In this document: positions 1 to 64,000 of the stretch, piece after piece
How the letters are laid out: each line of letters begins with the position of its first letter
How positions within the stretch are numbered: the stretch's first letter is position 1
Assembly (NCBI RefSeq): GCF_025717675.1
Contig: NZ_JAJIRT010000001.1
Coordinates: forward strand, 186,001 to 250,000
DNA from: Paucibacter sp. DJ2R-2
GTDB lineage: Bacteria > Pseudomonadota > Gammaproteobacteria > Burkholderiales > Burkholderiaceae_C
DNA length: 64,000 nucleotides
Reading direction: 5' to 3'
Position numbers and translations under genes: made by a program
The notes under the pieces: generated by a model
Told to the model about the DNA's origin: nothing
The model's input: the letters and a program-made list of their open reading frames with translations, nothing else
Databases searched by the model: none

Positions 1-719
1 TGCACACGGGCGACGCGGCGGAAGTCCCAGTTCTCGTTGTCGGGCTGCAGGCGGCGCTCCTCACCGATGATGAGCAGGGCATCGCCCGGCGCCAGGCGCG
101 TGGACTGGCCGGCCAGGTACAAGGTGGTGCCGCCCCAGTGCGGCGGCACGGCCTCCATGCTCAGCACCGGCATGGCGTTCCAGGCCGCGCGGGCCTGCAG
201 CGGCGCCAGGGTCTCGAAGACCTGGGGCTTCTCGTCCTGGGCCGGAATGCTCTGGGTCTTGCTGCCGGCGTCGATACGCGCCTGCAGCGGCGCGCCGGGC
301 GAGGTCTCTAGATTGAAGGCCAGATAGGTGGAGGCCGCCACGCCGGGGCGCAGCTCGTAGCCGATGGCACGGGCCAGCTCCAGCACCGAGCGGCGCTCGG
401 TGGCGGTGCGCAGAAAACCTTCGTTGAGCAGGCGCTCCTGGTAGAAGCTCAGCACATCGAGCACGCCGGCCCAGGCGTCCAGCAGGGCCAGGGCCGGGTC
501 GCTGCGCTCGCGCGTGCTCAGGGCTTGCAGGGCCGGCGCCTGGGACAGCAGGGCCAGCTGGCTTTCCATGAAACGCGCCTGGCTGCCGACCCGGGCCGAG
601 AGGCTGCGCTGGCCCGGCGGGTTGATGGCATCCACCGGCGTCAGCACCGACACGCCGGCGCAGCAGCCGCATTGCGCATCTGCGCCTGCGGGATTGGAAG
701 TCGACGATGGGGGGCTCAC
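1..719 (-). CDS. Putative eCIS baseplate wedge assembly protein (second J-type protein), C-terminus beyond the window
   Basis: The reading frame starts with GTG at 719, overlapping the TGA of the upstream gene (GTGA), with AGGTGG just before it. It stays open to the left edge, so about 239 residues are visible. The N-terminus carries a CGCC cluster and the phrase LTPVDAINPPGQ, followed by ALLDAWAGVLDVLSFYQERL and a segment like TLYLAGQSTRLAPGDALLI. These are hallmarks of the putative baseplate assembly protein family found in Afp11/Afp12-type eCIS loci (family knowledge from memory). The role would be a baseplate wedge subunit joining the hub to the sheath-tube trunk. It is the last visible gene of the eCIS operon. 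Confidence 0.85.
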   Translation of the reverse strand, partial: MSPPSSTSNPAGADAQCGCCAGVSVLTPVDAINPPGQRSLSARVGSQARFMESQLALLSQAPALQALSTRERSDPALALLDAWAGVLDVLSFYQERLLNEGFLRTATERRSVLELARAIGYELRPGVAASTYLAFNLETSPGAPLQARIDAGSKTQSIPAQDEKPQVFETLAPLQARAAWNAMPVLSMEAVPPHWGGTTLYLAGQSTRLAPGDALLIIGEERRLQPDNENWDFRRVARV

Positions 720-3178
720 AAACCACCTCGCATGCTCAGCCGCAGCCGGCCGTTCTCAGGGAAATTGGGGTCGTTGTCCAGGCGCAGCACTTCCAGGCTG
801 GCCGCGAGGATCACGCCCGCGGCCCGCTCGCCCTGGGCCGTGCGGCCCCAGCGCTGGAAGCGCAGCACCTCGACCGAAGCCACCCCCACCAGGGACTGCG
901 CCGCCTCGACCAGGGCCGAGAGCGCCAGGCTGCCGCCGAAGCTGAAGTGATCGGGGTGGAAAAAGGCCGGCTGGCCCTGGGCATCCAGGCCATTGGACAG
1001 GCGCGCCAGCAGGCTTTGCTCCACCGCCGCAGCCATGAAGCCGGGCCGCACACAGACCGCCAGCTCAATGTCCAGCGGCACATAGGCCGGCTCCTGCAGT
1101 TCCATGTCGTAGCCGGCCAGGCGGTAGCGGTCGAGATGGGCCAGCATCTCGGCGCGGAAGGCGGCATCGAGAGGCAATCCGCCGCGCCGGTCAATGCTGA
1201 CGAAGACGGTGTACCAGCTGCCGGTCCAGCGCAGGCGGGCGGCGGCGCGCTGCACCTGCGGGTGGCGCTCGGCCATGCGGGCGTAATCGTCTTCGGTGAC
1301 GGCGCGCTCCTGGCTGCGGAAGGACTCGGGCGCGAACAGGCGCACGGTGTCGGCGCTCTCGGGATCGCAGCCGCCCTGGGCTGAGAGGGGATTGCGCACG
1401 CGCAGCACAAAGGGCCGGATCAGGGGCTCGTCGCAGACCAGGCGGACGATGCTGTCGGGCCCGACATTGCCGGCCGCGCCGCCGCCCTGGCGGTAACTGG
1501 CCAGCAGGCGCGCGCCGGGCTCGGGCCGGCGGCCGAACTGGTTGTCGCCGAAGCGCAGGCTGGCGCGACCATCGGCCTCGGTTTCCAGCACGAACTCCTG
1601 CGCAAAGCGGTCGCTGGCCAGCAGATCGCGGCGTGGCGTCCAGCGGCTGGCACCGAGCAGAATCTGGTCGCCGAACTGGGCCGGGTCGTCCAGCTCCAGG
1701 TGCATATCGGCGGGCACAGCCAGACGGGGATCCTGGCGCAGAGCGCGTGCGGCCGACCAAGCCTGGGCCTGGTCGTGGCTGTAGGGCTCGGCGAAGGCGA
1801 TGCCGGGCTCCTGCAGCCGAGGCCGATAGGGGCGCGCCGAACGACCCGGGCGATCAACCGGGGCTTCGGGCGGCAGCAGGCTTTCAGCACGCCGGCTCAG
1901 GCCCTGATCGGCCAGCAGCACATTGCCGCGCATCACCGAGATGGCGCGCCGCACCAGGCTGCCGCCTTCCTCGAACTCGGCGCTGACGCACAAGGGAAAC
2001 GGCAGGGCATCGTCCTCATGCCAGCGCAGCAGCAGCAGATCGGTGCCGGTCAGTTCGTCGCGGGCGGGCTCCACGGCCAGCAGGCGCAGGGCGTGGCGGT
2101 GGCTGCGTTCGCGGTCGGCCTCGCGGCCGGTGCTGGCACTTCGGATCTCCTCGGCGATCAGCACCTGACCCGGCAGCAAGGCCAGCACCGGGCTGTTGAC
2201 CACGGCCGCGCTGGTGGCGCCGCGCGGCAGGCAGTACCGCAGCTCACCCCAATCGTGCAGGGCGATGCGGTTGTGGGCCGAATGCAGGCTCAGGGCATGC
2301 AGGGTTTCGAACACCAGGCTGCCGTCCTCGGGCAGCCGGGCCAGTTCCTCGCTGCGCAGCACCGGAGCATCCGGGTCGCCGCCACGGGTCAGCAGCATGC
2401 TGCGCGCGGGCAGGCTGCGGCCATCGGCCTGGGGCGAGACCTCCACGCAGACAAAAGCGCGGCTGTTGCAGCCCTCGTGTACGGCGTAGTCCAGCAAACG
2501 TGCATGGCGGCGCAGCGAGACACGCCGGCGCGCCGTGCCCAGATAGGCCTCAGTGGCCACCGCGTCCTGACGGTAGCTGAGCAAATCGCCGACATGGGCC
2601 AGCATCTCGACCAGGGTGCTGGAAAAATCGGCCGGGTGGGCGTCCTGCCCGCCGGGGATCAGCTGGCCCATGCGGTCCAGCATCAGGCGGCGGAAGCTGG
2701 CGTAGTCCTTGGCCAGGTAATCGAGCAAGGGTTCGGGAAGGCTTGCTGGCGGGCAATGGTGCTGGGTCTCGCAATCGAAATCCGAAGGGCATTGCGCCTT
2801 GAAACTGAAGCGAATACTGGCCAGCACGGGGTCGATGCCGGCGGGCGAGAACTCGGGCGCGGCCGGGTCGATCAGCTGCAGCTCGTACCAGGAGAAATCC
2901 CCGGCCTGGTCCACCGTCAGGGTCAGCACCTTGCCGCTGGCCTGGGCCGTCAGCACATGTACGCCTTGGATGCGAACGCCGCCGACGATGCGGCAATGCG
3001 CGGCGCTCAGACCGCTGACCGGGAACACGAAGAAGAGCTTGAGCGTGCGCTGGTCCTTGGTGACGACTTCCAGGTAATCGATGCCGTTGAGAGCCGGCGG
3101 CAGGGACTGCTCACGCAGCAGCTGCAGCCGGCGCGGGTTCTCGCTGCGGGCCTGTCGGCGTTGGCTGCTGCCCGTCAT
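716..3178 (-). CDS. eCIS baseplate wedge protein, gpJ/gp6-like (Afp11/PVC11 type)
   Basis: 820 residues. The central part has FSSTLVEMLAHVGDLLSYRQ and EAYLGTARRRVSLRRHARLL, the typical start of phage baseplate J-like wedge proteins. Around residues 540-590 lies RFGDNQFGRRPEPGARLLASYRQGGG, the usual J-fold core. About 820 residues is normal for the eCIS version. The start ATG overlaps the stop of the gp25 gene, and its own stop overlaps the GTG of the next wedge gene, so the three are translationally coupled. The protein should form the wedge ring of the baseplate with gp25 and the second J-type protein. The family assignment is confident; which Afp number it equals is inferred from order. Confidence 0.88.
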   Translation of the reverse strand: MTGSSQRRQARSENPRRLQLLREQSLPPALNGIDYLEVVTKDQRTLKLFFVFPVSGLSAAHCRIVGGVRIQGVHVLTAQASGKVLTLTVDQAGDFSWYELQLIDPAAPEFSPAGIDPVLASIRFSFKAQCPSDFDCETQHHCPPASLPEPLLDYLAKDYASFRRLMLDRMGQLIPGGQDAHPADFSSTLVEMLAHVGDLLSYRQDAVATEAYLGTARRRVSLRRHARLLDYAVHEGCNSRAFVCVEVSPQADGRSLPARSMLLTRGGDPDAPVLRSEELARLPEDGSLVFETLHALSLHSAHNRIALHDWGELRYCLPRGATSAAVVNSPVLALLPGQVLIAEEIRSASTGREADRERSHRHALRLLAVEPARDELTGTDLLLLRWHEDDALPFPLCVSAEFEEGGSLVRRAISVMRGNVLLADQGLSRRAESLLPPEAPVDRPGRSARPYRPRLQEPGIAFAEPYSHDQAQAWSAARALRQDPRLAVPADMHLELDDPAQFGDQILLGASRWTPRRDLLASDRFAQEFVLETEADGRASLRFGDNQFGRRPEPGARLLASYRQGGGAAGNVGPDSIVRLVCDEPLIRPFVLRVRNPLSAQGGCDPESADTVRLFAPESFRSQERAVTEDDYARMAERHPQVQRAAARLRWTGSWYTVFVSIDRRGGLPLDAAFRAEMLAHLDRYRLAGYDMELQEPAYVPLDIELAVCVRPGFMAAAVEQSLLARLSNGLDAQGQPAFFHPDHFSFGGSLALSALVEAAQSLVGVASVEVLRFQRWGRTAQGERAAGVILAASLEVLRLDNDPNFPENGRLRLSMRGGL

Positions 3179-3534
3179 GGCATGGCCCTCGAGAAGTTGG
3201 CCAGCTGGCGCTCGCGGTCACGGCGCACGATGTACTGCACGCTGACCTTCAGGCGCTCATCGACATGCTCAATCTGCACGCCCTCGACCTCGATCAGCTC
3301 GCCCAGCCACTGCTGCAGCGAGCCTTGCACCGTGGACTGCAGGGCGGCGGCCAGGGCATCGCTGTTGGGCGCGAACACCAGCTGCAGCAGGCCGCAGCCA
3401 AAATCGGGCCGGTTGACGCGCTCGCCCGGCTGGGTGAAGAGCACCTGCTCGATCATCTGGCGGATACGGGCATCGGCCTCGCGCTCGGCGCTGCGGCCTC
3501 GGCTGTCGATGCGGTAGGGGAACTCGAGGGCCAT
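3175..3534 (-). CDS. Baseplate protein, GPW/gp25 family (Afp9/PVC9 type)
   Basis: 119 residues from ATG at 3534. A TTG three codons further upstream is possible, but GAGGA lies 9 bases before the ATG, which favours the ATG. The sequence has the gp25 core: ADARIRQMIEQVLFTQPGERVNRPDFGCGLLQLVF, in which the GERV..PDFGCGL motif is diagnostic (pieces at about residues 30-55). gp25-family proteins are the most conserved baseplate wedge component of contractile tails, T6SS (TssE) and eCIS, and help lock the sheath to the baseplate. Its stop overlaps the start of the J-type wedge gene. Confidence 0.92.
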   Translation of the reverse strand: MALEFPYRIDSRGRSAEREADARIRQMIEQVLFTQPGERVNRPDFGCGLLQLVFAPNSDALAAALQSTVQGSLQQWLGELIEVEGVQIEHVDERLKVSVQYIVRRDRERQLANFSRAMP

Positions 3535-3550
3535 CGCTGCCAATCCTCAC

Positions 3551-3874
3551 TCAGAGTGCCGACGCGCGCAGCTGCGTCATGGCGATGATCAAGGGCGTGC
3601 CCGTGGGCGCGCAGACAGAGCTGCTGGACTGCAGCACCAGCGGCTGGCCGCCGGCCAGCACCCGCGTGCTGCCGGTGAGCCACTGGCCGGTGACGCAAGG
3701 GCCGTTTCCGGCAGTCGGTGGCGGCATGGAGCAGCCGGCCACCAGATAGGGCGCGGCGATGGTGACCACCGGTTGGCCCGAGACCAGCACGCGCGGAAAG
3801 GGCACGCTGGGATTGGCCTGGCCGCCGTGCGAGCACAGCACGGTGGCGCCGACATGAACGATGAAGCCTGGCAT
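3551..3874 (-). CDS. PAAR-like spike tip protein (Afp10/PVC10 type)
   Basis: 107 residues, ATG at 3874 with CAGGAA upstream. The chain is rich in short beta turns: HVGATVLCSHGGQANPSVP near the start, then LVAGCSMPP, GPCVTGQW, LAGGQPLVLQSS and a PTGTPLII end. It has four cysteines and one early histidine. This pattern matches the PAAR-like proteins encoded between the gpV spike and gp25 in eCIS clusters, which cap the spike and pierce the target envelope. Position in the operon agrees. Which residues bind a metal is not certain from sequence alone. Confidence 0.8.
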   Translation of the reverse strand: MPGFIVHVGATVLCSHGGQANPSVPFPRVLVSGQPVVTIAAPYLVAGCSMPPPTAGNGPCVTGQWLTGSTRVLAGGQPLVLQSSSSVCAPTGTPLIIAMTQLRASAL

Positions 3875-3896
3875 GGTAGGTGGGTTCCTGCTGCGC

Positions 3897-4412
3897 TCAG
3901 ATCACCGTCAAGGCGCCGGCGTTGATATTGACGCTGGGGCCGTTGAGCATGATGGTGGCGCCCTGGCCGTTGCTGATGGTGATGCCGATCTCGTTGATCG
4001 AGATCAGGGCGCCCGCGGTGGTCTTGAGCAGGATGCCGCCGGCCGGGCCGGGCAGGTCGGAAATCATCAAGGCGTTCTGGTTGCCGGTCTGCAGCACGAT
4101 GCTGGGCGAGACCGGCAGGCCGGCCAGGGCCAAGGCCGGCACATCGGCCGCACTGCCCCAGAAGCCTCCGACCCAGATCGGGTGGTCCGGGTCGCCCTGC
4201 TCGAACTCCACCCAGACGCCGGCGCCGATCTGCGGCAGGCAGAACAGCCCGGCCTGCTTGCCGGTGAAGGGCACGCAGGCCATGGCCCAGCTGGACAAGC
4301 CCAGGCCCATGACATCGGGCACCTGCACCTGCAAGCGGCCCATCTGCATGGGGTCGATGTTGTTGAGCACCACACCGCGGTACTTGCCGTAGTACTTGCC
4401 TTCGCTGCTCAT
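3897..4412 (-). CDS. Spike/hub OB-fold protein, phage baseplate assembly protein V type
   Basis: 171 residues from ATG at 4412, which overlaps the stop of the gpD-like gene by ATGA. A longer open frame upstream is only a shadow of that gene. The sequence begins YYGKYRGVVLNNIDPMQMGR, then VPDVMG, WAMACVPFTG, GVWVEFEQGDPDHPIWVGGFWG: the classic gpV/gp5/VgrG OB-fold. The C-terminal third (GGILLKTTAGALISINEIGI, then repeated short beta units ending SVNINAGALTVI) looks like the start of a triple-stranded beta-helix spike. With the gpD-like protein it makes a two-gene equivalent of Afp8 or VgrG. It should carry the PAAR-like tip. Confidence 0.9.
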   Translation of the reverse strand: MSSEGKYYGKYRGVVLNNIDPMQMGRLQVQVPDVMGLGLSSWAMACVPFTGKQAGLFCLPQIGAGVWVEFEQGDPDHPIWVGGFWGSAADVPALALAGLPVSPSIVLQTGNQNALMISDLPGPAGGILLKTTAGALISINEIGITISNGQGATIMLNGPSVNINAGALTVI

Positions 4413-5521
4413 GGGGGCACCATCGGGAGGGTTGAGATGAGTCCGTTGCGGCTCAAGGTGAAGTTCTGCTTGAACTCGCCAGGCTTGAAGTTGCTGGTGA
4501 CCGACTTGACGTAGTACATGCCGTCGAAGGCCACGCCGGCGCCGCGCACGCCGACCAGCTCGCGCGCGCGCAGCACCGTGCCATAGCGCAGCACATCGAC
4601 GGAGCCCGTGGCCTGCACCACATCGGCCGAGCCGGCCGCCGCCGCCATGCCCTTGGACAGCGCGGCCATGGGCGAGAGCTTGGCCGTGTCGCTCATCAGA
4701 TTGATGGACTTGGGCAGGGACTGCAGCAGGCCCAGGGGCGGGTTGAGCAGGCTGACATCGGGAATCGGCAGCGGGATCGGGAACTTGGTCAGCGAGTTCT
4801 GGATGAAGACCACCGGCATGGCCTTCTTGGCATGGTCGATGCTGAAGCTCAGCGACTCGACATTGCTGTGCGCATCCATGCCCAGATTGAGCGCCGGCTG
4901 GGGCAGGCCGATCTTGATCTCCGGGCCCCAATAGGCGATGTTCATGCCGGGCGCCGGGCCGGGCACGATGTAGAAGACATGGCCGGCATCCTTGGCCAGT
5001 TTTTCAAGATAGGCCAGGTCGGTGCCCTGGTGGGTGGGGATCTTCTCCACCGGCACCGGCACATCGTTGAAGACCTGGGGGATGACCAGGGGCACCATGC
5101 CGAACATGGCGTACTTGGCCACGATCAGGGCCACGCGGGCCTCGGCCGGCATGGCGGGGTAAGGCAGGCCGTTGAACTGCTGCTGGTCCATGGCCACCGA
5201 CAGGTCTTCACCGGTGATGGTCAGGGTGCTGACGCCGGGCTCGTTGGAGCCGCTGATCTCCTGCTTGGTGATCAGCCCGTCCATCAGCACGCGCGGCAGG
5301 CTGTTGATGGTCAGCACGATCAGCACCCGCAGCCAGGGCACCTGGCCACCGGCCAGCACCAGCAAGGTGTGCAGGGGGGAACGGCTTTCGATGGCAAAGC
5401 TGATCTGGAAGCCGCTTCGCGAACCGGCCGCCGAAGTCACCTGGAAGCTCTGCAAAGCCTCCATCACCGGCTGCGGCACGGGCACCGGCACCGCCGGCCC
5501 GACCAGCAGGGTGACATGCAT
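4409..5521 (-). CDS. Hub protein, phage late control gene D (gpD/gp27)-like
   Basis: 370 residues from ATG at 5521. A GTG four codons upstream (5533) is also possible. The upstream LysM-like gene stops at 5526, leaving a 4-base gap. The protein is beta-rich in its N-terminal half (VTLLVGPAVPVPVP, then ITGEDLSVAMDQQQFNGLPYPAMPAEARV) and has a central piece EKIPTHQGTDLAYLEKLAKDAGHVFYIVPG, where THQGTDLAYLEKLA is typical of gpD/VgrG hub domains. It forms the trimeric hub between tube and spike. It is split from the OB-fold spike gene, unlike the fused VgrG-like protein of Afp and PVC. Confidence 0.85.
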   Translation of the reverse strand: MHVTLLVGPAVPVPVPQPVMEALQSFQVTSAAGSRSGFQISFAIESRSPLHTLLVLAGGQVPWLRVLIVLTINSLPRVLMDGLITKQEISGSNEPGVSTLTITGEDLSVAMDQQQFNGLPYPAMPAEARVALIVAKYAMFGMVPLVIPQVFNDVPVPVEKIPTHQGTDLAYLEKLAKDAGHVFYIVPGPAPGMNIAYWGPEIKIGLPQPALNLGMDAHSNVESLSFSIDHAKKAMPVVFIQNSLTKFPIPLPIPDVSLLNPPLGLLQSLPKSINLMSDTAKLSPMAALSKGMAAAAGSADVVQATGSVDVLRYGTVLRARELVGVRGAGVAFDGMYYVKSVTSNFKPGEFKQNFTLSRNGLISTLPMVPP

Positions 5522-5525
5522 GCCT

Positions 5526-5870
5526 TTAAGCACCGCCCGCCCCTCCCCAGCCACCCGAGCCGCCACCCATGCCCTCGGGCAGGGTCAGGCGGATGCGGCG
5601 GCCGATCTCTTCCAGATCGCGCGCATCGAGATCGCCGTTGGCATCGGGCAAACGCCAGAACTGCTCGGGGTCGCCCAGCACGGCGGCGGCCATGCGGTCG
5701 ATGTGATCGCCCTCCACCACCCGGTACTCCTGAAAGCTGACAAAGCGCGCCGGGTCGGGCACAAAGCGGCGCCGCAGATAGACCACGGTGCGGCCGTCGG
5801 CCTCGGTCCACTCGGCGGTTTCGATACCGTGGTAGCGGCTGTTGGGCGGGTAGCGTTGGTCGGTGCTCAT
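5526..5870 (-). CDS. LysM-like baseplate/tube-adaptor accessory protein
   Basis: 114 residues, ATG at 5870. The start (RYPPNSRYHGIETAEW) and the segment FQEYRVVEGDHIDRMAAAVLGDPEQFWRLPDAN, in which YRV.EGD.ID.MAA..LGDP..WW/FWRL is LysM-like, match the small proteins found next to the tube adaptor in eCIS operons. It ends in a glycine-rich tail (GMGGGSGGWGGAGGA). In Afp7-type proteins a LysM domain is often fused to the tube adaptor; here it is a separate gene 28 bases downstream. The likely role is to anchor the adaptor to the hub. Confidence 0.75.
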   Translation of the reverse strand: MSTDQRYPPNSRYHGIETAEWTEADGRTVVYLRRRFVPDPARFVSFQEYRVVEGDHIDRMAAAVLGDPEQFWRLPDANGDLDARDLEEIGRRIRLTLPEGMGGGSGGWGGAGGA

Positions 5871-5898
5871 GGTGTGCTTCTCGGTGGGGGCGCTGGTC

Positions 5899-6555
5899 TC
5901 AGAACAAGGCGTTCAGGCCCAGGCTGGCCAGCGAGGCGCTGGAGGCCTTGCGGGCCAGGCGCTCGCGACCCTGGTGGTAGACCATGTAGAGGTGGCCGGC
6001 TTTGCTGCCAAAACCCAGGTCGTTGATGTTGAGCACCCGCATGCCCAGCGAGACGCGCGCACGGATGGGGTTGAGCTGGGCGTCGAAGGCCTCCTCGACG
6101 ATGGAGAAATCGGTGATGCGCACCGGCACGACCCGCTCCTTGCTCCACACAAACAGCGGCAGCGGCGCCTCCACCGGCGCGATCTCCAGCGTGCCCACGC
6201 TGGCCAGGGCGTTGTTGCGAATCAGGGTGCCGCTGTCGGGGTAGACCATCACCTCCAGCGCGGCCAGCTGGGCATGCAGGCCCACCTCGACCACGGCGGC
6301 ATGCTGGTCGGGCGCGGCCAGCTGGTCGGTAGCGTCGATGTCGGCGTCGAGCTTGAGGGTCTCGATCGGCGGGCCTTTGAGCCGCAGCGGCTGGCTCAGC
6401 GTCGTGCTGCTGCCGGCGCCCTGGGGCGTCAGCGAACGGGTCAGCAGATCGGGGTTGTACTGCAGGGCGATCACGCGCTGCACCGCACCGCTGGAGGGGT
6501 CGATCAAGATGATGCCGCCCTTGAGCAGCTTGGGCGAGCGGGTCAGGCCGGTCAC
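5899..6555 (-). CDS. Contractile injection system tube adaptor protein (CIS_tube N-terminal type, Afp7-like)
   Basis: 218 residues. The start is GTG at 6555, overlapping the TGA of the DUF4157 gene and preceded by an AAGGA. The sequence has the adaptor signature VIALQYNPDLLTRSLTPQ, then GPPIETLKLDADIDATDQLA, LFVWSKERVVPVRITDFSIVEEAFDAQLNPIRARVSL near residues 135-170. In known eCIS this protein links the inner tube to the hub. The coupling to the DUF4157 gene suggests that the two are made together. Confidence 0.85.
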   Translation of the reverse strand: MTGLTRSPKLLKGGIILIDPSSGAVQRVIALQYNPDLLTRSLTPQGAGSSTTLSQPLRLKGPPIETLKLDADIDATDQLAAPDQHAAVVEVGLHAQLAALEVMVYPDSGTLIRNNALASVGTLEIAPVEAPLPLFVWSKERVVPVRITDFSIVEEAFDAQLNPIRARVSLGMRVLNINDLGFGSKAGHLYMVYHQGRERLARKASSASLASLGLNALF

Positions 6556-9500
6556 TTTTCCTTCTCCTCGCTGCTGGCGGCGCCGAACAAATTGCCCAGC
6601 ATCTTTTGCGTGTCAAGCTTGAACTCGGCGGGCTCGGGTTGGATGTCCGAGAGCTTGGGCATGCGAAAGCCCTCGACGCTGTCGTAATGCAGGGGCATGC
6701 GCACACCCAGGCTCAGGCCGGTGTCGAACTTGGTCTCCTTGAGCGTCCAGACCTTTTCGGTGCTGACCTTGAAGACCGAGACGCCGGCCTCGGCAAACAC
6801 CTTGGCCTTGAGCGCAGCGCCGAGCTCGATGCTGCCGCCGATGTAGGCGCTGGCATCGACGCTGAAACGGTCCTTGGCGTAGGTGATCTCGCCGCCCAGC
6901 TCGGCCTTGCCTTTCAGACCCGCTCGCGCCTCCACGCTGAGCCCGCCACCGACCTTGCCGATGAAGGCATCGAGCACCACATTGGCGCCCACCGTGCCGG
7001 TGATGCCGCCACCGGCCGGGATGCTGGCTTTGGCCTTCATGCTGAAAGAGAAGTCCGGGTCGGGCTCGAAGGGGCTGAACTTGACCGTGGCCTTGATGCC
7101 GGTGAGCACGCCCGGACCGACGTAGTAGTAATAGCCAAGGCCGCCGTAGAGCTCGACCTTGAGGCCGATGGGGCCGATGGACGCGCCGGGAATGGGGATG
7201 CTGCCCGAGGCGCTGAACAGGCTTTTGGGCGTCTCGTCCTTGGGGAAGCGCGGGAACAGGGTGATGTCGGGGAAGCTCAGCTCGCCGTCAAAGGTGATCT
7301 TCTGCTTCTCGTCGATGATGATGGCGGCCGAGGCCACCATGTCCTTCTTGATCTCGTAGCTGAGCTTGCCGCTGCCGGTGAGGGTCTGGTTGGGGTGGAG
7401 CTTGACGTCGATGGAACCCTTGGCCCGGCCCTTGTCGATCTTGATATTGCCATCGCCGTAGACCTTTTCCTTGCCGCCCTGGTTTTCGTAGGTGGCATTG
7501 ACGTTGCCGTCCAGCCCGGCGAAGGCGATCCCAGTGCTGCCGGTGGCGCGGAACAGATCGCCATCGACCGAGAGCTTGGCGTCGATGGGCTTCAGGTACT
7601 TGCTCTTGGTCTCGATGCGGCCGCGGCCCGAGTAGCTGAAGCGGTTGTTGGCGTACTTGACCTCGAGCGCGGCCGGGTTCTTGCCCGGCAGCTCCAGATC
7701 GACCCGGCCGTTGGCATCGAGCTTGCCGTTTTTCAGGCTGACATCGACCGCACCGCCGGTGACAAAAGGCAGCTTGAGCTTGCTGGCCTCGACCTTGGCG
7801 CCGCCGCTCCACTGCCCGGCTTGGTAAAGCAACTCGCCCTTGGCCTCGTCGACGCCAGGGATGTAGACGAAGAGATCGCCTTTGAGCACCAGACCCTGGT
7901 CGTTGGCACTGGCCGTCAGCCTCACATCGGCCACCTTCTTGGCCCCGCCAAACTCGAACCCCAGCGTGCCCACCGGCTTGAAGGCCGGCGCCAGTTCCAT
8001 CATCACGCTGGCCTCGGTGACCTTCATGCCCGGGAACGGCGGCTTGATGGTCTTGGGATCAAGCGCCTTGCCCATGCGGAAGCCTTGGGGGTCCAGCACC
8101 ACATCGAGCGTGGGCAGCAGGGGCAGCGAGGGCTTGATGGTGCCTGCGGCCGTCACGCCCGAAGCGTCCATGCTCAGGGTGGTGAAGGTGATGGGGCTGA
8201 GCTTGGCGAACTCGGCCTTGATGGGCGCTGGCAGCTTGCCTGAATGGGGTTTGACCACACCGTCCGGGCCGATGGCCAGGGTCACGACCGTGCTCTTGGT
8301 CCCCGCCTTGGCACCAATGGCAGCATCGTCCAAGGTGGCCTTGAGCTTGTCATGGCCCTTGCCCTTGGGGTCGCGCTCGTAGCTGATGAGGGTCATGCCC
8401 TTGACGCTGCTGGCGATGGCGGCATTGACGCCGGTCAGTGGGATGGACTTGCTCTTGTCCGCCGGCAGCTTGAGTGTGAAGGGCTTGCCCAGCACGCTCA
8501 CTTCGACATCGACCGAGGGCTTGTCGGTGGCGGCCGTGACGGCCGGATCGACAAAGCGTTGCGAAAGCTGGCAGCAGATGCCGCAGGTCGGCGAGCCCTG
8601 CATCAGCACGCCGCCAAAGGTCAGCGACACCCGCTTGGGCCGCTTGCCCCCGAGCGCGTCCTTGGCATCGGCAAAAGCCTGTTCGGCCAGCTGGCGCAGT
8701 TGCTGCTGGATCAGGCCGCCGCTGGAGGCGTTGTCCACCTTGTCGATGACCTGCAAATTGCTGCCGGCGTTCGTGCCACCGACCTGCAGCTCCTGCATAT
8801 GGTCAAGCTCGCAGGTCGGGCCGATGGGCGGCTTGGGGAATTGCTTTTCGCCGCCGACCTCGGCCCAGCGCGCATGGGCTTTCTTGTCAAGCTTGTGGCC
8901 CACGGTCTCCAGCCAGGAGCGCTGCAGTTTCTCCGTCGGATCGCGGGCCTCGTTCTTGCCGGCCTTGTTCTGGGTCGGCACCGGAGCGCCCGACCAGTCG
9001 AACGCCGCATGAAGTGCGCTGGAGTTCTTCTTGCAATAGTCCAGGGCCTTCTGGCCTTTTTGCGGCGGCAAGACCAGGGTGTCCACCTTGTAGGTCGCCT
9101 CGGTCTTGTCCACCGTGCCGGTGGCCTGCTCGGGCACCGCCGTCCCCGTCAGTGTGAACTTGCGGTTGTAGGTCGTGGTTTCGTAGCCGGCCTGAAAGCT
9201 GGGCGGCTTGGCCTTGCCCGCGTCCTCATCCTTGCCGTCCTCGGGCTTGGCGGAGGGTGTTCCATTGCCCTTGCGCGACAGGCGCGGCCCTGTGCGGCTC
9301 AGGTTCTGGCTCAGGCTCGCCCCCTCCACTGGCCCGCCGCGTACCACCCGGTCGGCCGTCTGGTCGGCTTCCATTTCCAGGCGGCGGTAGTCGGGCCCAT
9401 GGTCGGCCAGATTGCTGATGCCGCTGCGCTGCAGGCCCTGCTGCTGCACCGTGTGGGCCAACTCATGGGCCAGCAGATGGCGGCCCGGCTCGCTGTGCGG

Positions 9501-9965
9501 CTGGTAGGCGCCGTCGCCGAAGACGATGTGCTGGCCGACGGTGTAGGCCTGGGCATCGACATCGCGGGCCGAAGCGGCCGCCGCGCTGTCGTCGTGCACA
9601 CGCACGGCCGAGAAGTCGCTGCCGGGGCCGAAGCGCGATTCCATGAAGCCGCGTGTGTCGGCATCCAGCGGCCGGCCGGTGCGGGCCAGGGTGTCGTTGA
9701 CCGAGCCGGGCCAGGCGGCCTCATCATGGCTGCTGACCGGTGCTGTCGATTTGGGCGTGCTGCTGTAGCGCTGCAGCAAGGCCTTGGCCGCGCAGCTTTC
9801 GCATTCACCGCCGGCGCCGGCGCCGCTGCCGCAGGCGCAGCGCCGTTGCAAGAGCGGGCGGACCGCCGTCTCTTTGCCGCGCCCGTTTTTGTCACCCCGC
9901 GCCGGGAGCGTGCCGCGCTCGCCTGCGGGGCTGGCTGCGAGCATGGCGCTGCTGCTACTGCTCAT
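6552..9965 (-). CDS. DUF4157 (eCIS core domain) protein with HNH-like motif and long beta-rich C-terminal region; likely cargo
   Basis: 1137 residues; ATG at 9965 overlaps the upstream stop. Order: a low-complexity start with a cysteine cluster (C43, C45, C55, C58); DUF4157 at about 88-178 with the zinc-metalloprotease-like motif HELAH at 167-171; a charged linker (about 225-260); a segment with CELDHMQELQVGG (385-397), then N403 and N412, resembling HNH/Endo-VII-type nuclease motifs; CGICC at 461-465; then about 600 residues of repeated beta-strand units rich in Gly, Lys and Asp, and an acidic-basic tail SSEEKEK. DUF4157 is known from eCIS-associated effectors. Cargo status and nuclease activity are inference. 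The gene lies inside the coupled structural operon and not at its end, where effectors often sit. Confidence 0.82.
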   Translation of the reverse strand: MSSSSSAMLAASPAGERGTLPARGDKNGRGKETAVRPLLQRRCACGSGAGAGGECESCAAKALLQRYSSTPKSTAPVSSHDEAAWPGSVNDTLARTGRPLDADTRGFMESRFGPGSDFSAVRVHDDSAAAASARDVDAQAYTVGQHIVFGDGAYQPHSEPGRHLLAHELAHTVQQQGLQRSGISNLADHGPDYRRLEMEADQTADRVVRGGPVEGASLSQNLSRTGPRLSRKGNGTPSAKPEDGKDEDAGKAKPPSFQAGYETTTYNRKFTLTGTAVPEQATGTVDKTEATYKVDTLVLPPQKGQKALDYCKKNSSALHAAFDWSGAPVPTQNKAGKNEARDPTEKLQRSWLETVGHKLDKKAHARWAEVGGEKQFPKPPIGPTCELDHMQELQVGGTNAGSNLQVIDKVDNASSGGLIQQQLRQLAEQAFADAKDALGGKRPKRVSLTFGGVLMQGSPTCGICCQLSQRFVDPAVTAATDKPSVDVEVSVLGKPFTLKLPADKSKSIPLTGVNAAIASSVKGMTLISYERDPKGKGHDKLKATLDDAAIGAKAGTKSTVVTLAIGPDGVVKPHSGKLPAPIKAEFAKLSPITFTTLSMDASGVTAAGTIKPSLPLLPTLDVVLDPQGFRMGKALDPKTIKPPFPGMKVTEASVMMELAPAFKPVGTLGFEFGGAKKVADVRLTASANDQGLVLKGDLFVYIPGVDEAKGELLYQAGQWSGGAKVEASKLKLPFVTGGAVDVSLKNGKLDANGRVDLELPGKNPAALEVKYANNRFSYSGRGRIETKSKYLKPIDAKLSVDGDLFRATGSTGIAFAGLDGNVNATYENQGGKEKVYGDGNIKIDKGRAKGSIDVKLHPNQTLTGSGKLSYEIKKDMVASAAIIIDEKQKITFDGELSFPDITLFPRFPKDETPKSLFSASGSIPIPGASIGPIGLKVELYGGLGYYYYVGPGVLTGIKATVKFSPFEPDPDFSFSMKAKASIPAGGGITGTVGANVVLDAFIGKVGGGLSVEARAGLKGKAELGGEITYAKDRFSVDASAYIGGSIELGAALKAKVFAEAGVSVFKVSTEKVWTLKETKFDTGLSLGVRMPLHYDSVEGFRMPKLSDIQPEPAEFKLDTQKMLGNLFGAASSEEKEK

Positions 9966-10279
9966 CGCGGCAGCCCCTGGATCAGGGCTCGCGCCAGTCG
10001 CTGGCCGGTGCGCTCAGGCGACTCAGCGGCCGAGCGGCGGAAGCGCGGAATGCGCAGCAGATCGGCCTGCAAGCTCTGTTGTGTGGCCAGCTGCGAGGCC
10101 TGCTGGGCCAGCAGGCGGCCCAGCTCCTGCTCGAAGGCACCGGCCAGGCGCGCGCCCTCACGCGCGGTGTAGCCCGGCAAGGCGAGGCTGCCGATGTGCA
10201 GCTGCACCCGAGGCGCCGGGGCAGCGCTGCTCCGCGGCACAGCCTGAACCGGGGTGGCCGCTGCGGCGGGCTTGTTCAC
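9962..10279 (-). CDS. Small conserved eCIS protein with VQLHIG motif, function unknown
   Basis: 105 residues from GTG at 10279, which overlaps the ATPase stop (GTGA) and has GGGAG 7 bases upstream. A TTG at 10285 is too close to that ribosome site. The first 25 residues are Ala/Pro-rich, followed by PRVQLHIGSLALPGYTAREG and then a helical segment (AGAFEQELGRLLAQQASQLATQQ). A closely similar IEIHIGRIEV motif lies near the end of the Pro/Ala-rich protein at 13634-14527. I do not recognise a function. Its place between the ATPase and the DUF4157 protein suggests a part in assembly or cargo loading. Confidence 0.72.
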   Translation of the reverse strand: MNKPAAAATPVQAVPRSSAAPAPRVQLHIGSLALPGYTAREGARLAGAFEQELGRLLAQQASQLATQQSLQADLLRIPRFRRSAAESPERTGQRLARALIQGLPR

Positions 10280-12333
10280 AGCCAATCTCCCACATCGGCG
10301 GCGGGCAAGGGCCGCTCCAGCTTGGCGAACTCGGCCGCGGCGGCCTCGCGCAAATGGCGCATGGTGATGACCGAGTCCTCATCGGCCGCCAGAAACGCGG
10401 CATTGAGCGCCAGATTGCGGATGTGGCCGCCCGAGAGCGAGAGCCGCATCAGCTTGCCGATGTCGATGGCCCCGAGCGGCGCGGCGGCCGGGAAAGCGCG
10501 CTCCCAGATTGCTGCACGGGCCGCCTCGTCCGGGAAGGGGAACTGGACGATGAAGCGGATGCGGCGCTGGAACGCCGGGTCAATGGCCTGCTTGAGATTG
10601 GTGGTCAGGATGGCCAGTCCGCGGTAGCTCTCGACCCGCTGCAGCAGATAGCTGACCTCGATATTGGCGTAACGGTCGTGGCTGTCCTTGACCTCGCTGC
10701 GCTTGCCGAACAAAGCGTCGGCCTCGTCGAACAAGAGGATGGCGCCGCTGGCTTCGGCGGCGGCAAAGACGCGGGCGAGGTTCTTCTCGGTCTCGCCGAT
10801 GTACTTGCTGACCAGGCTGGCCAGGTCGATGCGGTAGAGATCGAGCTGCAGCTCGCGCGCCAGCACCTCGGCGGCCAGGGTCTTGCCCGTGCCGCTGCCG
10901 CCGCTGAACAGGGCGCTCAGGCCCAGGCCGCGGCTGCTGCGCTCGGCAAAGCCCCAGCTCTGATAGACCCGGTGGCGCTGGCGCAGCTGCGCGGCCATGC
11001 TGCGCAGGCTGTGCAGGGCCGGCTCGGGCAGCACCAGATCGGCCCATTGCGCGCGCGCCTCGATGCGCTGGGCCAGGCCGTCCAAGCCTCCCGCTCCAGC
11101 GCCCTGCCCCGCGCGTGCCAAGGGCCGCAACAGCTCGCTCGCGGCCTCGCGTGCCGCCTCACGCGCTGCCTGCCACAGACGCCCGGCCCGCGCATGCTCG
11201 TCCTCGCCCGCGTGATCGTCCAGCGAAGCGCGCCACTGCCGCGCCAGCAGCTGCACCTGGGTCTGAGACAGCTGAAACTGTTCGGCCAGGGCCGGCAGCT
11301 GCTTCTGCACAGCGGGGCTCAAGTCTGCGCCCAGGCTGTCCTGCCACAGCGCCAGGCGGCGCGATGTGCTGAGCTCGCTGCTCGGCAACAGGCGCTGGGC
11401 CCGGCGCAAGGGCAGGCGTGCAGCCTCGCTGCGGGCGCAGAGCAAGACCAAGCTGGGCAGGCCGTCGAGCCAGGCGGCCAGCTGCTGGGCTGGAGCGCGG
11501 GCAGCATCGGCGCCCTCCTCCCAGGCATCCAGATCCACCCAGAGCAGGCCGCGGTGCAAGAGCGCCTCGCGCGCCCAGAGCCGGGTCACGGCCTCGCGCT
11601 CGGCGGGCGGCGGCAGCTCTTGCAGGCGGTAGAGGCTCAGGCCCATGCGCTGCGCCAAATTCTGGGCCAGCACCTCGGCATCACGGCCGCAGTAGCGGGC
11701 GATCGGGGTGTGCAGCAGCGAGGGAGCCTCCTCCCAGGCGGAGGCCAGCGCCGCCAGACCTGCGTCGTCCTGCGCTCCCAGATCGGCCACCGGCCGCAGG
11801 CCCTGCCGCTGCAGCCAAGGCACCAGTCGCGGGTCCGGGTAGCGGACGCCGGCCAGGGCATGCAGCACGGTCTCGTCCACCGCCCAACGCGCGTCGAGCG
11901 GCCCCAAGCCACCGACCAGCTCGATCAGCTGCCAGCGGCGCAGCGGGGCAACCGGGGTCAGTGCCTCCCAGCGCGATTCGGCCAGCAAAGCCAGGGCCAG
12001 GCGGCTGTTCATCCAGGGCTGGCCGGCCCCGCCCTCCGCTCCAAGCCCCTGGGCCTGCGCCAGCAGCGGGCCGATGCGGGCATCGAGCTGCGGCGCCACG
12101 GCCAGCAGCAAAGCATCGCGCTCAAACGGACTCAGGCCCAGGCTTTGTGCCAGCTGGCCCAGGGCCGGCGGCACCTGCTCGCCCGACAGCAAGGGCATGG
12201 GCTGGCCCGGCGCTTGCTGCAGATGTTGTTCGATGCGCGCCAGGGCCTGGCTCAGCACACGGGCATTGCGCGCCTGCTCGCGGTGGCTGCTGCTGCCGGT
12301 TTGCGAACTCATTGGAGCCCCGGCGGCATTCAC
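10276..12333 (-). CDS. AAA+ ATPase of the eCIS (Afp15/PVC15 type)
   Basis: 685 residues from GTG at 12333 overlapping the previous stop. An ATG at 12312 is an alternative. The C-terminal AAA+ module has Walker A GGSGTGKT (478-485), Walker B LLFDEADALF (D536, E537), a sensor-1 TTN and an arginine-finger region FQRRIRF, with a classic C-terminal lid. The N-terminal half (LLWVDLDAWEE near 263-273, then LPSLVLLCARS) looks like a degenerate second P-loop domain, as is usual for this family. Afp15-type ATPases are needed for eCIS assembly or cargo handling; the exact step is not settled. Confidence 0.92.
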   Translation of the reverse strand: MNAAGAPMSSQTGSSSHREQARNARVLSQALARIEQHLQQAPGQPMPLLSGEQVPPALGQLAQSLGLSPFERDALLLAVAPQLDARIGPLLAQAQGLGAEGGAGQPWMNSRLALALLAESRWEALTPVAPLRRWQLIELVGGLGPLDARWAVDETVLHALAGVRYPDPRLVPWLQRQGLRPVADLGAQDDAGLAALASAWEEAPSLLHTPIARYCGRDAEVLAQNLAQRMGLSLYRLQELPPPAEREAVTRLWAREALLHRGLLWVDLDAWEEGADAARAPAQQLAAWLDGLPSLVLLCARSEAARLPLRRAQRLLPSSELSTSRRLALWQDSLGADLSPAVQKQLPALAEQFQLSQTQVQLLARQWRASLDDHAGEDEHARAGRLWQAAREAAREAASELLRPLARAGQGAGAGGLDGLAQRIEARAQWADLVLPEPALHSLRSMAAQLRQRHRVYQSWGFAERSSRGLGLSALFSGGSGTGKTLAAEVLARELQLDLYRIDLASLVSKYIGETEKNLARVFAAAEASGAILLFDEADALFGKRSEVKDSHDRYANIEVSYLLQRVESYRGLAILTTNLKQAIDPAFQRRIRFIVQFPFPDEAARAAIWERAFPAAAPLGAIDIGKLMRLSLSGGHIRNLALNAAFLAADEDSVITMRHLREAAAAEFAKLERPLPAADVGDWL

Positions 12334-13637
12334 AGCAACAACTCCGGGCCGGCGAAGCGGCCATCGGCCGCCACCGTCAGCGAGCTGACGCCGGCATCGA
12401 CCTGAAGCCGCGCGAGATAGCGGCCAGGCAGCACATGCTGGAAAAGAATGCGGAGTAGGCCAATGCTGGTGGCCGGCGCGACGACTCCATTGCCCTCGGG
12501 CGCATCGAAGCTGTAGGCGCGGGCCGGCCGGTCGGCAGGTGGGTTTTTCTCGTTGAGCAGAAGGCGCACCCGCTGGCGCGCGCCGACCGGTGGCGTCACC
12601 GTGGCGCTGATGCGGCCCTTGGCATAGGCCTGCCCGTCAATCACGTCCTGGCCAGCGCCTGGTTCCAGCGCAAACGCCGCTTGCGGATGCAGCACCAGGG
12701 CGCCGAGATTGGACTCCACCACCCCATGCGGCTGCGGTGGCGAACCCATCAGATGGGCATGGCAGACCTGCACACTGCACAGGCCGACACGCAACTCCAG
12801 TGCGGGGCTGAGCTGCAGGCGAATCTCTTCGTCGCTGACCGAGAGCAGGCTGGCCGGCGGCAGCGACACACCGTTGAGCTTGAGCGTCAGCTGCGGCGAC
12901 TTGAGCAGTGCGCCGCTGATGCGCACGATGCTGCTGGGCAGGATGGGCGAGCCCGCCGGCCCTTCGGCTTCCACCCGATCGATGCGGGGGCTGCGCAAGG
13001 TCAGCACATGAACCTGGCGGCTGCTCACCGGCAGCGGTGTGCGCACACTGCGCGGCGTCTGCGTCAACAGCACGCTGACCGAATAGGCCGCACTCGGCCG
13101 CGCCGGCAGCTGGATCGCCCCCCAGAGCCGCGAGACCTCGTCCATGCCCAAATTCATGGCCGTGATGCGCAGCTGCTCCAACTGATCGGCCAAGCCGGCG
13201 AACTCCAGCTGCTTGGGAAGATTGGGTTTGTTGGCTTCGGGCTTGAGCGCGCGGCGGATGGCCTCGCGCCCCAGGGCCGGCGTGTCGTGCAGGATCTGCA
13301 TGGCCGCACCGAGCAGGATCTCGGCCTGGAAATCCTGCAGGCCATAGGCCACCAGCAGGTAGTGCAAATCCAGGGCCAGGGCCGGGTTGGCGCTGCGCTC
13401 GCCGCGCGCATCGCGGCTGGGCAGATCGAGATTGGCCCAGCCGGTGTTGCGGGTCTGGTTGTAGAGCACGATGTTCAGCGAAGGCAGGTCCGCCTGAGCC
13501 TGCGCCCGCTCGGGCGGCAAGCAGGTCACGGCCGGGCTGGCGCCCAGCACATCATCCAGCTTCAAGGCCACAAAGCCCTCGCTGACCAGCTGCTGCAAAA
13601 CCGCCGAGGTGGCGGCCAGACCCAGGGCTGAAGTCAT
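12330..13637 (-). CDS. DUF4255 (Pvc16 N-terminal) tail terminator protein with extra C-terminal domain
   Basis: 435 residues, ATG at 13637 overlapping the previous stop. The first ~190 residues carry DUF4255: LPSLNIVLYNQTRNTGWANLDLPSRD, then ALDLHYLLVAYGLQDFQAEILLGAAMQILHDTP, a strong family match (Afp16/PVC16 cap protein, which sets tube and sheath length). Residues ~235-435 are beta-rich, with SSIVRISGALLKSPQLTLKLNGVSL resembling IPT/Ig-like repeats. Afp16 itself is about 290 residues, so the second half is an added domain that may project from the particle tip. Neighbours on both sides overlap by 4 bases. Confidence 0.87.
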   Translation of the reverse strand: MTSALGLAATSAVLQQLVSEGFVALKLDDVLGASPAVTCLPPERAQAQADLPSLNIVLYNQTRNTGWANLDLPSRDARGERSANPALALDLHYLLVAYGLQDFQAEILLGAAMQILHDTPALGREAIRRALKPEANKPNLPKQLEFAGLADQLEQLRITAMNLGMDEVSRLWGAIQLPARPSAAYSVSVLLTQTPRSVRTPLPVSSRQVHVLTLRSPRIDRVEAEGPAGSPILPSSIVRISGALLKSPQLTLKLNGVSLPPASLLSVSDEEIRLQLSPALELRVGLCSVQVCHAHLMGSPPQPHGVVESNLGALVLHPQAAFALEPGAGQDVIDGQAYAKGRISATVTPPVGARQRVRLLLNEKNPPADRPARAYSFDAPEGNGVVAPATSIGLLRILFQHVLPGRYLARLQVDAGVSSLTVAADGRFAGPELLL

Positions 13638-14527
13638 GTACGCCGCCGTTCTGCCAGGTAAGACTCCAGCGACTGCGGCGCGCGCGGCTGCGTCTGGTTC
13701 GGCTGTTGAATGGCCGCAGGCGCTGGTGCGCCCGCGGGCAGGACCTCAATGCGGCCGATATGGATCTCGATCTGCGGCGCCGGGGCTTGGGCGTGCAAGG
13801 CTTGCGCCGCAGCTGCGGGCTCGCGACGCTCGACGGGCGGCGGCAGCGCTGCGCCATGCGGGACGCTCATCGCATCCAGCGGCTGGAGATTCAAGGATTC
13901 CACAGACGGCCGGGCAAGCCCGCGCCGAGCCGACTGGTCTTCTTTCGCCGCAGGCTCAGACCGATCCAGCTCGGCCATATCCGGCAAGCGCGATGGCAAC
14001 GCCGTTTGAGGCCAGCGAACAGGCGATTCGGCCTGTGGCGCGGCAAGCTCCAACGCGGCGTCGCGGCCATGCAATCCTTCGAGCGCGGGCCGACGGCCTG
14101 CCATGGGCTCGGCGGCCTCGGCCGGGCGAGTCTCCTGCGGCCAGGACAGCGCGGCCTCGGCGTTCAGGCGCTTCTGCGCCAGGGCTGCGAAGGCCGGCGC
14201 AGACGCAGCGCGCAGCGCCCTGTCCAGCTCGCCCGGCGCTTCAGCGTGGACGGCCGACGTCGATACGCCCAAGGATGCCTGCGTCACAGGGCCTAGCGGG
14301 CGGGGCGCAGCTTCGCCGCTCCCGCGCTGCGGGACCTGGCCGCGCCCCACGGTTCCCAGGCCATCGTCCGCGCCGGACTCAGCCAGTGCCGCTGGCTCTG
14401 CCCCCGAACGCACAGGCCCGGTCGCTCCCACATCCTCAAAACGCGAGGCTAGACGCGGCTGCAGGCTGGGCGCCTGCACGGCCTTGCGCGCCAGCGCGGC
14501 GAAGAAGTCCGGCGCCACGCCACTCAT
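13634..14527 (-). CDS. Pro/Ala-rich eCIS linker protein with C-terminal HIG motif
   Basis: 297 residues, ATG at 14527 overlapping the previous stop. The N-terminus (SGVAPDFFAALARKAVQAPSL) resembles a conserved short helix seen in eCIS operons. The middle ~200 residues are low-complexity and rich in Ala, Pro, Glu, Ser and Arg, probably disordered. The C-terminus has APAPQIEIHIGRIEVLPAG and ends SLESYLAERRR. The IEIHIG stretch mirrors VQLHIG in the small protein at 9962-10279. Function unknown; a flexible tether between two folded ends is what the sequence suggests. It is not long or helical enough for a tape measure. Confidence 0.7.
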   Translation of the reverse strand: MSGVAPDFFAALARKAVQAPSLQPRLASRFEDVGATGPVRSGAEPAALAESGADDGLGTVGRGQVPQRGSGEAAPRPLGPVTQASLGVSTSAVHAEAPGELDRALRAASAPAFAALAQKRLNAEAALSWPQETRPAEAAEPMAGRRPALEGLHGRDAALELAAPQAESPVRWPQTALPSRLPDMAELDRSEPAAKEDQSARRGLARPSVESLNLQPLDAMSVPHGAALPPPVERREPAAAAQALHAQAPAPQIEIHIGRIEVLPAGAPAPAAIQQPNQTQPRAPQSLESYLAERRRT

Positions 14528-15270
14528 GCCAGCACCCGCTCAAGATAGCGCGCCCGGCGGCTGGGGCTGAGGGCCAGCACCTGGGCCTCGCTCCAGCCAT
14601 AGGCCCGCGCCAGCAGATGCACCTGATCGAGGCAGCGCTCGGACCAACTCGCCAGGGCGCCGAGCAGATAGCTCGCAATGTCGAAGCCCTCGCTCCAGTC
14701 ATGCTGGCAAGCGGGGCATTGCAGGGCCAACTCGGTGTGGGCCTGCGGGTCGGCAGCGCTCAGGGCTGCGCTCAGGGTCTGCAAGGCGCTGTCACTCAGG
14801 GCGACAAGCGCATCGTCGCCGGCGCGGGCCTCGGCTCGCGAATCCACCGCTTGCAGGCAGCGCGACATCAGCAGCGCGCGCGCCTGGCCCTCCTCCGCCA
14901 GCTGGGCCGCGGCCCACAGATCTCGACTGTCGGGCAGGCGGCAGCGCAAGGTCCGTCCGTCGAGTTCCAGCGTCAGCTCCTCGGCGCTGGTTTGCGGCTG
15001 AATCGGCATCATCAAATCGGGCACCTGCAAGGCCAGCTCCAGGCGCTCGCCGCAGCGCGGGCATTCGGCCAGCAGCTCCAGCTGCGGGCCAAACAAGGCC
15101 TGCTGCAGCTCCAGCAGCTGGCGGTCGCGTTGGCCCAGGGGCAGGCTCGCGGCCCAACCGGGCTCGGCCTGCCAGACCCCGTCCAGCAGCGCGCAGGCGC
15201 GCAGCGGCGGCGGCAGGCTGCGGCTGCTGTCGAGCAGGTCCAGCCAGTCGGCGGAGCTCAAGGTGCTCAT
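14524..15270 (-). CDS. Zinc-ribbon baseplate-type protein (T4 gp28-like/phage baseplate protein family)
   Basis: 248 residues, ATG at 15270. Two CxxC pairs are visible: LLAECPRCGERLELALQVPDL in the first half and LALQCPACQHDWSEGFDIASYL in the second, probably one zinc ribbon. The C-terminus LLARAYGWSEAQVLALSPSRRARYL is typical of the phage baseplate chaperone/hub family found beside tube genes in eCIS loci. It lies 32 bases after the tube gene and its stop overlaps the next start. It may be an assembly factor, not a structural part. Family assignment is from memory of these motifs. Confidence 0.75.
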   Translation of the reverse strand: MSTLSSADWLDLLDSSRSLPPPLRACALLDGVWQAEPGWAASLPLGQRDRQLLELQQALFGPQLELLAECPRCGERLELALQVPDLMMPIQPQTSAEELTLELDGRTLRCRLPDSRDLWAAAQLAEEGQARALLMSRCLQAVDSRAEARAGDDALVALSDSALQTLSAALSAADPQAHTELALQCPACQHDWSEGFDIASYLLGALASWSERCLDQVHLLARAYGWSEAQVLALSPSRRARYLERVLA

Positions 15271-15302
15271 GGTTCAAAGGCCGGTCGGGACGCCGTGCGT
15301 TC

Positions 15303-15827
15303 TCAGCTCGGCTCGGTGAAGCTGACCTCGCTGGGTTCGATCACCTCGTAGTCGCGCTCCCAGCCCTCGTTCTCCAGCTTGAGGCGGGCAATGGCCACGG
15401 CGTTGGCGTTCGCGTCCAGGTCCGGCAGGGCCTGGAACTCGCTGACCCAGGCGCGGAAGACCTTGTAGGCCAGCACCAGCTGGCCGGTCTCGTTGTAAAG
15501 CTCGATGATCAGGTCCTTGCGGAAGTCCTTGAGCGAGACCTCGGCGCCCAAGCCGGAGCCGTAGTTCCAGACCTTGTTGGCCCATTTCTCGAACTCGGTG
15601 TCGTGGGTGACACCGCGCTCCAGGGTGATGGCATCGAACTCGGTGCGGCCGGGCGATTTGCGGCTGCTGCTTTGGTCGCCGCCCTCGCGGTGCTTGACCA
15701 CCTCGGTCGTTCGCTTGAGCGCGGAAACCTTGCTGACGCCGGCGACATAACGTCCATCCCACTTGACGCGGAACTTGAAGTTTTTGTAGGGATCGAAACG
15801 CTGGGCGTTGACGGTGAACTGGGCCAT
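15303..15827 (-). CDS. Inner tube protein (phage T4 gp19-like; Afp1/Afp5 type)
   Basis: 174 residues, ATG at 15827 with AAGGAG 8 bases upstream. The sequence has the gp19-like tube fold signature: FDPYKNFKFRVKWDGRYVAGVSKVSAL, then TTEVVKHREGGDQSSSRKSPGR and FDAITLERGVTHDTEFEKWAN, ending in a beta-rich WERDYEV. It polymerises into the hexameric-ring tube ejected by contraction. Only one tube gene is in view, while Afp and PVC carry two or more. It follows the sheath gene by 16 bases. Confidence 0.95.
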   Translation of the reverse strand: MAQFTVNAQRFDPYKNFKFRVKWDGRYVAGVSKVSALKRTTEVVKHREGGDQSSSRKSPGRTEFDAITLERGVTHDTEFEKWANKVWNYGSGLGAEVSLKDFRKDLIIELYNETGQLVLAYKVFRAWVSEFQALPDLDANANAVAIARLKLENEGWERDYEVIEPSEVSFTEPS

Positions 15828-15843
15828 GACGCGACTCCTTGAC

Positions 15844-18129
15844 TCAAACCTGGATCTGACCAGCCAGCTGCTGGATGCGGATGACGACGAACTCCGCCGG
15901 CTTCAGCGGCGCGAAGGCGACGAGGATGTTGACGACACCGCGGTTGATGTCGTCTTGGGTGGTGGTCTCACGGTCACACTTGACGAGGTAGGCTTCCTTG
16001 GCGCTCTTGCCCTGGAAAGCGCCGAGCCGGAACAGGCTGTTCATGAAGGCGCCTAGATTGAGCCGGATCTGCGCCCAGAGCGGCTCGTCATTGGGCTCGA
16101 ACACCACCCACTGGGTGCCGCGGTAGAGGCTTTCTTCGAGGAACAGGGCCAGGCGGCGCACCGGCACGTATTTGTATTCCGAGCTCATCTGATCGGCCCC
16201 GCGCAGGGTGCGCGCGCCCCAAGACACGGCGCCATAGACCGGCAGCACACGCAGGCAGTTGACGCCCAGGGGGTTGAGCGCGCCGCACTCGCCATCGGTC
16301 AGGGTGTAGGCGGTCTTCTGCACACCGCTGAGCGTGGCCTCGGTGCCGGCCGGCGCCTTCCAGACGCCACGTTCGGCATCGGTTCGGGCAAACAAGCCAG
16401 CCACCGTGCCGCTGGGCGGGGTCAGGCGCAGCCTGCCATTGCGCAGCGGGTCGGCGATGTAGATCCAAGGGTAGTAAACCGCCGCATGGTCGGACTTGGG
16501 CAGGCCGGTGCCGTTGACCGCCTCGACCATCTGGGCCGGGTTCTGGGCTGTGGGCGGCGCATCGATCACGAAGAAGGCACGGCGCTCCTCGCAGTAGGCG
16601 GCCGCGTCGGCCAGCACGCCGGGCTCGGTCACGCCGGGCAGGCTGAGCAGGGTGAACAGGTCCACCTCTTCCAGCGCATAAATGCCCTGGCGCTGCGCGC
16701 GGTCGGCGATGAAGGTGGGGTAGACATCGGCCTCGGCATAGGGTGTCTCGGTGCCGCCGGCCAGGTAGAGATTGCCGGGCTGGGTGCTGGTGGCACCGGC
16801 CAGCAGATGCAGCTCGCTGGCGATGCTCTTGGCCGGGGCGGCGCTGACGGCGATGCTGCTGCCGGCACCGAGCGAACCGGTGGCCAGCACCAGGCTGCTG
16901 CCACTGACCTTGACCGTGAAATCGCGGTAGCTCGGCTGGCCGGGCTTGAGCGCTCGCACCGCCGCTTGGAGGCGCGCCGCCACATCGTCGAGCTTGGCAG
17001 CCAGATCAGCGCCTGCGGCGGCGGCGCTGCCGATGTCAACCACATCAGGGCCGTAGCCATCGAGGCTGATGCGCAGCGCGCTGTGCGTGGCATCCGGCAG
17101 GGTGTTGAGGTCATTGGCCGCAAACACAGCACTGCTCAGCGTGGCCGGGTCGGGCACGGGTGCCGGGCGGATGGCCGCCACCGCGTCCACCTCCAGGCCG
17201 CCCGAGGCGGCGCCCAGCTTGAGCACACCGCTGGCGTTGTTCTTCTGGCCGGCCAGCACCCGCAGCTGCGAGAACTCGCCGCCTTGACCCGAGCTCATCA
17301 AGATCTGCTGCGTGCCCGGCGGGCGGGCACAGGTGAACAGGTCGTAGGCCTGCTGGCTGTTGGACTGGGCGCGCACCTGGAGCTGGATGGCGGCGCACAA
17401 GCTGTCCAGCCTTTGCGTGGCCGTGCCGCCGCCGATGTCCGCCGGCAGAGCGATCAAGACCTTGACCGGCGGCAGGCCGTTGACTGCGACGCGGAACTCG
17501 TTGTGGTTGGCATCCAGCAGGGTGGCCACATCGACCAGCGGCAGGCTTCGCGAAGTGCCGGCCGGCAAGGCGGCCAGCGCGGCCTTGCTGACCAGGCGGC
17601 TGAGCTTGACCAGCTGCGAGCTGGCGTTGACCAGATCCAGCACGTAGCGCGCATCGGCGGAGTTCATCGAGACATTGGCATAGCTCTCGACCGCTCCGTC
17701 TTCCGCGCGAAACAGCGAGAGGTTGAAGCTGCTGCCCGGGTTGGCGCTCTGGTGATCGACGCGGACCTCGATGCCATTGCCCGAAGCGCCCGCGTCCAGC
17801 GCCGAGAGCTTGAGCACATCGGCGGCGGCGGCATTGCGCAGGCTGCGCTCGGCTGTGCTGGCGTCCTTGACCAGACGGATGGCATAGGCCTCGGTGCCGC
17901 CGTTCTGGAAGTACTGGCGCACGGCATAGCCCAGCTCGGAGTCGAGGGCCAGACCACCGAAACGGCGCTCGTAGTCCGAGAAGCTGAACAGGCGCACGGC
18001 CTTGCCGATCGGCCCCCGGGGCGCGGAGCCGGCAAAGGCAGCAATGGCTGTGGCCACGCCGCTGATGGTGCGCACCCCGCTGGGCAGCTCCTCGATGTAG
18101 ACGCCGGGATAGTTCAGTTGCGCAGGCAT
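15844..18129 (-). CDS. Contractile tail sheath protein, enlarged form
   Basis: 761 residues from ATG at 18129, which has AAGGAG upstream and begins MPAQLNYPGVYIEELPSGVR, the usual sheath N-terminus. An ATG 11 codons upstream is rejected. Residues 30-90 (AIAAFAGSAPRGPIGK, RFGG, FQNGGTEAYAIR) and 470-761 (YPTFIADRAQRQG, FFVIDAPP, AVYYPW, then CLRVLPVYGAVSWGARTL and FEPNDEPLWAQIR) form the sheath core. Residues ~105-455 are an insertion with two related modules (about 206-312 and 346-438). Afp/PVC sheath proteins are about 350-480 residues, so this one carries a large surface domain. It is the only sheath gene and the first gene of the operon. Confidence 0.95.
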   Translation of the reverse strand: MPAQLNYPGVYIEELPSGVRTISGVATAIAAFAGSAPRGPIGKAVRLFSFSDYERRFGGLALDSELGYAVRQYFQNGGTEAYAIRLVKDASTAERSLRNAAAADVLKLSALDAGASGNGIEVRVDHQSANPGSSFNLSLFRAEDGAVESYANVSMNSADARYVLDLVNASSQLVKLSRLVSKAALAALPAGTSRSLPLVDVATLLDANHNEFRVAVNGLPPVKVLIALPADIGGGTATQRLDSLCAAIQLQVRAQSNSQQAYDLFTCARPPGTQQILMSSGQGGEFSQLRVLAGQKNNASGVLKLGAASGGLEVDAVAAIRPAPVPDPATLSSAVFAANDLNTLPDATHSALRISLDGYGPDVVDIGSAAAAGADLAAKLDDVAARLQAAVRALKPGQPSYRDFTVKVSGSSLVLATGSLGAGSSIAVSAAPAKSIASELHLLAGATSTQPGNLYLAGGTETPYAEADVYPTFIADRAQRQGIYALEEVDLFTLLSLPGVTEPGVLADAAAYCEERRAFFVIDAPPTAQNPAQMVEAVNGTGLPKSDHAAVYYPWIYIADPLRNGRLRLTPPSGTVAGLFARTDAERGVWKAPAGTEATLSGVQKTAYTLTDGECGALNPLGVNCLRVLPVYGAVSWGARTLRGADQMSSEYKYVPVRRLALFLEESLYRGTQWVVFEPNDEPLWAQIRLNLGAFMNSLFRLGAFQGKSAKEAYLVKCDRETTTQDDINRGVVNILVAFAPLKPAEFVVIRIQQLAGQIQV

Positions 18130-18456
18130 GATGGAAAACTCCTTCTGGCGCCGTTTCGACAAAGCGCACGGCGCGACGCTCGGGACTCGATCCGCCCACC
18201 GCAGCTTCCGGCTGCGGCGGCACGCTGCCTGTTGCGGCCGGGCACGGCTACATCAGGCCCGCGCAGCCTATGGGGGGGCCCGAGCGAGCACCATCATTCA
18301 TTTTGATGATGCGCGGGTGCCCGGACTGGCGGGTGAGGCCAGGCGTTTTCCTTGCCAATCGCGGCCAAGCCCCGCCAGCACTGGGCAAAGCGGCGCCGAC
18401 CCCGGCGCTGAAAGCGCTGCCGGGAAGGGCATTGAAGTTCTAGGGGGAGGGGTGGC
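18130..18456 (-). promoter_or_regulatory. Leader of the eCIS operon with an AT-rich inverted repeat and a hairpin
   Basis: This 327-base gap lies between the sheath start and the end of the acyltransferase gene and must hold the eCIS promoter. Its only AT-rich patch is an inverted repeat, CATCAT-8-ATGATG, at 18292-18311, about 165 bases upstream of the sheath ATG. A 7-bp hairpin, CCGCAGC-TTCCG-GCTGCGG, lies at 18199-18217 in the probable leader. The ribosome site AAGGAG is at about 18138-18143. I could not find a convincing sigma-70 -35/-10 pair, so the start point is unknown. I see no gene here. Confidence 0.5.
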
Positions 18457-19623
18457 TTAGCGCGATGTCACGGCCACAGATGGCGGCTGCACATGGGAAG
18501 AAGCACGGCCGGGCCAGCGATCGCGCCAGCGCAAGCCAGGCCGCTCCACCGCGTAGTGCAGGGCCGCGCCGAACAGCAGGATCACGGCCACATAGGCCGC
18601 AAACTGCAGTGCCGCCAGCTCCGGCAGCCAGGGCAGCAGCCAGGTCTGCACCGCATGCAAAGCCAGCTTGTGGCTCAGGTAGAGGCTGTAGGAAATGGCA
18701 GCGATCCAGGCGACGCCGGGCAGGCGCCAGCGGCCGATCAGGCTGTGCGGCGATGCGCCGGCCAGCACCAGCAGGCCGGCCGCCGCCGCCAGCACGGGCC
18801 AGCCCAGGGTGTTGGCCAGCAAGCCGGTGCGCGCGCGGAACAGCCACCAGGCCAGGCCGAGCACCAGCAGGCCCAGCGCCAGCACGGCATTGGCATGGTG
18901 CTGCGCCCAGGCCCACCAGCGCGGGCGGTGAACCTGCGCCACGGCCAGCAGCACGCCCACCAGAAGCGCGTCCAGCCGCGACCAGGTCGGGTAGTAGAGC
19001 GCCTCGATGAACCAGGGCCGGTCGGGCTGCAGCGCGGTGTAGTGCTGCCAGATCGCGCCGCGCAAGGCCACGCCGCCCAGCACCAAGGCCGCGAACAGCG
19101 CCAGCAGTTGCCAACTCTTGACGCGCCCACTCAGGCCCAGGGCCAGCAGCGGAAACAGCAGATAGAAATGTTCCTCCACGCACAGCGACCAGGCATGCGA
19201 GAAAGCCGGATTGCGGGCGTAGTCGACCAGCAGATTGAAGCTGAAGCTGAGGAACTTCCAGGCCGACTCCAGATTTGGATGCTCGCGCAGCACCGGAAAC
19301 GCCAGGTAAACGGCCAGCACGGTGAGATAGGCCGGCAGGATGCGCCAGGCGCGCCGGACATAGAAGCCGGCCAGGGAAAAGTGCGCGGGCGCCTCTTGCA
19401 GCTGGCGCAACAGGGGCGCGCCGATCAAGAAACCGCTGAGCACAAAGAAGACATCGACGCCGACCCAGCCGAAGCGGGCCAGGCCGTCCCAGTCTGGCCC
19501 GACGCCGCCGACCCACACGGAATGGAACAGCATGACCCAGGCGATGGCCAGGGCTCGCAAGAGGTCGAGGCCAGGCAGGCGGGGCGTGCTTGGTGGAGAA
19601 ACAGCAGCAGCGGCAAGATTCAT
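18457..19623 (-). CDS. Acyltransferase family 3 membrane protein (OafA/YrhL type)
   Basis: 388 residues from ATG at 19623; an in-frame extension to 19704 is not supported. The N-terminus has the family pattern LPGLDLLRALAIAWVMLFHS, where the histidine after the first membrane helix is the conserved catalytic-type residue, then GWVGVDVFFVLSGFLIGAPLL and FYVRRAWRILPAYL. About ten hydrophobic segments follow. These enzymes transfer acyl groups (often acetyl) to sugars of LPS, exopolysaccharide or peptidoglycan at the inner membrane. No glycan genes lie next to it, so the acceptor is unknown. It points the same way as the eCIS operon but is separated from it by 327 bases. Confidence 0.9.
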   Translation of the reverse strand: MNLAAAAVSPPSTPRLPGLDLLRALAIAWVMLFHSVWVGGVGPDWDGLARFGWVGVDVFFVLSGFLIGAPLLRQLQEAPAHFSLAGFYVRRAWRILPAYLTVLAVYLAFPVLREHPNLESAWKFLSFSFNLLVDYARNPAFSHAWSLCVEEHFYLLFPLLALGLSGRVKSWQLLALFAALVLGGVALRGAIWQHYTALQPDRPWFIEALYYPTWSRLDALLVGVLLAVAQVHRPRWWAWAQHHANAVLALGLLVLGLAWWLFRARTGLLANTLGWPVLAAAAGLLVLAGASPHSLIGRWRLPGVAWIAAISYSLYLSHKLALHAVQTWLLPWLPELAALQFAAYVAVILLFGAALHYAVERPGLRWRDRWPGRASSHVQPPSVAVTSR

Positions 19624-19788
19624 GGGCGGCGATTGTGCCGTGGGCCCCGCGCCGCTCTGCCGCGCTTCGGCCCATATCTGACCAGCGCATGTGCTCCCGC
19701 GCATCCCTTCCTTCCCCGCCTGGCCCTGCCCTCCTAAGCTGAAGGCTCACCAAGACACTCAAAGCCCACGGGCAAGGAAGCAAGAGCC

Positions 19789-20007
19789 ATGAGCATCACC
19801 GCCATCAATGTACGCAACCAGTTTCGCGGCACCATCCAAGAGATCATCGAAGGCCCGGTGGTGTCCGAGGTCGACGTGATCACGCCCTCGGGCGCCCTGG
19901 TCACCTCGGTCATCACCACGCGCTCGGTCAAAGATCTGGGCTTGGTGGTCGGGCGCGAGGTGGTGGCCCTGGTCAAGTCGACCGAGGTCTCGATCGCCAC
20001 GCTCTGA
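19789..20007 (+). CDS. Molbindin: single Mop/TOBE-domain molybdate-binding protein
   Basis: 72 residues, ATG at 19789 with AAGGAAG upstream. The whole chain is one Mop domain: MSITAINVRNQFRGTIQEII, EVDVITPSGALVTSVITTRSV and GREVVALVKSTEVSIATL match the ModE/ModC C-terminal TOBE fold and stand-alone molbindins, which store or buffer molybdate in the cytoplasm. It is a single gene, not next to a mod operon. The nearest molybdenum enzyme in the window is the IorAB-like hydroxylase at 38431-41092. Confidence 0.92.
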   Translation: MSITAINVRNQFRGTIQEIIEGPVVSEVDVITPSGALVTSVITTRSVKDLGLVVGREVVALVKSTEVSIATL

Positions 20008-20032
20008 ACGCCACACCACTTGCAATCCCGCC

Positions 20033-20626
20033 ATGGCCACCACCTACCGCCCGCCGCGCCTGCTCATCATTCCCGGCCTGCATGACAGCGGCCCGGCCCA
20101 TTGGCAAAGCTGGCTGCAAAGCCAGTTCCGCGATGCGCGTCGGGTGCAGCAGCGCGACTTCAGCCAGACAGAGTTGCAGCGCTGGGCCGATCGCATCGCC
20201 AGCACGGTGGACCACGCGGGACCGGGCGAATGGTTGGCCGTGGCGCACAGCTTCGGCACCCTGGCCCTGGCCCGCTACCTCGATGAACACGCGGACACAC
20301 CGATTCGCCAGGCCTTGCTGGTGGCGCCGGCTGAGCCCGACAAGTTCGGTCTGGCCGAGCTGCTACCGCAGCAGCGCCTGCGCATACCCTGCACCTTGAT
20401 CGCCAGCCAGAACGACCCCTGGATGACGCCGCACAGCGCCCAGCGCTGGGCGCGCCGCTGGGGCGCCAGCTACAGCAATCTGGGCCGGGTTGGCCACATC
20501 AACAGCGAATCCGGCTTCGGCCCCTTCCCCTTGGCCAAACGCTGGGTCGAGGTGGCCTTGGCGCGAGCGGCGCGTGAACAGCGCCCGCTGCATGCCAGCT
20601 TCCAGGAGTGGTCGTTCGCGATCTGA
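20033..20626 (+). CDS. RBBP9/YdeN family serine hydrolase
   Basis: 197 residues, ATG at 20033, 25 bases after the molbindin. An alpha/beta-hydrolase core is visible: LLIIPGLHDSGPAHWQSWL (oxyanion-hole region), nucleophile S73 in VAHSFGTLALA, acid D128 in IASQNDPWM, and H155 in GRVGHINSESGFG. The GLHDSGPAHWQ and GHIN.ESGFG motifs are typical of the RBBP9 family. Substrate unknown. It probably shares a transcript with the molbindin upstream and perhaps the cupin gene downstream. Confidence 0.88.
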   Translation: MATTYRPPRLLIIPGLHDSGPAHWQSWLQSQFRDARRVQQRDFSQTELQRWADRIASTVDHAGPGEWLAVAHSFGTLALARYLDEHADTPIRQALLVAPAEPDKFGLAELLPQQRLRIPCTLIASQNDPWMTPHSAQRWARRWGASYSNLGRVGHINSESGFGPFPLAKRWVEVALARAAREQRPLHASFQEWSFAI

Positions 20627-20675
20627 ATCACGCGACCTCATCCATCCCTCAAGAATTCACAGCAAGAGAGCCCCC

Positions 20676-21284
20676 ATGCGTTTGTACGCCCACGACAGCA
20701 GCCTGCTGTGCAGCCCATCGCTCTGGCATGCACCCGAAACCCTGGCCCAGATCGGCGCCCTGCTGGCGCCGCTGCAGCTCAGCGTTGGCCATCTGGTGCT
20801 CTACCCGGCCCGCTCGGGCCGCCCGGCAGGCCCGGTCTACGAGACCGAGCTGGCGGCCCTGCACCGGCGTTTCAAGCTAGACCAGGCCGAACGGCGCCAC
20901 GCCAGCCGGCGCGAGCTGCCACAGACGCGCACACCGACTCTGGCCGCTTCAGGCAGCGAGTTTCTGCTGCTGATGGAGGGTCAGGTCACGCTGCTGCTGC
21001 AAGGCCGCGATCAGCGCTGGACCTTGCAGCTCGATGCCGGCGATTGGGCCTATGTGCCGGCCCGCCTCTTGCTTCGCCTGCAGGCACGGCCTAGCTTGAA
21101 TGGCGCCGATCGGGTCGACCTGCTGCACTGGCGCGAGGCCGCTGCTCAGATGCCGTCGCTCGCGCCCGATCTGCGCCCCTCGCTGGGGGCGGGCCCCGCC
21201 AACTGGCTGCCGCTGCGCCGGCCGCAACCGGTGGCCTGGCCTGCAGCCCAGGTCAGATCAGCCGCCACGGCCCTCACGGCCTGA
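20676..21284 (+). CDS. Small cupin-like protein, function unknown
   Basis: 202 residues from ATG at 20676, with AAGAGAG about 6 bases upstream. Residues ~85-140 look like a cupin half-barrel: FLLLMEGQVTLLLQGRDQRWTLQLDAGDWAYVPARLLLRLQ, pattern G-V-x-L/G-D-W-x-Y-V-P. The clear metal-binding histidine set of active dioxygenases is not obvious here, so an enzymatic role is doubtful. The frame remains open upstream into the hydrolase gene, but no start with a better ribosome site is there. It is followed by the convergent MCP gene after 12 bases. Confidence 0.65.
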   Translation: MRLYAHDSSLLCSPSLWHAPETLAQIGALLAPLQLSVGHLVLYPARSGRPAGPVYETELAALHRRFKLDQAERRHASRRELPQTRTPTLAASGSEFLLLMEGQVTLLLQGRDQRWTLQLDAGDWAYVPARLLLRLQARPSLNGADRVDLLHWREAAAQMPSLAPDLRPSLGAGPANWLPLRRPQPVAWPAAQVRSAATALTA

Positions 21285-21296
21285 AGGCGGTAAGGC

Positions 21297-22829
21297 TCAG
21301 CTCGGCAAGCGGAAGGCCGCCACGGCACGGACCAGCTGTTGGGCCTGCTGGCTCAGGCTGTCGGCCGCAGCGGCGCTCTGCTCGACCAAGGCCGCGTTCT
21401 GCTGCGTGGCCTGGTCCATGTGCGCGACCGCCTGGCCGACCTCGCGCACGCCGGCGCTCTGCTCGCCCGAGGCGCGGCTGATCTCGGCCACCACGGCACT
21501 GACACGGCCGATGGCGCCGACGATTTCGTCCATGGTCTGGCCGGTCTGGTTCACCAGGCCCGTGCCCTGCTCGACCTGGTTGACACTGGCGTCGATCAGG
21601 TCCTTGATCTCGCGCGCCGCCGCGGCGCTGCGCTGCGCCAGGCCGCGCACCTCGCTCGCCACCACGGCAAAACCACGCCCCTGCTCGCCCGCGCGGGCCG
21701 CTTCCACCGCGGCATTGAGGGCCAGGATATTGGTCTGGAAAGCGATGTCATCGATGACGCCAATGATGTCGGCGATCTTGCGCGAGCTGCTGTTGATGCC
21801 GCCCATGGTGGCGATCACCCGGCCCATCATCTCACCGCCATTGCGGGCCACGCTGGAGGCCTGCTCGGCCAGGCCGCGCGCCTGCTCGGCGCTCTCGGCG
21901 TTGTTGCGCACATTGGCATCCAGCTCGGCCATGGTCGAGGTGGTGCGCTGCAAGGCATTGGCCTGCTGTTCGGTGCGGTCCGACAGGTCCTGGTTGCCAT
22001 GGGCAATCTCGGTGCTGGCACTGGCCACCTCGTCGGCATTGCGCTTGACCTCGCGGACGATGCCGGCAAAGCTGGACTGCATCTCGGCCAAGGCCTGCAA
22101 CAGCTGCTGGGTCTCCAGATTGCCTTCGAGCTGGATGCGGTTGCCAAGCTCACCGTGGGCCAGGCTTTGCGCCACGCTCAAAGCCTGGCTCATGGGCCGG
22201 CTGAGCTGGCGCGCCAGCCACAGCGAGGCCAGCGTCATCAGCACCGCGGCCGCCAGCAAGGCTGAGGCCATGGCATAACGTGTGGTCTGCACACCTTGGG
22301 CAGCCGCTTCGTTGAGGCGGGCATTGTCGTTCTCGATGGCGTCCGACAGCCGGGCCATCTCGCGCTCCAACTCCGTGAAGGCGGTCTGCAAGACCGGGCC
22401 GCTCTTGCGGGCCGCATCGGCGTCGCTGCGGGCGGCCTGGATCATGGTGCGGGCCGATTCGAGATAGCGCTGCACCAAGGGCCTCACAGCCTGCAGAGCC
22501 TGGCGAACCGGGACACTCAAACGGGCCGCTTCCAGGGTGGCCAGACTGTGCTCAAAGGTCTTGGCATGTTCCTGCAAGCCTTGCTCGGCTTCGGCAATGC
22601 GCTCGGGCGCCTGCTCCAAAGCGCCCAGCAGGGCCAGCTGGGCATCGCCACGGATGGCGTCGTGCATCATGTCGGCCTCCTGGCTGGCTTGCAGGGTGGC
22701 GCTTGCGTGCAAGGCCTCGTCGAGATGAGCACTCAGATGGTTGGCCGAGACCAGACCGATACCGCCGGTCAGCATGGCCAGCAAGGTGCCCGCCAGACCC
22801 AGCGCCATGACTTGATTGCGCAGTTTCAT
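21297..22829 (-). CDS. Methyl-accepting chemotaxis protein with 4-helix-bundle sensor
   Basis: 510 residues from ATG at 22829 with AGGGAG upstream; an open frame continues 147 codons further up but looks non-coding. Order: membrane helix (about 8-30), periplasmic helical domain of ~155 residues (4HB_MCP type), second membrane helix (about 186-206), HAMP ([15 protein letters not shown]), then the signalling hairpin with the conserved tip [30 protein letters not shown]. It relays ligand state to CheA/CheW. The C-terminus ends AAFRLPS, without a CheR/CheB-tethering pentapeptide. No che genes are near. Confidence 0.95.
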
Positions 22830-23305
22830 TGCCACACTCCCTGATACAGGGCTTGAATATCGGGCCAAGGGCCGGGCAGGGCAAGCGCCGCGAGCGGACT
22901 CAGGGGGCGGCGTCGCGGGCTTTGAGCCGCAGAAGCAACAGAAGCTGTGGCTGAAGCGCGCTTGACGGGGCCGCCCAGGCGCAGCACGCCATGGATATCG
23001 GCGAATAGACCCGGCGGCGGATGGTCCCAGCGGCGGCGTCCGGCCGTTGAAGTGCACCCCGGACGGGACCTGCGCACGTGCTAATCTGAAGCCTGAACTG
23101 CTGGCCCGAGGCCTCGCCCCCGCCCCACTTTCTGGGTCGCCTTCAGCTGGATCCTCTGAACCATGTCTCTGCCCCTTGTTTCGCCACCACTGCTTGCAAG
23201 CTCCCGTTCTGGCCGGGAGCACATGTGCGCAGAAAGGTCGCTCGCACGGGGCCGCTTGGCGGCCATGCACCCGAGCCCCGCGCCAATGATGGTAGGCCCG
23301 CGCTG
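22830..23305. other. Divergent intergenic region, MCP/diguanylate cyclase
   Basis: A 476-base gap between two divergently transcribed genes. It must contain both promoters. I see no clear -35/-10 pair, no strong hairpin with a T-run, and no credible small gene. Frames that stay open here on both strands lack a start with a ribosome site and have codon use unlike the neighbours. Confidence 0.5.
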
Positions 23306-25966
23306 ATGGACAGCCGGAGTGACGCTGCCGGCAGCACGCGCACGCCAGCCGTCCTGGCCCGCTTGCTGGCGCTCGGCCCCTTTGCCGCCATCGGCCTGGT
23401 GCTGACCCTGCTCTGGGGCTTTGTCGTTTGGTTCACCTTGTTCTACCCGGCCCAGCTGGCGCAGGACCAGCGGGCCGAACTGAGCAGCAGCACCGAGGCC
23501 GCCGCCGCCCAGACCGAGGCCGTGTTCCGCGATGCCGAGCGCAGCTTGCGCTCGATCGACCTCTGGCTGCTGACGCGCGGCCAGCGCGAACCCCTGGCCG
23601 ATGCCTCGCTGGCTCAACTGGCCGATATGTTGCGGGAGACCTCGCGCGGCATCATCGATGTACTGCTGGTCGACAGCGCAGGCCGGGCCTTCCGTCTGCC
23701 TGCCATCAGCGGCCAGGCGGTGGCCGAGCTGGCGGACCTGCCCGAGTTCGGCCAGCTGCGCGCCGGTTCCGGTACGGGCCGGCCCTTGCTCGGCCTGCCG
23801 CTGCAGCTGCGTCACAACGGCCCGCCCCAGCTGCCCTTGCTGATGCGCCTGAGCGCGCCGACGGACCAGCTGCAGATGGCGGTGGCCCTGATCGACCTGC
23901 CTCGACTGCAACGCCTGCACCAGTACTTTGCCCAAGGCCCGGCCGCCGCCGTGACCCTGCTGCGTCAGGACGGCGTGGCCCTGAGCCGCCTGCCCGAGCT
24001 GCCCGGCTTTGTCGGCCGCGATGTCTTTGCCGAGCACCCCGAGCGGCGCGCCGAATTCGCCGCGCGCGAGGGCTTCTTCAGCACCACCGGCAAGGTCTCG
24101 GACGGCGTGCCGCGCCACGGTGCTTTCCGCACCCTCGACGTCTTCGGCCTGCAGCTGCTGATCTCCCAGAGCGACAACGCCGCGCTGGCGCGCCACCGCG
24201 TCGAGCGCCTGGTGGTGCTCAGCTTCAGCGTGCTGGTCAGCCTGGTCGCCCTGGCCCTGACCTGGCAGCTGGCGCGCATGCAAAAGCGCCTGCGCCTCGA
24301 TGAAGCGGCCCAGCGCGCGGCCAGCGACGCCTCGCCCCTGGGCCTGTTCCGCTGCGATGCCTCGGGCCGCATGGTCTATGGCAACCCGACCTACTTGAAC
24401 CTGCAAGGCCTGCGCGAGGACCAGCTGGCCTGGGGCTGGCTGGACCTGATGCCGGCCGAGCGGCGCGAAAGCTTGCGCGCCAATTGGGTGGCGCTGATCC
24501 GCGCCGGCGAGCGGCTCAAGGTCTTCAGCCGCATCACCTTGCCCGACGGTAGCCGCCACCTGCTGGCGGTGCGGACTGCGCCGCTCTGGCTCGATGGCCG
24601 CATTCAAGGCCAGGTCGGCACGGTCGAGGACATCAGCGAGCAGGCCGAGCAGCAGCGTGCCGCGCGCACCTTGAGCGCCATCTTCGCGCTGACGCCCGAC
24701 TATGTCTGCCAGCTCGACCAGAACCACCGCCTGCTCTATATGAACCCGGCCGCGCGTCGGCGCCTGGGCGTGCCCCTGGACAGCGACCTCAGCGACACCG
24801 CCTACAGCGACTTCTTCGCACCCGGTGGCGCCGAGCGCTACCGCGAGGAGATCCTGCCCGCCGTGCTGGCCCAGGGCCAGTGGCAGGGCCGAGGCACGGT
24901 GCTGGACGCGCAGCGCCAGCCCGTGCCCTGCGAGGCCACCGTGCTGCTGCATCGCAAGGCCAATGGCGCGACCGAGACCATCTCGGTGATCCTGCGCGAC
25001 ATCTCGGCGGACCTGCAAACGCAGCGCGAACGCCAGCGCACCGAGGCCATGATGCGGGCGATCGCCCAGACCTCGCAGGCCATGATCTCGGTCCTGGATC
25101 TGGAGGGCCGCTTCCTGTTCTTCAACCATGCCTTCGAGAAGCGCTACAACGTGCGCCGCGAGGCTTGGCTGGGCCGCCCGCTCGTCGAACTGCTGGGCGC
25201 CGAGGAGTATCAGGCGCGCGAGGCGGCCATCGCGCGCGCGCTCTCCGGTGTGGCCACGCAGCTGGAGCGCGTCTACGACCGCAGCAGCGCGCCCGTCGAA
25301 GGCCCGCGCGGCAGCGCCGATGCCCTGGCCCTGGTGCTCTCGCTCAGTTACGCGCCGCTGCGCAGCGAGAGCGAGGCCATCGAGGGCGTGATCTGCATTG
25401 CCGTGGACGTGACCGAGGCGCGGCGCGAGGAACAGCGCCTGCGCGATGCCTCGCAGACCTGCCCGCTGACGCAGCTGCTCAACCGCCGCGGCTTCAACAA
25501 GAAAGCACAGGACTTGTTCGACGCCGCTCAGTCACAAGCCTCAGCCGGGGGAGGCCATGCCGCCCTGCTCTATCTGGACCTGGACCGCTTCAAGCCCGTC
25601 AACGACCAGCATGGCCACCCGGTCGGAGACGCCTTGCTCAAGGCCGTGGCCGGACGCCTGCGCCATGTCCTGCGGCCGCAGGATCTGGTGGCCCGCCTCG
25701 GCGGGGACGAATTCGCGGTGCTGCTGCCCGGCTTGCAGCATCCCGGCGCAGCGCGCACGGTGGCGGAGAAAATCATCCAGGCCATCGGCACACCCTTCCG
25801 CATCGAGCAGCTGGAGCTGCACATCGGCATCAGCGTGGGCTATTGCGTGCGGCCCAACCACCAGCTCCATATGGAGCCCATGGTGGCCGAGGCCGACGCC
25901 AAGCTCTATGAAGCCAAGCGAGCCGGTCGCAGCTGCGCGCGCGGCAATCTGGACGAAACAGCCTGA
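23306..25966 (+). CDS. Membrane sensor diguanylate cyclase with periplasmic domain, PAS domains and GGDEF
   Basis: 886 residues from ATG at 23306 (GGTAGG upstream); a start at 23225 is possible. Membrane helix at about 15-45 ([26 protein letters not shown] split by no charges), a Cache-like periplasmic domain to ~300, a second helix ([20 protein letters not shown]), then three PAS-type modules (starts near [20 protein letters not shown] and [15 protein letters not shown]) and a C-terminal GGDEF domain with [14 protein letters not shown]. An inhibitory RxxD site (RPQD) precedes it by five residues. It lacks an EAL domain. It should make cyclic di-GMP and be product-inhibited. Confidence 0.92.
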
Positions 25967-25985
25967 GGCCAGGCGGTCCGGCGGC

Positions 25986-26516
25986 TCAGCTGCCAGGTCG
26001 GGTCTTGAGGCGCAGCCAGGCCGTCTGCAAGACACGGGCGTCGCTGCTGGCGCGGTGGCGCACCAATTGCAACTCGTCCCGCACCTGCTCGCGCACCACA
26101 TGCCAGCAAGCCGCCTCGGCATCGCTGAGCAGGCAGCGCAAATCCTGCAGATGGAAGGCCGGCACCATGTCGACGCTGTCGAACAAGCGCGCCAGCCAGG
26201 GGTAGTCATGGGCCCAGGCGTCGCAGTAGACGGTCTGGCCGGCCAGTCGCTGATTGATTTGAGCAGCCACCCAGGCCGGCGGCTTGCCATGCTGACGCAG
26301 GATGTCGCGGCTGATGCCATGCACGCGTTCGGCGGCCAGGTCCCAGTGCTGCCAATCGGGCTCGGGCTGGATCAGGGAGCAGAACACCGCACCAGCAGAC
26401 TCGACGAAACCGACCTCGATCGGATAGCTGCCGCGGCCAAAACCCGAGGCCTCGACATCGAGGATGGCGGGGGGGCGCAGGGCCAGGTCGCTGGGGCTGT
26501 TCAAGACCGCGGTCAT
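25986..26516 (-). CDS. DEDDh-type 3'-5' exonuclease-like protein
   Basis: 176 residues, ATG at 26516. The exonuclease motifs are seen in order: Exo I ILDVEASGFG (D and E), VHGISRDILRQHG, Exo II-like YCDAWAHDYPWL, and Exo III H..A..DA in RHRASSDARVL. DnaQ/RNase T-type enzymes remove nucleotides from DNA or RNA 3' ends. It is short and lacks extra domains, so it may be a stand-alone proofreading or RNA-processing enzyme. It is convergent with the diguanylate cyclase (20-base gap). Confidence 0.8.
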   Translation of the reverse strand: MTAVLNSPSDLALRPPAILDVEASGFGRGSYPIEVGFVESAGAVFCSLIQPEPDWQHWDLAAERVHGISRDILRQHGKPPAWVAAQINQRLAGQTVYCDAWAHDYPWLARLFDSVDMVPAFHLQDLRCLLSDAEAACWHVVREQVRDELQLVRHRASSDARVLQTAWLRLKTRPGS

Positions 26517-26545
26517 GCGGAAGTGTAGGCCGCCTCAGGCCAAAG

Positions 26546-27184
26546 TCAGGCAGGGTTGTCGAGCAGCTGTTCACGCTCGAACAGCTCGACCGCCGCCCGC
26601 CCGACCTGCTGGGTGTCGTAGAAGGCATAGGCGCTGACGGCCGCCGCGCCCAGCACCGGCACCCAGCGCGACACGGTCTTTTGCAGCAGCTTCTCACCGA
26701 GCTTGGCGCCGATCTGGCCCGCCACGCGCTGCAACAAGGCAGTGGTCGCGGGCCGCACCAGCAGGCGCTCGCCAACGCGCACGGCCAGGTCGCGCACCGC
26801 CTGCGCCGCCGTGTGGCGGAACAGGCAATACAGCATCTGCGCCTGGCCCAGCTCGGCCGAGCGGCCGTAGAGCGCGGCAATGTCGGCCACCAACTGCGAC
26901 TGGATGCGCCAGACCGCCAGCATCTCGGGCAGCACCGTCAGCCAGCCCAAGGGACCGGGCGGCAGGGCCAGCGAGCCGGCCGCGAGCGCTGCCTTGGCAG
27001 CCGCCTCGCCCGCGAGCTGACGTGCGCGCTCGGCCGGCCGCGCGCAAGGCAGGGCCTTGGACTCCGGCGGGCTCGCCACCAGCGTCAACAAGGTCTGGGA
27101 CAAGCGCTCCGCCAGCGCTGGCGGCTGCGCCGGCAACTGCTGCAGCGGGTACTCGGCCGCGGCGTCCTCAGAGGGGGTTTTCAT
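26546..27184 (-). CDS. EcsC family protein
   Basis: 212 residues, ATG at 27184. The chain has PLGWLTVLPEMLAVWRIQSQLVADIAALYG, AVRDLAVRVGERLLVRP, then KLLQKTVSRWVPVLGAAAVSAYAFYDTQQVGRAA, which fits the EcsC family (PF12787-type pattern WRIQ..LV.DIAA.YG and the GA..NA/SAY.DT..VGR.A end). Function is not established beyond association with membranes. It precedes the exonuclease gene by 29 bases and may share its transcript. Confidence 0.8.
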   Translation of the reverse strand: MKTPSEDAAAEYPLQQLPAQPPALAERLSQTLLTLVASPPESKALPCARPAERARQLAGEAAAKAALAAGSLALPPGPLGWLTVLPEMLAVWRIQSQLVADIAALYGRSAELGQAQMLYCLFRHTAAQAVRDLAVRVGERLLVRPATTALLQRVAGQIGAKLGEKLLQKTVSRWVPVLGAAAVSAYAFYDTQQVGRAAVELFEREQLLDNPA

Positions 27185-27301
27185 GCCATCGCCTCGGGGC
27201 CTTGTTCATGGGCAGGACTCCAATTCAACGAGCCTCCAGCTCGGGTTCTGGCTTGCAGCGTACCTCAGTTGGTCCGCCCATGCGCCCACGCGAGCGGTCG
27301 C

Positions 27302-28015
27302 TCAGGTCGGCGGGTCGAAGCGGTAGCCGACCCCGTAGACCGAGGCGATGCACTCGCAGCCCGGCTGCGCCGCGGCGATCTTGCGGCGCAGGTTCTTGAC
27401 ATGGCTGTCGATGGCACGGTCGCTGACATCGCGCAGCTCGCTGTGCACGGTGTCGAGCAGCTGGGCGCGGCTGAAGACCCGGCCGGGCCGGCTCAGCAGC
27501 AGGCGCAGCATGCGGAACTCCAGGGGCGTCAGCGCCAGCCATTGCCCACCCCAGGCGATGCGCTGGGCCGCCTCGTCGACCTGCCAGAGCACAGGCGCTG
27601 CCGAGGCAGCAGCGGGCCGGCGGCGCTCCTGCGCACGCAGCTGGGCGCGAACCCGGGCCACCAGCTCGCGCGGGCTGAAGGGCTTGCAGATGTAGTCATC
27701 GGCCCCGCCGTCCAGGCCTTGCAGCCGGTCCTGCTCGGAGACGCGGGCGGTCAGCATCAAGATGGGCATGGCGCTGAACTCGCGCACCGCGCGGCACAGG
27801 CTCAACCCGTCCAGGCCGGGCAACATCAGGTCCAGCACCAGGGCGTCCGGCGGGTCCCGGCGGATCGCAGCCAGGGCCTGTTCGCCATCGGCCAGGCTGT
27901 CGGCAGCAAAGCCATCGGCGCGCAGATAGTCGAGCAGCAGCTGGGCGATCTTGTGCTCGTCCTCGACCACCAGGACCCGCTGTGGCGGCAGCAAGGCCTT
28001 TACGTTCTGCTCCAT
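27302..28015 (-). CDS. OmpR-family response regulator, BaeR-like
   Basis: 237 residues. ATG at 28015 overlaps the kinase stop as TGATG. The receiver domain has VVEDEHKIAQLL, phospho-acceptor Asp in ALVLDLMLPGLDG, and MLTARVSEQDRLQGLDGGADDYICKPFSPREL, the stretch that most resembles BaeR. A winged-helix DNA-binding domain follows (LALTPLEFRMLRLLLSRPGRVFSRAQLLD, then DRAIDSHVKNLRRKI). It is cotranscribed with the sensor kinase upstream. Targets could include the DUF1111 gene read divergently from the kinase start; that is a guess. Confidence 0.92.
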   Translation of the reverse strand: MEQNVKALLPPQRVLVVEDEHKIAQLLLDYLRADGFAADSLADGEQALAAIRRDPPDALVLDLMLPGLDGLSLCRAVREFSAMPILMLTARVSEQDRLQGLDGGADDYICKPFSPRELVARVRAQLRAQERRRPAAASAAPVLWQVDEAAQRIAWGGQWLALTPLEFRMLRLLLSRPGRVFSRAQLLDTVHSELRDVSDRAIDSHVKNLRRKIAAAQPGCECIASVYGVGYRFDPPT

Positions 28016-29583
28016 CAAGGGTGCTCCTGCGGCGCGCGCCTGGGCAGGCTCAAGGTCACCTGCAAGCCGCCCAGCGAAGACGCACCTGCGCTGAGGCGGC
28101 CGCCATGGGCCTGGGCGATCGCGGCACAGATGGCCAGGCCCAGGCCGCTGCCACCGAGATGCCGGCTGCGTGCCGCATCGGCCCGGTACAGAGGCTCGAA
28201 CAAGCGCCCGACATCGGCTGCGGCCACGCCAGGCGCGCTGTCGTCGACGGTCAGCAAAAGCTGCTCACCCTGCAACGACAGGTCCAACACGATGCGCCCA
28301 GGGGCATCGGTGTAGCGCAAGCTGTTTTCCAGCAGATTGCCCAGCAGCTGCTCGATGCGCACCGGGTCCCAGAACACCGGCACCGGCCCCGAGGGCCAGG
28401 TCTTGCCGGGCTGCAAATCCAGGCCGGCCGCCGCCGCCCTGGGGGCATAGCGTTGCAGCAAGCGCTGCAGCAAAACCTGGGCATCGCTGTCGACCCGGCG
28501 GCAGGGCAAGGCGCCCAGGTCGGCCATGGCCAGCAGATGAAGGTCGTCGACCAAGCTGGCCAGCTGCAGCACCTCCTCGCGTAGCGATTGCAGCGCCGTC
28601 GTGGACAGGGGGCGAACGCCGTCAATCAGCGCTTCGATCTCGCCGCGCAGCACGCTCAGCGGCGTGCGCAGCTCATGCGAGATGTCGGCGATCCAGCGCC
28701 GCCGCGTGCCCTCCAAGGCTTGCAGTCCGGCCGCCATGCGGTTGATATTGCGCAGCACATCGCCGATCTCGTCGCTGCGCCCCGGGTCGGGCAGACGCAC
28801 GGACAGCTCACCCTGGGCGATGCGTGCGGTGGCGTCCTGCACGGCCAGCAAGGCCTGCGACCAGCGGCGCGTCAGCCACCAGGCGCCAAGCAGGGCCAGC
28901 CCCAGCATCAGCACGGCCACGACCGCAATGCCCTGGTACTGCCGGCGCAGGAACAGGGCGTCCACGGAATCGGGCAGGGGCTTGGGCAAGCGCAGGCGCA
29001 ACCAGGCCACGGGCACCCGCTCAGCGCCGGCGGCCGGGCCATAGACCGCTCGCTCCACCATCCTGTCGCCAGGGCCACGCTCGAGCGCCCATGGCGGGCG
29101 AGCGCCACGCCGCCCTTCGGCCTGGGGCCGGCCCAGCAGCAACTCCCCTTGCAAGCTGTACAAGCCGACCCGGCCGCCGAAGCCGTCCTCCGCCGGCGGT
29201 GGTGGTGGAGGCGGGCCTTCACGCTCGCGCAGCCGGCGCCAGGGCGGCGGCGGCGGCTCGCCCGCCAGGGCCGGGGGCAAGCCCGGCTGCATGGGCAGCG
29301 CCCGTCCGCCTGGGTTCAAGCCTTCGCGCCGCGCCAGTTCGTCGAGCAGGCCGCGCAGCGTGACCCGGCTGCGCAAGAAGCCGTCGAGGCCGGCACCGTC
29401 CTGCTGCAGCAAGTCGGACGTCAGCTCGGCCAGTCGTTCCAGGCGGTCAACCTCGCGCGCTTGCAGATAGTCATTGAAACCGCGGCTGAGGTTCCAGGCC
29501 ATCACGCCGCCCATGCCCAGCACGGTCAGGCTGACCACGGCCAGCAGGAGCAGGGACAAGCTGTGAACCAGACGCAAGCGCAT
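28015..29583 (-). CDS. Sensor histidine kinase, BaeS-like
   Basis: 522 residues, ATG at 29583. Membrane helix near 8-30, a periplasmic region of ~170 residues that is unusually Pro/Gly/Arg-rich (a PPPPP stretch and GRRGARPPW), a second helix (IAVVAVLMLGLALLGAWWL), HAMP, then HisKA with the phospho-acceptor in IADISHELRTPLSVLRGEIEAL and an HATPase domain (N box NLLENSLRYTD, G boxes VDDSAPGV and GSGLGLAIC). It phosphorylates the overlapping BaeR-like regulator. The low-complexity sensor region is longer than in E. coli BaeS and suggests a different ligand. Confidence 0.92.
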   Translation of the reverse strand: MRLRLVHSLSLLLLAVVSLTVLGMGGVMAWNLSRGFNDYLQAREVDRLERLAELTSDLLQQDGAGLDGFLRSRVTLRGLLDELARREGLNPGGRALPMQPGLPPALAGEPPPPPWRRLREREGPPPPPPPAEDGFGGRVGLYSLQGELLLGRPQAEGRRGARPPWALERGPGDRMVERAVYGPAAGAERVPVAWLRLRLPKPLPDSVDALFLRRQYQGIAVVAVLMLGLALLGAWWLTRRWSQALLAVQDATARIAQGELSVRLPDPGRSDEIGDVLRNINRMAAGLQALEGTRRRWIADISHELRTPLSVLRGEIEALIDGVRPLSTTALQSLREEVLQLASLVDDLHLLAMADLGALPCRRVDSDAQVLLQRLLQRYAPRAAAAGLDLQPGKTWPSGPVPVFWDPVRIEQLLGNLLENSLRYTDAPGRIVLDLSLQGEQLLLTVDDSAPGVAAADVGRLFEPLYRADAARSRHLGGSGLGLAICAAIAQAHGGRLSAGASSLGGLQVTLSLPRRAPQEHP

Positions 29584-29851
29584 GAATTGCCAGACCTCGG
29601 AAGTGAACCCGCAGTGGACCCGACGATTGTGTGCCGAGTGTGGAGGCGCGCGCGGCCCCGGCCGGCGTGAACGATCTCACGCGCAGCGCCGCGGCCGGGC
29701 CGCCCTCGCCCGCCCAGGCCCGGCAAGGCCATGCGCTCTCCACATTGCCTCCACAGTCGGCCGCCAAGCTCTGTGCCATGCCCTTGGACGCCGGTCCAAG
29801 CCCTTGTCAACTCAAGCGTCCCTTGCGGACTCAGGCCAGGAGTCGATTCCC
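29584..29851. promoter_or_regulatory. Divergent promoter region, BaeS-like kinase/DUF1111 oxidoreductase
   Basis: 268 bases between divergent starts. It must hold promoters for both genes. AGGAG lies 12 bases before the oxidoreductase ATG. I could not identify convincing promoter hexamers or a direct-repeat operator for the adjacent OmpR-family regulator. Confidence 0.4.
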
Positions 29852-31159
29852 ATGAAACCAGTTGTTCTTGCCAAGAAGAGTCACTCGCCCCTGCTGCGCT
29901 TCAGCGCGCTCGGCTCTGCCCTCGCCCTCTTGCTAGCCGGTGGCGGCGCCGGCATGGCCGTGCTGGGCAGCAGCAAAGCATCGGCCCAGGCGGCCGCGGT
30001 GCCGGGGCAGCGCCCCAAGCTGCCGCCGCCGCCCGCCGCCCCCTCGCGCCCCGCGCCGCCGCCCAGCCCCATGGGCGAGCCGCTGGCCGGCCTCGATGCC
30101 GCCAGCCTGGCCGCCTTCAATGAAGGTCGCAGCGAGTTCCTAGCTCAGGAAACACCGGCCGGCGGCCTGGGGCCGATCTTCAACGACCGCTCCTGTGCCG
30201 CCTGCCATTCGGCCGGTGGCGTGGGTGGCGGCAGCCGCCGCAGCGTCACCCGCTTCGGCCGTTTGCTGGACGGCCAGTTCGACGCCATGGCCGCCCAAGG
30301 CGGCAGCCTCTTGCAGGCGCGCGCCATCGATCCGGCCGCACTGGAGCATGTGCCCGCCGAGGCCAGCATCGTCGCCCAGCGCATCACCACGCCCTTGTTC
30401 GGCGCCGGCCTGATCGAAGCGATTACGGACGACACCATCGTCCAGGGCGCCTTGCGCAGCAAGCTCGACGGCGTGCGCGGCACGGTGGCCTGGATCATCG
30501 ACCCGGCCAGCGGCACGCGGCGGGTCGGCCGCTTTGGCTGGAAAGCCCAGCATGCCAGCCTGCTGGGTTTCTCGGCCGACGCGTACCTGAATGAAATGGG
30601 CATCACCAACCGCCTGTTCCGCCAGGAAAACGCGCCCAACGGCAACACGGCCCTGCTGGCCCGCTTCGACCGCGTGGCCGATATCGAGGACCAGCCCGAC
30701 CCCTTGAGCGGCCGCGCGGACATCGACCGGGCCGCGGACTTCATGCGCCTGCTGGCCGCACCGGCCGCCCTGCGGCCAAGCGCCCAGACCCTGGCCGGCG
30801 CCCGCCTGTTTGATCGCAGCGGCTGTACCGCCTGCCACACGCCCAGCCTGAACACCGGCGCCAGCCCCTGGCCCGCGCTGGCCTTCAAGAACGTGCCGCT
30901 GTACTCGGACCTGCTCCTGCACGATATGGGCAGCCTCGGCGATGGCATTGCACAAGATGCGGCTGGCCGGCGCGACATGCGGACCGCGCCACTCTGGGGC
31001 CTGCGCGTGCGCGAGCGTCTCTTGCACGACGGCCGTGCGGCCACGCCGCGCGAGGCGGTGCTGGCCCATGAGGGCGAGGCAGCACCAGCGCGCCAACGCT
31101 TCCAAGCCATGAACGCCGCCGAGCAGCAAGCCATGCTGGACTTCCTGCGCTCACTCTGA
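29852..31159 (+). CDS. Di-haem oxidoreductase, DUF1111/thiol oxidoreductase family
   Basis: 435 residues from ATG at 29852. A signal peptide (KKSHSPLLRFSALGSALALLLAGG) leads into a Pro-rich linker (residues ~55-75). Two c-type haem motifs follow: CAACH (115-119) and CTACH (325-329), the second with a nearby HDMG (357-360) as a likely methionine ligand. FGAGLIEAI, GRFGWKAQ and the end GGEAA..R..F are typical of the DHOR/DUF1111 family, relatives of MauG and bacterial di-haem peroxidases. It acts in the periplasm. In other bacteria these genes lie with an imelysin-type iron-uptake protein; none is here. It is divergent from the BaeSR-like pair. Confidence 0.88.
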   Translation: MKPVVLAKKSHSPLLRFSALGSALALLLAGGGAGMAVLGSSKASAQAAAVPGQRPKLPPPPAAPSRPAPPPSPMGEPLAGLDAASLAAFNEGRSEFLAQETPAGGLGPIFNDRSCAACHSAGGVGGGSRRSVTRFGRLLDGQFDAMAAQGGSLLQARAIDPAALEHVPAEASIVAQRITTPLFGAGLIEAITDDTIVQGALRSKLDGVRGTVAWIIDPASGTRRVGRFGWKAQHASLLGFSADAYLNEMGITNRLFRQENAPNGNTALLARFDRVADIEDQPDPLSGRADIDRAADFMRLLAAPAALRPSAQTLAGARLFDRSGCTACHTPSLNTGASPWPALAFKNVPLYSDLLLHDMGSLGDGIAQDAAGRRDMRTAPLWGLRVRERLLHDGRAATPREAVLAHEGEAAPARQRFQAMNAAEQQAMLDFLRSL

Positions 31160-31174
31160 GCGCAGGACCGAGCA

Positions 31175-31200
31175 CGCCGGGGGCCGCTCAGGCCCCGGCG
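31175..31200. terminator. Hairpin between convergent genes
   Basis: A ~10-bp GC-rich stem (CGCCGGGG..CC paired with GGCCCCGGCG, loop GCTCA, one bulged G) fills most of the 28 bases between the DUF1111 and TPR-GAF stop codons and overlaps the latter. There is no clear T-run on either side, so intrinsic termination is uncertain. Confidence 0.4.
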
Positions 31201-33164
31201 CGCTTGAAGGCCAGGGCGGCGTCGGTGCTCAGATGGCGCAAGATGCCCTGCTCGCGCGTACCCCAGGCCTGGCCGGCGGCCAGCTCCAGGACCAGCACGG
31301 CCGGGTTGGCGTCGTCACCAACCATGGGCGCGAACACCCGGCAGCGGCCCGACTCGCCCAAGGGCAGCTGGCGCTCGGTCCAGTCGCGGCTGCACGCAGC
31401 CACCGGGCTGTCGGCGTCGCTGACCGCGATCTTGAAAGCCAGGCCCTCATGCTCGCCCTTGGATGACTCGCCCATCACCAGGGTCTGGCCGCTGGCATCG
31501 CGGCGGTAGACAGCCAACAACTCGGCGCCCAGCACCGAGCGCAGCTCGCGGCCAAGCACGGTGAAGATCAGGCCCGGGCTGCGCTGGCGGGAGATCTCGC
31601 GGCCCAGCACCACCAGCTGCTGCAGCTGCTCATGGGCCGCCTGCAGCTTGCTCAGGCGCTCTTCCTTGGCCTGGGCCTGCTGGCGCGCATGCTGGCGCTC
31701 GTTGCGCGCCACCTCGACTTGCTGGCGGGCGTGCTTGGACGCCGTGGACCAGCTGGCCTGGCGGGCGGCGGCGGCACGCCGGGCCATGGCATAGGCTTCC
31801 TGCGGCTGACCGGCGCGATCGAAAGCCTCGGCGGCGGCGTCGAGCAGCTCGGGTTTGGGCTGGTAGCCCTCCAGGGCCTGAGCCTGCTCCAGGGCCAGCT
31901 TCAGCCCCTCAAGCACCACGGCCGGTGCGGCACCGCTGCGCCGCTCGATCTCGGCCAGGATGGCGCGCAGCTCGACCAGATCGGCGCGCTGCTTCTGCGC
32001 CGTGATCACCGCCACGGCCTCCAGCGCCACCGTGCGCGCCTCGTCCAGACGGCCCAGATACATCAGGGCCCGGGCGCGTCCGAGCACAACGCCGGTGCGC
32101 ATATCGGATGAATGGGCATGGCTTTCGCGCTCGCCGAGCAGCTCGAAATGCTTGAGTGCTTCCGCGTAATGGCCATGGTCCAGCTCGGCCTGGCCGAGAT
32201 AGTCCAGCGCCATCATGGCGGTGCGGCTTTGCGGGTGCTGGACCAGGGTCTGCAGGCATTCGCGCAGCAGCTCGCGCGCCGACTCGGTCTGGCCGACACG
32301 GCGCAAGGCCTCGCCGGTCTGCGCCAGGCACAGGCCGATGGCGCCCGGCCAACGAACGCGTCGCGCCACCGCCAGGCCCTTTTTCAGCCAGACCAAGGCG
32401 GTCTCATAGTCGGAGATGCTGGTGAAGGAATAGCCCAGATTGGAAGCCGCCGAGATGGCCCGCCGCACCTGGCCGGACTCCAGGCTGGCCTCGTAGCTGC
32501 GTTCGAGAAAGCGCGCGGCCTCGACATAGTCGGAGGCCAGGCCATGTTCGAGCGCGCGGTAGTCGTCCAAGGCTGCCGAGCACATGCGGGACAGACCCTC
32601 GCCGCTCAGCGGCAGTTGCTCGGACCAGGCGGCCCGGGCCAGTTCGAAATCGCGAAACAGATCGGCGCGCGCGAGGTTGGCGCGGTAGTAGAGCTGGCGC
32701 TCGGCGTCCTGGGCCTGGTCGGCCCAGTCCATGGCGTTTTGCAAAGCATCGCGCTGGCGGTCGACGTCGCCGCGGTCGGCGTGGACGGCGGCCTGCAGGC
32801 CTTGCAGATCGGCCTGGGCGCTCGGGTTGGGAAAGGCGTCGAACTCCGCCTGGGCGCTGGCGATGTGTTGCTGGGCTTCGTCGAGGCGCAGCATCAGCGC
32901 CGCCACCTCGGCCTGCACCAGGTACAGGCGCCCGCGCATGGCGGCCAGGGCGGCCGGGTCCATGAAGGCGGTCTGCTCCTCGGCCTCGCCAAGCTCCTTC
33001 AGCAAGGCGCTGGCCAGGCTTTGCGCACGCGGGCTGTTGAGCTGGCGCAAGCCCCAGGCCACCTCCAGCCGCGAGTTCCAGTCCGAGCTATCGCTCAGCT
33101 GCTGGGCCGCTGCCTGCACCTCGCGTTCGAGGGGAAACAAGACCAGCTCATGTGCAAATGCCAT
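31188..33164 (-). CDS. TPR-repeat protein with coiled coil and C-terminal GAF domain
   Basis: 658 residues from ATG at 33164; the open frame continues upstream through the GTGAAC repeats, but that part is not coding. Residues ~30-440 are helical TPR-like repeats (for example AISAASNLGYSFTSISDYETALVWLKKG and AMMALDYLGQAELDHGHYAEALKHFELL). A coiled coil follows (HARQQVEVARNERQHARQQAQAKEERLSKLQ, about 515-545), then a GAF-type domain (GREISRQRSPGLIFTVLGRELRSVLGAELLAVYRRD to the end). In related proteins a GGDEF or kinase domain would come next; here the chain stops. Its output partner is unknown. Confidence 0.8.
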   Translation of the reverse strand: MAFAHELVLFPLEREVQAAAQQLSDSSDWNSRLEVAWGLRQLNSPRAQSLASALLKELGEAEEQTAFMDPAALAAMRGRLYLVQAEVAALMLRLDEAQQHIASAQAEFDAFPNPSAQADLQGLQAAVHADRGDVDRQRDALQNAMDWADQAQDAERQLYYRANLARADLFRDFELARAAWSEQLPLSGEGLSRMCSAALDDYRALEHGLASDYVEAARFLERSYEASLESGQVRRAISAASNLGYSFTSISDYETALVWLKKGLAVARRVRWPGAIGLCLAQTGEALRRVGQTESARELLRECLQTLVQHPQSRTAMMALDYLGQAELDHGHYAEALKHFELLGERESHAHSSDMRTGVVLGRARALMYLGRLDEARTVALEAVAVITAQKQRADLVELRAILAEIERRSGAAPAVVLEGLKLALEQAQALEGYQPKPELLDAAAEAFDRAGQPQEAYAMARRAAAARQASWSTASKHARQQVEVARNERQHARQQAQAKEERLSKLQAAHEQLQQLVVLGREISRQRSPGLIFTVLGRELRSVLGAELLAVYRRDASGQTLVMGESSKGEHEGLAFKIAVSDADSPVAACSRDWTERQLPLGESGRCRVFAPMVGDDANPAVLVLELAAGQAWGTREQGILRHLSTDAALAFKRAGA

Positions 33165-33254
33165 CCAGGCCTCCACGGATTGCCGTGACTCAGATGGCAA
33201 ACAGCCTAAACGCTTGTGGCTGGCAGTGAAACCCGGAAAAGCCGGGGGTTCGGG

Positions 33255-33378
33255 GAGGTGAATGGTGAGTGGTGAACAGGTGAACGGGTGAACAAGTGAA
33301 CAAGTGAACAAGCGGCCACTTTCGATTCACGATTCACGATTCACCCATTCACCCATTCACCTGTTCACCCCCTCACCG
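33255..33378. repeat. Inverted array of 7-8-bp GTGAAC/GTTCAC repeats
   Basis: On the plus strand about seven units of the type GGTGAAC/AAGTGAAC run from 33257 to about 33312, then about seven of the opposite sense (GATTCAC, CATTCACC, TGTTCACC, CCCTCACC) from about 33323 to 33377. The two halves are complementary and could form a long imperfect hairpin. The array lies just after the efflux permease stop and ~90 bases before the TPR-GAF start, both on the minus strand. A shorter CCCGG-loop-CCGGG hairpin is at 33232-33246. Confidence 0.85.
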
Positions 33379-33381
33379 ACC

Positions 33382-34616
33382 TCACTCATGCCTCAAAGCC
33401 TCGATCGGATCCATGCGCGCGGCACGGCGGGCCGGGAAGTAGCCGAAGAGCACGCCGATGCCGGCCGAGAACAGCAGGGCCAGCAGGTTGATGGCGGGGT
33501 CGAACTGATAGGGCACGGCCATCAGGCGCGCGAGGCCGTAAGAAGCACCGGTGGCGATCAACACGCCGATCAAGCCGCCCAGAGCCGAGAGCACCACCGC
33601 CTCGATCAAAAACTGCAACAGCACCTCGCGCTCGAGCGCGCCGACGGCCAGGCGCAGGCCGATCTCGCGTGTGCGCTCGGTGACGCTGACCAGCATGATG
33701 TTCATGATGCCGATGCCGCCCACCAGCAGGCTGACCGCCGCTACCGCGCCGAGCAGGCGGGTCAGCACACCCATGGTGCTGGACAAGGTGTCGGCCAGCT
33801 GCTGGGTGTCAAAGATATTGAAGTTGTCGTCCTCGCTGTCGGCGAGCTGGCGGCGCTCGCGCATCAGCTGGCGCAGGCTGGCTTTCAGCGGCCCGCTGTC
33901 GCTCCCCTCCTCCATGGCCACCAGCAGATTGCTGACCTTGCGGCTGCCGGTGACGCGGCGCTGCAAGGTGTGCAGGGGCAGCAGCACCAGATCGTCCTGG
34001 TCGCCCATGCCGCCCTGGCCCTTGGCGACCAGGATGCCGACCACCTCGCAGCTGAACTGCCGGACCCGCAGCGCCTGGCCCAGGCCGGTCTGGCCGGGCG
34101 TGCCACCGAACAGCTCACGCCGCACCGTCTCGCCGATGATGCAAACGGCCGAGCCGGCCAGCTGTTCCTCCTCCTCGAAGCGCCGGCCGCTGGCCAGCAG
34201 CCAGTTGCCGGTGTCGAACCAGCTGTTGCTGCTGCCGGTGGCATTGCTGGCCCAGTTGCGGCCGTTCGCCACCAGGGTGACCGAGGCGCGGCTCTGCGGC
34301 GCCACCGCCGCCACGCCGCCGATCTGCGCTTCAATCGCCGCCGCATCGGCCTCGCTGAACTGGGGCACGCCGCCGCGCGGGCCGCTCCCCCCTCCTCCGC
34401 CGCCACCGCCACCCATCCGTTGACCCGGGCTCAGCATGAGCAGATTGCTGCCCAGGCTGGTGATCTGGGCCTCGATGGCCTGGGTGGCGCCATTGCCCAG
34501 GGTCACCATGGTGATGACGGCGCTGACGCCGATGACGATGCCCAGAATCGTCAAAAAAGAGCGCAGCAGATTGCGCCGCACCGAGCGCAGCGCCAGCAAG
34601 AGCACGCTGAGCAGCA

Positions 34617-34617
<1 letters not shown>
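33382..34617 (-). CDS. ABC transporter permease, MacB/FtsX type
   Basis: 411 residues; ATG at 34617 overlaps the ATPase stop (TGATG). N-terminus ALRSVRRNLLRSFLTILGIVIGVSAVITMVTLGNGA is the MacB_PCD start, with one membrane helix, then a periplasmic domain containing a run of nine glycines (residues ~69-77) and, after ~270, three helices (SLLVGGIGIMNIMLVSVTERTREIGLRLAVGA is diagnostic of FtsX). With the ATPase, membrane-fusion and outer-membrane genes upstream it makes a MacAB-TolC-like exporter for peptides, macrolides or similar. Confidence 0.93.
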
Positions 34618-35371
<754 letters not shown>

Positions 35372-35375
<4 letters not shown>

Positions 35376-36754
35376 GAGCCGGCCTGGCTGGATTTTTTCT
35401 GGTCAGTGATGACACGCATGCCGGCTCTGAGCTCGCCGCCGATGATCTCGGTCATGCGGCCATCGCTGATGCCGGGCAGCACCGCCACGGCCTGCGGCAC
35501 GCCCCTGCCCTCCTTCCCTTGCTGCCCGGGTTCGGTGGCGCCGGGCAGCACCCAGACCTGGCGTGCCGTGGCCGTGCTGGCACCGGCCGCCGCCTGCCGG
35601 CGCGTGCCGCCGCGCGGCATGCTGGGCAGCAGTCGGCTGGCGACGCTCTTGCCGCTGGCCGCCGCATCACCGGCCGCGCTGGGCGTGAAACGCAGGGCCG
35701 CATTGGGCACCAGCAGTACATCGTGGCGCTGCGTGGCGGTGATGGTGGCGCTGGCCGTCATGCCCGGGCGCAGGCTGAGCTCGCGGTTGTCGACATCGAG
35801 GTAGCTCAGGTAGGTGACCACGTTGTCGGTGATGGTGGAGCCGAAGCCAAGCCGGGTGATGCGGGCCGGGAACTTGCGCGCCGGGTAGGCGCTGACGGTG
35901 AAGCTGGCGGCCTGCCCGAGCTGCACCGCGCCGACATCGGCTTCGTCCACATAGACCCAGAGGCGCAGCCGACTCAGGTCCTCGGCGATCACGAACAGGG
36001 TCACCGCCTGCAGCGAAGCCGCGACCGCATTGCCGGGCTCGACGCTGCGGCTCAGCACCATGCCATCGGCCGGCGAGCTGATGGAGGCCTTGGAAAGATT
36101 GATGCGGTCGGTGGCCAGCGCGGCACGGGCATCGTCGACCCCGGCGCGCGCGCTGGCGACATCGGCCCGCGCCCGGGCCAGGCCGGCGCGGGCGGCGTCC
36201 AGCTCTGTCTTGGCCGGCACCTTGCCGCCGGACAGACGCGCAACCTCCTCCAGCCGCGCCAGCGTGGCCGTGGCCTGGTCTTGCGTGGCCGCCACTTGGT
36301 CCAATCGGGCGGCCGCCGCCTGCAAGGCCGCTTGCGAGCGTTGAATCTGGCCGCGCAGCTTGGCCGTGTCCAGCTCGACCAGGACTTGGCCTTTCTTCAC
36401 CCGGTCGTTCACATCCACCAGCACCCGCAGCACCGTGCCCGAGAGCTCGCTGCCGATATTGATGGCCCGGGTCGGCTGCAAGCTGCCATTGGCGCTGACC
36501 GTGAGACTCAGGTCACCGCGCGCCGCCAGCTGGGTCACATAGACCGGTGCCGCCTGAGCGGCCCGGCTGGCCAGCCACCACCACAAGCCGAGGGCCAGCA
36601 GCGCCAGCAGCAGGCCCGTGCCCCAGAACAACGGCCGTCGGTACCAGACGCGCGCGGCCGGCTCGGCCAGCAGCTCGCTCAGATCGGCAGCCTCTGCGGA
36701 CCTGGGACTGGGCGGCGGCACGGCCACGGCTGTCGGGCTCGGGCTCTCACTCAT
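35372..36754 (-). CDS. Periplasmic membrane fusion protein, MacA/HlyD type
   Basis: 460 residues from ATG at 36754, overlapping the TolC-like stop (ATGA). The frame stays open far upstream inside that gene, but only as a shadow. One membrane helix (LFWGTGLLLALLALGLWWWLA, about 45-65), a lipoyl-like half (SGTVLRVLVDVNDRVKKGQVLVELD), a helical hairpin (about 130-230), the second lipoyl half (SISSPADGMVLSRSVEPGNAV) and a beta-barrel. Between ~370 and 420 a Ser/Ala/Gly/Arg-rich insertion breaks the C-terminal domain. It bridges the inner-membrane pump and the outer-membrane channel. Confidence 0.93.
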
Positions 36755-38241
36755 GGCTGCTGGCCGGCCTGCGGCTCGCGCCAGCCGCCGCCCAGGGCCC
36801 GGATCAGGCGCAGCTGGTCGGCGCTGACATCGGCGCCCGCACTGGCCAGGCCGTCCTGGCTGGCAAGCTGGCTGCGCTGGGTTTCCAGCACGGCCTGGAA
36901 GTCCACCAGGCCGCTGCGGTAGCGCTGCTGGGCCAGGTTCGCCGCCAGCACGGCTGCCGCGCTGGCCTGCTGCAGGCTGGCCACGCGCTGTCGGTCGCCG
37001 TGCAAGGCCACCAACGCATCCTCCACCTCCTGCAACGCCAAGAGCACGGCCGCCCGGTACTGCTGCTGCGCCTGAAGTAAGCCGGCCTGCTGCAGGCTGA
37101 CTTCCGCGCGCGCCGCGCCGCCGTCCAAGACAGGCAGGGCAATGCCGGCCAGCAAGCTGCCGAGCACGGCGCTGCTGCGGCCCAACCCGCTCAGGCCGGC
37201 GGCACTCAAGCCCAAAGATCCGCTGATGGAAAAACTCGGCCAGCGCTGCAGCGCCTCGGCCCGATCCAACTGAGCGAGAGCGGCGGCGATGCGGTACTCG
37301 GCGGCGCGAACATCGGCGCGCTGGCGCAGGGTCTCGGCCGGGATGCGAGCGTTCAGCGCGCCGGCCTGGGCCGCTGGGTTCAGTTGCGGCAGGGCCCCGG
37401 CTGGGGCCAAGGTCTGCAGCAGCTCGGCCGGCGGCCGGCCGCTGAGCACGGCCAGGGCATGGCTGGCGCGGGTGATGCTGGTGCGCAAACTCGGCAGCAG
37501 CGCGGCCGTCTGCGCCGCAGCCGTGCGCGCCTGCGCAGCCTCCTGGCTGCTGAGCAAGCCGGCCTGCTCGCGCCAATCGGTGATCTCCAACGTCTCCCGC
37601 TGGTTGGCGAGGTTGTCATCGGCGATGCGCAAGCGCGCCTGAGCCGCGCGCAGCAGCACATAGTTCAAGCCCACTTCGGTGCTCAGCTGCAGCTGCACAG
37701 CGCCCAAGCTGGCCGCACTGGCCAGGGCCGTGGCGTCGGCGGCTTGCACCGCGCTGCGTGTGGCACCAAAAACATCGGGCTGCCAGCGCCCGTCCAGGCC
37801 CAGCTGCAGGCGCTGACCAGTGCTCACGCCCCCGGCGCGGCCACGCTGCTCCGAAGCGGAAGCGTCCAGCTGGGGCCATAGTGCGGCGGCCGCCAGATCC
37901 CGCTGCGCCTGCGCTTGCAGCACGGCCGCACGGGCGCCATGGATGCTGGTGTTGGCGGCCAGGGCCTGCAAGATCAATTCGTTCAGCAGGGGGTCGGCAA
38001 ACGGGAACCACCAGATCGAGCTGGCCGGGTCGGCAGGCCATGCGGGACCAGCACCTTCGTCATCGTTCAGCATCGCCGACCATTGGCTTGGCAACTCGAG
38101 CGGCGCTTGGCCGGGTGTCTCTAAGGCAGTCGGACCGGGCGTGGCGCACGCTTGCAGAAGCAGCACAGACAGCACGCACGAACCCAAGGCCGAGCTACGG
38201 GCTCGACACCAAGGACTTCGAATCATGTGGAGGGCGCTCAT
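36751..38241 (-). CDS. Outer-membrane efflux lipoprotein, NodT/TolC family
   Basis: 496 residues, ATG at 38241; an ATG at 38226 gives a more typical signal peptide. The lipobox is VLLLQAC, cysteine at about 32. Two repeats of the TolC-type helical hairpin are seen (YVLLRAAQARLRIADDNLANQRETLEIT and QQYRAAVLLALQEVEDALVALHGDRQR). It has the IPAETLRQRADVRAAEYRIAAA motif, typical of NodT-like factors. It is first in the four-gene exporter operon. The promoter should lie in the 189 bases upstream of it; I see no strong signal there. Confidence 0.93.
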   Translation of the reverse strand: MSALHMIRSPWCRARSSALGSCVLSVLLLQACATPGPTALETPGQAPLELPSQWSAMLNDDEGAGPAWPADPASSIWWFPFADPLLNELILQALAANTSIHGARAAVLQAQAQRDLAAAALWPQLDASASEQRGRAGGVSTGQRLQLGLDGRWQPDVFGATRSAVQAADATALASAASLGAVQLQLSTEVGLNYVLLRAAQARLRIADDNLANQRETLEITDWREQAGLLSSQEAAQARTAAAQTAALLPSLRTSITRASHALAVLSGRPPAELLQTLAPAGALPQLNPAAQAGALNARIPAETLRQRADVRAAEYRIAAALAQLDRAEALQRWPSFSISGSLGLSAAGLSGLGRSSAVLGSLLAGIALPVLDGGAARAEVSLQQAGLLQAQQQYRAAVLLALQEVEDALVALHGDRQRVASLQQASAAAVLAANLAQQRYRSGLVDFQAVLETQRSQLASQDGLASAGADVSADQLRLIRALGGGWREPQAGQQP

Positions 38242-38430
38242 GGCGGCAAGGAATGCATGCTGCAGTCTCTGCAGCCACGCCGCCTTGGTCTGTTCTCCAG
38301 CGCACCATTCAGACTCGCTGCACGCCTGAACCGGCCCCTATCGCGGCCTCACTAGAGGTGTTCGGCCGCCCCACCGTTCGGCCATGAGCGCATCGCCCAG
38401 AGAGCGTTCAAACCGAGGGCCGTCGAACAC

Positions 38431-40641
38431 TCAATCACCCATGGTCGCGTTCGGCTGCAAGGGCAAAGAACGCAGGCGCTGGCCGCTAAGCCGGAACCAG
38501 GCATTGAGCAGGGCCGGCGCAAAGGTCGGCACGCCCAGCTCACCGACGCCACCCAGCGGCGTGCTGCGACTGCTCGGCGGCGAGGGCATGATGATGACCT
38601 TGACCTGAGGCATTTCACGCAGGCGGATCATGCGGCTGTTGTTGAAATTCTTGACCTGTGCCGCGCCATTGCTGAAGGTCTGACGACCATAAAAGCTGGC
38701 ATTCAGGGCATGGACGACACCGCCGATCAGCTGCGCCTCGATCGAACCGGGGTTGACCGCCACGCCGCAATCGATCGCCACCCAGACCCGGGTGACATGC
38801 GGCAGACCGCCGACATTGCTGACCTCCACCACCTGGGACACGATGCTGTTGAAGGCCGTGCCGATGGCTAACCCGAATGCCCGGCCGCTGGCCGCCCCAG
38901 CACTCCAGCCGGCAGCGTTGGCACCAGCCTCCAGCACCGCGATCCAGCGCGGGTCGGTGAGCTGGGCACGGCGGAACTGGTAGGGGTCTTGCTTGGCGGC
39001 CACCGCCAACTCATCGATCATGGACTCCACTGCGAAGGTGTTGATCGAGGCCCCGACCGAACGCCAGAAGCCCACCGGCACCGGGGCCGTGTGGCTGACC
39101 CATTCGGTCAGCCGGGCACTGAAGTTGTAGGGCAGGCCTTGCGAGGCTTCATAACCCTGAGAATCGCCGGTCGGGCCCAGGTTCGCACCGCGCTGCCCGA
39201 GGATGGAAGGCGAGACGTTGCGGTAGCTCCAGGCGGTCGGCAGATTGCGGCTGTCCAGGCCGGCGCGCACCCGGACCAAGGCCATGGGCCGGTATTGGTC
39301 ATGCGTGAAGTCTTCTTCGCGTGGCCACATCAGCTTGACCGGCTTGTTCAGGGCCATGCCCACCTGCACCGCCTGGCTGATGAAGTCGAGTTCGGCCTTG
39401 CGGCCGAGACCGCCGCCCAGATAGGTCGTGTGTATCGTGACCTTGTCGGCCGGCAGGCCGGTCAAGCTCATCACCAAGGTCAGCGCCGACTTGGCCGATT
39501 GCGTCGGCGCCCAGACATCGCAACGCTGGCCGGCCACATGGTCGACCGTGCAGTTCAGCACTTCGAGGCAGGCGTGGGCCACGTAGGGCAAGCTGTAAGT
39601 CGCCTCCAGCAGCTTGCGCGAATTGCTCAGGGCTGTGCTCACATCGGCCGTGCTGCGTTCCACCGTGTAGAGCGTGCCGGGCGGATTGGCCGCCCCGGCC
39701 ACATAGGGGGTGGCACTGCTCATCAGGGCTTGGGCGTCGGCCATGAACTGGGCACTGTTGAGCTGGGCGGCATGGGCCGGCAGCGTCCACTTGGGCGAGA
39801 GACGACGCGCCGACTGCCAGGCATCCCAGGTGGTCGGGCCGACCACGGCCAAGGCGTTGACGTTGCCCACGGCCTCGAGGCCACGGCCGGTGCCGGCCAT
39901 CACCCGGGTGCTCACCAGGGCGAGCGCGCCGGACGGCAGCGCCGGTGTGGCCGAGAGCGTGCCGCCCAGGCTGGGGCAATGCTTGATGACGGCGTAGACC
40001 ATGCCGGGCAAACGAACATCGAGGCCGTAGATGGCGCTGCCATCGACCTTGAAGGGAATGTCCTGGCGCGGCAGGCTTTTGCCGATACAGCGGAACTGGC
40101 TGTCCGGCACCAGGGCCGCAGCACTCGGCGGCGGCAACAAGGCCGCGGCCGCAGCAAGCTGGCCATAGCTCAAGCTCTGGCCGCTGGGCAGGTGAGTGAC
40201 CAGCGCATTGCTGACACTGTAGTTGCCACGCACGGGGTCGCCGACGCGGGCCATGGCCGCGGCCACCAGCATCTCGCGCGCGCTGGCGCCCGCGTCGCGC
40301 AACTTCCAGAAATTGCCACGGGTCACACCGGAGCCCACGGTGTTGATGGCGCTGCCAACGGGCGCTGGCGTCGCCAGGCTCGGTGCGCCCTGAACCAGGC
40401 GGACGACGCTGGGGTCGACCATCAGGTCTTCGCACAGCACCTGGGCCAGGCCGGCGAACGAGCCCTGGCCCATGTCCGACGCGCCGATGCTCAGTTGAAT
40501 GCTGTTGTCGCTGCCGATGCTCAGCCAGCCGGTCACCGCCGGGGCGCCCGCCGCTTGCGCGCGGCCGGCCGGAAGCACAAAGGCCAAGGTGAGGCTGGAC
40601 GCCCCGGCCATGAATTGGCGCCGATCGAGGGATGCACTCAT
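38431..40641 (-). CDS. Molybdopterin-binding subunit of a xanthine-oxidase-family hydroxylase (IorB-like)
   Basis: 736 residues from ATG at 40641, AAGGAG upstream. A twin-arginine signal (DRRQFMAGASSLTLAFVLPAG) indicates Tat export, common for IorB-type large subunits. Residues show the usual two-domain MoCo fold: GQGSFAGLAQVLCEDLMVD, KSLPRQDIPFKVDGSAIYGLDVRLPGM, then LGGGLGRKAELDFISQAV (GGGFGRR-like) and VGFWRSVGASINTFAVESMIDELA, with the end PLGGVGELGVPTFAPALLNA including the conserved glutamate. It oxidises a heterocycle or aldehyde; the substrate cannot be told from sequence. Confidence 0.9.
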   Translation of the reverse strand: MSASLDRRQFMAGASSLTLAFVLPAGRAQAAGAPAVTGWLSIGSDNSIQLSIGASDMGQGSFAGLAQVLCEDLMVDPSVVRLVQGAPSLATPAPVGSAINTVGSGVTRGNFWKLRDAGASAREMLVAAAMARVGDPVRGNYSVSNALVTHLPSGQSLSYGQLAAAAALLPPPSAAALVPDSQFRCIGKSLPRQDIPFKVDGSAIYGLDVRLPGMVYAVIKHCPSLGGTLSATPALPSGALALVSTRVMAGTGRGLEAVGNVNALAVVGPTTWDAWQSARRLSPKWTLPAHAAQLNSAQFMADAQALMSSATPYVAGAANPPGTLYTVERSTADVSTALSNSRKLLEATYSLPYVAHACLEVLNCTVDHVAGQRCDVWAPTQSAKSALTLVMSLTGLPADKVTIHTTYLGGGLGRKAELDFISQAVQVGMALNKPVKLMWPREEDFTHDQYRPMALVRVRAGLDSRNLPTAWSYRNVSPSILGQRGANLGPTGDSQGYEASQGLPYNFSARLTEWVSHTAPVPVGFWRSVGASINTFAVESMIDELAVAAKQDPYQFRRAQLTDPRWIAVLEAGANAAGWSAGAASGRAFGLAIGTAFNSIVSQVVEVSNVGGLPHVTRVWVAIDCGVAVNPGSIEAQLIGGVVHALNASFYGRQTFSNGAAQVKNFNNSRMIRLREMPQVKVIIMPSPPSSRSTPLGGVGELGVPTFAPALLNAWFRLSGQRLRSLPLQPNATMGD

Positions 40642-40651
40642 GATCAGCTCC

Positions 40652-41092
40652 TTAAAGGCCGGACACAGCGGTCTTGATGCGCTGATAGGTGCCGCAGACG
40701 CAGAGGTTGTTGACCTCGTTGGCGATCTCGCTGCCGTGGTGGCCCTTGGCCATCGCACCGGCGACCGACATCAGCATGCCGGACTGGCAGTAGCCGCATT
40801 GCGGCACCTGATGCAGGATCCAGGCCTTCTGTGCCGGATGGCTGCGATCGGCGGACAGGCCTTCGATCGTCGTGATGGCCTTGCCGGCGGCGGAGGACAC
40901 GTCCATATCGCAGGACTTGGTCGGTTCGCCATTGACCCAGACGGTGCAAGCGCCGCAGATCTCGATGCCGCAGCCGTATTTCGTGCCAGTGAGGCCGATC
41001 ACATCGCGCAGCACCCAGAGCAGGGGCATCGAGGAAGAACTGACCGTGACGGGGTAGTCGCGGCCATTGACCTTGAGTGTGTAGCTCGGCAT
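40652..41092 (-). CDS. [2Fe-2S] subunit of the same hydroxylase (IorA-like)
   Basis: 146 residues from ATG at 41092 with AGGAG upstream; a start at 41128 is less likely. The plant-type [2Fe-2S] cluster is held by GTKYGCGIEICGACTVWVNG plus a downstream Cys (KSCDM), and the second cluster by PQCGYCQSGMLM and LCVCGTYQRI. It passes electrons from the molybdenum subunit, encoded 10 bases downstream. No FAD subunit is present, as in isoquinoline 1-oxidoreductase, so the electron acceptor is probably a periplasmic cytochrome. Confidence 0.93.
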   Translation of the reverse strand: MPSYTLKVNGRDYPVTVSSSSMPLLWVLRDVIGLTGTKYGCGIEICGACTVWVNGEPTKSCDMDVSSAAGKAITTIEGLSADRSHPAQKAWILHQVPQCGYCQSGMLMSVAGAMAKGHHGSEIANEVNNLCVCGTYQRIKTAVSGL

Positions 41093-41206
41093 CTTTACTG
41101 CTCCTGATGGCGCCAACGATGCGTGCAATGTAGGCCGCGAAAACGGCCTGTGTTGTACGAATTTGTAAGCACCGGGCAGCGAAAAGCGCCGGCTTGGCCC
41201 GGGCCT

Positions 41207-41220
41207 TGACTCAAGTCAAG
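41207..41220. promoter_or_regulatory. FNR/CRP-type palindrome (TTGAC-N4-GTCAA)
   Basis: The 14-mer TTGACTCAAGTCAA is a perfect match to the TTGAY-N4-RTCAA box bound by FNR/ANR/DNR-type regulators, and the symmetry extends one more base on each side. It lies about 115-128 bases upstream of the IorA-like ATG and 24 bases after the nrdJ stop. Oxygen or nitrogen-oxide control of the hydroxylase operon is the natural reading; no experiment supports it here. Confidence 0.6.
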
Positions 41221-41243
41221 ACCAGGGCCAATCGGGTCTCAAT

Positions 41244-44228
41244 TCAGCCGCATTGACCCACATAGCCACAGGCCGTGCAGAAGTCGCAACCGTCCTTGTG
41301 GATCATGGTTCGGTTGCCGCATTCCGGGCAGGGCTTGCCGGCTTGGGCCTGCAGCGCGACACCGGGCGCGGTGCGCGTCGCCTGAGGCGCTTGCAGCAAG
41401 CCCATCTCGACCAGGGGCAGGCCTTGCTCGTCGAGCACGCCCAGCATGGCGTAGCGGTGGATGATCAAGCGCGCCACATAGGCCACGGTCGAGGGCCAGA
41501 TCTGCTGGCGCCGCTCACCCGAGAGGTTAGGCACCGGCGCCATGAAGTGGCCCAGCGGTTCGCCGACATTGAGCAGCTTGCGCAGCTTCATGCCGATCCA
41601 GGCCGGGTCCATCACACGCATGTCCAGGCTCAGCAGACGGGCCATGCCGTCCAGGGCCTTGGGGTAGTTGCCCGAGAAGCCCATGGCGCAGGGCCGGGTG
41701 ACGAAGCCACCGTCCGGCGTGGGCAGGCTGACCTCTTTCAGGGTCAAAGTGAATTGCTCGTTGGTGGCCGGGTTGTCCACGTCCACCGCCCAGGCCAAAG
41801 TGCCCATGGTGCTGGTGCGCGGCTCCTCGCGGCTGAACATGGCATCGATCACCGGCGTGGCGCCGCCCTCGGCCAGGGCGCCGAGCTGCTCGCAACGCCA
41901 ACGGATCACCGCAGCCGTGGCCGCCACGACGCCAGGGAAGAGGCGCTGCTCGCCGCCCGGTGGCATGGCCATTTCGAAGGAACGCTCCTCGGCCACCGTG
42001 GCCAGGGCATCGAGCTTGAGGCGCAGCCAGGCCGCATCGTTGCTGCGCAGGTCCATGGACAAGGTCTTGGCCACGGCCGACAAACCGCGCGGCTGCTCGG
42101 CACCGTTGACCCAGACCTCAAACGGCAAGTTCTTGCCGAACAGGCCGGCATCGGGCCCCTCGGCCGGCAGCTCGCCGACGAAGAGCGCAAAGTCGCCATG
42201 CGGGTGGCGGATCATATAGCTCCAGGCGGGATTGCCGTTAGGCAGCTCGGGCCGGCTGGGCCAGCGCAGCGAGGCCAGCACCGCATTGGGCAGGCGCGCG
42301 ACCAGCATGCGCTGGTTGCTGCCGTCCGAGGCCACCGGCTTGAGCGGCTCGGGCGCGGTGACCGCGGCGGCCGGCGCCGGCTGGGTCGCTTCGACGCTGA
42401 GCACCGAGCCGAGCACGCTATTGGGCCGGTAGGTAGCCAGGCCTTTGAGGCCACTCTTCCAGGCCTGCGTGTACAGATCCTGGAAATCGGCATAGGGATA
42501 GTCGGCCGGCACATTGACGGTCTTGGAGATCGAGGTGTCCACGAATGGCGCGACCGCAGCCACCATGGACGCATGGTCGGACGCCGACAGCTCCAGCGCG
42601 GTCACAAAGGCCTTGGACAAGGGCGCGTCGGTGCCGAACATATGGCGGAAGAGGCGCCAGGCATGGTCCTCGACCGCGTACTCCTTGTAGCTGCCGTCGG
42701 CCATGCGCTTCTTGCGGGTGTAGCTCCAGCTGAAGGCGGGCTCGATACCGTTGGAGGCGTTGTCGGCAAAGGCCAGGCTGATGGTGCCGGTGGGCGCGAT
42801 CGACAGCAGGTGCGAGTTGCGCAGGCCCTGGGCGCGAATCTTGTCCTTCAGGCCTTGCGGCAGGCGCGAGGCGAAGTTGCCGCCCGAGAGGTACAGGTCG
42901 GCGTTGAAAAGCGGGAAGGCGCCGCGCTCCAGCGCCAGATCGGCCGAGGCCTCGTAGGCCGCGTCGCGCATCAGGGCGCTGATCTCGCTGGCCATGGCGC
43001 GTGCGGCCTCGCTGTCGTAGCGCAGATTCAGCATCACCAAGGTGTCACCGAGGCCGGTGAAACCCAGGCCGACGCGGCGCTTGTTGCGCGCTTCTTGCTG
43101 CTGCGCGGGCAGCGGCCAGGGCGTCACGTCCAGCACGTTGTCCAGCATGCGGGTGGCCGTGCGGCAGACCTCGGCAAAGGCCTCGCCGTCGAAGCGGGCG
43201 TCCAGGCCGAAAGGCTGGTGCACGAAATGGGTCAGGTTGACCGAACCGAGGCAGCAGCAGCCGTAAGGCGGCAACGGCTGCTCGGCACAAGGGTTGGTGG
43301 CCGAAATCGACTCGCAGTAGTACAGATTGTTGTCGGCGTTGATGCGGTCCAGGAAGAGCACGCCGGGCTCGGCATGGTCATACGTGGAGCGCATCACCAT
43401 GTCCCAGAGCTCGCGCGCCTGCAGCTTGCGGTAGACCCAGAGGCCGTCGCCGCGCTGGTAGGCGCCGGCCGCGCGCTGCTTAGCGCCAGGCTCGGCCTTG
43501 TGCACGAGCTCGATCTCGGCGTTCGCCTCCACGGCCTGCATGAACACATCGGTCACGCCAACCGAGATGTTGAAGTTCTTCAGATCGCCCTTGTCCTTGG
43601 CGCGGATGAATTCCTCGACATCGGGGTGGTCGCAGCGCAGCACGCCCATCTGCGCGCCGCGGCGCGCGCCGGCCGATTCCACCGTCTCGCAGCTGCGGTC
43701 GAACACCCGCATATAGCTGACCGGACCGGAGGCACTGCTCTGGGTCGAGCCGACCCAGGCGCCGCGCGGGCGGATGCGAGAAAAGTCGTAGCCGACACCG
43801 CCGCCGCGCCGCATGGTTTCGGCCGCCTCGGTCAGCGCGGTGTAGATGCCCGGGTGGCCGTCGTCGATCGAGGCGATGGAGTCGCCGACCGGCTGCACAA
43901 AGCAGTTGATCAAGGTGGCGCTGAGCTCCGTGCCGGCGGCGGAATTGATGCGACCGGCCGGCACGAAGCCGCGGCGCTGGGCATCGAGGAATTTGGCTTC
44001 CCACTCGGCCCGGGCCTCGGGCGCCTCGGCTTGCGCCAGGGCGCGCGCCACGCGCAGGCGCAGCTCGTCCAGGGTCTGCTCCTCGCCTTTCGCGTATTTC
44101 TCCAGCAGCACCTCGGCGCTGATCTCCTGGGCCGGCAGAGCGGCCGGCGCCGCCAGGGGCTGGCGCTGCGGGGCCAGGCTGTCTTCGAAATCGAACTGGG
44201 TGGCTTGGGGGGTGCTGGGCGAGCTCAT
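41244..44228 (-). CDS. nrdJ: Adenosylcobalamin-dependent (class II) ribonucleoside-diphosphate reductase
   Basis: 994 residues from ATG at 44228; an ATG 11 codons upstream has no better ribosome site. Motifs of class II enzymes: [16 protein letters not shown] (C109), [18 protein letters not shown], and NPCAEQP (N312, C314, E316: thiyl-radical cysteine and partner residues). The C-terminus has [28 protein letters not shown], a zinc-ribbon plus redox-cysteine tail typical of the long NrdJ form. It makes deoxynucleotides without oxygen, using B12. A long structured leader lies upstream. No other reductase is in view. Confidence 0.95.
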
Positions 44229-44671
44229 ACGGGGTACTCCGGGGGCGAGGCGCAAAATCAAAAATGAGCGTTTGAGAATTTTTTACTGCGCGACTGCCAT
44301 GCGTCGTTGGACCGGTGCTCGGAATCCTTACGTACAGGAAGTACGTTCCGGTTCCTGCGCTCCGTCCGCCTCGCCTGACAGCCGCTCGCTACAAAAATCC
44401 TCAAACTCTGAACTGGGTATCGTGGCGGCTGGCCGGGCCATGAAAGCCCGGCTGCGCATGCTGCATTCATCTTAGCGAGCCCGTTTTGACCCGGATCAGC
44501 GGATCGGCCCGCCGCGAGCCGGTGCTGGTGATGGGAAAATAAATATGTCAGCGACCACTCGCTTTTGAGGCCCGAGAAAGCCGGGTTTGCAAGCTTTTGC
44601 AAGCCAGCAGTCCTGCTGAATTTGACCCAAAAAAGTTTTCACCAATTGACAAGAACCCAGGCTCGCGCCAC
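44229..44671. other. Divergent intergenic region, nrdJ/alkB
   Basis: 443 bases. Besides the structured leader (44270-44407), the half next to alkB has two direct TTTGCAAGC copies 10 bases apart (44586-44594, 44596-44604) and a palindrome CAGCAG-TC-CTGCTG (44605-44618), followed by TTGACAAG at 44646. An AT-rich TAAATATGT-type patch near 44538 could be a -10 for nrdJ on the minus strand. I see no credible gene. Confidence 0.5.
44270..44407 (-). ncRNA. Structured 5' leader RNA candidate of nrdJ
   Basis: Read on the minus strand this ~138-base stretch folds as nested helices: an outer stem of about 14 bp (GUUUGAGGAUUUUU with AAAAAAUUCUCAAAC, one G-U), then GCGGCUG with CAGUCGC (one G-U), GG..CCGG with CCGG.CC, and an apical ACGUAC-UUCCU-GUACGU hairpin. 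It ends 41 bases before the nrdJ ATG. No B12-box is seen, so it is not a standard cobalamin riboswitch. A published nrdJ-associated candidate RNA motif may be the same thing; I cannot confirm that from sequence alone. Confidence 0.7.
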
Positions 44672-45325
44672 ATGAATCTCGACCTGTTTGATGACGCTCT
44701 GGAGCCGCCACCGGCCCGGCAAGACCTGGCCCCCGGCGCCGTGCTGCTGCGCGGCCGGGCCTTGGCTCAAGCGCCGCAGCTCTTGGCCGCGGCCGAAGCC
44801 GTGATGGCCGCCGCCGCTCTGCGCCACTGGCTCACCCCCGGCGGCCGGCGCATGGCGGTGGCGATGACGAATTGCGGCCCCCTGGGCTGGGTCTCGGACG
44901 CGCGCGGCTACCGCTACCAATCAAGGGACCCGCTGAGCTGCCTGCCCTGGCCGGCCCTGCCGCCGGTGATCGCCGAGCTGGCCGTGGCGGTGGCCAAGGA
45001 GGCCGGCTACCCCGGTTTTCGGCCCGACGCCTGCCTGGTCAACCGCTACCTGCCCGGCACGCCGCTGAGCCTGCACCAGGATCGCGACGAGCAGGACCTG
45101 CGCCAGCCCATCGTCTCCATCTCCCTGGGCCTGCCCGCCATGTTTCTGTTCGGCGGCCTGAGCCGCAGCGAGCGGCCGGCGCGCTGGCCGCTGCAGCATG
45201 GCGATGTGCTGGTCTGGGGCGGGCCCTCGCGCCTGGCCTTCCACGGCGTGCAGGCGCTGGCGCCGGGCCGCCACCCGCTGCTGGGCGAGCAGCGCATCAA
45301 CCTGACCTTGCGCTGCGCGGGATGA
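44672..45325 (+). CDS. alkB: AlkB-type DNA oxidative demethylase
   Basis: 217 residues from ATG at 44672. 2-oxoglutarate/Fe(II) dioxygenase motifs are in order: NRYLPGTPLSLHQDRDEQDL (H-x-D iron ligands), PIVSISLGLPAMFLFGG, GDVLVWGGPSRLAFHGVQAL (third His ligand) and RINLTLR (2-oxoglutarate arginine). LHQDRDE and RLAFHGV match E. coli AlkB closely. It removes methyl groups from 1-methyladenine and 3-methylcytosine. It is divergent from nrdJ, so two nucleotide-pool/repair genes share one intergenic region. No ada gene or Ada box was found. Confidence 0.95.
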   Translation: MNLDLFDDALEPPPARQDLAPGAVLLRGRALAQAPQLLAAAEAVMAAAALRHWLTPGGRRMAVAMTNCGPLGWVSDARGYRYQSRDPLSCLPWPALPPVIAELAVAVAKEAGYPGFRPDACLVNRYLPGTPLSLHQDRDEQDLRQPIVSISLGLPAMFLFGGLSRSERPARWPLQHGDVLVWGGPSRLAFHGVQALAPGRHPLLGEQRINLTLRCAG

Positions 45326-45362
45326 CGGAAGATGCAGGCCACCGCTGCAAAGGATCGCTCCC

Positions 45363-45845
45363 ATGTCCACGCACCACGCCACCATCCGCTGGGCCCTGGG
45401 CCCCGATGAAGACTTCACGGGCCGGCGCTACAGCCGCGCTCACCGCTGGCAGTTCGACGGCGGCGCCGATGTGGCGGCCTCCAGCTCGCCCACCGTCGTG
45501 CGCCTGCCCTTCTCGGACCCCAGCGCAGTGGATCCCGAGGAGGCCTTCGTCGCCGCCCTGTCCAGCTGCCACATGCTCTGGTTCCTGGACCTGGCAGCCC
45601 GCGCAGGCTATGTGGTGAGTGGCTATGTCGACCCGGCCGAAGGCCTGATGGCCCCCAACGAAGCCGGGCAGGACGCCATCACCGAGGTGGCGCTGCGGCC
45701 CGAGGTGCAGTTTGGCGGCGCCAAGGCGCCCGACGAGGCGGCCGTGCAAGCCCTGCACCATGCCGCACACGAGCACTGCTTCATCGCCAACTCGGTGCGC
45801 AGCACCGTGCGCTGCGAAGGAAGCTGGAGCTACCTCGCAAGCTGA
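45363..45845 (+). CDS. OsmC/Ohr family protein
   Basis: 160 residues, ATG at 45363. Two reactive cysteines are present: C69 in ALSSCHMLWFLDLAARAGY and C139 in AAHEHCFIANSVRSTV, with the DPEEAFVAALSSCH pattern of OsmC-like peroxidases. Such enzymes reduce organic hydroperoxides. It follows alkB by 37 bases and may share its transcript, which would pair alkylation repair with peroxide defence. Its 3' end overlaps the convergent GNAT gene by 16 bases. Confidence 0.9.
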   Translation: MSTHHATIRWALGPDEDFTGRRYSRAHRWQFDGGADVAASSSPTVVRLPFSDPSAVDPEEAFVAALSSCHMLWFLDLAARAGYVVSGYVDPAEGLMAPNEAGQDAITEVALRPEVQFGGAKAPDEAAVQALHHAAHEHCFIANSVRSTVRCEGSWSYLAS

Positions 45846-46378
45846 GCGGGTTTGGCCACACGGTAATGATGCTCGACACAGGCCTCGCCTCGAAAGACGG
45901 CGGCCTGGCTGTCAACTTGCGCAAAGCCCAGACGCTCCAGCAAGCGGATGGAGCCGAGGTTGCGCGCATCGGTGATGGCACGGACCTCGGCCGCTGGCGT
46001 GTGGGCCCAGAGCAGCGCGATCAAGGCGCCCACGCCCTCAGCCGCCAGACCCTGGCCCTGTCGGGCCAGTCGCAGACTGAAGCCGATTTCGGCCGATGCG
46101 GCGTCCTCGGCCAAGCAGATGCCGATGTCTCCGATCAGCTGATCGCTGACCGCATCGGCCATGCCCAGCTGGCACCAAACCCCGGGCTGCAAGAGCGGCG
46201 CCTCGGCCATCTGCTGCAAAAAAGCCAGGGCCTCGGTATCGCTCTGCGCCCGCCAGCCTTGATACAGACCGACCTGGGGATCCTGGCGGTAAGCCTGGAA
46301 ATCGGCCAGATCATGGCTGCCCAGACGGCGCAGCCGGACGCAACCACCCGGCGCAGGCAAGACCCATGCTTCAGTCAT
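45830..46378 (-). CDS. GNAT acetyltransferase, RimJ/RimL type
   Basis: 182 residues, ATG at 46378. Start WVLPAPGGCVRLRRLGSHDLADFQAYRQDP, then the acetyl-CoA loop region FSLRLARQGQGLAAEGVGALIALLW (R/Q-x-x-G-x-G/A), and TDARNLGSIRLLERLGFAQVD, all characteristic of the RimJ/RimL-like branch. The acceptor amine is unknown. It overlaps the OsmC gene tail-to-tail and lies 25 bases after the S66 peptidase gene on the same strand. Confidence 0.9.
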   Translation of the reverse strand: MTEAWVLPAPGGCVRLRRLGSHDLADFQAYRQDPQVGLYQGWRAQSDTEALAFLQQMAEAPLLQPGVWCQLGMADAVSDQLIGDIGICLAEDAASAEIGFSLRLARQGQGLAAEGVGALIALLWAHTPAAEVRAITDARNLGSIRLLERLGFAQVDSQAAVFRGEACVEHHYRVAKPAQLAR

Positions 46379-46403
46379 CGAAGTCTCCCAACGGCGAGCG
46401 AGC

Positions 46404-47378
46404 TCAGGCCAGCCATTGGTCCATCTGGCAAGCGGCCGGGCTCCAGCTCAGCTTCGCACTCGCCCCCTGCACCAGGGACCATTGCGGGCCGACATGGCCG
46501 ATGTCCAGATCCAGCAAGACGGGGCACTTCAAACCCGACAGCGCCGCCTGCAAGGCATGCTCGGAACTGAAGTCAGCCTCCAGATCGGCAGCGGCATTGC
46601 GCCCCAGCAGCAAGCCCGAGGCCTGCTCAAACCAGCCGGCCAGGCGCAGGCCCTGCAGGGCGCGAGCCAGCTCGAAAGGCTTCAGCTCCGCATTCTCGAA
46701 AAACAGCAGGCTGCCCGCTGCGTCTCCGGCTGCGCCGAAATCCGGCACGGCCCCGAAACTGGAGCCACTCAGACGTGAAACAGAATCAAGACAGCCGCCC
46801 AGCAAGCGCCCCTCCAGTTGCAGCGCCTGCACGCCGCCGTCCAAGCGCCGCAGCGCACTGACACCCGAACTGCACTGACTGAAATGGGCCCCAGGCCCGC
46901 AGCGCCAGGCCTCGAACACGCGTGCGCTGAAGGCGTCCAGCGCGGGATCACCGAGCTGCATCAGATTGGGGCCATGGATGGACGCCCAGCCGGAGCGCAG
47001 CAAGAGCGGCAGCTGCAGCGTCGACAGATCCGAGAAACCGCTGAGCCATTTGGGTTCGGCCTGCGCCAGGCGCTCGAAATCCAGCAGCGGCAAGAGCTCG
47101 ATGGCGCGCTCGCCACCCCAGGGCGGCAGCACGGCGGCCACCTCGGGGTCAAGCAAAACCTCCATCAACTCCTGCGCCCGCTCGGCCGCGCCGGCGCTGG
47201 CGCCCCGTACCTGGCAGCGCAGACTGCGGCCCTCGCGCACACGCAGGCCCAGGCCACGCAAACGGTCCAGGGCCAGATCGAGGCGCGGGTGCATGGCCTC
47301 GCGCACACCCGATGAAGGCGCGACAACGGCCACCAGATCACCGGCCACCAAGGGGCGAGGAAATCGGACGGGCTTCAT
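46404..47378 (-). CDS. S66 family peptidase (LD-carboxypeptidase/MccF-like)
   Basis: 324 residues, ATG at 47378. GDLVAVVAPSSGVREAMH starts the family fold; the nucleophile serine is in WLSGFSDLSTLQL; a family-typical HGPNLMQLGDP follows; a candidate catalytic glutamate is in FFENAELKPFE and the histidine in DLDIGHVGPQ. S66 enzymes cut tetrapeptide LD bonds in murein recycling or, for MccF, destroy microcin C-type toxins. The shape (GFSDLSTLQ) fits either; which it is cannot be decided here. No signal peptide. Confidence 0.88.
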   Translation of the reverse strand: MKPVRFPRPLVAGDLVAVVAPSSGVREAMHPRLDLALDRLRGLGLRVREGRSLRCQVRGASAGAAERAQELMEVLLDPEVAAVLPPWGGERAIELLPLLDFERLAQAEPKWLSGFSDLSTLQLPLLLRSGWASIHGPNLMQLGDPALDAFSARVFEAWRCGPGAHFSQCSSGVSALRRLDGGVQALQLEGRLLGGCLDSVSRLSGSSFGAVPDFGAAGDAAGSLLFFENAELKPFELARALQGLRLAGWFEQASGLLLGRNAAADLEADFSSEHALQAALSGLKCPVLLDLDIGHVGPQWSLVQGASAKLSWSPAACQMDQWLA

Positions 47379-47392
47379 GGTCTAGGCATGGG

Positions 47393-47914
47393 TCAAGCCT
47401 GCACCGAACGCGCTGCCACCTTGGCCTTGACATCATCAGGCGACCAGAACAGCCAACTGTGCTCCTGCATATGGGCACGCAGCGCCTCGCTCTGGCCCTG
47501 GTTGACCTTGCCGGCAATCAGGCCCAGGCGCACCTGGGTCTGGGCATCGGCCATGCCTGCTGCGCTCAGGTCCTGCAGCAGGCGGGCCAGCACCACGCGG
47601 CGGTAGACCTCGCTGGTGAAAAGCTTGAAGCGGCCGGTCGGCACTTCGTGGACTTCCTGCATCTGCGCCAGCTTGACGCCGGGCGTGTCCTGGTAGGCCT
47701 TGACCTCCAGCGCCAGCAGCTCATTGCGGCCATGGTGGTAGGCCAGCATGTCGATCTCGGGCTTGGGCGCCGAGGTCTTGCCGATCTGGCGTTTTTCATC
47801 CTGGGTCAAGCTGACCTTGAAGCCGCGTCGCACCCAAAAACCTTCTTCTTCCAGCAGCAGGGCGACGATGTTCTCAAACTTGTCCACCCCGACCATCAGG
47901 CGCTGCTCACTCAT
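47393..47914 (-). CDS. PD-(D/E)XK nuclease-like protein, function unknown
   Basis: 173 residues, ATG at 47914; an ATG six codons in is possible. KFENIVALLLEEEGFWVRRGFKV is followed by PKPEIDMLAYHHGRNELLALEVKAYQDTPG, a pattern (E-x-D...E-V-K) typical of the PD-(D/E)XK nuclease fold found in restriction enzymes and repair proteins. The C-terminal half is helical. It lies 14 bases before the S66 peptidase gene on the same strand. No methylase is present nearby, so a classical restriction system is unlikely. Confidence 0.6.
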   Translation of the reverse strand: MSEQRLMVGVDKFENIVALLLEEEGFWVRRGFKVSLTQDEKRQIGKTSAPKPEIDMLAYHHGRNELLALEVKAYQDTPGVKLAQMQEVHEVPTGRFKLFTSEVYRRVVLARLLQDLSAAGMADAQTQVRLGLIAGKVNQGQSEALRAHMQEHSWLFWSPDDVKAKVAARSVQA

Positions 47915-48002
47915 AGTCTCTTCACTTCCTTGTGGGTTCTCGCCGGCCTGCCCATTCGCAGGCCGGGGGGAGGAAGTCTACGCTGAGGCCCACAATGCGG
48001 CG

Positions 48003-48248
48003 ATGAACGACACCCTGCTTGAGCTGCAAGCCCTGGGCCTGGAGCTGCCCAGCCCCGCCTACATATTCGGCGCCATCGTCTTCGGCCTGATCGGTCTGGT
48101 GGCCTGGCGCCTGGGTCGCAAGCGCGGCAACCGGCGCCAGCTCTGGCTGGGCGTGGCGCTGATGCTCTACCCCTATCTGGTGCCGGGCACAGCTTGGCTT
48201 TACGCCATCGGCCTGGCGCTGTGCGCCGGGCTTTGGGTCCAGCGCTGA
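48003..48248 (+). CDS. Small two-helix membrane protein
   Basis: 81 residues, ATG at 48003 (a longer frame starts further up but lacks a ribosome site). Two hydrophobic helices: about 19-36 (AYIFGAIVFGLIGLVAWRL) and about 49-76, separated by a basic loop GRKRGNRRQ. The end has LMLYPYLVPGTAWLYAIG. Such short proteins are frequent in Burkholderiales but I cannot name a function. The gene is read away from the nuclease-like gene. Confidence 0.7.
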   Translation: MNDTLLELQALGLELPSPAYIFGAIVFGLIGLVAWRLGRKRGNRRQLWLGVALMLYPYLVPGTAWLYAIGLALCAGLWVQR

Positions 48249-48277
48249 TCAGCCCCTCGCCAGAAACAAAACCCCGA

Positions 48278-48410
48278 GATGTGAAAACACGAACGCAGAG
48301 CGAACAGCCGAGACACGCAGAGCTCGCAGAGAACAGCGCACAAGCCTTGCGCCACTCTGCGGGCTCCGCGGCTCTCAGCGAGCTCTGCGTCCTGCGTTTC
48401 TTCGCGAACG
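48278..48410. repeat. Intergenic dispersed GCAGAG/CTCTGC element, copy 1
   Basis: The left half has CGCAGAG-type units (48294, 48316, 48325 region) and the right half their complements (CTCTGC, GAGCTCTGCG), so it can fold on itself. The 15-mer GCGAGCTCTGCGTCC at 48378-48392 recurs exactly at 62931-62945. It lies between the small membrane protein and the ABC permease stop. Confidence 0.7.
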
Positions 48411-48442
48411 CCGGATGCCGCCTGAGGGGCCTGGGATGCTGA

Positions 48443-50904
48443 TCAACGCAGGGCCTCTATCGGCTGCAAACCCAGGGCCAGGCGGATGTGGCGCGCCGCA
48501 GCCAAGACGGTGATGCCCAAGGTCAGCAAGGCCGCCACCAGCAAGGGCAAGGCCAGGCCCGGCAGCGGCGCCAGGCGGTCGACAAAGCCGTCGAGGTAGG
48601 CCATGCCCGCCAAGCCGGCCAGGGGCAAGCCCAAGATGCCCGCCAGCAGCAGCGGGCCACGGAACTCGCGCGCCACTTCGGCGGCAATGTCCGCGTGGCT
48701 GGCGCCATGCAGGCGGCGCAGGACCAGCTCGGTGCGGCGGCGGCGCAAGGTGTCGGCCACCAAGGCGTAGGCGCCCAGCATGGCCACGCCGACCGCCAGC
48801 AGCGCCACCACGCTGAGCACCTGGCGCATTTGCTCTTCCTGGCGGTAGACCAGGGCGGTCTGCTCCTCGGCGCTCCAGATCAGATGCCCCAGCGGCGGGC
48901 CATGCGTGCGCCAGACCTCCTCCAGGCCGGCGCGCAAGGCGCGGGCATCGGGACCAAACACGGTCAGGTCCCATTGCGGCGCATCGCTGAGCACAAAGCC
49001 CTGCGGCTGGGCCGCATCGCGCGCCGACTCCTGCTTGATGTCATTGACCACCGCCACCACCCGGCGCTGCTCCTGGCCCTCCTTGACTTGATCACCACCG
49101 CCGCGCAGCACGGCACCCACAGCCGCCTGCGGCGTGGCAAAGCCCAGCAGGCGCGCCGCCTTGGCATCAATCACCAGGCGGCCCTCGCCGCTGCCCTGCT
49201 CGGGCGCGCCGGCCAGCACCTTCATGCCGTAGGTGACGAAGTAGCTCGGCGAGACCGTGGTCATGCGTAGCATCTGCTTCGCGCCGCTGGGGCTGACGTG
49301 CAATTCACTCGGGCCCCAATGGTCCATGGCAGGGCGGGCCGTGCTGAAGGCGAAGTGCTGGATGGCGGGATGCTGGCGCAGACCATCGACAAAGGCATCG
49401 AGCTTGGGCACGAAATCGCGCTCGACCATGGCGCTGAGCACCAGGCGGTTGCGGGTCTCGAAGCCGCGGTCCAGCTGCAGCAGATGGCGGTGCTGCAAAG
49501 CCATCACCCCGCTCAAGGCCAGCAGCAGCAAAGCGCCGCCCAGCTGCAAGCTCAACAAACCCTGGCGCAGGCGCCGGCCCCAAGGTCCTTCACTGACCGT
49601 GCGGCCCTGCAAGGCCGGCGCCGGCACCTGGCGCAGGGCCAGGGTGGCCGGCAAGGCCAGGCTCAGCGGCAGCAGCACCAGCTGCAGCAGCAAGAGCCCC
49701 TGCCAGACCGGCGCGGGCAGCGCGTCCACCACCGGGCGCTGGGCGCTCAGGCCCAGCCAGTCGGCGGCGGCCGGGCCCAGCCACCAGGCCAGCAAGGCCG
49801 CGCCGGCTGCGGCCAAACCCAGGGTGATCAAGAGCTCGGTGCACCAGAGCTGCAGCAGCTGGCCACCGCTGGCGCCCAGGCTGCGGCGCAGCGCCGTCTC
49901 GCGCTGGCGCTGCAGCAGCTGGGCCGCTTGCAGATTCATGGTGTTGATGGCGGCCAGCAGCAGGAGCAGGCCGCTGGCGGCGCCCAGGGCGGTCAGCACG
50001 GTCCAGAGCAAGTTCTGACCCTCGAGCGGCAGCTGGGGCAGGGGCAGCGCGCGGAAGTCGGCCGCGGCCTGGTCCGCCCCGGCGGTTTTCCATTCGGCCG
50101 GCAGCTTGTCGTGCAGCGGATGGGCGCGGTAGGCGGCGGCCAGCAGGGGCGCGAGCTGCTCAGCATCCACACCGGGGCGCAGGCGCGCATAGATCCAGGC
50201 ATTGGCCTTGTGGATGCCCTCCAGCGCCTCGGGGCTGTCGAGAAAGCCGCCGCGGAAATCCAAGCCCGCCAGCTCAAAGCTGGCCATGGCCTCATGCCCG
50301 GCGTCCAAGGTGCTGCGGCTGTCGAGCGCCGGGATCACCGCCGTCACCGTGTAGCTCTTGCCCCGGCATTCGACGATGCGACCCAGGGCCTGGGCCAGGG
50401 GCAGATCGCCCCAGAGCTTGCGCACCAGCTTGGGCGTGAGCGCGATGGCGTCCTTGCGGGCCAGGGTGGCGGCCAGGTCGCCATGCAGGGTCTTCAAGCC
50501 CATCAGCGGCACCAGATCGGGGTCGGCGACCAACACCCGCACCACCTCGACACGGCTCTGGCCATCGCCGCTCATCTGCAAGGTGAAGCCCTCGCTGCTG
50601 CTGCGGCTGATCTGCTCCAGCGGCAGGCCGCGGGTCTTGAGCCAGGGCACCAGGCCGACCGGCGCGGCCAGCTGCCAGTCGCTCTCCGCGCCGCCTTCGC
50701 CCTTGGCATGAGGGCGGAAGTCCAGCATCACCACCCGCTCGGGCGCCGGCACGCCGGGGTCGATGGCGCTGCGCGACAGGGCCAGCACGGCCACCAGCAA
50801 GCAGGCCGCCTGCGCCAGCATCAGCCCCCCGGCGGAAACCAGGGTGGCGGCGCGGCGCTGGCGCAGGCCTGCCCAGGCCTCGCGCCACAAAGTTAGCGGG
50901 CCGC

Positions 50905-50908
<4 letters not shown>
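48443..50908 (-). CDS. Large FtsX/MacB-type ABC permease
   Basis: 821 residues; ATG at 50908 overlaps the ATPase stop (ATGA). The start RQRRAATLVSAGGLMLAQAACLLVAVL gives one membrane helix, followed by a ~220-residue periplasmic domain; helices then appear near 280-420 and at the end, giving a duplicated FtsX layout (two permease halves in one chain), as in lipoprotein- or bacitracin-type exporters. LLLLLAAINTMNLQAAQLLQRQRETALRRSLGAS is the FtsX signature, and DTLRRRRTELVLRRLHGAS repeats it near the C-terminus. Substrate unknown. Confidence 0.88.
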
Positions 50909-51591
<683 letters not shown>

Positions 51592-51753
51592 GAGGTGATG
51601 GCAGCGCCCGCGGCGGGCGGCGGCAAAAGAGTTGGGGCCTGCGGAAGACTTCAGCCCCGGCCCTGCCAGCATCGCCGCCCCACATACCGGCCGCCAAGCC
51701 CCCTGTCCGCTTCCGGACACCGGGCTGGCGCGCGCGTGCGAGCTGCTGCGAAG
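51592..51753. promoter_or_regulatory. Divergent promoter region, ABC exporter/Fis-type two-component system
   Basis: 162 bases between divergent starts; it must hold both promoters and perhaps the binding site of the adjacent response regulator. The sequence is GC-rich and I cannot point to a convincing sigma-70 pair or a repeated operator. Confidence 0.35.
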
Positions 51754-52386
51754 ATGCAGGCTGTGAACGACATCGACATCGTGGCCGCACCGCCCGCCCA
51801 CCAGATCCTGCTGCTCGACGACGACCCCGGCGTCGGCCTGGCCGCCCAGCTGCTGCTGCAGCGCCGTGTGGCGCCCATCCATTGCCTGCGCCGGCCGGCC
51901 GAGCTGATGGCCGCCCTGGACCGGCTGCGCCCCAGCCTGCTTCTGCTGGACCTGAACTTCGGCCCCGGCCGCAGCGACGGCGCGCAAGGCCTGCAGCTGC
52001 TGGCCGAGGTGCAGGCCCGGCCGCAGGCGCCCCTGGTGGTGGTGATGACGGCCTATGCCGACATCGATCTGGCCGTGCAGGCGCTCAAGCGCGGCGCCTT
52101 CGACTTTCTGACCAAGCCTTGGGACAACGTGCGCCTGATCGCCACCTGCCGCGAGGCCTTGCAGCGGGTGGATCAGCAAAGTGCAGCGAGCCGGCAAGAC
52201 CTGACACCACCGGTCGAATCCAAACCCGAACTCACACCCGACAGCGACCGCTCCCTCGCCGCCCAGGAGCGCGCCGCCGTGCTGGCCGCCATGGCCGAGG
52301 CCGAGGGCAATCTCAGCGCCGCCGCCCGCATCCTGGGCCTGTCGCGTGCGGCCCTCTACCGGCGCCTGGACAAACATGGTCTTTGA
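51754..52386 (+). CDS. Response regulator with receiver and Fis-type HTH, no ATPase domain
   Basis: 210 residues; ATG at 51754, with GTG at 51763 possible. Receiver: ILLLDDDPGVGLAAQ, phospho-acceptor Asp in LLLLDLNFGPGRSDGA, MTAYADIDLAVQALKRGAFDFLTKPWD. A charged linker (residues ~137-170) leads to a C-terminal Fis-type helix-turn-helix (AEGNLSAAARILGLSRAALYRRLDKHGL). The sigma-54 AAA+ domain that usually sits between them in NtrC-type regulators is missing, so it resembles RegA/PrrA/ActR in layout. It overlaps the kinase gene by 11 bases. Confidence 0.9.
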   Translation: MQAVNDIDIVAAPPAHQILLLDDDPGVGLAAQLLLQRRVAPIHCLRRPAELMAALDRLRPSLLLLDLNFGPGRSDGAQGLQLLAEVQARPQAPLVVVMTAYADIDLAVQALKRGAFDFLTKPWDNVRLIATCREALQRVDQQSAASRQDLTPPVESKPELTPDSDRSLAAQERAAVLAAMAEAEGNLSAAARILGLSRAALYRRLDKHGL

Positions 52387-53590
52387 GTCCTTGCGCCTGC
52401 TGGTGGCCGCCCTGCTCTGGGCTGCGGCCGGTGCCCTGGGCCAGGCCCTGCTGGCACGCGGGCCGCTGAGCGCGCGCGGCGCCCTGGGCCTGCTGCTGCT
52501 GGCCCTGGCGGGCGCGGCCTGCGCCTGGCCCTTGCTGCGCGCCGCGGTGCAGCTGCGCCGCCGCCCGCCCCTGCCCTTGCCGCCGGAGCCGCCCTTGGCT
52601 GTTGAGCAGCGCCAGCTGATCCTGCTGCAGACGCAGTTGGAGCACCTGCCGGTGGCCGCCTGGGTGCTGCGCGAAAGCGACTCGCGGCCCACGCTGCAGG
52701 CCCTGAGCAGCCGGGCGCGCCGCCTGGCCGCACCGGGCGGCGTGCGTGAGCCTGCGGCTTTGCATGCCCTGCTGCGCCATCCCAGCACGCGCAGCGGCCC
52801 GGTGCTGCTGGACACCGAGCGCGGCAGCGAGCGCTGGCAGCTGCAGCGCCAGCCGCTCTCGCTGGACGGCGAACAGCAGACCCTGCTGGCCCTGGTGCCG
52901 CTGGAGAACGAGCTGGAGGGTGAATCGCTGCAGGCCTGGCAGCAGCTGGTGCAGGTGCTGACGCACGAGATCATGAATTCGCTGACGCCCATCCAGAGCC
53001 TGAGCCAGACCGCCCAGCTGCTGCTGGACGAGCCGCCCCTGGTGGAAGCCGATCTGCGCAGCGCCCTGGCCGGCATCGAGCTGCGCGCGGCCGAGCTGGC
53101 CCGTTTTGTGCGCACCTACCGGCGCGTCAGCCAATGGCCGACGCCGGTGCTGGCTCCCGTGGCGCTCGATGCCCTGCTGCAGCGCTTGCAGCAGGCGGTG
53201 GCCCCGGCCTGGCGCCAGCGTGGCGGGGAGGCCAGCTTTGAGCCGGCCAGCGCGGGCCTGTATTTGCAAGCCGACGAAGGCCAGCTGGAGCAGGCCCTGC
53301 TGGCCCTGCTGCGCAATGCCGAGCAGGCCACCGAGGGCCTGAGCCAGCCGCGCCTCTGGGTGCAGGCGCGCCAGGGCCGCGGCGGCCGGCTGCAGCTCAG
53401 CGTGCGCGACAACGGCCCCGGCGTGCCGCCGGGCCTGGAGCACAAGATCTTCATGCCCTTCTTCAGCGCCCGCGAAGGCGGCCAGGGCATCGGCCTGACC
53501 GTGGTGCGCCAACTGGTGCACGGCATGGGCGGCCGCGTGCGCCATGTGCGGCCGCTGGAGGGCGGCGCGGCCTTTGTATTGAGCTTTTGA
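52376..53590 (+). CDS. Sensor histidine kinase, NtrY-like minimal type
   Basis: 404 residues from ATG at 52376, inside the end of the regulator gene. Two membrane helices (about 3-25 and 38-58) without a periplasmic loop large enough to bind a ligand, a PAS-like region, then VLTHEIMNSLTPIQSLSQTAQLLL (phospho-acceptor His) and an HATPase domain (LLRNAEQATEG, VRDNGPGVPPG, GGQGIGLTVVRQLV). EIMNSLTPI is the H-box of the NtrY/NtrB-like class. It should act on the overlapping Fis-type regulator. Confidence 0.9.
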   Translation: MVFESLRLLVAALLWAAAGALGQALLARGPLSARGALGLLLLALAGAACAWPLLRAAVQLRRRPPLPLPPEPPLAVEQRQLILLQTQLEHLPVAAWVLRESDSRPTLQALSSRARRLAAPGGVREPAALHALLRHPSTRSGPVLLDTERGSERWQLQRQPLSLDGEQQTLLALVPLENELEGESLQAWQQLVQVLTHEIMNSLTPIQSLSQTAQLLLDEPPLVEADLRSALAGIELRAAELARFVRTYRRVSQWPTPVLAPVALDALLQRLQQAVAPAWRQRGGEASFEPASAGLYLQADEGQLEQALLALLRNAEQATEGLSQPRLWVQARQGRGGRLQLSVRDNGPGVPPGLEHKIFMPFFSAREGGQGIGLTVVRQLVHGMGGRVRHVRPLEGGAAFVLSF

Positions 53591-53623
53591 ATGGCCGAGA
53601 ATCCCAGCAGAGCGCCTGCGCGC

Positions 53624-54253
53624 TCAGTCGCCCAGATCGATCTCGGCCATCAAGTCCACGTCCTGCAGGCAAGCCGGCCGTTCGTAGTCGGCCAGCAGCC
53701 AGGCGCGCTCGCGTTGCAGCGCGGCTTCTTGCAAGAGCTCGCCCAGGACGCGTATGGAGCGCCCGTCCAGCGCAGCGAAGGGCGTGTCCAGGAGAGTCAG
53801 CCGGGCGCCACTGACGGCCGCAGCCAAGAGGCCCAGTTTGCGTCGGCTGCCGGCCGAGAGCATGTAAAGCGGCTTGTCCAAATGCGGCGCCAGCGCAAAG
53901 GCGTCAACCAGCGCGGGCTCCAGATCGGCGCGCCAGGTGGCATAGCGCTGACGCAAGCCAGTTAGCCAAGCCGAGGCCAGCTGTGCATCCAGAGCTGGGT
54001 CGGTCGGGTCCTCGAAAAAGACGTCAGCAAGAGCCAGGCTGCATTCGATCTGGCCCGAAGCCGGCGCCCCCAGCTGCCCCGCAATCAGCCGCAAGCAGCA
54101 CGTCTTGCCCCGGCCATCACTCCCGCGCAACAGGCTCAGGCCAGTGCGCAGTTCGAAGCTCAGGCCATCGATCAGTGGCGGCTGCTTGGGGTCGGGATGG
54201 GAGAGGCGGAGGGCCTGGGCGCGAAAGACAAAGGTGGGGGCAGTGGCGGACAT
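53624..54253 (-). CDS. Stand-alone ABC ATPase with altered Walker B (CcmA-like)
   Basis: 209 residues from ATG at 54253; the open frame to 54451 is not needed. Walker A LRGSDGRGKTCCLRLIAG is intact (GSDGRGKT). The signature is LSAGSRRKLGLLAAAVSGA, and Walker B reads LTLLDTPFAALD, where the catalytic Glu that normally follows Asp is Thr. The chain is short and most like CcmA-type haem-export ATPases. No permease is adjacent. It may hydrolyse ATP poorly or have a regulatory role; the loss of Glu is seen directly, its effect is inference. Confidence 0.75.
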   Translation of the reverse strand: MSATAPTFVFRAQALRLSHPDPKQPPLIDGLSFELRTGLSLLRGSDGRGKTCCLRLIAGQLGAPASGQIECSLALADVFFEDPTDPALDAQLASAWLTGLRQRYATWRADLEPALVDAFALAPHLDKPLYMLSAGSRRKLGLLAAAVSGARLTLLDTPFAALDGRSIRVLGELLQEAALQRERAWLLADYERPACLQDVDLMAEIDLGD

Positions 54254-54377
54254 GACAGGGCGGATGAGCGGGCTCGGCAGCGAGGCATGAATTCTCAGAG
54301 ATGAACAGAGGTATCGGGTGAGCCTCACATCAGCCGGCCCGACAATCTTTGCGGCCACCACTTCAAACCACAGTCCC

Positions 54378-54698
54378 ATGGACCCCTTCATTGAACGCCA
54401 GCTGGACGCCAAAGAAGCTGACGGCAAGCGCTTCGAAATACGCATCCGCATCGATGCGCCCCGGCTTCAGCCCGATGGCGACTGGACCTGCCAGCTCAGC
54501 ATCACGCACTTGTTCGAGCCTCCGCGCGGCCTGTTCGGCGTCGATTCTTGGCAAGCCATGCAGCACAGCCTGCAAATAGCCTTCAGCACGCTGGAGGACT
54601 TCGTCAGGCATGGGGGCCAGCTGTTCCACAAGGGCAGCCAGACTCTGGTGTCGCCCGCGGATTTGTTCGTGCCCATGGCACTGCGGGCGAGAATCTAG
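54378..54698 (+). CDS. Small hypothetical protein
   Basis: 106 residues from ATG at 54378. The chain starts DPFIERQLDAKEADGKRFEIRIRIDAPRLQPDG, continues with a beta-rich stretch (WTCQLSITHLFEPP) and a helix (SWQAMQHSLQIAFSTLEDFVRHGGQLF). It resembles small cytosolic proteins often annotated as hypothetical; I do not recognise a family. It follows the ABC ATPase divergently after 124 bases. Confidence 0.65.
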   Translation: MDPFIERQLDAKEADGKRFEIRIRIDAPRLQPDGDWTCQLSITHLFEPPRGLFGVDSWQAMQHSLQIAFSTLEDFVRHGGQLFHKGSQTLVSPADLFVPMALRARI

Positions 54699-54735
54699 CG
54701 CGAAGGGAACGCGCGATCTTCAACACAAAGTGCCC

Positions 54736-55170
54736 ATGACCGAGAACAAAACCCAAGCCACGGCCGCCGATGCCGCCGCCTACCTGAACTCGATTGCCGA
54801 CGCCGCCCGCCGGACAGACTGCCTGGCGCTGGCCGACTTGATGCATCACGCGACCGGCCAGCCCGCTGTGATGTGGGGCAGCGCCATCGTCGGCTTCGGC
54901 CTGCACCGCTACCCGCTGGCAGGCGGCAAGACCGGAGAGATCTGCGCCGTGGGCTTTGCCTCCCGGGCGGCCGACATCGTGCTCTACGGCTTGAGCGCTA
55001 GCGACAAGACCGAGTCCCTCATGGCGTCCCTGGGCAAGCACAAGCTCGGCAAAGGCTGCATCTACCTGAAGCGACTGACTGATGTGGACTTGAGCGTGCT
55101 GGAACAATTGGTGGTGCAAGCGTTCACAAGCAAAAGCATCAAAGGCCAATGGCCGCAAGCGACGGATTGA
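54736..55170 (+). CDS. DUF1801 family protein
   Basis: 144 residues from ATG at 54736, 37 bases after the previous gene. The sequence AAAYLNSIADAARRTDCLALADLMHHATGQPAVMWGSAIVGFGLHRY, then FASRAADIVLYGLSA and GKHKLGKGCIYLKRLTDVDLSVLEQLV, fits the DUF1801/YdhG-like fold (a helix-grip domain). GKHK.GKGC.Y..RL is a strong family match. Function not known. Confidence 0.85.
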   Translation: MTENKTQATAADAAAYLNSIADAARRTDCLALADLMHHATGQPAVMWGSAIVGFGLHRYPLAGGKTGEICAVGFASRAADIVLYGLSASDKTESLMASLGKHKLGKGCIYLKRLTDVDLSVLEQLVVQAFTSKSIKGQWPQATD

Positions 55171-55188
55171 AGCTGAGGAGCAGGTCGC

Positions 55189-55219
55189 AAAAAAGGCCGG
55201 CACCTTTCGGCGCCGGCCT
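55189..55219 (-). terminator. Rho-independent terminator of the metalloprotease gene
   Basis: A hairpin with an 11-bp stem (AGGCCGGCACC/GGCGCCGGCCT, one mismatch, loop TTTC on the plus strand; 55194-55219) is followed on the minus strand by TTTTTT. It terminates the leftward metalloprotease transcript. On the plus strand the following bases are only moderately T-rich, so it may act weakly for the DUF1801 gene too. Confidence 0.85.
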
Positions 55220-55249
55220 GCTTCTTTCTAGGCAACAGAACGCCTCAGA

Positions 55250-58030
55250 TCAGGAGCGCGACATCGAAGCCTTGAGGGCGCTGTTCAGCGTGTCCAGGCT
55301 TTCGGCCAGATGGGCGCGGGTCTCGACGGTCTGGCCGCCCTTGGCCACGGCGTTGCGCAAATCGGCTGCCAGGCTGTTGGCCTGCAAGCGGGCCAGGGCA
55401 TAGGCATCGGCCATCTGGCCCGAGGCGCCGCCGCCCTTGGTCAGGATGGTCTGCAAGCGCTTGAGATGCTCGCGCTGCAGATTGCGGCGCATGCGGTCGA
55501 TCTCACTGCCGCTCTTGAGCTCGCTCCAGATTGCGCCTTGCAGGGTGGCGTAGACCTCGTTGAGTGAGATCAGGCCCTTGCGCTGGGCTTCCGGCACATA
55601 GGCCGGCATGTCCATCAGGCGCAGTGCCGTGTTCTGGCTCAGCAGGCGGTCCAAAGCCACCAGTTGCACGCGCGCCACCGAGGCCGGCACATTCAACGGG
55701 CCGCCACGTTCCCACTCGTTGTAGTCGATGGTCAAGGTGGACAGGAACTCGGGCTTGAACTTGAAGCTGTCCACGCTGAACAAGCCACTGGCCAGGAACT
55801 GCAAGGCCTCGCGCTGCTTGGCGGGCTCGACCGGCTTGAAGCTGGCGCGGCCGGTGCTGCCGGGCAGGTCACGCAGGGCGTGCATGCCGCCGACATACTT
55901 GCCGACCAGCTCGGCCGAGCGGAACAGCTGGTTGAAGCCGCTCATCAGGGCGCGGCGCTGACGCAGCGGGTCGTCACCGACCTCGGGTTTGCGGTCCTGC
56001 ACGCGGGTCCAGAGTTCCTTGGACAGCTTCAGGCGCTTCTTGTAATAGGCCAGCGGGTCATCACCGAGGTCGAAGCGGTTGGCCAGCGGATCCATGCCGT
56101 CGTAAGGGCCGAAGCCGCCGGCATCGGCGTCATCGGCATAAGCCAATGCAGGCTCGGTGCTGCGGCTGGCGATCTTGGCCAGCTCGGCCGCTTCGTTCTC
56201 CACGCTGATGGGCTTGTAGGCGTACTCGATGGCCCAGTAGTCGTAAGCACCGAGGGTGGTGTTGTTGAAGGTGGTCGCCGCCTCGCCCTTGAGCGCCAGG
56301 TTGTAGGCGTTGTAGTCCATCACCGAGCCGGAGATGCCGTTGGCATCGGTGTAGGCCTTGTCCTGCAGCTGCTTCTGGGTGATCGTGGTGGAGGCCTTGA
56401 AGTTGTGCTTCAGGCCCAGGGTGTGGCCCACCTCATGCATGATGGTGTCCTTGATGACCGCGGCCACAAAGGCTTCGGCCTCCGGGCTGTCGGGCGCCAC
56501 ATCGCCGCGCGCTTCCAGCACATCGAGCGCGAAATTCATCTCGGATGCCGCGTCGTGCGCATAGGTGCACAGGGCCTCGGCGGCGCCGTGGCGGTGCGCG
56601 CCCAGCGCCTGGGTCGCCTGCTGTGCCTGCTGCGCGCTGAAACCCACGTCTTCCACAATCATGCGGCGCGAACCACGTGAGAACACATCGCTCATGCCGA
56701 TGTCAGCGTCGAGGATCTCACCGCTGCGCGGGTCGGCATGGCTGGGGCCGATGGCAAAGCCGACATCGGCGCCCACGAACCAGCGGATCGAGGCATGGCC
56801 GGCGTCCATATTGTCCCAATCGGCATCGTCAGGCTGCTGCTTGGCCAGCACGGCGTTTTTGAAACCGATCTTCTCGAAGGCCTTGTTCCACTCGACGATG
56901 CCGGCCTCCACGGCCGGGCGGTACTTGGCCGGGATGTTCTTGTCCATCCAGTAGACGATGGGCTTGACCGGCTCGCTCAAGGCCGCGTTCGGGTCCTGCT
57001 TTTCCAGGCGCCAGCGCTTGATGTAGTGCACGCGCGCATTGGCCTTCATGTCATTGCCGAGGTCGGTGAAGGACTCCATGAAATGACCGAGGCGCGGGTC
57101 GCTCAGACGCGGGCGCAGCGGCGCCTCGGGCAAGGCCGCGAAGCTATAGACAAAGCTGACGAACATGCTGCGCGCATCAGGCGTGGCCTGCGGCGGCGTC
57201 GGCATGGGCACCGGGCTCGGGGTCAGCGGCGGCGCCGGGATGCGCGGCGTGGCGAAGTGCATGCGCGCGGTCAGCGTGCTCAGTGTGGCGTCAGCGCGGC
57301 TGGCTTCGATATGCGAGTTGGCTCGGTCGGCCGCGAAAGGAAGGCGGTAGGCCGCCTCCAGGCGGGTCGACAGACCCGGGATGTCACTCAGGAACATGGC
57401 CGCATCGACCAGCACCGACTTGCGCTCCGGGTGCTCGGCGCTGGCCACCGGGCCAGAGGCCAGCAAACTGGGCGAGAAGGCCTGAGCCACGGCGGCCTTG
57501 CCACCGCCCTCGCCGCGGAAGGCGGTGTTCAGGGCGATCAGCTGGATCTGGTTGCCGATGCGGCGCCATTCGACCATCTGGTCCATGCCCATCTGGCTCG
57601 CGTAGAGACCACGCTCACCAACGGCATTGGCCACATTGGCGGTGAAGAGGAAGGGCTTGCCGATTATGTCCTTGGACAATTCCAGCCAAACCTTCTCGTC
57701 CTTGCGCCAAATCGGGAACAGACCGTCCTGCACCTTGGCGTCCTTGCTGACCTCGGCAAAAGGCTTGGGCGCCGTGGGATCGGCGGGCGGGCGAGCGGCA
57801 CCGGGCACAGTCGCGGAAGCACCCGGTGCTGCAGCGGGCGCCGCGGCCGGGGCCGCAGGAGCGGCGGAAGGCGCAGGAGCGGGAGCGAGGGTTTGGCCTG
57901 TCGGCGCAGTGGTGCTGGCGCAAGCGCTCAAGAGGGCGACCGCCGCGGCAAGGCTGGACAGCTTCAGAGCGCCCAACGGTGAGGCCGGAATCATGGGCGA
58001 AAACGGGGGTGTGGAGCGGCTCGTGAACAT
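55250..58030 (-). CDS. Zinc-dependent metalloprotease lipoprotein (DUF5117/DUF5118 type)
   Basis: 926 residues; ATG at 58030 with AAGGAAG 5 bases upstream. A lipobox (ALLSAC, Cys at about 37) marks an outer-membrane lipoprotein, followed by a 40-residue Ala/Pro-rich linker. The catalytic motif HEVGHTLGLKHNF is near residues 530-542, with YDYWAIEYAYKPI and GPYDGMDPLANRFDLGDDPLAYYKKR downstream, as in the DUF5117-metzincin-like family. HExxHxxGxxH makes it a metzincin. It is a single gene ended by the terminator at 55189. Substrate unknown. Confidence 0.92.
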   Translation of the reverse strand: MFTSRSTPPFSPMIPASPLGALKLSSLAAAVALLSACASTTAPTGQTLAPAPAPSAAPAAPAAAPAAAPGASATVPGAARPPADPTAPKPFAEVSKDAKVQDGLFPIWRKDEKVWLELSKDIIGKPFLFTANVANAVGERGLYASQMGMDQMVEWRRIGNQIQLIALNTAFRGEGGGKAAVAQAFSPSLLASGPVASAEHPERKSVLVDAAMFLSDIPGLSTRLEAAYRLPFAADRANSHIEASRADATLSTLTARMHFATPRIPAPPLTPSPVPMPTPPQATPDARSMFVSFVYSFAALPEAPLRPRLSDPRLGHFMESFTDLGNDMKANARVHYIKRWRLEKQDPNAALSEPVKPIVYWMDKNIPAKYRPAVEAGIVEWNKAFEKIGFKNAVLAKQQPDDADWDNMDAGHASIRWFVGADVGFAIGPSHADPRSGEILDADIGMSDVFSRGSRRMIVEDVGFSAQQAQQATQALGAHRHGAAEALCTYAHDAASEMNFALDVLEARGDVAPDSPEAEAFVAAVIKDTIMHEVGHTLGLKHNFKASTTITQKQLQDKAYTDANGISGSVMDYNAYNLALKGEAATTFNNTTLGAYDYWAIEYAYKPISVENEAAELAKIASRSTEPALAYADDADAGGFGPYDGMDPLANRFDLGDDPLAYYKKRLKLSKELWTRVQDRKPEVGDDPLRQRRALMSGFNQLFRSAELVGKYVGGMHALRDLPGSTGRASFKPVEPAKQREALQFLASGLFSVDSFKFKPEFLSTLTIDYNEWERGGPLNVPASVARVQLVALDRLLSQNTALRLMDMPAYVPEAQRKGLISLNEVYATLQGAIWSELKSGSEIDRMRRNLQREHLKRLQTILTKGGGASGQMADAYALARLQANSLAADLRNAVAKGGQTVETRAHLAESLDTLNSALKASMSRS

Positions 58031-58225
58031 TCAGACTTCCTTGGCACATTGCAGGTTCGAGATGGGGCCGCTGGCTCCGGGCACAGCTCGCGAAACAGGC
58101 GCGAAAACCGACCACGGCGGCACAAAGGCGGCAACTGTGTATTGTCATCTGCGGGCCGTCAATGGCCGCAGGCCCTCGGCAGCCCAGGGTAAGTACCAGG
58201 TTCGAGGCGACCTACACTCTTCGGC

Positions 58226-58834
58226 ATGACCCTGAATGCACGCCAAGTTCAGCGCCGCAGCCACTTGCTCTATCTGCATGGCTTCCGCTCCTCGCCGCGC
58301 TCGGCCAAGGCCTTGCGCATGCAGGCCTGGGTGGCGGAGCATCGCCCCGATCTTCATTTCGCTTGCCCGCAGCTGCCACCCTCGCCACGTGCGGCTTTCG
58401 CACTGCTGCAAAGCCTGACGGAGGGTTGGCCGGCGGGCGAATCGGCGGTCATGGGCAGCTCGCTGGGCGGCTTCTACACGACGGCGCTGATTCAGAACCG
58501 GCCGCTTTGGCGAGCCGTCGTCATCAACCCCGCCGTGGACCCGGCCCGCGACCTGGCCGCTTACATCGGCGAGCAAAGCTGCTGGCAGGAACCGGCCGAA
58601 CGATTCTTCTTTCAGGCCGAATTCGTCGACGAACTGCGCGCCCTGAGACCGGAACAGCTTTTGAAGCCGGAACGCTGCCTGGCCGTGGTGGCCAAAGGTG
58701 ACGAACTGTTGGACTGGCGGGAGATGCAGGCTCGCTATGCCGACGGCCCGATCCGATTGCTGGAGGGCAGCGACCATGGCCTCAGCGATTTTGACGAGCA
58801 CCTCGAGGACTTGGCGACATTTCTGCAGCTCTGA
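58226..58834 (+). CDS. YqiA/YcfP-type esterase
   Basis: 202 residues, ATG at 58226. LLYLHGFRSSPRSAKALRMQAW is the family start; nucleophile S79 is in MGSSLGGFYTTAL (GxSxG); the acid is likely in AKGDELLDW and the histidine in GSDHGLSDFDEHL. E. coli YqiA is a short-chain acyl-CoA thioesterase/esterase of this fold. It is divergent from the metalloprotease. Confidence 0.9.
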   Translation: MTLNARQVQRRSHLLYLHGFRSSPRSAKALRMQAWVAEHRPDLHFACPQLPPSPRAAFALLQSLTEGWPAGESAVMGSSLGGFYTTALIQNRPLWRAVVINPAVDPARDLAAYIGEQSCWQEPAERFFFQAEFVDELRALRPEQLLKPERCLAVVAKGDELLDWREMQARYADGPIRLLEGSDHGLSDFDEHLEDLATFLQL

Positions 58835-59018
58835 CGCCACACTTACACTGACCAACGAGATCAAGCCCTTGATGGATACACGAAAATGTTGCGGCGAGTT
58901 TGCACACGGTTCGCCGTATTTGGAGACAATGCGGCGGCGCCTGATGCGGACACCCTCTGCCCAGGCGGCAGCAAGCTCAGCCCCCGAGCCGGACGAGAGA
59001 GTGTGAGGAAGTAGTACT

Positions 59019-59852
59019 TTGCAAGGCGACACCATCATCGGCGTGACGTTCGAGTCACCGCACAAGCTGCAATCGCTGCTGCCCGAATTGCTGCAGAGCG
59101 AAGCCGTGGGCAAAGGCCTGGAGATCAACCAACGCCTGTTCAAGATCCGCAATGCCGATTCCACCGGTCGTCGCAGCTCGGCCAGCGTGCTGATCCAGCG
59201 CCGCTATGCCTCTCGGGGGTACATCGCCAGCGACCTGCCTGAAGAAGCGGAGCCGCAACGAATCACCCTGATGGCCAGCGATGCCGAAGTCATCATCGGC
59301 ACCATCACCATCGGCTTCGATTCCCCGGCCGGCCTCAATGTCGATGAAACCTTCGGACCTGAGACTGATGCCCTGCGTGCCGAGCGCCGCAATATCTGCG
59401 AATTCACCAAGCTGGCGGTGGACAACGTCTCCAAGTCCAAGCGCGTGCTGGCTTCGCTGTTTCACGTGGCCTACATCTACGCCCACAGGCTGATGGGCTT
59501 CGACAGCCTGCTGATCGAGGTCAACCCCCGCCATGTGCGCTTCTACGAAGCCATGCTGGGTTTCAAGGTCCTGACCGGCCAGCGGCAGAACCCGCGCGTC
59601 AATGCACCGGCTGTGCTGATGTGCCTGGACTTCAGCTATGTGCAGGAGCAGATCGCCAACCTCGGCGGGCAACCCGAAAAGTCGCTGGAAGTGCGCTCGC
59701 TTTACCCCTACTTCCTGTCAATTGCCGAAGAAGCCAATATCGTCGGCCGCCTCAGCCGCGCTCACCAGGACATCGAAAGCCTGCGCGCCGCCACCAGCAA
59801 AGACGACTATCCCGACCTTGAAGGCGACACGGTCACCGGCGAGTTCCTCTGA
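59019..59852 (+). CDS. N-acyl amino acid synthase, FeeM-like
   Basis: 277 residues. TTG at 59019 is chosen: an in-frame TGA is at 59004 and GAGGAAG lies 7 bases upstream; a GTG at 59043 is the only near alternative. The centre has ICEFTKLAVDNVSKSKRVLASLFHVAYIYAHRLMGFDSLLIEVNPRHVRFYEAMLGFKVL, a GNAT-like fold of the FeeM/LuxI branch (AHL-synthase relatives). FeeM makes long-chain N-acyl tyrosine from acyl-ACP. The gene has no LuxR, ACP or fee-type partners around it. Confidence 0.82.
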   Translation: MQGDTIIGVTFESPHKLQSLLPELLQSEAVGKGLEINQRLFKIRNADSTGRRSSASVLIQRRYASRGYIASDLPEEAEPQRITLMASDAEVIIGTITIGFDSPAGLNVDETFGPETDALRAERRNICEFTKLAVDNVSKSKRVLASLFHVAYIYAHRLMGFDSLLIEVNPRHVRFYEAMLGFKVLTGQRQNPRVNAPAVLMCLDFSYVQEQIANLGGQPEKSLEVRSLYPYFLSIAEEANIVGRLSRAHQDIESLRAATSKDDYPDLEGDTVTGEFL

Positions 59853-60310
59853 TCTAAAGACGCCAAGCCACCGATACTGCACACGCCGCTGCAGACTGGC
59901 AGGTCACGGCACAAAGCAGCCTCCTTGTTCTCCCTCGTGAGGCCCTGCAGTCCGGGCCGCCGCCGGGCTCATGGTTCCGGGGTCGATGTGCCCCTCGACG
60001 GTGGAACACGCCACACTCGGAGGTGGCTCGGCTCGACAACGGGCAATTTGTGCGCGGCCGTGAGCGCAGCGAAGCGGCTCAGGCGTGCGCTTCGGCGCAC
60101 GCTTCAAGCTCTGATTCGGCGCCACTGTTTGACCACAGTGAGCGCAGCGAACGGAGGGAGTTTGGTGCCGCTGAGCCGCGCAGTGAGCAGCGAGGGCAGT
60201 CGGCTCGCAGAGCCGACCCGGGCACCATGAGCACGGCGGCGGGCCGAGCCACCGCAGCGCGCAAGCCCGACCATCGAAGTTCGGCTTCGCACATGCAGCC
60301 GCCCGCCAGG
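59853..60310. other. Hairpin-rich intergenic region between convergent genes
   Basis: 458 bases without a credible gene. It holds a perfect 8-bp stem with a TTCG loop (GCGTGCGC-TTCG-GCGCACGC, 60083-60102), an 8-bp stem GTCGGCTC-GCA-GAGCCGAC (60199-60217), and TGAGCGCAGCGAA twice (60061-60073 and 60139-60151) with a degenerate third copy near 60183. None is followed by a T-run. Confidence 0.7.
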
Positions 60311-60553
60311 TCAGCAGCAGCGGCTCATCCGCCCATCCGCCCCGCCGTAGCGTGCGGCCTGGCGTTCGCGGAAGAATTGCTCATAGGTCATGGCCGGCTG
60401 GTCCGGATGGGTGCGGGCCATGTGTTCGCGGTAGGTGTCGAAGTCGGGGAAGCCGACCATCAGGCGCAGGCCCTGGGCCAGGTAACGGCCGGCTTGGCCG
60501 ACACGCTGGCGCAGTTCGCGCGCCTGTTCGATCACGTCTTCAGCGGCGGCCAT
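60311..60553 (-). CDS. ybdD: YbdD/YjiX family small protein, CstA partner
   Basis: 80 residues, ATG at 60553, 3 bases after the cstA stop. LMVGFPDFDTYREHMARTHPDQPAMTYEQFFRERQAARYGG is the diagnostic YbdD core and the whole family is this size. It is always found behind cstA and helps pyruvate or peptide uptake by CstA/BtsT transporters (family knowledge). Confidence 0.95.
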   Translation of the reverse strand: MAAAEDVIEQARELRQRVGQAGRYLAQGLRLMVGFPDFDTYREHMARTHPDQPAMTYEQFFRERQAARYGGADGRMSRCC

Positions 60554-60556
60554 GGA

Positions 60557-62620
60557 TCAAGACGCCGCAGCCAGCGCCACGAAGGGCGTTTCCTGTGCCG
60601 TGGGCTTGGCCGAATTGCGAGCGGCCAGGATGGCACGCACGCTGTAGATCAGCACGCTGATCACGACGAACATGAAGAGCACGCACAGGGCGGCGTCCAG
60701 GCGGTCGTTGAAGACCACGCGGCTCATGGCTTCGGGCGTCTTGGCCGGGGCCAGCAGCTGGCCCTCAGCCAGGGCCTTGCTGTACTTGCTGGCGTGCGCC
60801 AGGAAGCCCACCTTGGCGTCGGACGAGAAGATCTTCAGCCAGCCGGCGGTCATGGTGCAGATCAGCAGCCAGAGGGCCGGCAGGGCCGTCACCCAGGCAT
60901 AGCGCTGCTTCTTCATCTTGAACAGCACCACGGTGCCCAGCATCAGGGCCACGGCGGCCAGCATCTGGTTGGCGATGCCGAAGAGCGGCCACAAGGTGTT
61001 GATGCCGCCCAGCGGATCGACCACGCCCTGGTAGAGGAAGTAACCCCAAGCCGAGACGCACAGCGCGGTGGCGATCAGGTTGGCGGGCAGCGAATCGGTG
61101 CGCTTGAGCGCAGGCACAAAGCTGCCCAGCAGGTCTTGCAGCATGAAGCGGCCGGCGCGGGTTCCGGCGTCCACGGCGGTCAGGATGAAGAGCGCTTCAA
61201 ACAGAATCGCAAAGTGGTACCAGAAGGCCATCATGGCCTTGCCGCCGATGGCTTGATGCAGGATCTGCGCCATGCCCACGGCCAGGGTCGGTGCACCGCC
61301 GGCGCGCGCCAGGATGGTGTTCTCGCCCACGTCCTTGGCGGTCTGGATCAGCATCTCGGGCGTGACGACAAAGCCCCAGGTCGAGAGCGTCGCGGCCACG
61401 GCCTCGGGCGTCTTGCCCACCAGGGCGGCCGGGCTGTTCATCGCGAAGTACACGCCCGGCTCGATGCAGGAGGCGGCCACCAGCGCCATCACCGCCACAA
61501 AGCTCTCGGCCAGCATGCCGCCGTAGCCGATGAAGCGCGCGTGGGTTTCGTTCTCCAGCATCTTGGGCGTGGTGCCCGAGGAGATCAGCGCATGGAAGCC
61601 TGAGACGGCACCGCAGGCGATGGTGATGAACAGGAAGGGGAAGAGATCACCCGACCAGACCGGGCCATTGCCGGCGGCGAACTGGGTGATGGCCGGCATC
61701 TGCAGCGTCGGTGCGACGAAGACGATGCCGATGGCCAGGGCCACGATGGTGCCGATCTTCAGGAAGGTGGACAGGTAGTCACGCGGGGCCAGCAGCAGCC
61801 ACACGGGGATGGAGGCGGCGACGAAACCGTAGCCGATCAGCATCCAGGTCAGCGTCGTGCCCTCGAAGGTGAACATCGGGCCCCAGACCGGGCTCTCATG
61901 CACCCACTGGCCGCCGACGATGGACAGCATCAGCAGCACAAAGCCGATGATGGAAATCTCGCCGATGCGGCCCGGGCGCAGGTAGCGCAAGTACACGCCC
62001 ATGAACAACGCCACCGGGATGGTGGCCGCCACGGTGAAGGTGCCCCAGGGCGAATGCGCCAGGGCCTTGACCACGATCAGTGCCAGCACGGCCAGGATGA
62101 TGATCATGATCATGAAGGCGCCGAACAGCGCGATCAGACCGGGCACCAGGCCCATCTCCTGCTTGACCAGATCGCCCAGCGAGCGGCCGTCGCGGCGGGT
62201 GCTGATGAAGAGGACGATGAAGTCTTGCACCGCGCCCGCAAACACCACGCCGGCCAGCAACCACAGCAAGCCGGGCAGATAGCCCATCTGCGCGGCCAGC
62301 ACCGGGCCGACCAGGGGGCCGGCGCCTGCAATGGCGGCGAAGTGGTGGCCGTAGAGCACGTACTTGTTGGTCGGCACATAGTCCAGACCATCGTTGTGCC
62401 GCCAGGCCGGCGTTTGGCGCCGCGGGTCCAGCTGCAGCACGCGGCTGGCGATGAAGAGGCTGTAGTAGCGGTAGGCGATCAGGTAGACGCAGATTGCGGC
62501 CACCACCACCCACAAAGCACTGACCGCTTCGCCGCGGCCCAGGGCCACGGTCGCCAGCGCAAAAGCGCCCAGCACCGCGACCAGAAGCCACCCAAGGTGG
62601 CGCCTGATGTTCGAGGACAT
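60557..62620 (-). CDS. cstA: Carbon starvation protein CstA (pyruvate/peptide transporter)
   Basis: 687 residues, ATG at 62620 with AGGAG upstream. The start (VSALWVVVAAICVYLIAYRYYSLFIASRVLQLD) and YVPTNKYVLYGHHFAAIAGAGPLVGPVLAAQMGYLPG are near-identical to CstA consensus, with about 16 membrane helices. CstA-type proteins import pyruvate and/or peptides when carbon is short. It is the first gene of the cstA-ybdD operon. The leader upstream (62621-63018) contains a palindrome and hairpins. Confidence 0.96.
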   Translation of the reverse strand: MSSNIRRHLGWLLVAVLGAFALATVALGRGEAVSALWVVVAAICVYLIAYRYYSLFIASRVLQLDPRRQTPAWRHNDGLDYVPTNKYVLYGHHFAAIAGAGPLVGPVLAAQMGYLPGLLWLLAGVVFAGAVQDFIVLFISTRRDGRSLGDLVKQEMGLVPGLIALFGAFMIMIIILAVLALIVVKALAHSPWGTFTVAATIPVALFMGVYLRYLRPGRIGEISIIGFVLLMLSIVGGQWVHESPVWGPMFTFEGTTLTWMLIGYGFVAASIPVWLLLAPRDYLSTFLKIGTIVALAIGIVFVAPTLQMPAITQFAAGNGPVWSGDLFPFLFITIACGAVSGFHALISSGTTPKMLENETHARFIGYGGMLAESFVAVMALVAASCIEPGVYFAMNSPAALVGKTPEAVAATLSTWGFVVTPEMLIQTAKDVGENTILARAGGAPTLAVGMAQILHQAIGGKAMMAFWYHFAILFEALFILTAVDAGTRAGRFMLQDLLGSFVPALKRTDSLPANLIATALCVSAWGYFLYQGVVDPLGGINTLWPLFGIANQMLAAVALMLGTVVLFKMKKQRYAWVTALPALWLLICTMTAGWLKIFSSDAKVGFLAHASKYSKALAEGQLLAPAKTPEAMSRVVFNDRLDAALCVLFMFVVISVLIYSVRAILAARNSAKPTAQETPFVALAAAS

Positions 62621-63018
62621 GAGTTTTGTCTCCTGATCCGCGCGGTCTTGGTTGTGGGAACGAGAGAAGCAGGAAAGAAAAACGAGGGGGACCGCTGCGT
62701 GGCCGCAGTCTCGGCCAGCGGCCGGCCGCGCGCATCCGTCAGACCACGCGCGGCGGCGCGTGGGATCACCTAAGGGTCAACCCTGAATTGAAAGCCAAAG
62801 CAATCACCGGCCCCCAAAGCCCCTGTCGGCGCATGGCGCCAGCGAAAAAACACATACGCAGAGGCCGCAAAGTGACGCGGAGGACGCGGAGGACCCGGAG
62901 AAAGCCAGCAAGACTACGGCAATGCCCTCTGCGAGCTCTGCGTCCCTCGGCTGCTTGCTCCGCGTCCGTATTCCGGGTTTTGTTTCTCAGGAGACCCAGA
63001 GGAACACAGCTCAAGCCA
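62621..63018. promoter_or_regulatory. cstA leader/promoter region with palindrome AGGGT-CA-ACCCT
   Basis: 398 bases between the cstA start and the response-regulator stop. AGGGTCAACCCT, a 12-base palindrome, is at 62773-62784, about 155 bases before the cstA ATG, and a 7-bp hairpin CACGCGC-GGCG-GCGCGTG at 62745-62762 follows on the transcript side. A good binding-site candidate for the nearby NarL-type regulator, but unproven. Positions 62845-62985 are a dispersed repeat (listed separately). Confidence 0.5.
62845..62985. repeat. Intergenic dispersed GCAGAG/CTCTGC element, copy 2
   Basis: The same layout as the element at 48278-48410: CGCAGAG-like and GGACGCGGAGG units in the left half, CTCTGCGAGCTCTGCGTCC in the right half. 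The 15-mer GCGAGCTCTGCGTCC (62931-62945) is shared exactly. It follows the stop of the response regulator and precedes the cstA promoter. Confidence 0.7.
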
Positions 63019-63657
63019 TCACAGCTGACCCGCATGTTCGACGGCGTATTTGATCAACTCCGCTTGGCCGTCGAGATTGAGCTTGCGCTTGATGTTCTGC
63101 CGGTGCGCCTCCACCGTGCGCACGCTCAGGTCCATGGCGGCGGCGATCTGCTTGCTCGACTCGCCGCGGCCCAGCGCGGCCAGCACCTCGCTTTCGCGCG
63201 GCGAGAGCAAGGGCCGCGGCGTCTGCGCGCGGAACAGGCGGCGCGAGACGGCCGGGCTCAAGAACGTGCCCCCGCCCGCCACGGCCTGAATGGCGGCCAC
63301 GATCTCGCTGGCCGGCGCATCCTTGAGCACATAGCCCTGGGCACCGGCCTGCAGGGCGCGCTGCACATACTCGGGGTTGTCGTACATGCTGAGCATCAGC
63401 ACGCTCAGGCCCGGCTGGCGCTGCAGCAAGTCGGCGGCCAGATCGATGCCGCTGACCTCCTTCATGCCCACATCCATCAGCACGATGTCCACCGCCGTGT
63501 GCGCCAGCAGGGCAAGGGCCTCGCGCGCGTCACCGGCTTCGCCCACCACCGCGAACTCCGGCACCGCGCCCAGGCGCAGGCGCAGGCCGTCGCGCACCAG
63601 CGGGTGGTCGTCCACCAAGGCCAGGCGGATTGGTGCGGATGCGAGAACTGAATTCAT
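63019..63657 (-). CDS. NarL/FixJ-type response regulator
   Basis: 212 residues; ATG at 63657 overlaps the kinase stop (ATGA). Receiver: LALVDDHPLVRDGLRLRL, phospho-acceptor Asp in IVLMDVGMKEVSGIDLA, MLSMYDNPEYVQRALQAGAQGYVLKDA. LuxR-type helix-turn-helix: LSPRESEVLAALGRGESSKQIAAAMDLSVRTVEAH. Partner kinase overlaps upstream. The operon reads toward cstA (400 bases on), so it may regulate carbon-starvation uptake; this is inference. Confidence 0.93.
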   Translation of the reverse strand: MNSVLASAPIRLALVDDHPLVRDGLRLRLGAVPEFAVVGEAGDAREALALLAHTAVDIVLMDVGMKEVSGIDLAADLLQRQPGLSVLMLSMYDNPEYVQRALQAGAQGYVLKDAPASEIVAAIQAVAGGGTFLSPAVSRRLFRAQTPRPLLSPRESEVLAALGRGESSKQIAAAMDLSVRTVEAHRQNIKRKLNLDGQAELIKYAVEHAGQL

Positions 63658-64000
63658 GCAGAGGCGGTGGAAGTGGAGTTCGAAGGCAGCGGCACCTCGG
63701 CCCGGACTTCAGTGCCCGCGCCAGGCTGCGAGCGGATCTGCAAGCGCCCGCCGATGGAGGCCAGGCGCTCGCGCATATTGCGCAGGCCGATGCCCTGGCG
63801 TGGATGTTCTTGCACGGCGGCCTCGTCAAAGCCGGCGCCATCATCGCTGATCTGCAGCCGCACCCGGCCGGGCTCGAAGCTCAAGCCCAGCTGCAAATGC
63901 GCAGCGGCCGCATGCTTGGCCGCATTGGTCAGCGCCTCTTGCGCCACGCGGAACAGCACGGTCTTGACCAGCTCGGGCAGCTCCACCGGCTCGCCCTGCA
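63654..64000 (-). CDS. NarL-type sensor histidine kinase, C-terminal part (start beyond the window)
   Basis: 115 residues are visible; the frame is open to the right edge, so the N-terminus is missing. The ATPase domain is clear: N box FRVAQEALTNAAKHA, G1 DDGAGFDEA and G2 GIGLRNMRERLASIGG. The REALTN/QEALTNAAKHA form is typical of HisKA_3 kinases that pair with LuxR-type regulators. Its stop overlaps the regulator start. Confidence 0.9.
   Translation of the reverse strand, partial: QGEPVELPELVKTVLFRVAQEALTNAAKHAAAAHLQLGLSFEPGRVRLQISDDGAGFDEAAVQEHPRQGIGLRNMRERLASIGGRLQIRSQPGAGTEVRAEVPLPSNSTSTASA

What the first reader, a model, noticed from the sequence alone, without database searches (positions are those of the whole stretch)
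1..18129. Complete-looking eCIS operon with putative cargo embedded between structural genes
Sixteen genes in one direction encode all core parts of an extracellular contractile injection system from sheath to baseplate wedges. At least eight junctions are 4-base ATGA/GTGA overlaps (14524/14527, 13634/13637, 12330/12333, 10276/10279, 9962/9965, 6552/6555, 4409/4412, 3175/3178, 716/719). The putative cargo (DUF4157 protein) is coupled into the middle and not placed at the end. There is one sheath and one tube gene, unlike Afp/PVC with several. No capsid, terminase or T6SS membrane-complex gene is present.
Basis: partly seen in the sequence, partly recalled or inferred. Interest (0 to 1): 0.75.

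Follow-up and report, generated by a model that had tools for sequence, protein, structure and literature searches.

The report
Injection machine with swappable internal cargo
This genome carries the gene set for a phage-tail-like injection machine, and its likely cargo protein differs sharply from that of a close relative in its middle third only, probably because that piece was exchanged, which points to a swappable payload predicted to be a nuclease.

Summary
In detail: sixteen same-direction genes encode an extracellular contractile injection system (eCIS), and all nine listed 4-base overlaps are exact. Extending left completes the second J-type wedge gene and adds a Tail_P2_I-like gene and a DUF6519 (eBAP5) fibre gene, then chromosomal genes.

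The operon fits the published Streptomyces davawensis 'Tme' group and eBAP5 subtype, where cargo between ATPase and baseplate genes is the rule: 33 of 35 colinear loci have one to five DUF4157 matches in that slot.

Two things look new. First, the 1137-residue DUF4157 protein is a mosaic. Against relative L012, about residues 235-610 (1.1 kb) drop to roughly 50% DNA identity with scrambled synonymous sites, between flanks at 80-100%. 47 of 49 aligned rows keep a DH..E nuclease-like motif there; two have a different core. The C-terminal ~500 residues, an amphipathic beta-sheet region, are conserved, so the payload is internal. Second, an unannotated protein of about 90 residues (g7) is the first match after the ATPase in 34 of 35 loci; a cargo-loading role is a guess.

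Loading, nuclease activity and membrane role are inferred.

The parts
15844..18129 (-). sheath protein
   Evidence: Pfam PF04984/PF17482; best PDB chain 8bky, E 2.5e-76
15303..15827 (-). inner tube protein (gp19 type)
   Evidence: PF06841 E 6e-46; TIGR02241
14524..15270 (-). T4-type baseplate protein
   Evidence: PF12322 E 3e-8
13634..14527 (-). g4, Pro/Ala-rich protein of unknown role, 57% identical to L012
   Evidence: no family; identity
12330..13637 (-). Pvc16-type tube terminator
   Evidence: PF14065 E 4e-39
10276..12333 (-). AAA+ ATPase with winged-helix domain
   Evidence: PF00004, PF22977
9962..10279 (-). g7: small conserved protein, first match after the ATPase in 34 of 35 colinear loci; cargo adaptor (inferred)
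   Evidence: no Pfam family for any of 22 members
6552..9965 (-). DUF4157/eCIS_core protein, 1137 aa, likely cargo
   Evidence: PF13699 E 5e-31; homologues
9266..9965 (-). cargo N-terminal part, about residues 1-234, with DUF4157 and HExxH (H167, E168, H171 invariant in 49 of 49 rows)
8126..9265 (-). cargo internal block that differs from L012, about residues 235-613, HNH-like motif around D388-H389
   Evidence: fold model; weak NucB/HNH matches
6555..8125 (-). cargo C-terminal amphipathic beta-rich part, about residues 614-1137
5899..6555 (-). tube-initiator-like protein
   Evidence: profile A4 vs PDB 9rce_H, E 0.0018
5526..5870 (-). LysM-like baseplate protein (by position)
   Evidence: synteny only; no Pfam hit
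4409..5566 (-). baseplate hub (VgrG N-part)
   Evidence: profile A5 vs PDB 9rce_F VgrG, E 2.6e-9
3898..4412 (-). OB-fold spike (separate from hub)
   Evidence: TIGR01646 E 1.7e-9, partial, below cut-off
3551..3874 (-). PAAR-like tip (DUF4280)
   Evidence: PF14107 E 4e-6
3175..3534 (-). gp25 baseplate protein
   Evidence: PF04965 E 2e-18
716..3178 (-). J-type wedge protein 1
   Evidence: TIGR02243 E 5e-81
1..719 (-). J-type wedge protein 2, 5' part (complete in L003:16014-18716)
   Evidence: TIGR02243 E 1e-72

Best explanation
The locus holds the gene set of a Tme/eBAP5-type eCIS whose DUF4157 protein is likely its cargo, with an N-terminal part and a beta-rich C-terminal part that stay alike between close relatives around an internal block that was probably exchanged and is predicted to be an HNH-like nuclease. 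Proposed course: the AAA+ ATPase and the small g7 protein would load the DUF4157 end onto the baseplate/tube (inferred); the DUF6519 fibre would bind a target cell (inferred from the published eBAP5 role); sheath contraction would drive tube and cargo out (established for the family); the amphipathic beta part would associate with or insert into the target membrane and the nuclease block would cut nucleic acid (predicted, untested). Shown here: gene content, order and overlaps, the cargo slot, and the internal block with sharp borders that recurs in different combinations.
Confidence: 0.74

Rival explanations
1. The DUF4157 protein is a structural or length-setting part (tape-measure-like) rather than an effector. 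It would sit in the tube, set its length and be ejected passively; the HNH-like block would be a relic.
For: It is the largest ORF of the cluster (1137 aa; next DUF6519, 1044), lies directly before the baseplate genes as tape measures do, is about 1,100 residues long in most relatives, and no other tape-measure gene was recognised. The S. davawensis counterpart was called tapemeasure-related (PMC11126660).
Against: The predicted fold is mostly beta, not helical coiled coil; related loci have up to five DUF4157 ORFs of 277-1771 aa in the slot and one (L078) has none there; the middle varies as an effector would.
Confidence: 0.15
2. The internal block diverges fast by selection within each lineage, with no exchange.
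For: The motif is kept in most relatives, so most blocks are homologous, and payload types mostly follow the carrier tree.
Against: Synonymous sites are scrambled only inside the block (0.25-0.50 vs 0.67-0.96 after it), borders are sharp at DNA level, and payload types recur on separate carriers.
Confidence: 0.06
3. The operon is a defective prophage or R-type tailocin remnant.
For: Tail genes without head genes; a phage-like origin is general to these machines.
Against: Each gene is a full open frame; Pvc16, AAA+ and DUF4157 (eCIS markers) are present; the same gene order is found from archaea to Streptomyces; chromosomal-type genes lie on both sides.
Confidence: 0.03

Closest known systems
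Streptomyces davawensis CIS with effector Tme (PMC11126660; abstract, introduction, first result, sections 10 and 12 and passages read)
   Same: DUF4157 effector, largest ORF, directly upstream of baseplate genes; group spread over Proteobacteria, Chloroflexota and Actinobacteria; one member on a plasmid. A Streptomyces plasmid cluster fetched here has the window's gene order throughout.
   Different: Tme has at least 2247 aa, predicted transmembrane helices and coiled coil, and an EndA-type nuclease at the C-terminus; the window's protein has 1137 aa, is mostly beta, and carries its HNH-like block in the middle.
eBAP5 (DUF6519) eCIS subtype (PMC12923769; passages read)
   Same: DUF6519 fibre behind a Tail_P2_I-type gene and J-type wedge genes; a figure legend there names a Pseudogulbenkiania ferrooxidans eBAP5 fibre, and L014 is a P. 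ferrooxidans locus with this operon.
   Different: The passages read discuss fibres and baseplates, not this cargo family or g7.
DUF4157 eCIS-associated toxins (PMC8213781, PMC11297309; passages read)
   Same: N-terminal DUF4157 marker; cargo candidates near or in eCIS operons.
   Different: Described with the toxin domain at the C-terminus and genes tending to the operon's 3' end.
Afp / PVC (recalled; PDB rows)
   Same: Sheath, tube, Pvc16, AAA+, gp25, J-type wedge.
   Different: Here one sheath and one gp19 tube gene, hub and spike in separate genes, and a DUF6519 fibre.

Membership tests
extracellular contractile injection system (eCIS) | sheath, tube, spike, baseplate (gp25, J), Pvc16 terminator, AAA+ and DUF4157 in one cluster | tested here: met
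extracellular contractile injection system (eCIS) | no capsid/portal/terminase beside it, no T6SS membrane complex | tested here: met
   12 left-flank ORFs and 4 right-flank ORFs scanned; TssM PF06761 absent from genome. L004 not scanned
extracellular contractile injection system (eCIS) | particles assembled and released | not testable with these tools
   needs EM
Tme group (S. davawensis type) | long ORF with N-terminal DUF4157 and conserved synteny (the definition in PMC11126660) | tested here: met
Tme group (S. davawensis type) | Tme's own C-terminal EndA-type nuclease and helical middle (not part of the published group definition) | tested here: not met
   C-terminal part is beta-rich; no Pfam nuclease
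eBAP5 subtype | DUF6519 fibre | tested here: met
   E 2e-47; only such gene in the genome
eBAP5 subtype | Tail_P2_I adaptor gene upstream of the fibre gene | tested here: inconclusive
   Tail_P2_I E 0.007, below its cut-off
HNH / beta-beta-alpha-metal nuclease (payload) | conserved DH...N motif and fold | tested here: inconclusive
C-terminal polymorphic toxin | variable toxin domain at the C-terminus behind a constant N-terminal region | tested here: not met
   variable block is internal; C-terminal 500 residues alike
Afp/PVC type | several sheath and tube genes | tested here: not met
   one each in this cluster

The most novel reading that the evidence does not exclude
A new architecture of injected cargo: an N-terminal DUF4157 loader and a C-terminal beta-sheet membrane translocator hold an internal nuclease cassette that bacteria exchange by recombination (HNH types, and a different core in P0049/P0050), loaded by a previously unrecognised adaptor (g7) that marks this eCIS lineage from archaea to proteobacteria.
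Probability: 0.33. Interest if true: 0.8.

Novelty: new variant of a known kind. Interest (0 to 1): 0.6.

Why it matters
What eCIS particles inject, and how cargo is chosen and loaded, is largely open; two papers of which passages were read (PMC8213781, PMC11297309) call the role of DUF4157 unstudied or elusive. A cargo whose payload is exchanged in the middle, leaving two constant ends, separates loading, delivery and killing parts by sequence alone and makes each testable. A small core gene that sits between the ATPase and the cargo slot gives a concrete candidate for a loading factor.

Tried and rejected
A simple 'variable C-terminal toxin' reading was dropped, because the C-terminal 500 residues are the constant part. 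g7 as strictly paired with DUF4157: L078 has g7 but no DUF4157 in the slot; L056's slot reads as N in the stored sequence, so its cargo is unknown. Three g7-DUF4157 pairs in L077 and a second, split g7 match in L071 support pairing.

A search for g7 across 398 genomes of the phylum found only the window's own copy. For so small a protein at most 12 candidates per genome were scored, and most of those genomes may lack this eCIS, so I give it little weight, but it does not help the claim of wide spread; that claim rests on the named loci, which are the best 80 of 574 by ATPase similarity and many of which are MAGs.

The g7 model used was built from 22 sequences (the window's and 21 from 20 loci). 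Of 17 colinear loci outside that set, L112 included, it is the first match after the ATPase in 16. Only g7 and DUF4157 were sought in the slot, counts are domain matches at E<=1e-4, and the L056 and L068 g7 matches are partial.

One search listed no DUF4157 ORF for L013: a frame artefact that one search corrects.

Whole-model fold matches of the C-terminal part (LptD, VDAC, TOM40) were not taken as a fold assignment: rmsd about 20-35 A. PDB profile search with g7 gave nothing convincing (best E 0.042).

The cargo is not on plasmids at full coverage: 46 plasmid records match, none over 80% of the query; of the 20 listed one covers 74% (L112) and the rest 11-16%.

Rows left out as short: P0006, P0010, P0013, P0016, so 48 of 52 homologues are in A1 and 55 of 59. 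In one search the ten small payload types were lumped as 'other', and several rows (P0052, L112, P0051 and others) have long branches of unsure place.

Papers: seven searches. None of the listings or passages seen describes an internal exchanged payload or g7; supplements, including the synteny figure of PMC11126660, could not be read, and most subscription papers are not held.

Full report
Setting. The window is G000:C1:186001-250000 of a 5.80 Mb genome in 47 contigs. By a near named ATPase relative (Paucibacter aquatile, 88%) and its nearest named locus (Burkholderiales bacterium PBB2, L012) it is a Burkholderiales bacterium; that placement is inferred.

Operon. Sixteen minus-strand genes run from the sheath (ATG 18129) to the second J-type wedge gene that leaves the window at its left edge. 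Family matches name eleven of them, the OB spike by a partial NCBIfam match. Profiles built from related loci name the hub through a VgrG of PDB 9rce (E 2.6e-9) and weakly the tube initiator (E 0.0018). The LysM-like gene is named by position only. Two genes, g4 (13634-14527) and g7 (9962-10279), have no family. Nine of the fifteen junctions in the window are exact 4-base overlaps.

Flanks. L003 (C1:168001-188000) holds the rest of J2, a Tail_P2_I-like gene (13915-16017, E 0.007, below cut-off) and a DUF6519 gene (10775-13909, E 2e-47; the only DUF6519 gene in the genome). Then come chromosomal-type genes (metallo-beta-lactamase fold, phosphotransferase, MlaC, RecC). To the right are an acyltransferase, a serine hydrolase, an MCP and a GGDEF protein. 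L004, further left, was not scanned. No separate tape-measure gene was recognised.

Which eCIS. The best sheath relatives in PDB are 8bky, 9ezm and 8bl4. An ATPase profile scan gave 80 named loci, the best of 574 candidates. With a Streptomyces plasmid locus (L112) 81 loci were examined; 35 have the ATPase and the tube-initiator gene in line. By record titles, many of them MAGs, these 35 come from Proteobacteria, Nitrospira, Chloroflexi, Cyanobacteria, Bacteroidota, Verrucomicrobia, Bryobacteraceae, Brocadiaceae, Desulfobacterales, Streptomyces and archaea. In 33 of 35 the slot holds one to five DUF4157 matches. L078 has none; L056's slot is N in the stored sequence. So a cargo slot between ATPase and baseplate genes is a rule of this group. 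This fits the S. [quoted passage not shown] L112 has the window's gene order throughout, with an 82-residue gene at g7's place that the g7 model does not detect.

The cargo protein is a mosaic. A homologue search with residues 180-1137 found 52 proteins, most of full length. Against L012 in 60-residue steps, residues 1-60 are 67% identical, 61-120 75%, 121-240 80-100%, 241-600 20-52%, and 601-1137 85-100%. At 4-fold sites identity is 0.25-0.50 inside the block (6-14 sites a step, 68 in all), 0.85-0.88 at 61-240 and 0.67-0.96 at 601-1137. Ten of 14 other proteins of the pair are 94-100% identical; the ATPase and g7 (90%), T4bp (84%) and g4 (57%) are lower. At DNA level in 60-base steps identity is 0.80-0.97 for residues 74-233, 0.33-0.68 from window 9265 to 8126, and 0.80-1.00 after that. 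P0001 and P0008 are separate database entries of the two types, with carrier identity 1.00 and payload identity 0.36. Pairs that include named Pseudomonas proteins show the same (P0011/P0018, P0009/P0023), and P0177 shows the reverse. On a tree of the C-terminal part (58 rows) the payload labels need 8 changes where 4 is the least possible, and type 3 alone needs 4. The labels are still far more clustered than shuffled ones (33 changes on average), so exchange is occasional. Recombination that replaces the block is the simplest reading.

The constant ends. The DUF4157 domain keeps HExxH in 49 of 49 rows. The C-terminal part is predicted as a long run of antiparallel strands (low pTM). 17 of 29 tested strands alternate in hydrophobicity at p<0.05, among them four of 27-29 residues. 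A membrane or lipid role is a guess. The cargo's stop overlaps the tube-initiator start by 4 bases, so no immunity gene lies directly behind it in the window.

g7. This protein of about 90 residues is the first match after the ATPase in 34 of 35 colinear loci and in 16 of 17 outside the set used to build its model. An ANME-2 archaeal locus (L077) has three g7-DUF4157 pairs. None of 22 members matches Pfam. A role as cargo adaptor is inferred from position and co-duplication; L078, with g7 and no DUF4157 in the slot, could equally mean a structural role. A phylum-wide search of 398 genomes found g7 only in the window's genome (at most 12 candidates per genome were scored).

Distribution near home. 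13 of 200 genomes of the family have an ATPase match at E<=1e-60, the 12 others at 40-64% identity, so this operon looks patchy even in its family. The cargo profile in the class-level sample matched 28 of 369 genomes; in the rows listed only G000, G128 and G303 match beyond about residue 255, the rest by the DUF4157 end alone.

Judgement. The machine is a new member of a known eCIS group. The cargo architecture with an internal exchanged block, and g7 as an unannotated core gene, are the new parts as far as the seven paper searches show.

Noticed in passing
L005 (G000:C2:14001-34000): A second, different eCIS in the same genome: Pvc16, sheath, two gp19 tube genes, a CIS_tube protein with a weak LysM-like tail match, VgrG, gp25 and J proteins, with a DUF4157 gene beside it (C2:30613) and another at C2:4972.
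   Followed up: partly
13634-14527: g4, a Pro/Ala-rich 297-aa protein between the T4-type baseplate gene and Pvc16; only 57% identical to L012 while most neighbours are 94-100%. Its C-terminal IEIHIGRIEV stretch recalls the VQLHIGSLAL stretch of g7.
   Followed up: partly
L003:10487-10675: A partial MCP signalling-domain match (E 3.6e-9) on the other strand just behind the fibre gene, possibly a gene remnant at the cluster's end.
   Followed up: no
L112 (Streptomyces sp. NBC_00299 plasmid): The same eCIS gene order on a mobilizable linear plasmid, next to genes annotated as an ABC-three component system.
   Followed up: partly
L078: Rhodopila operon with g7 directly followed by the tube initiator and no cargo gene in the slot.
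   Followed up: no
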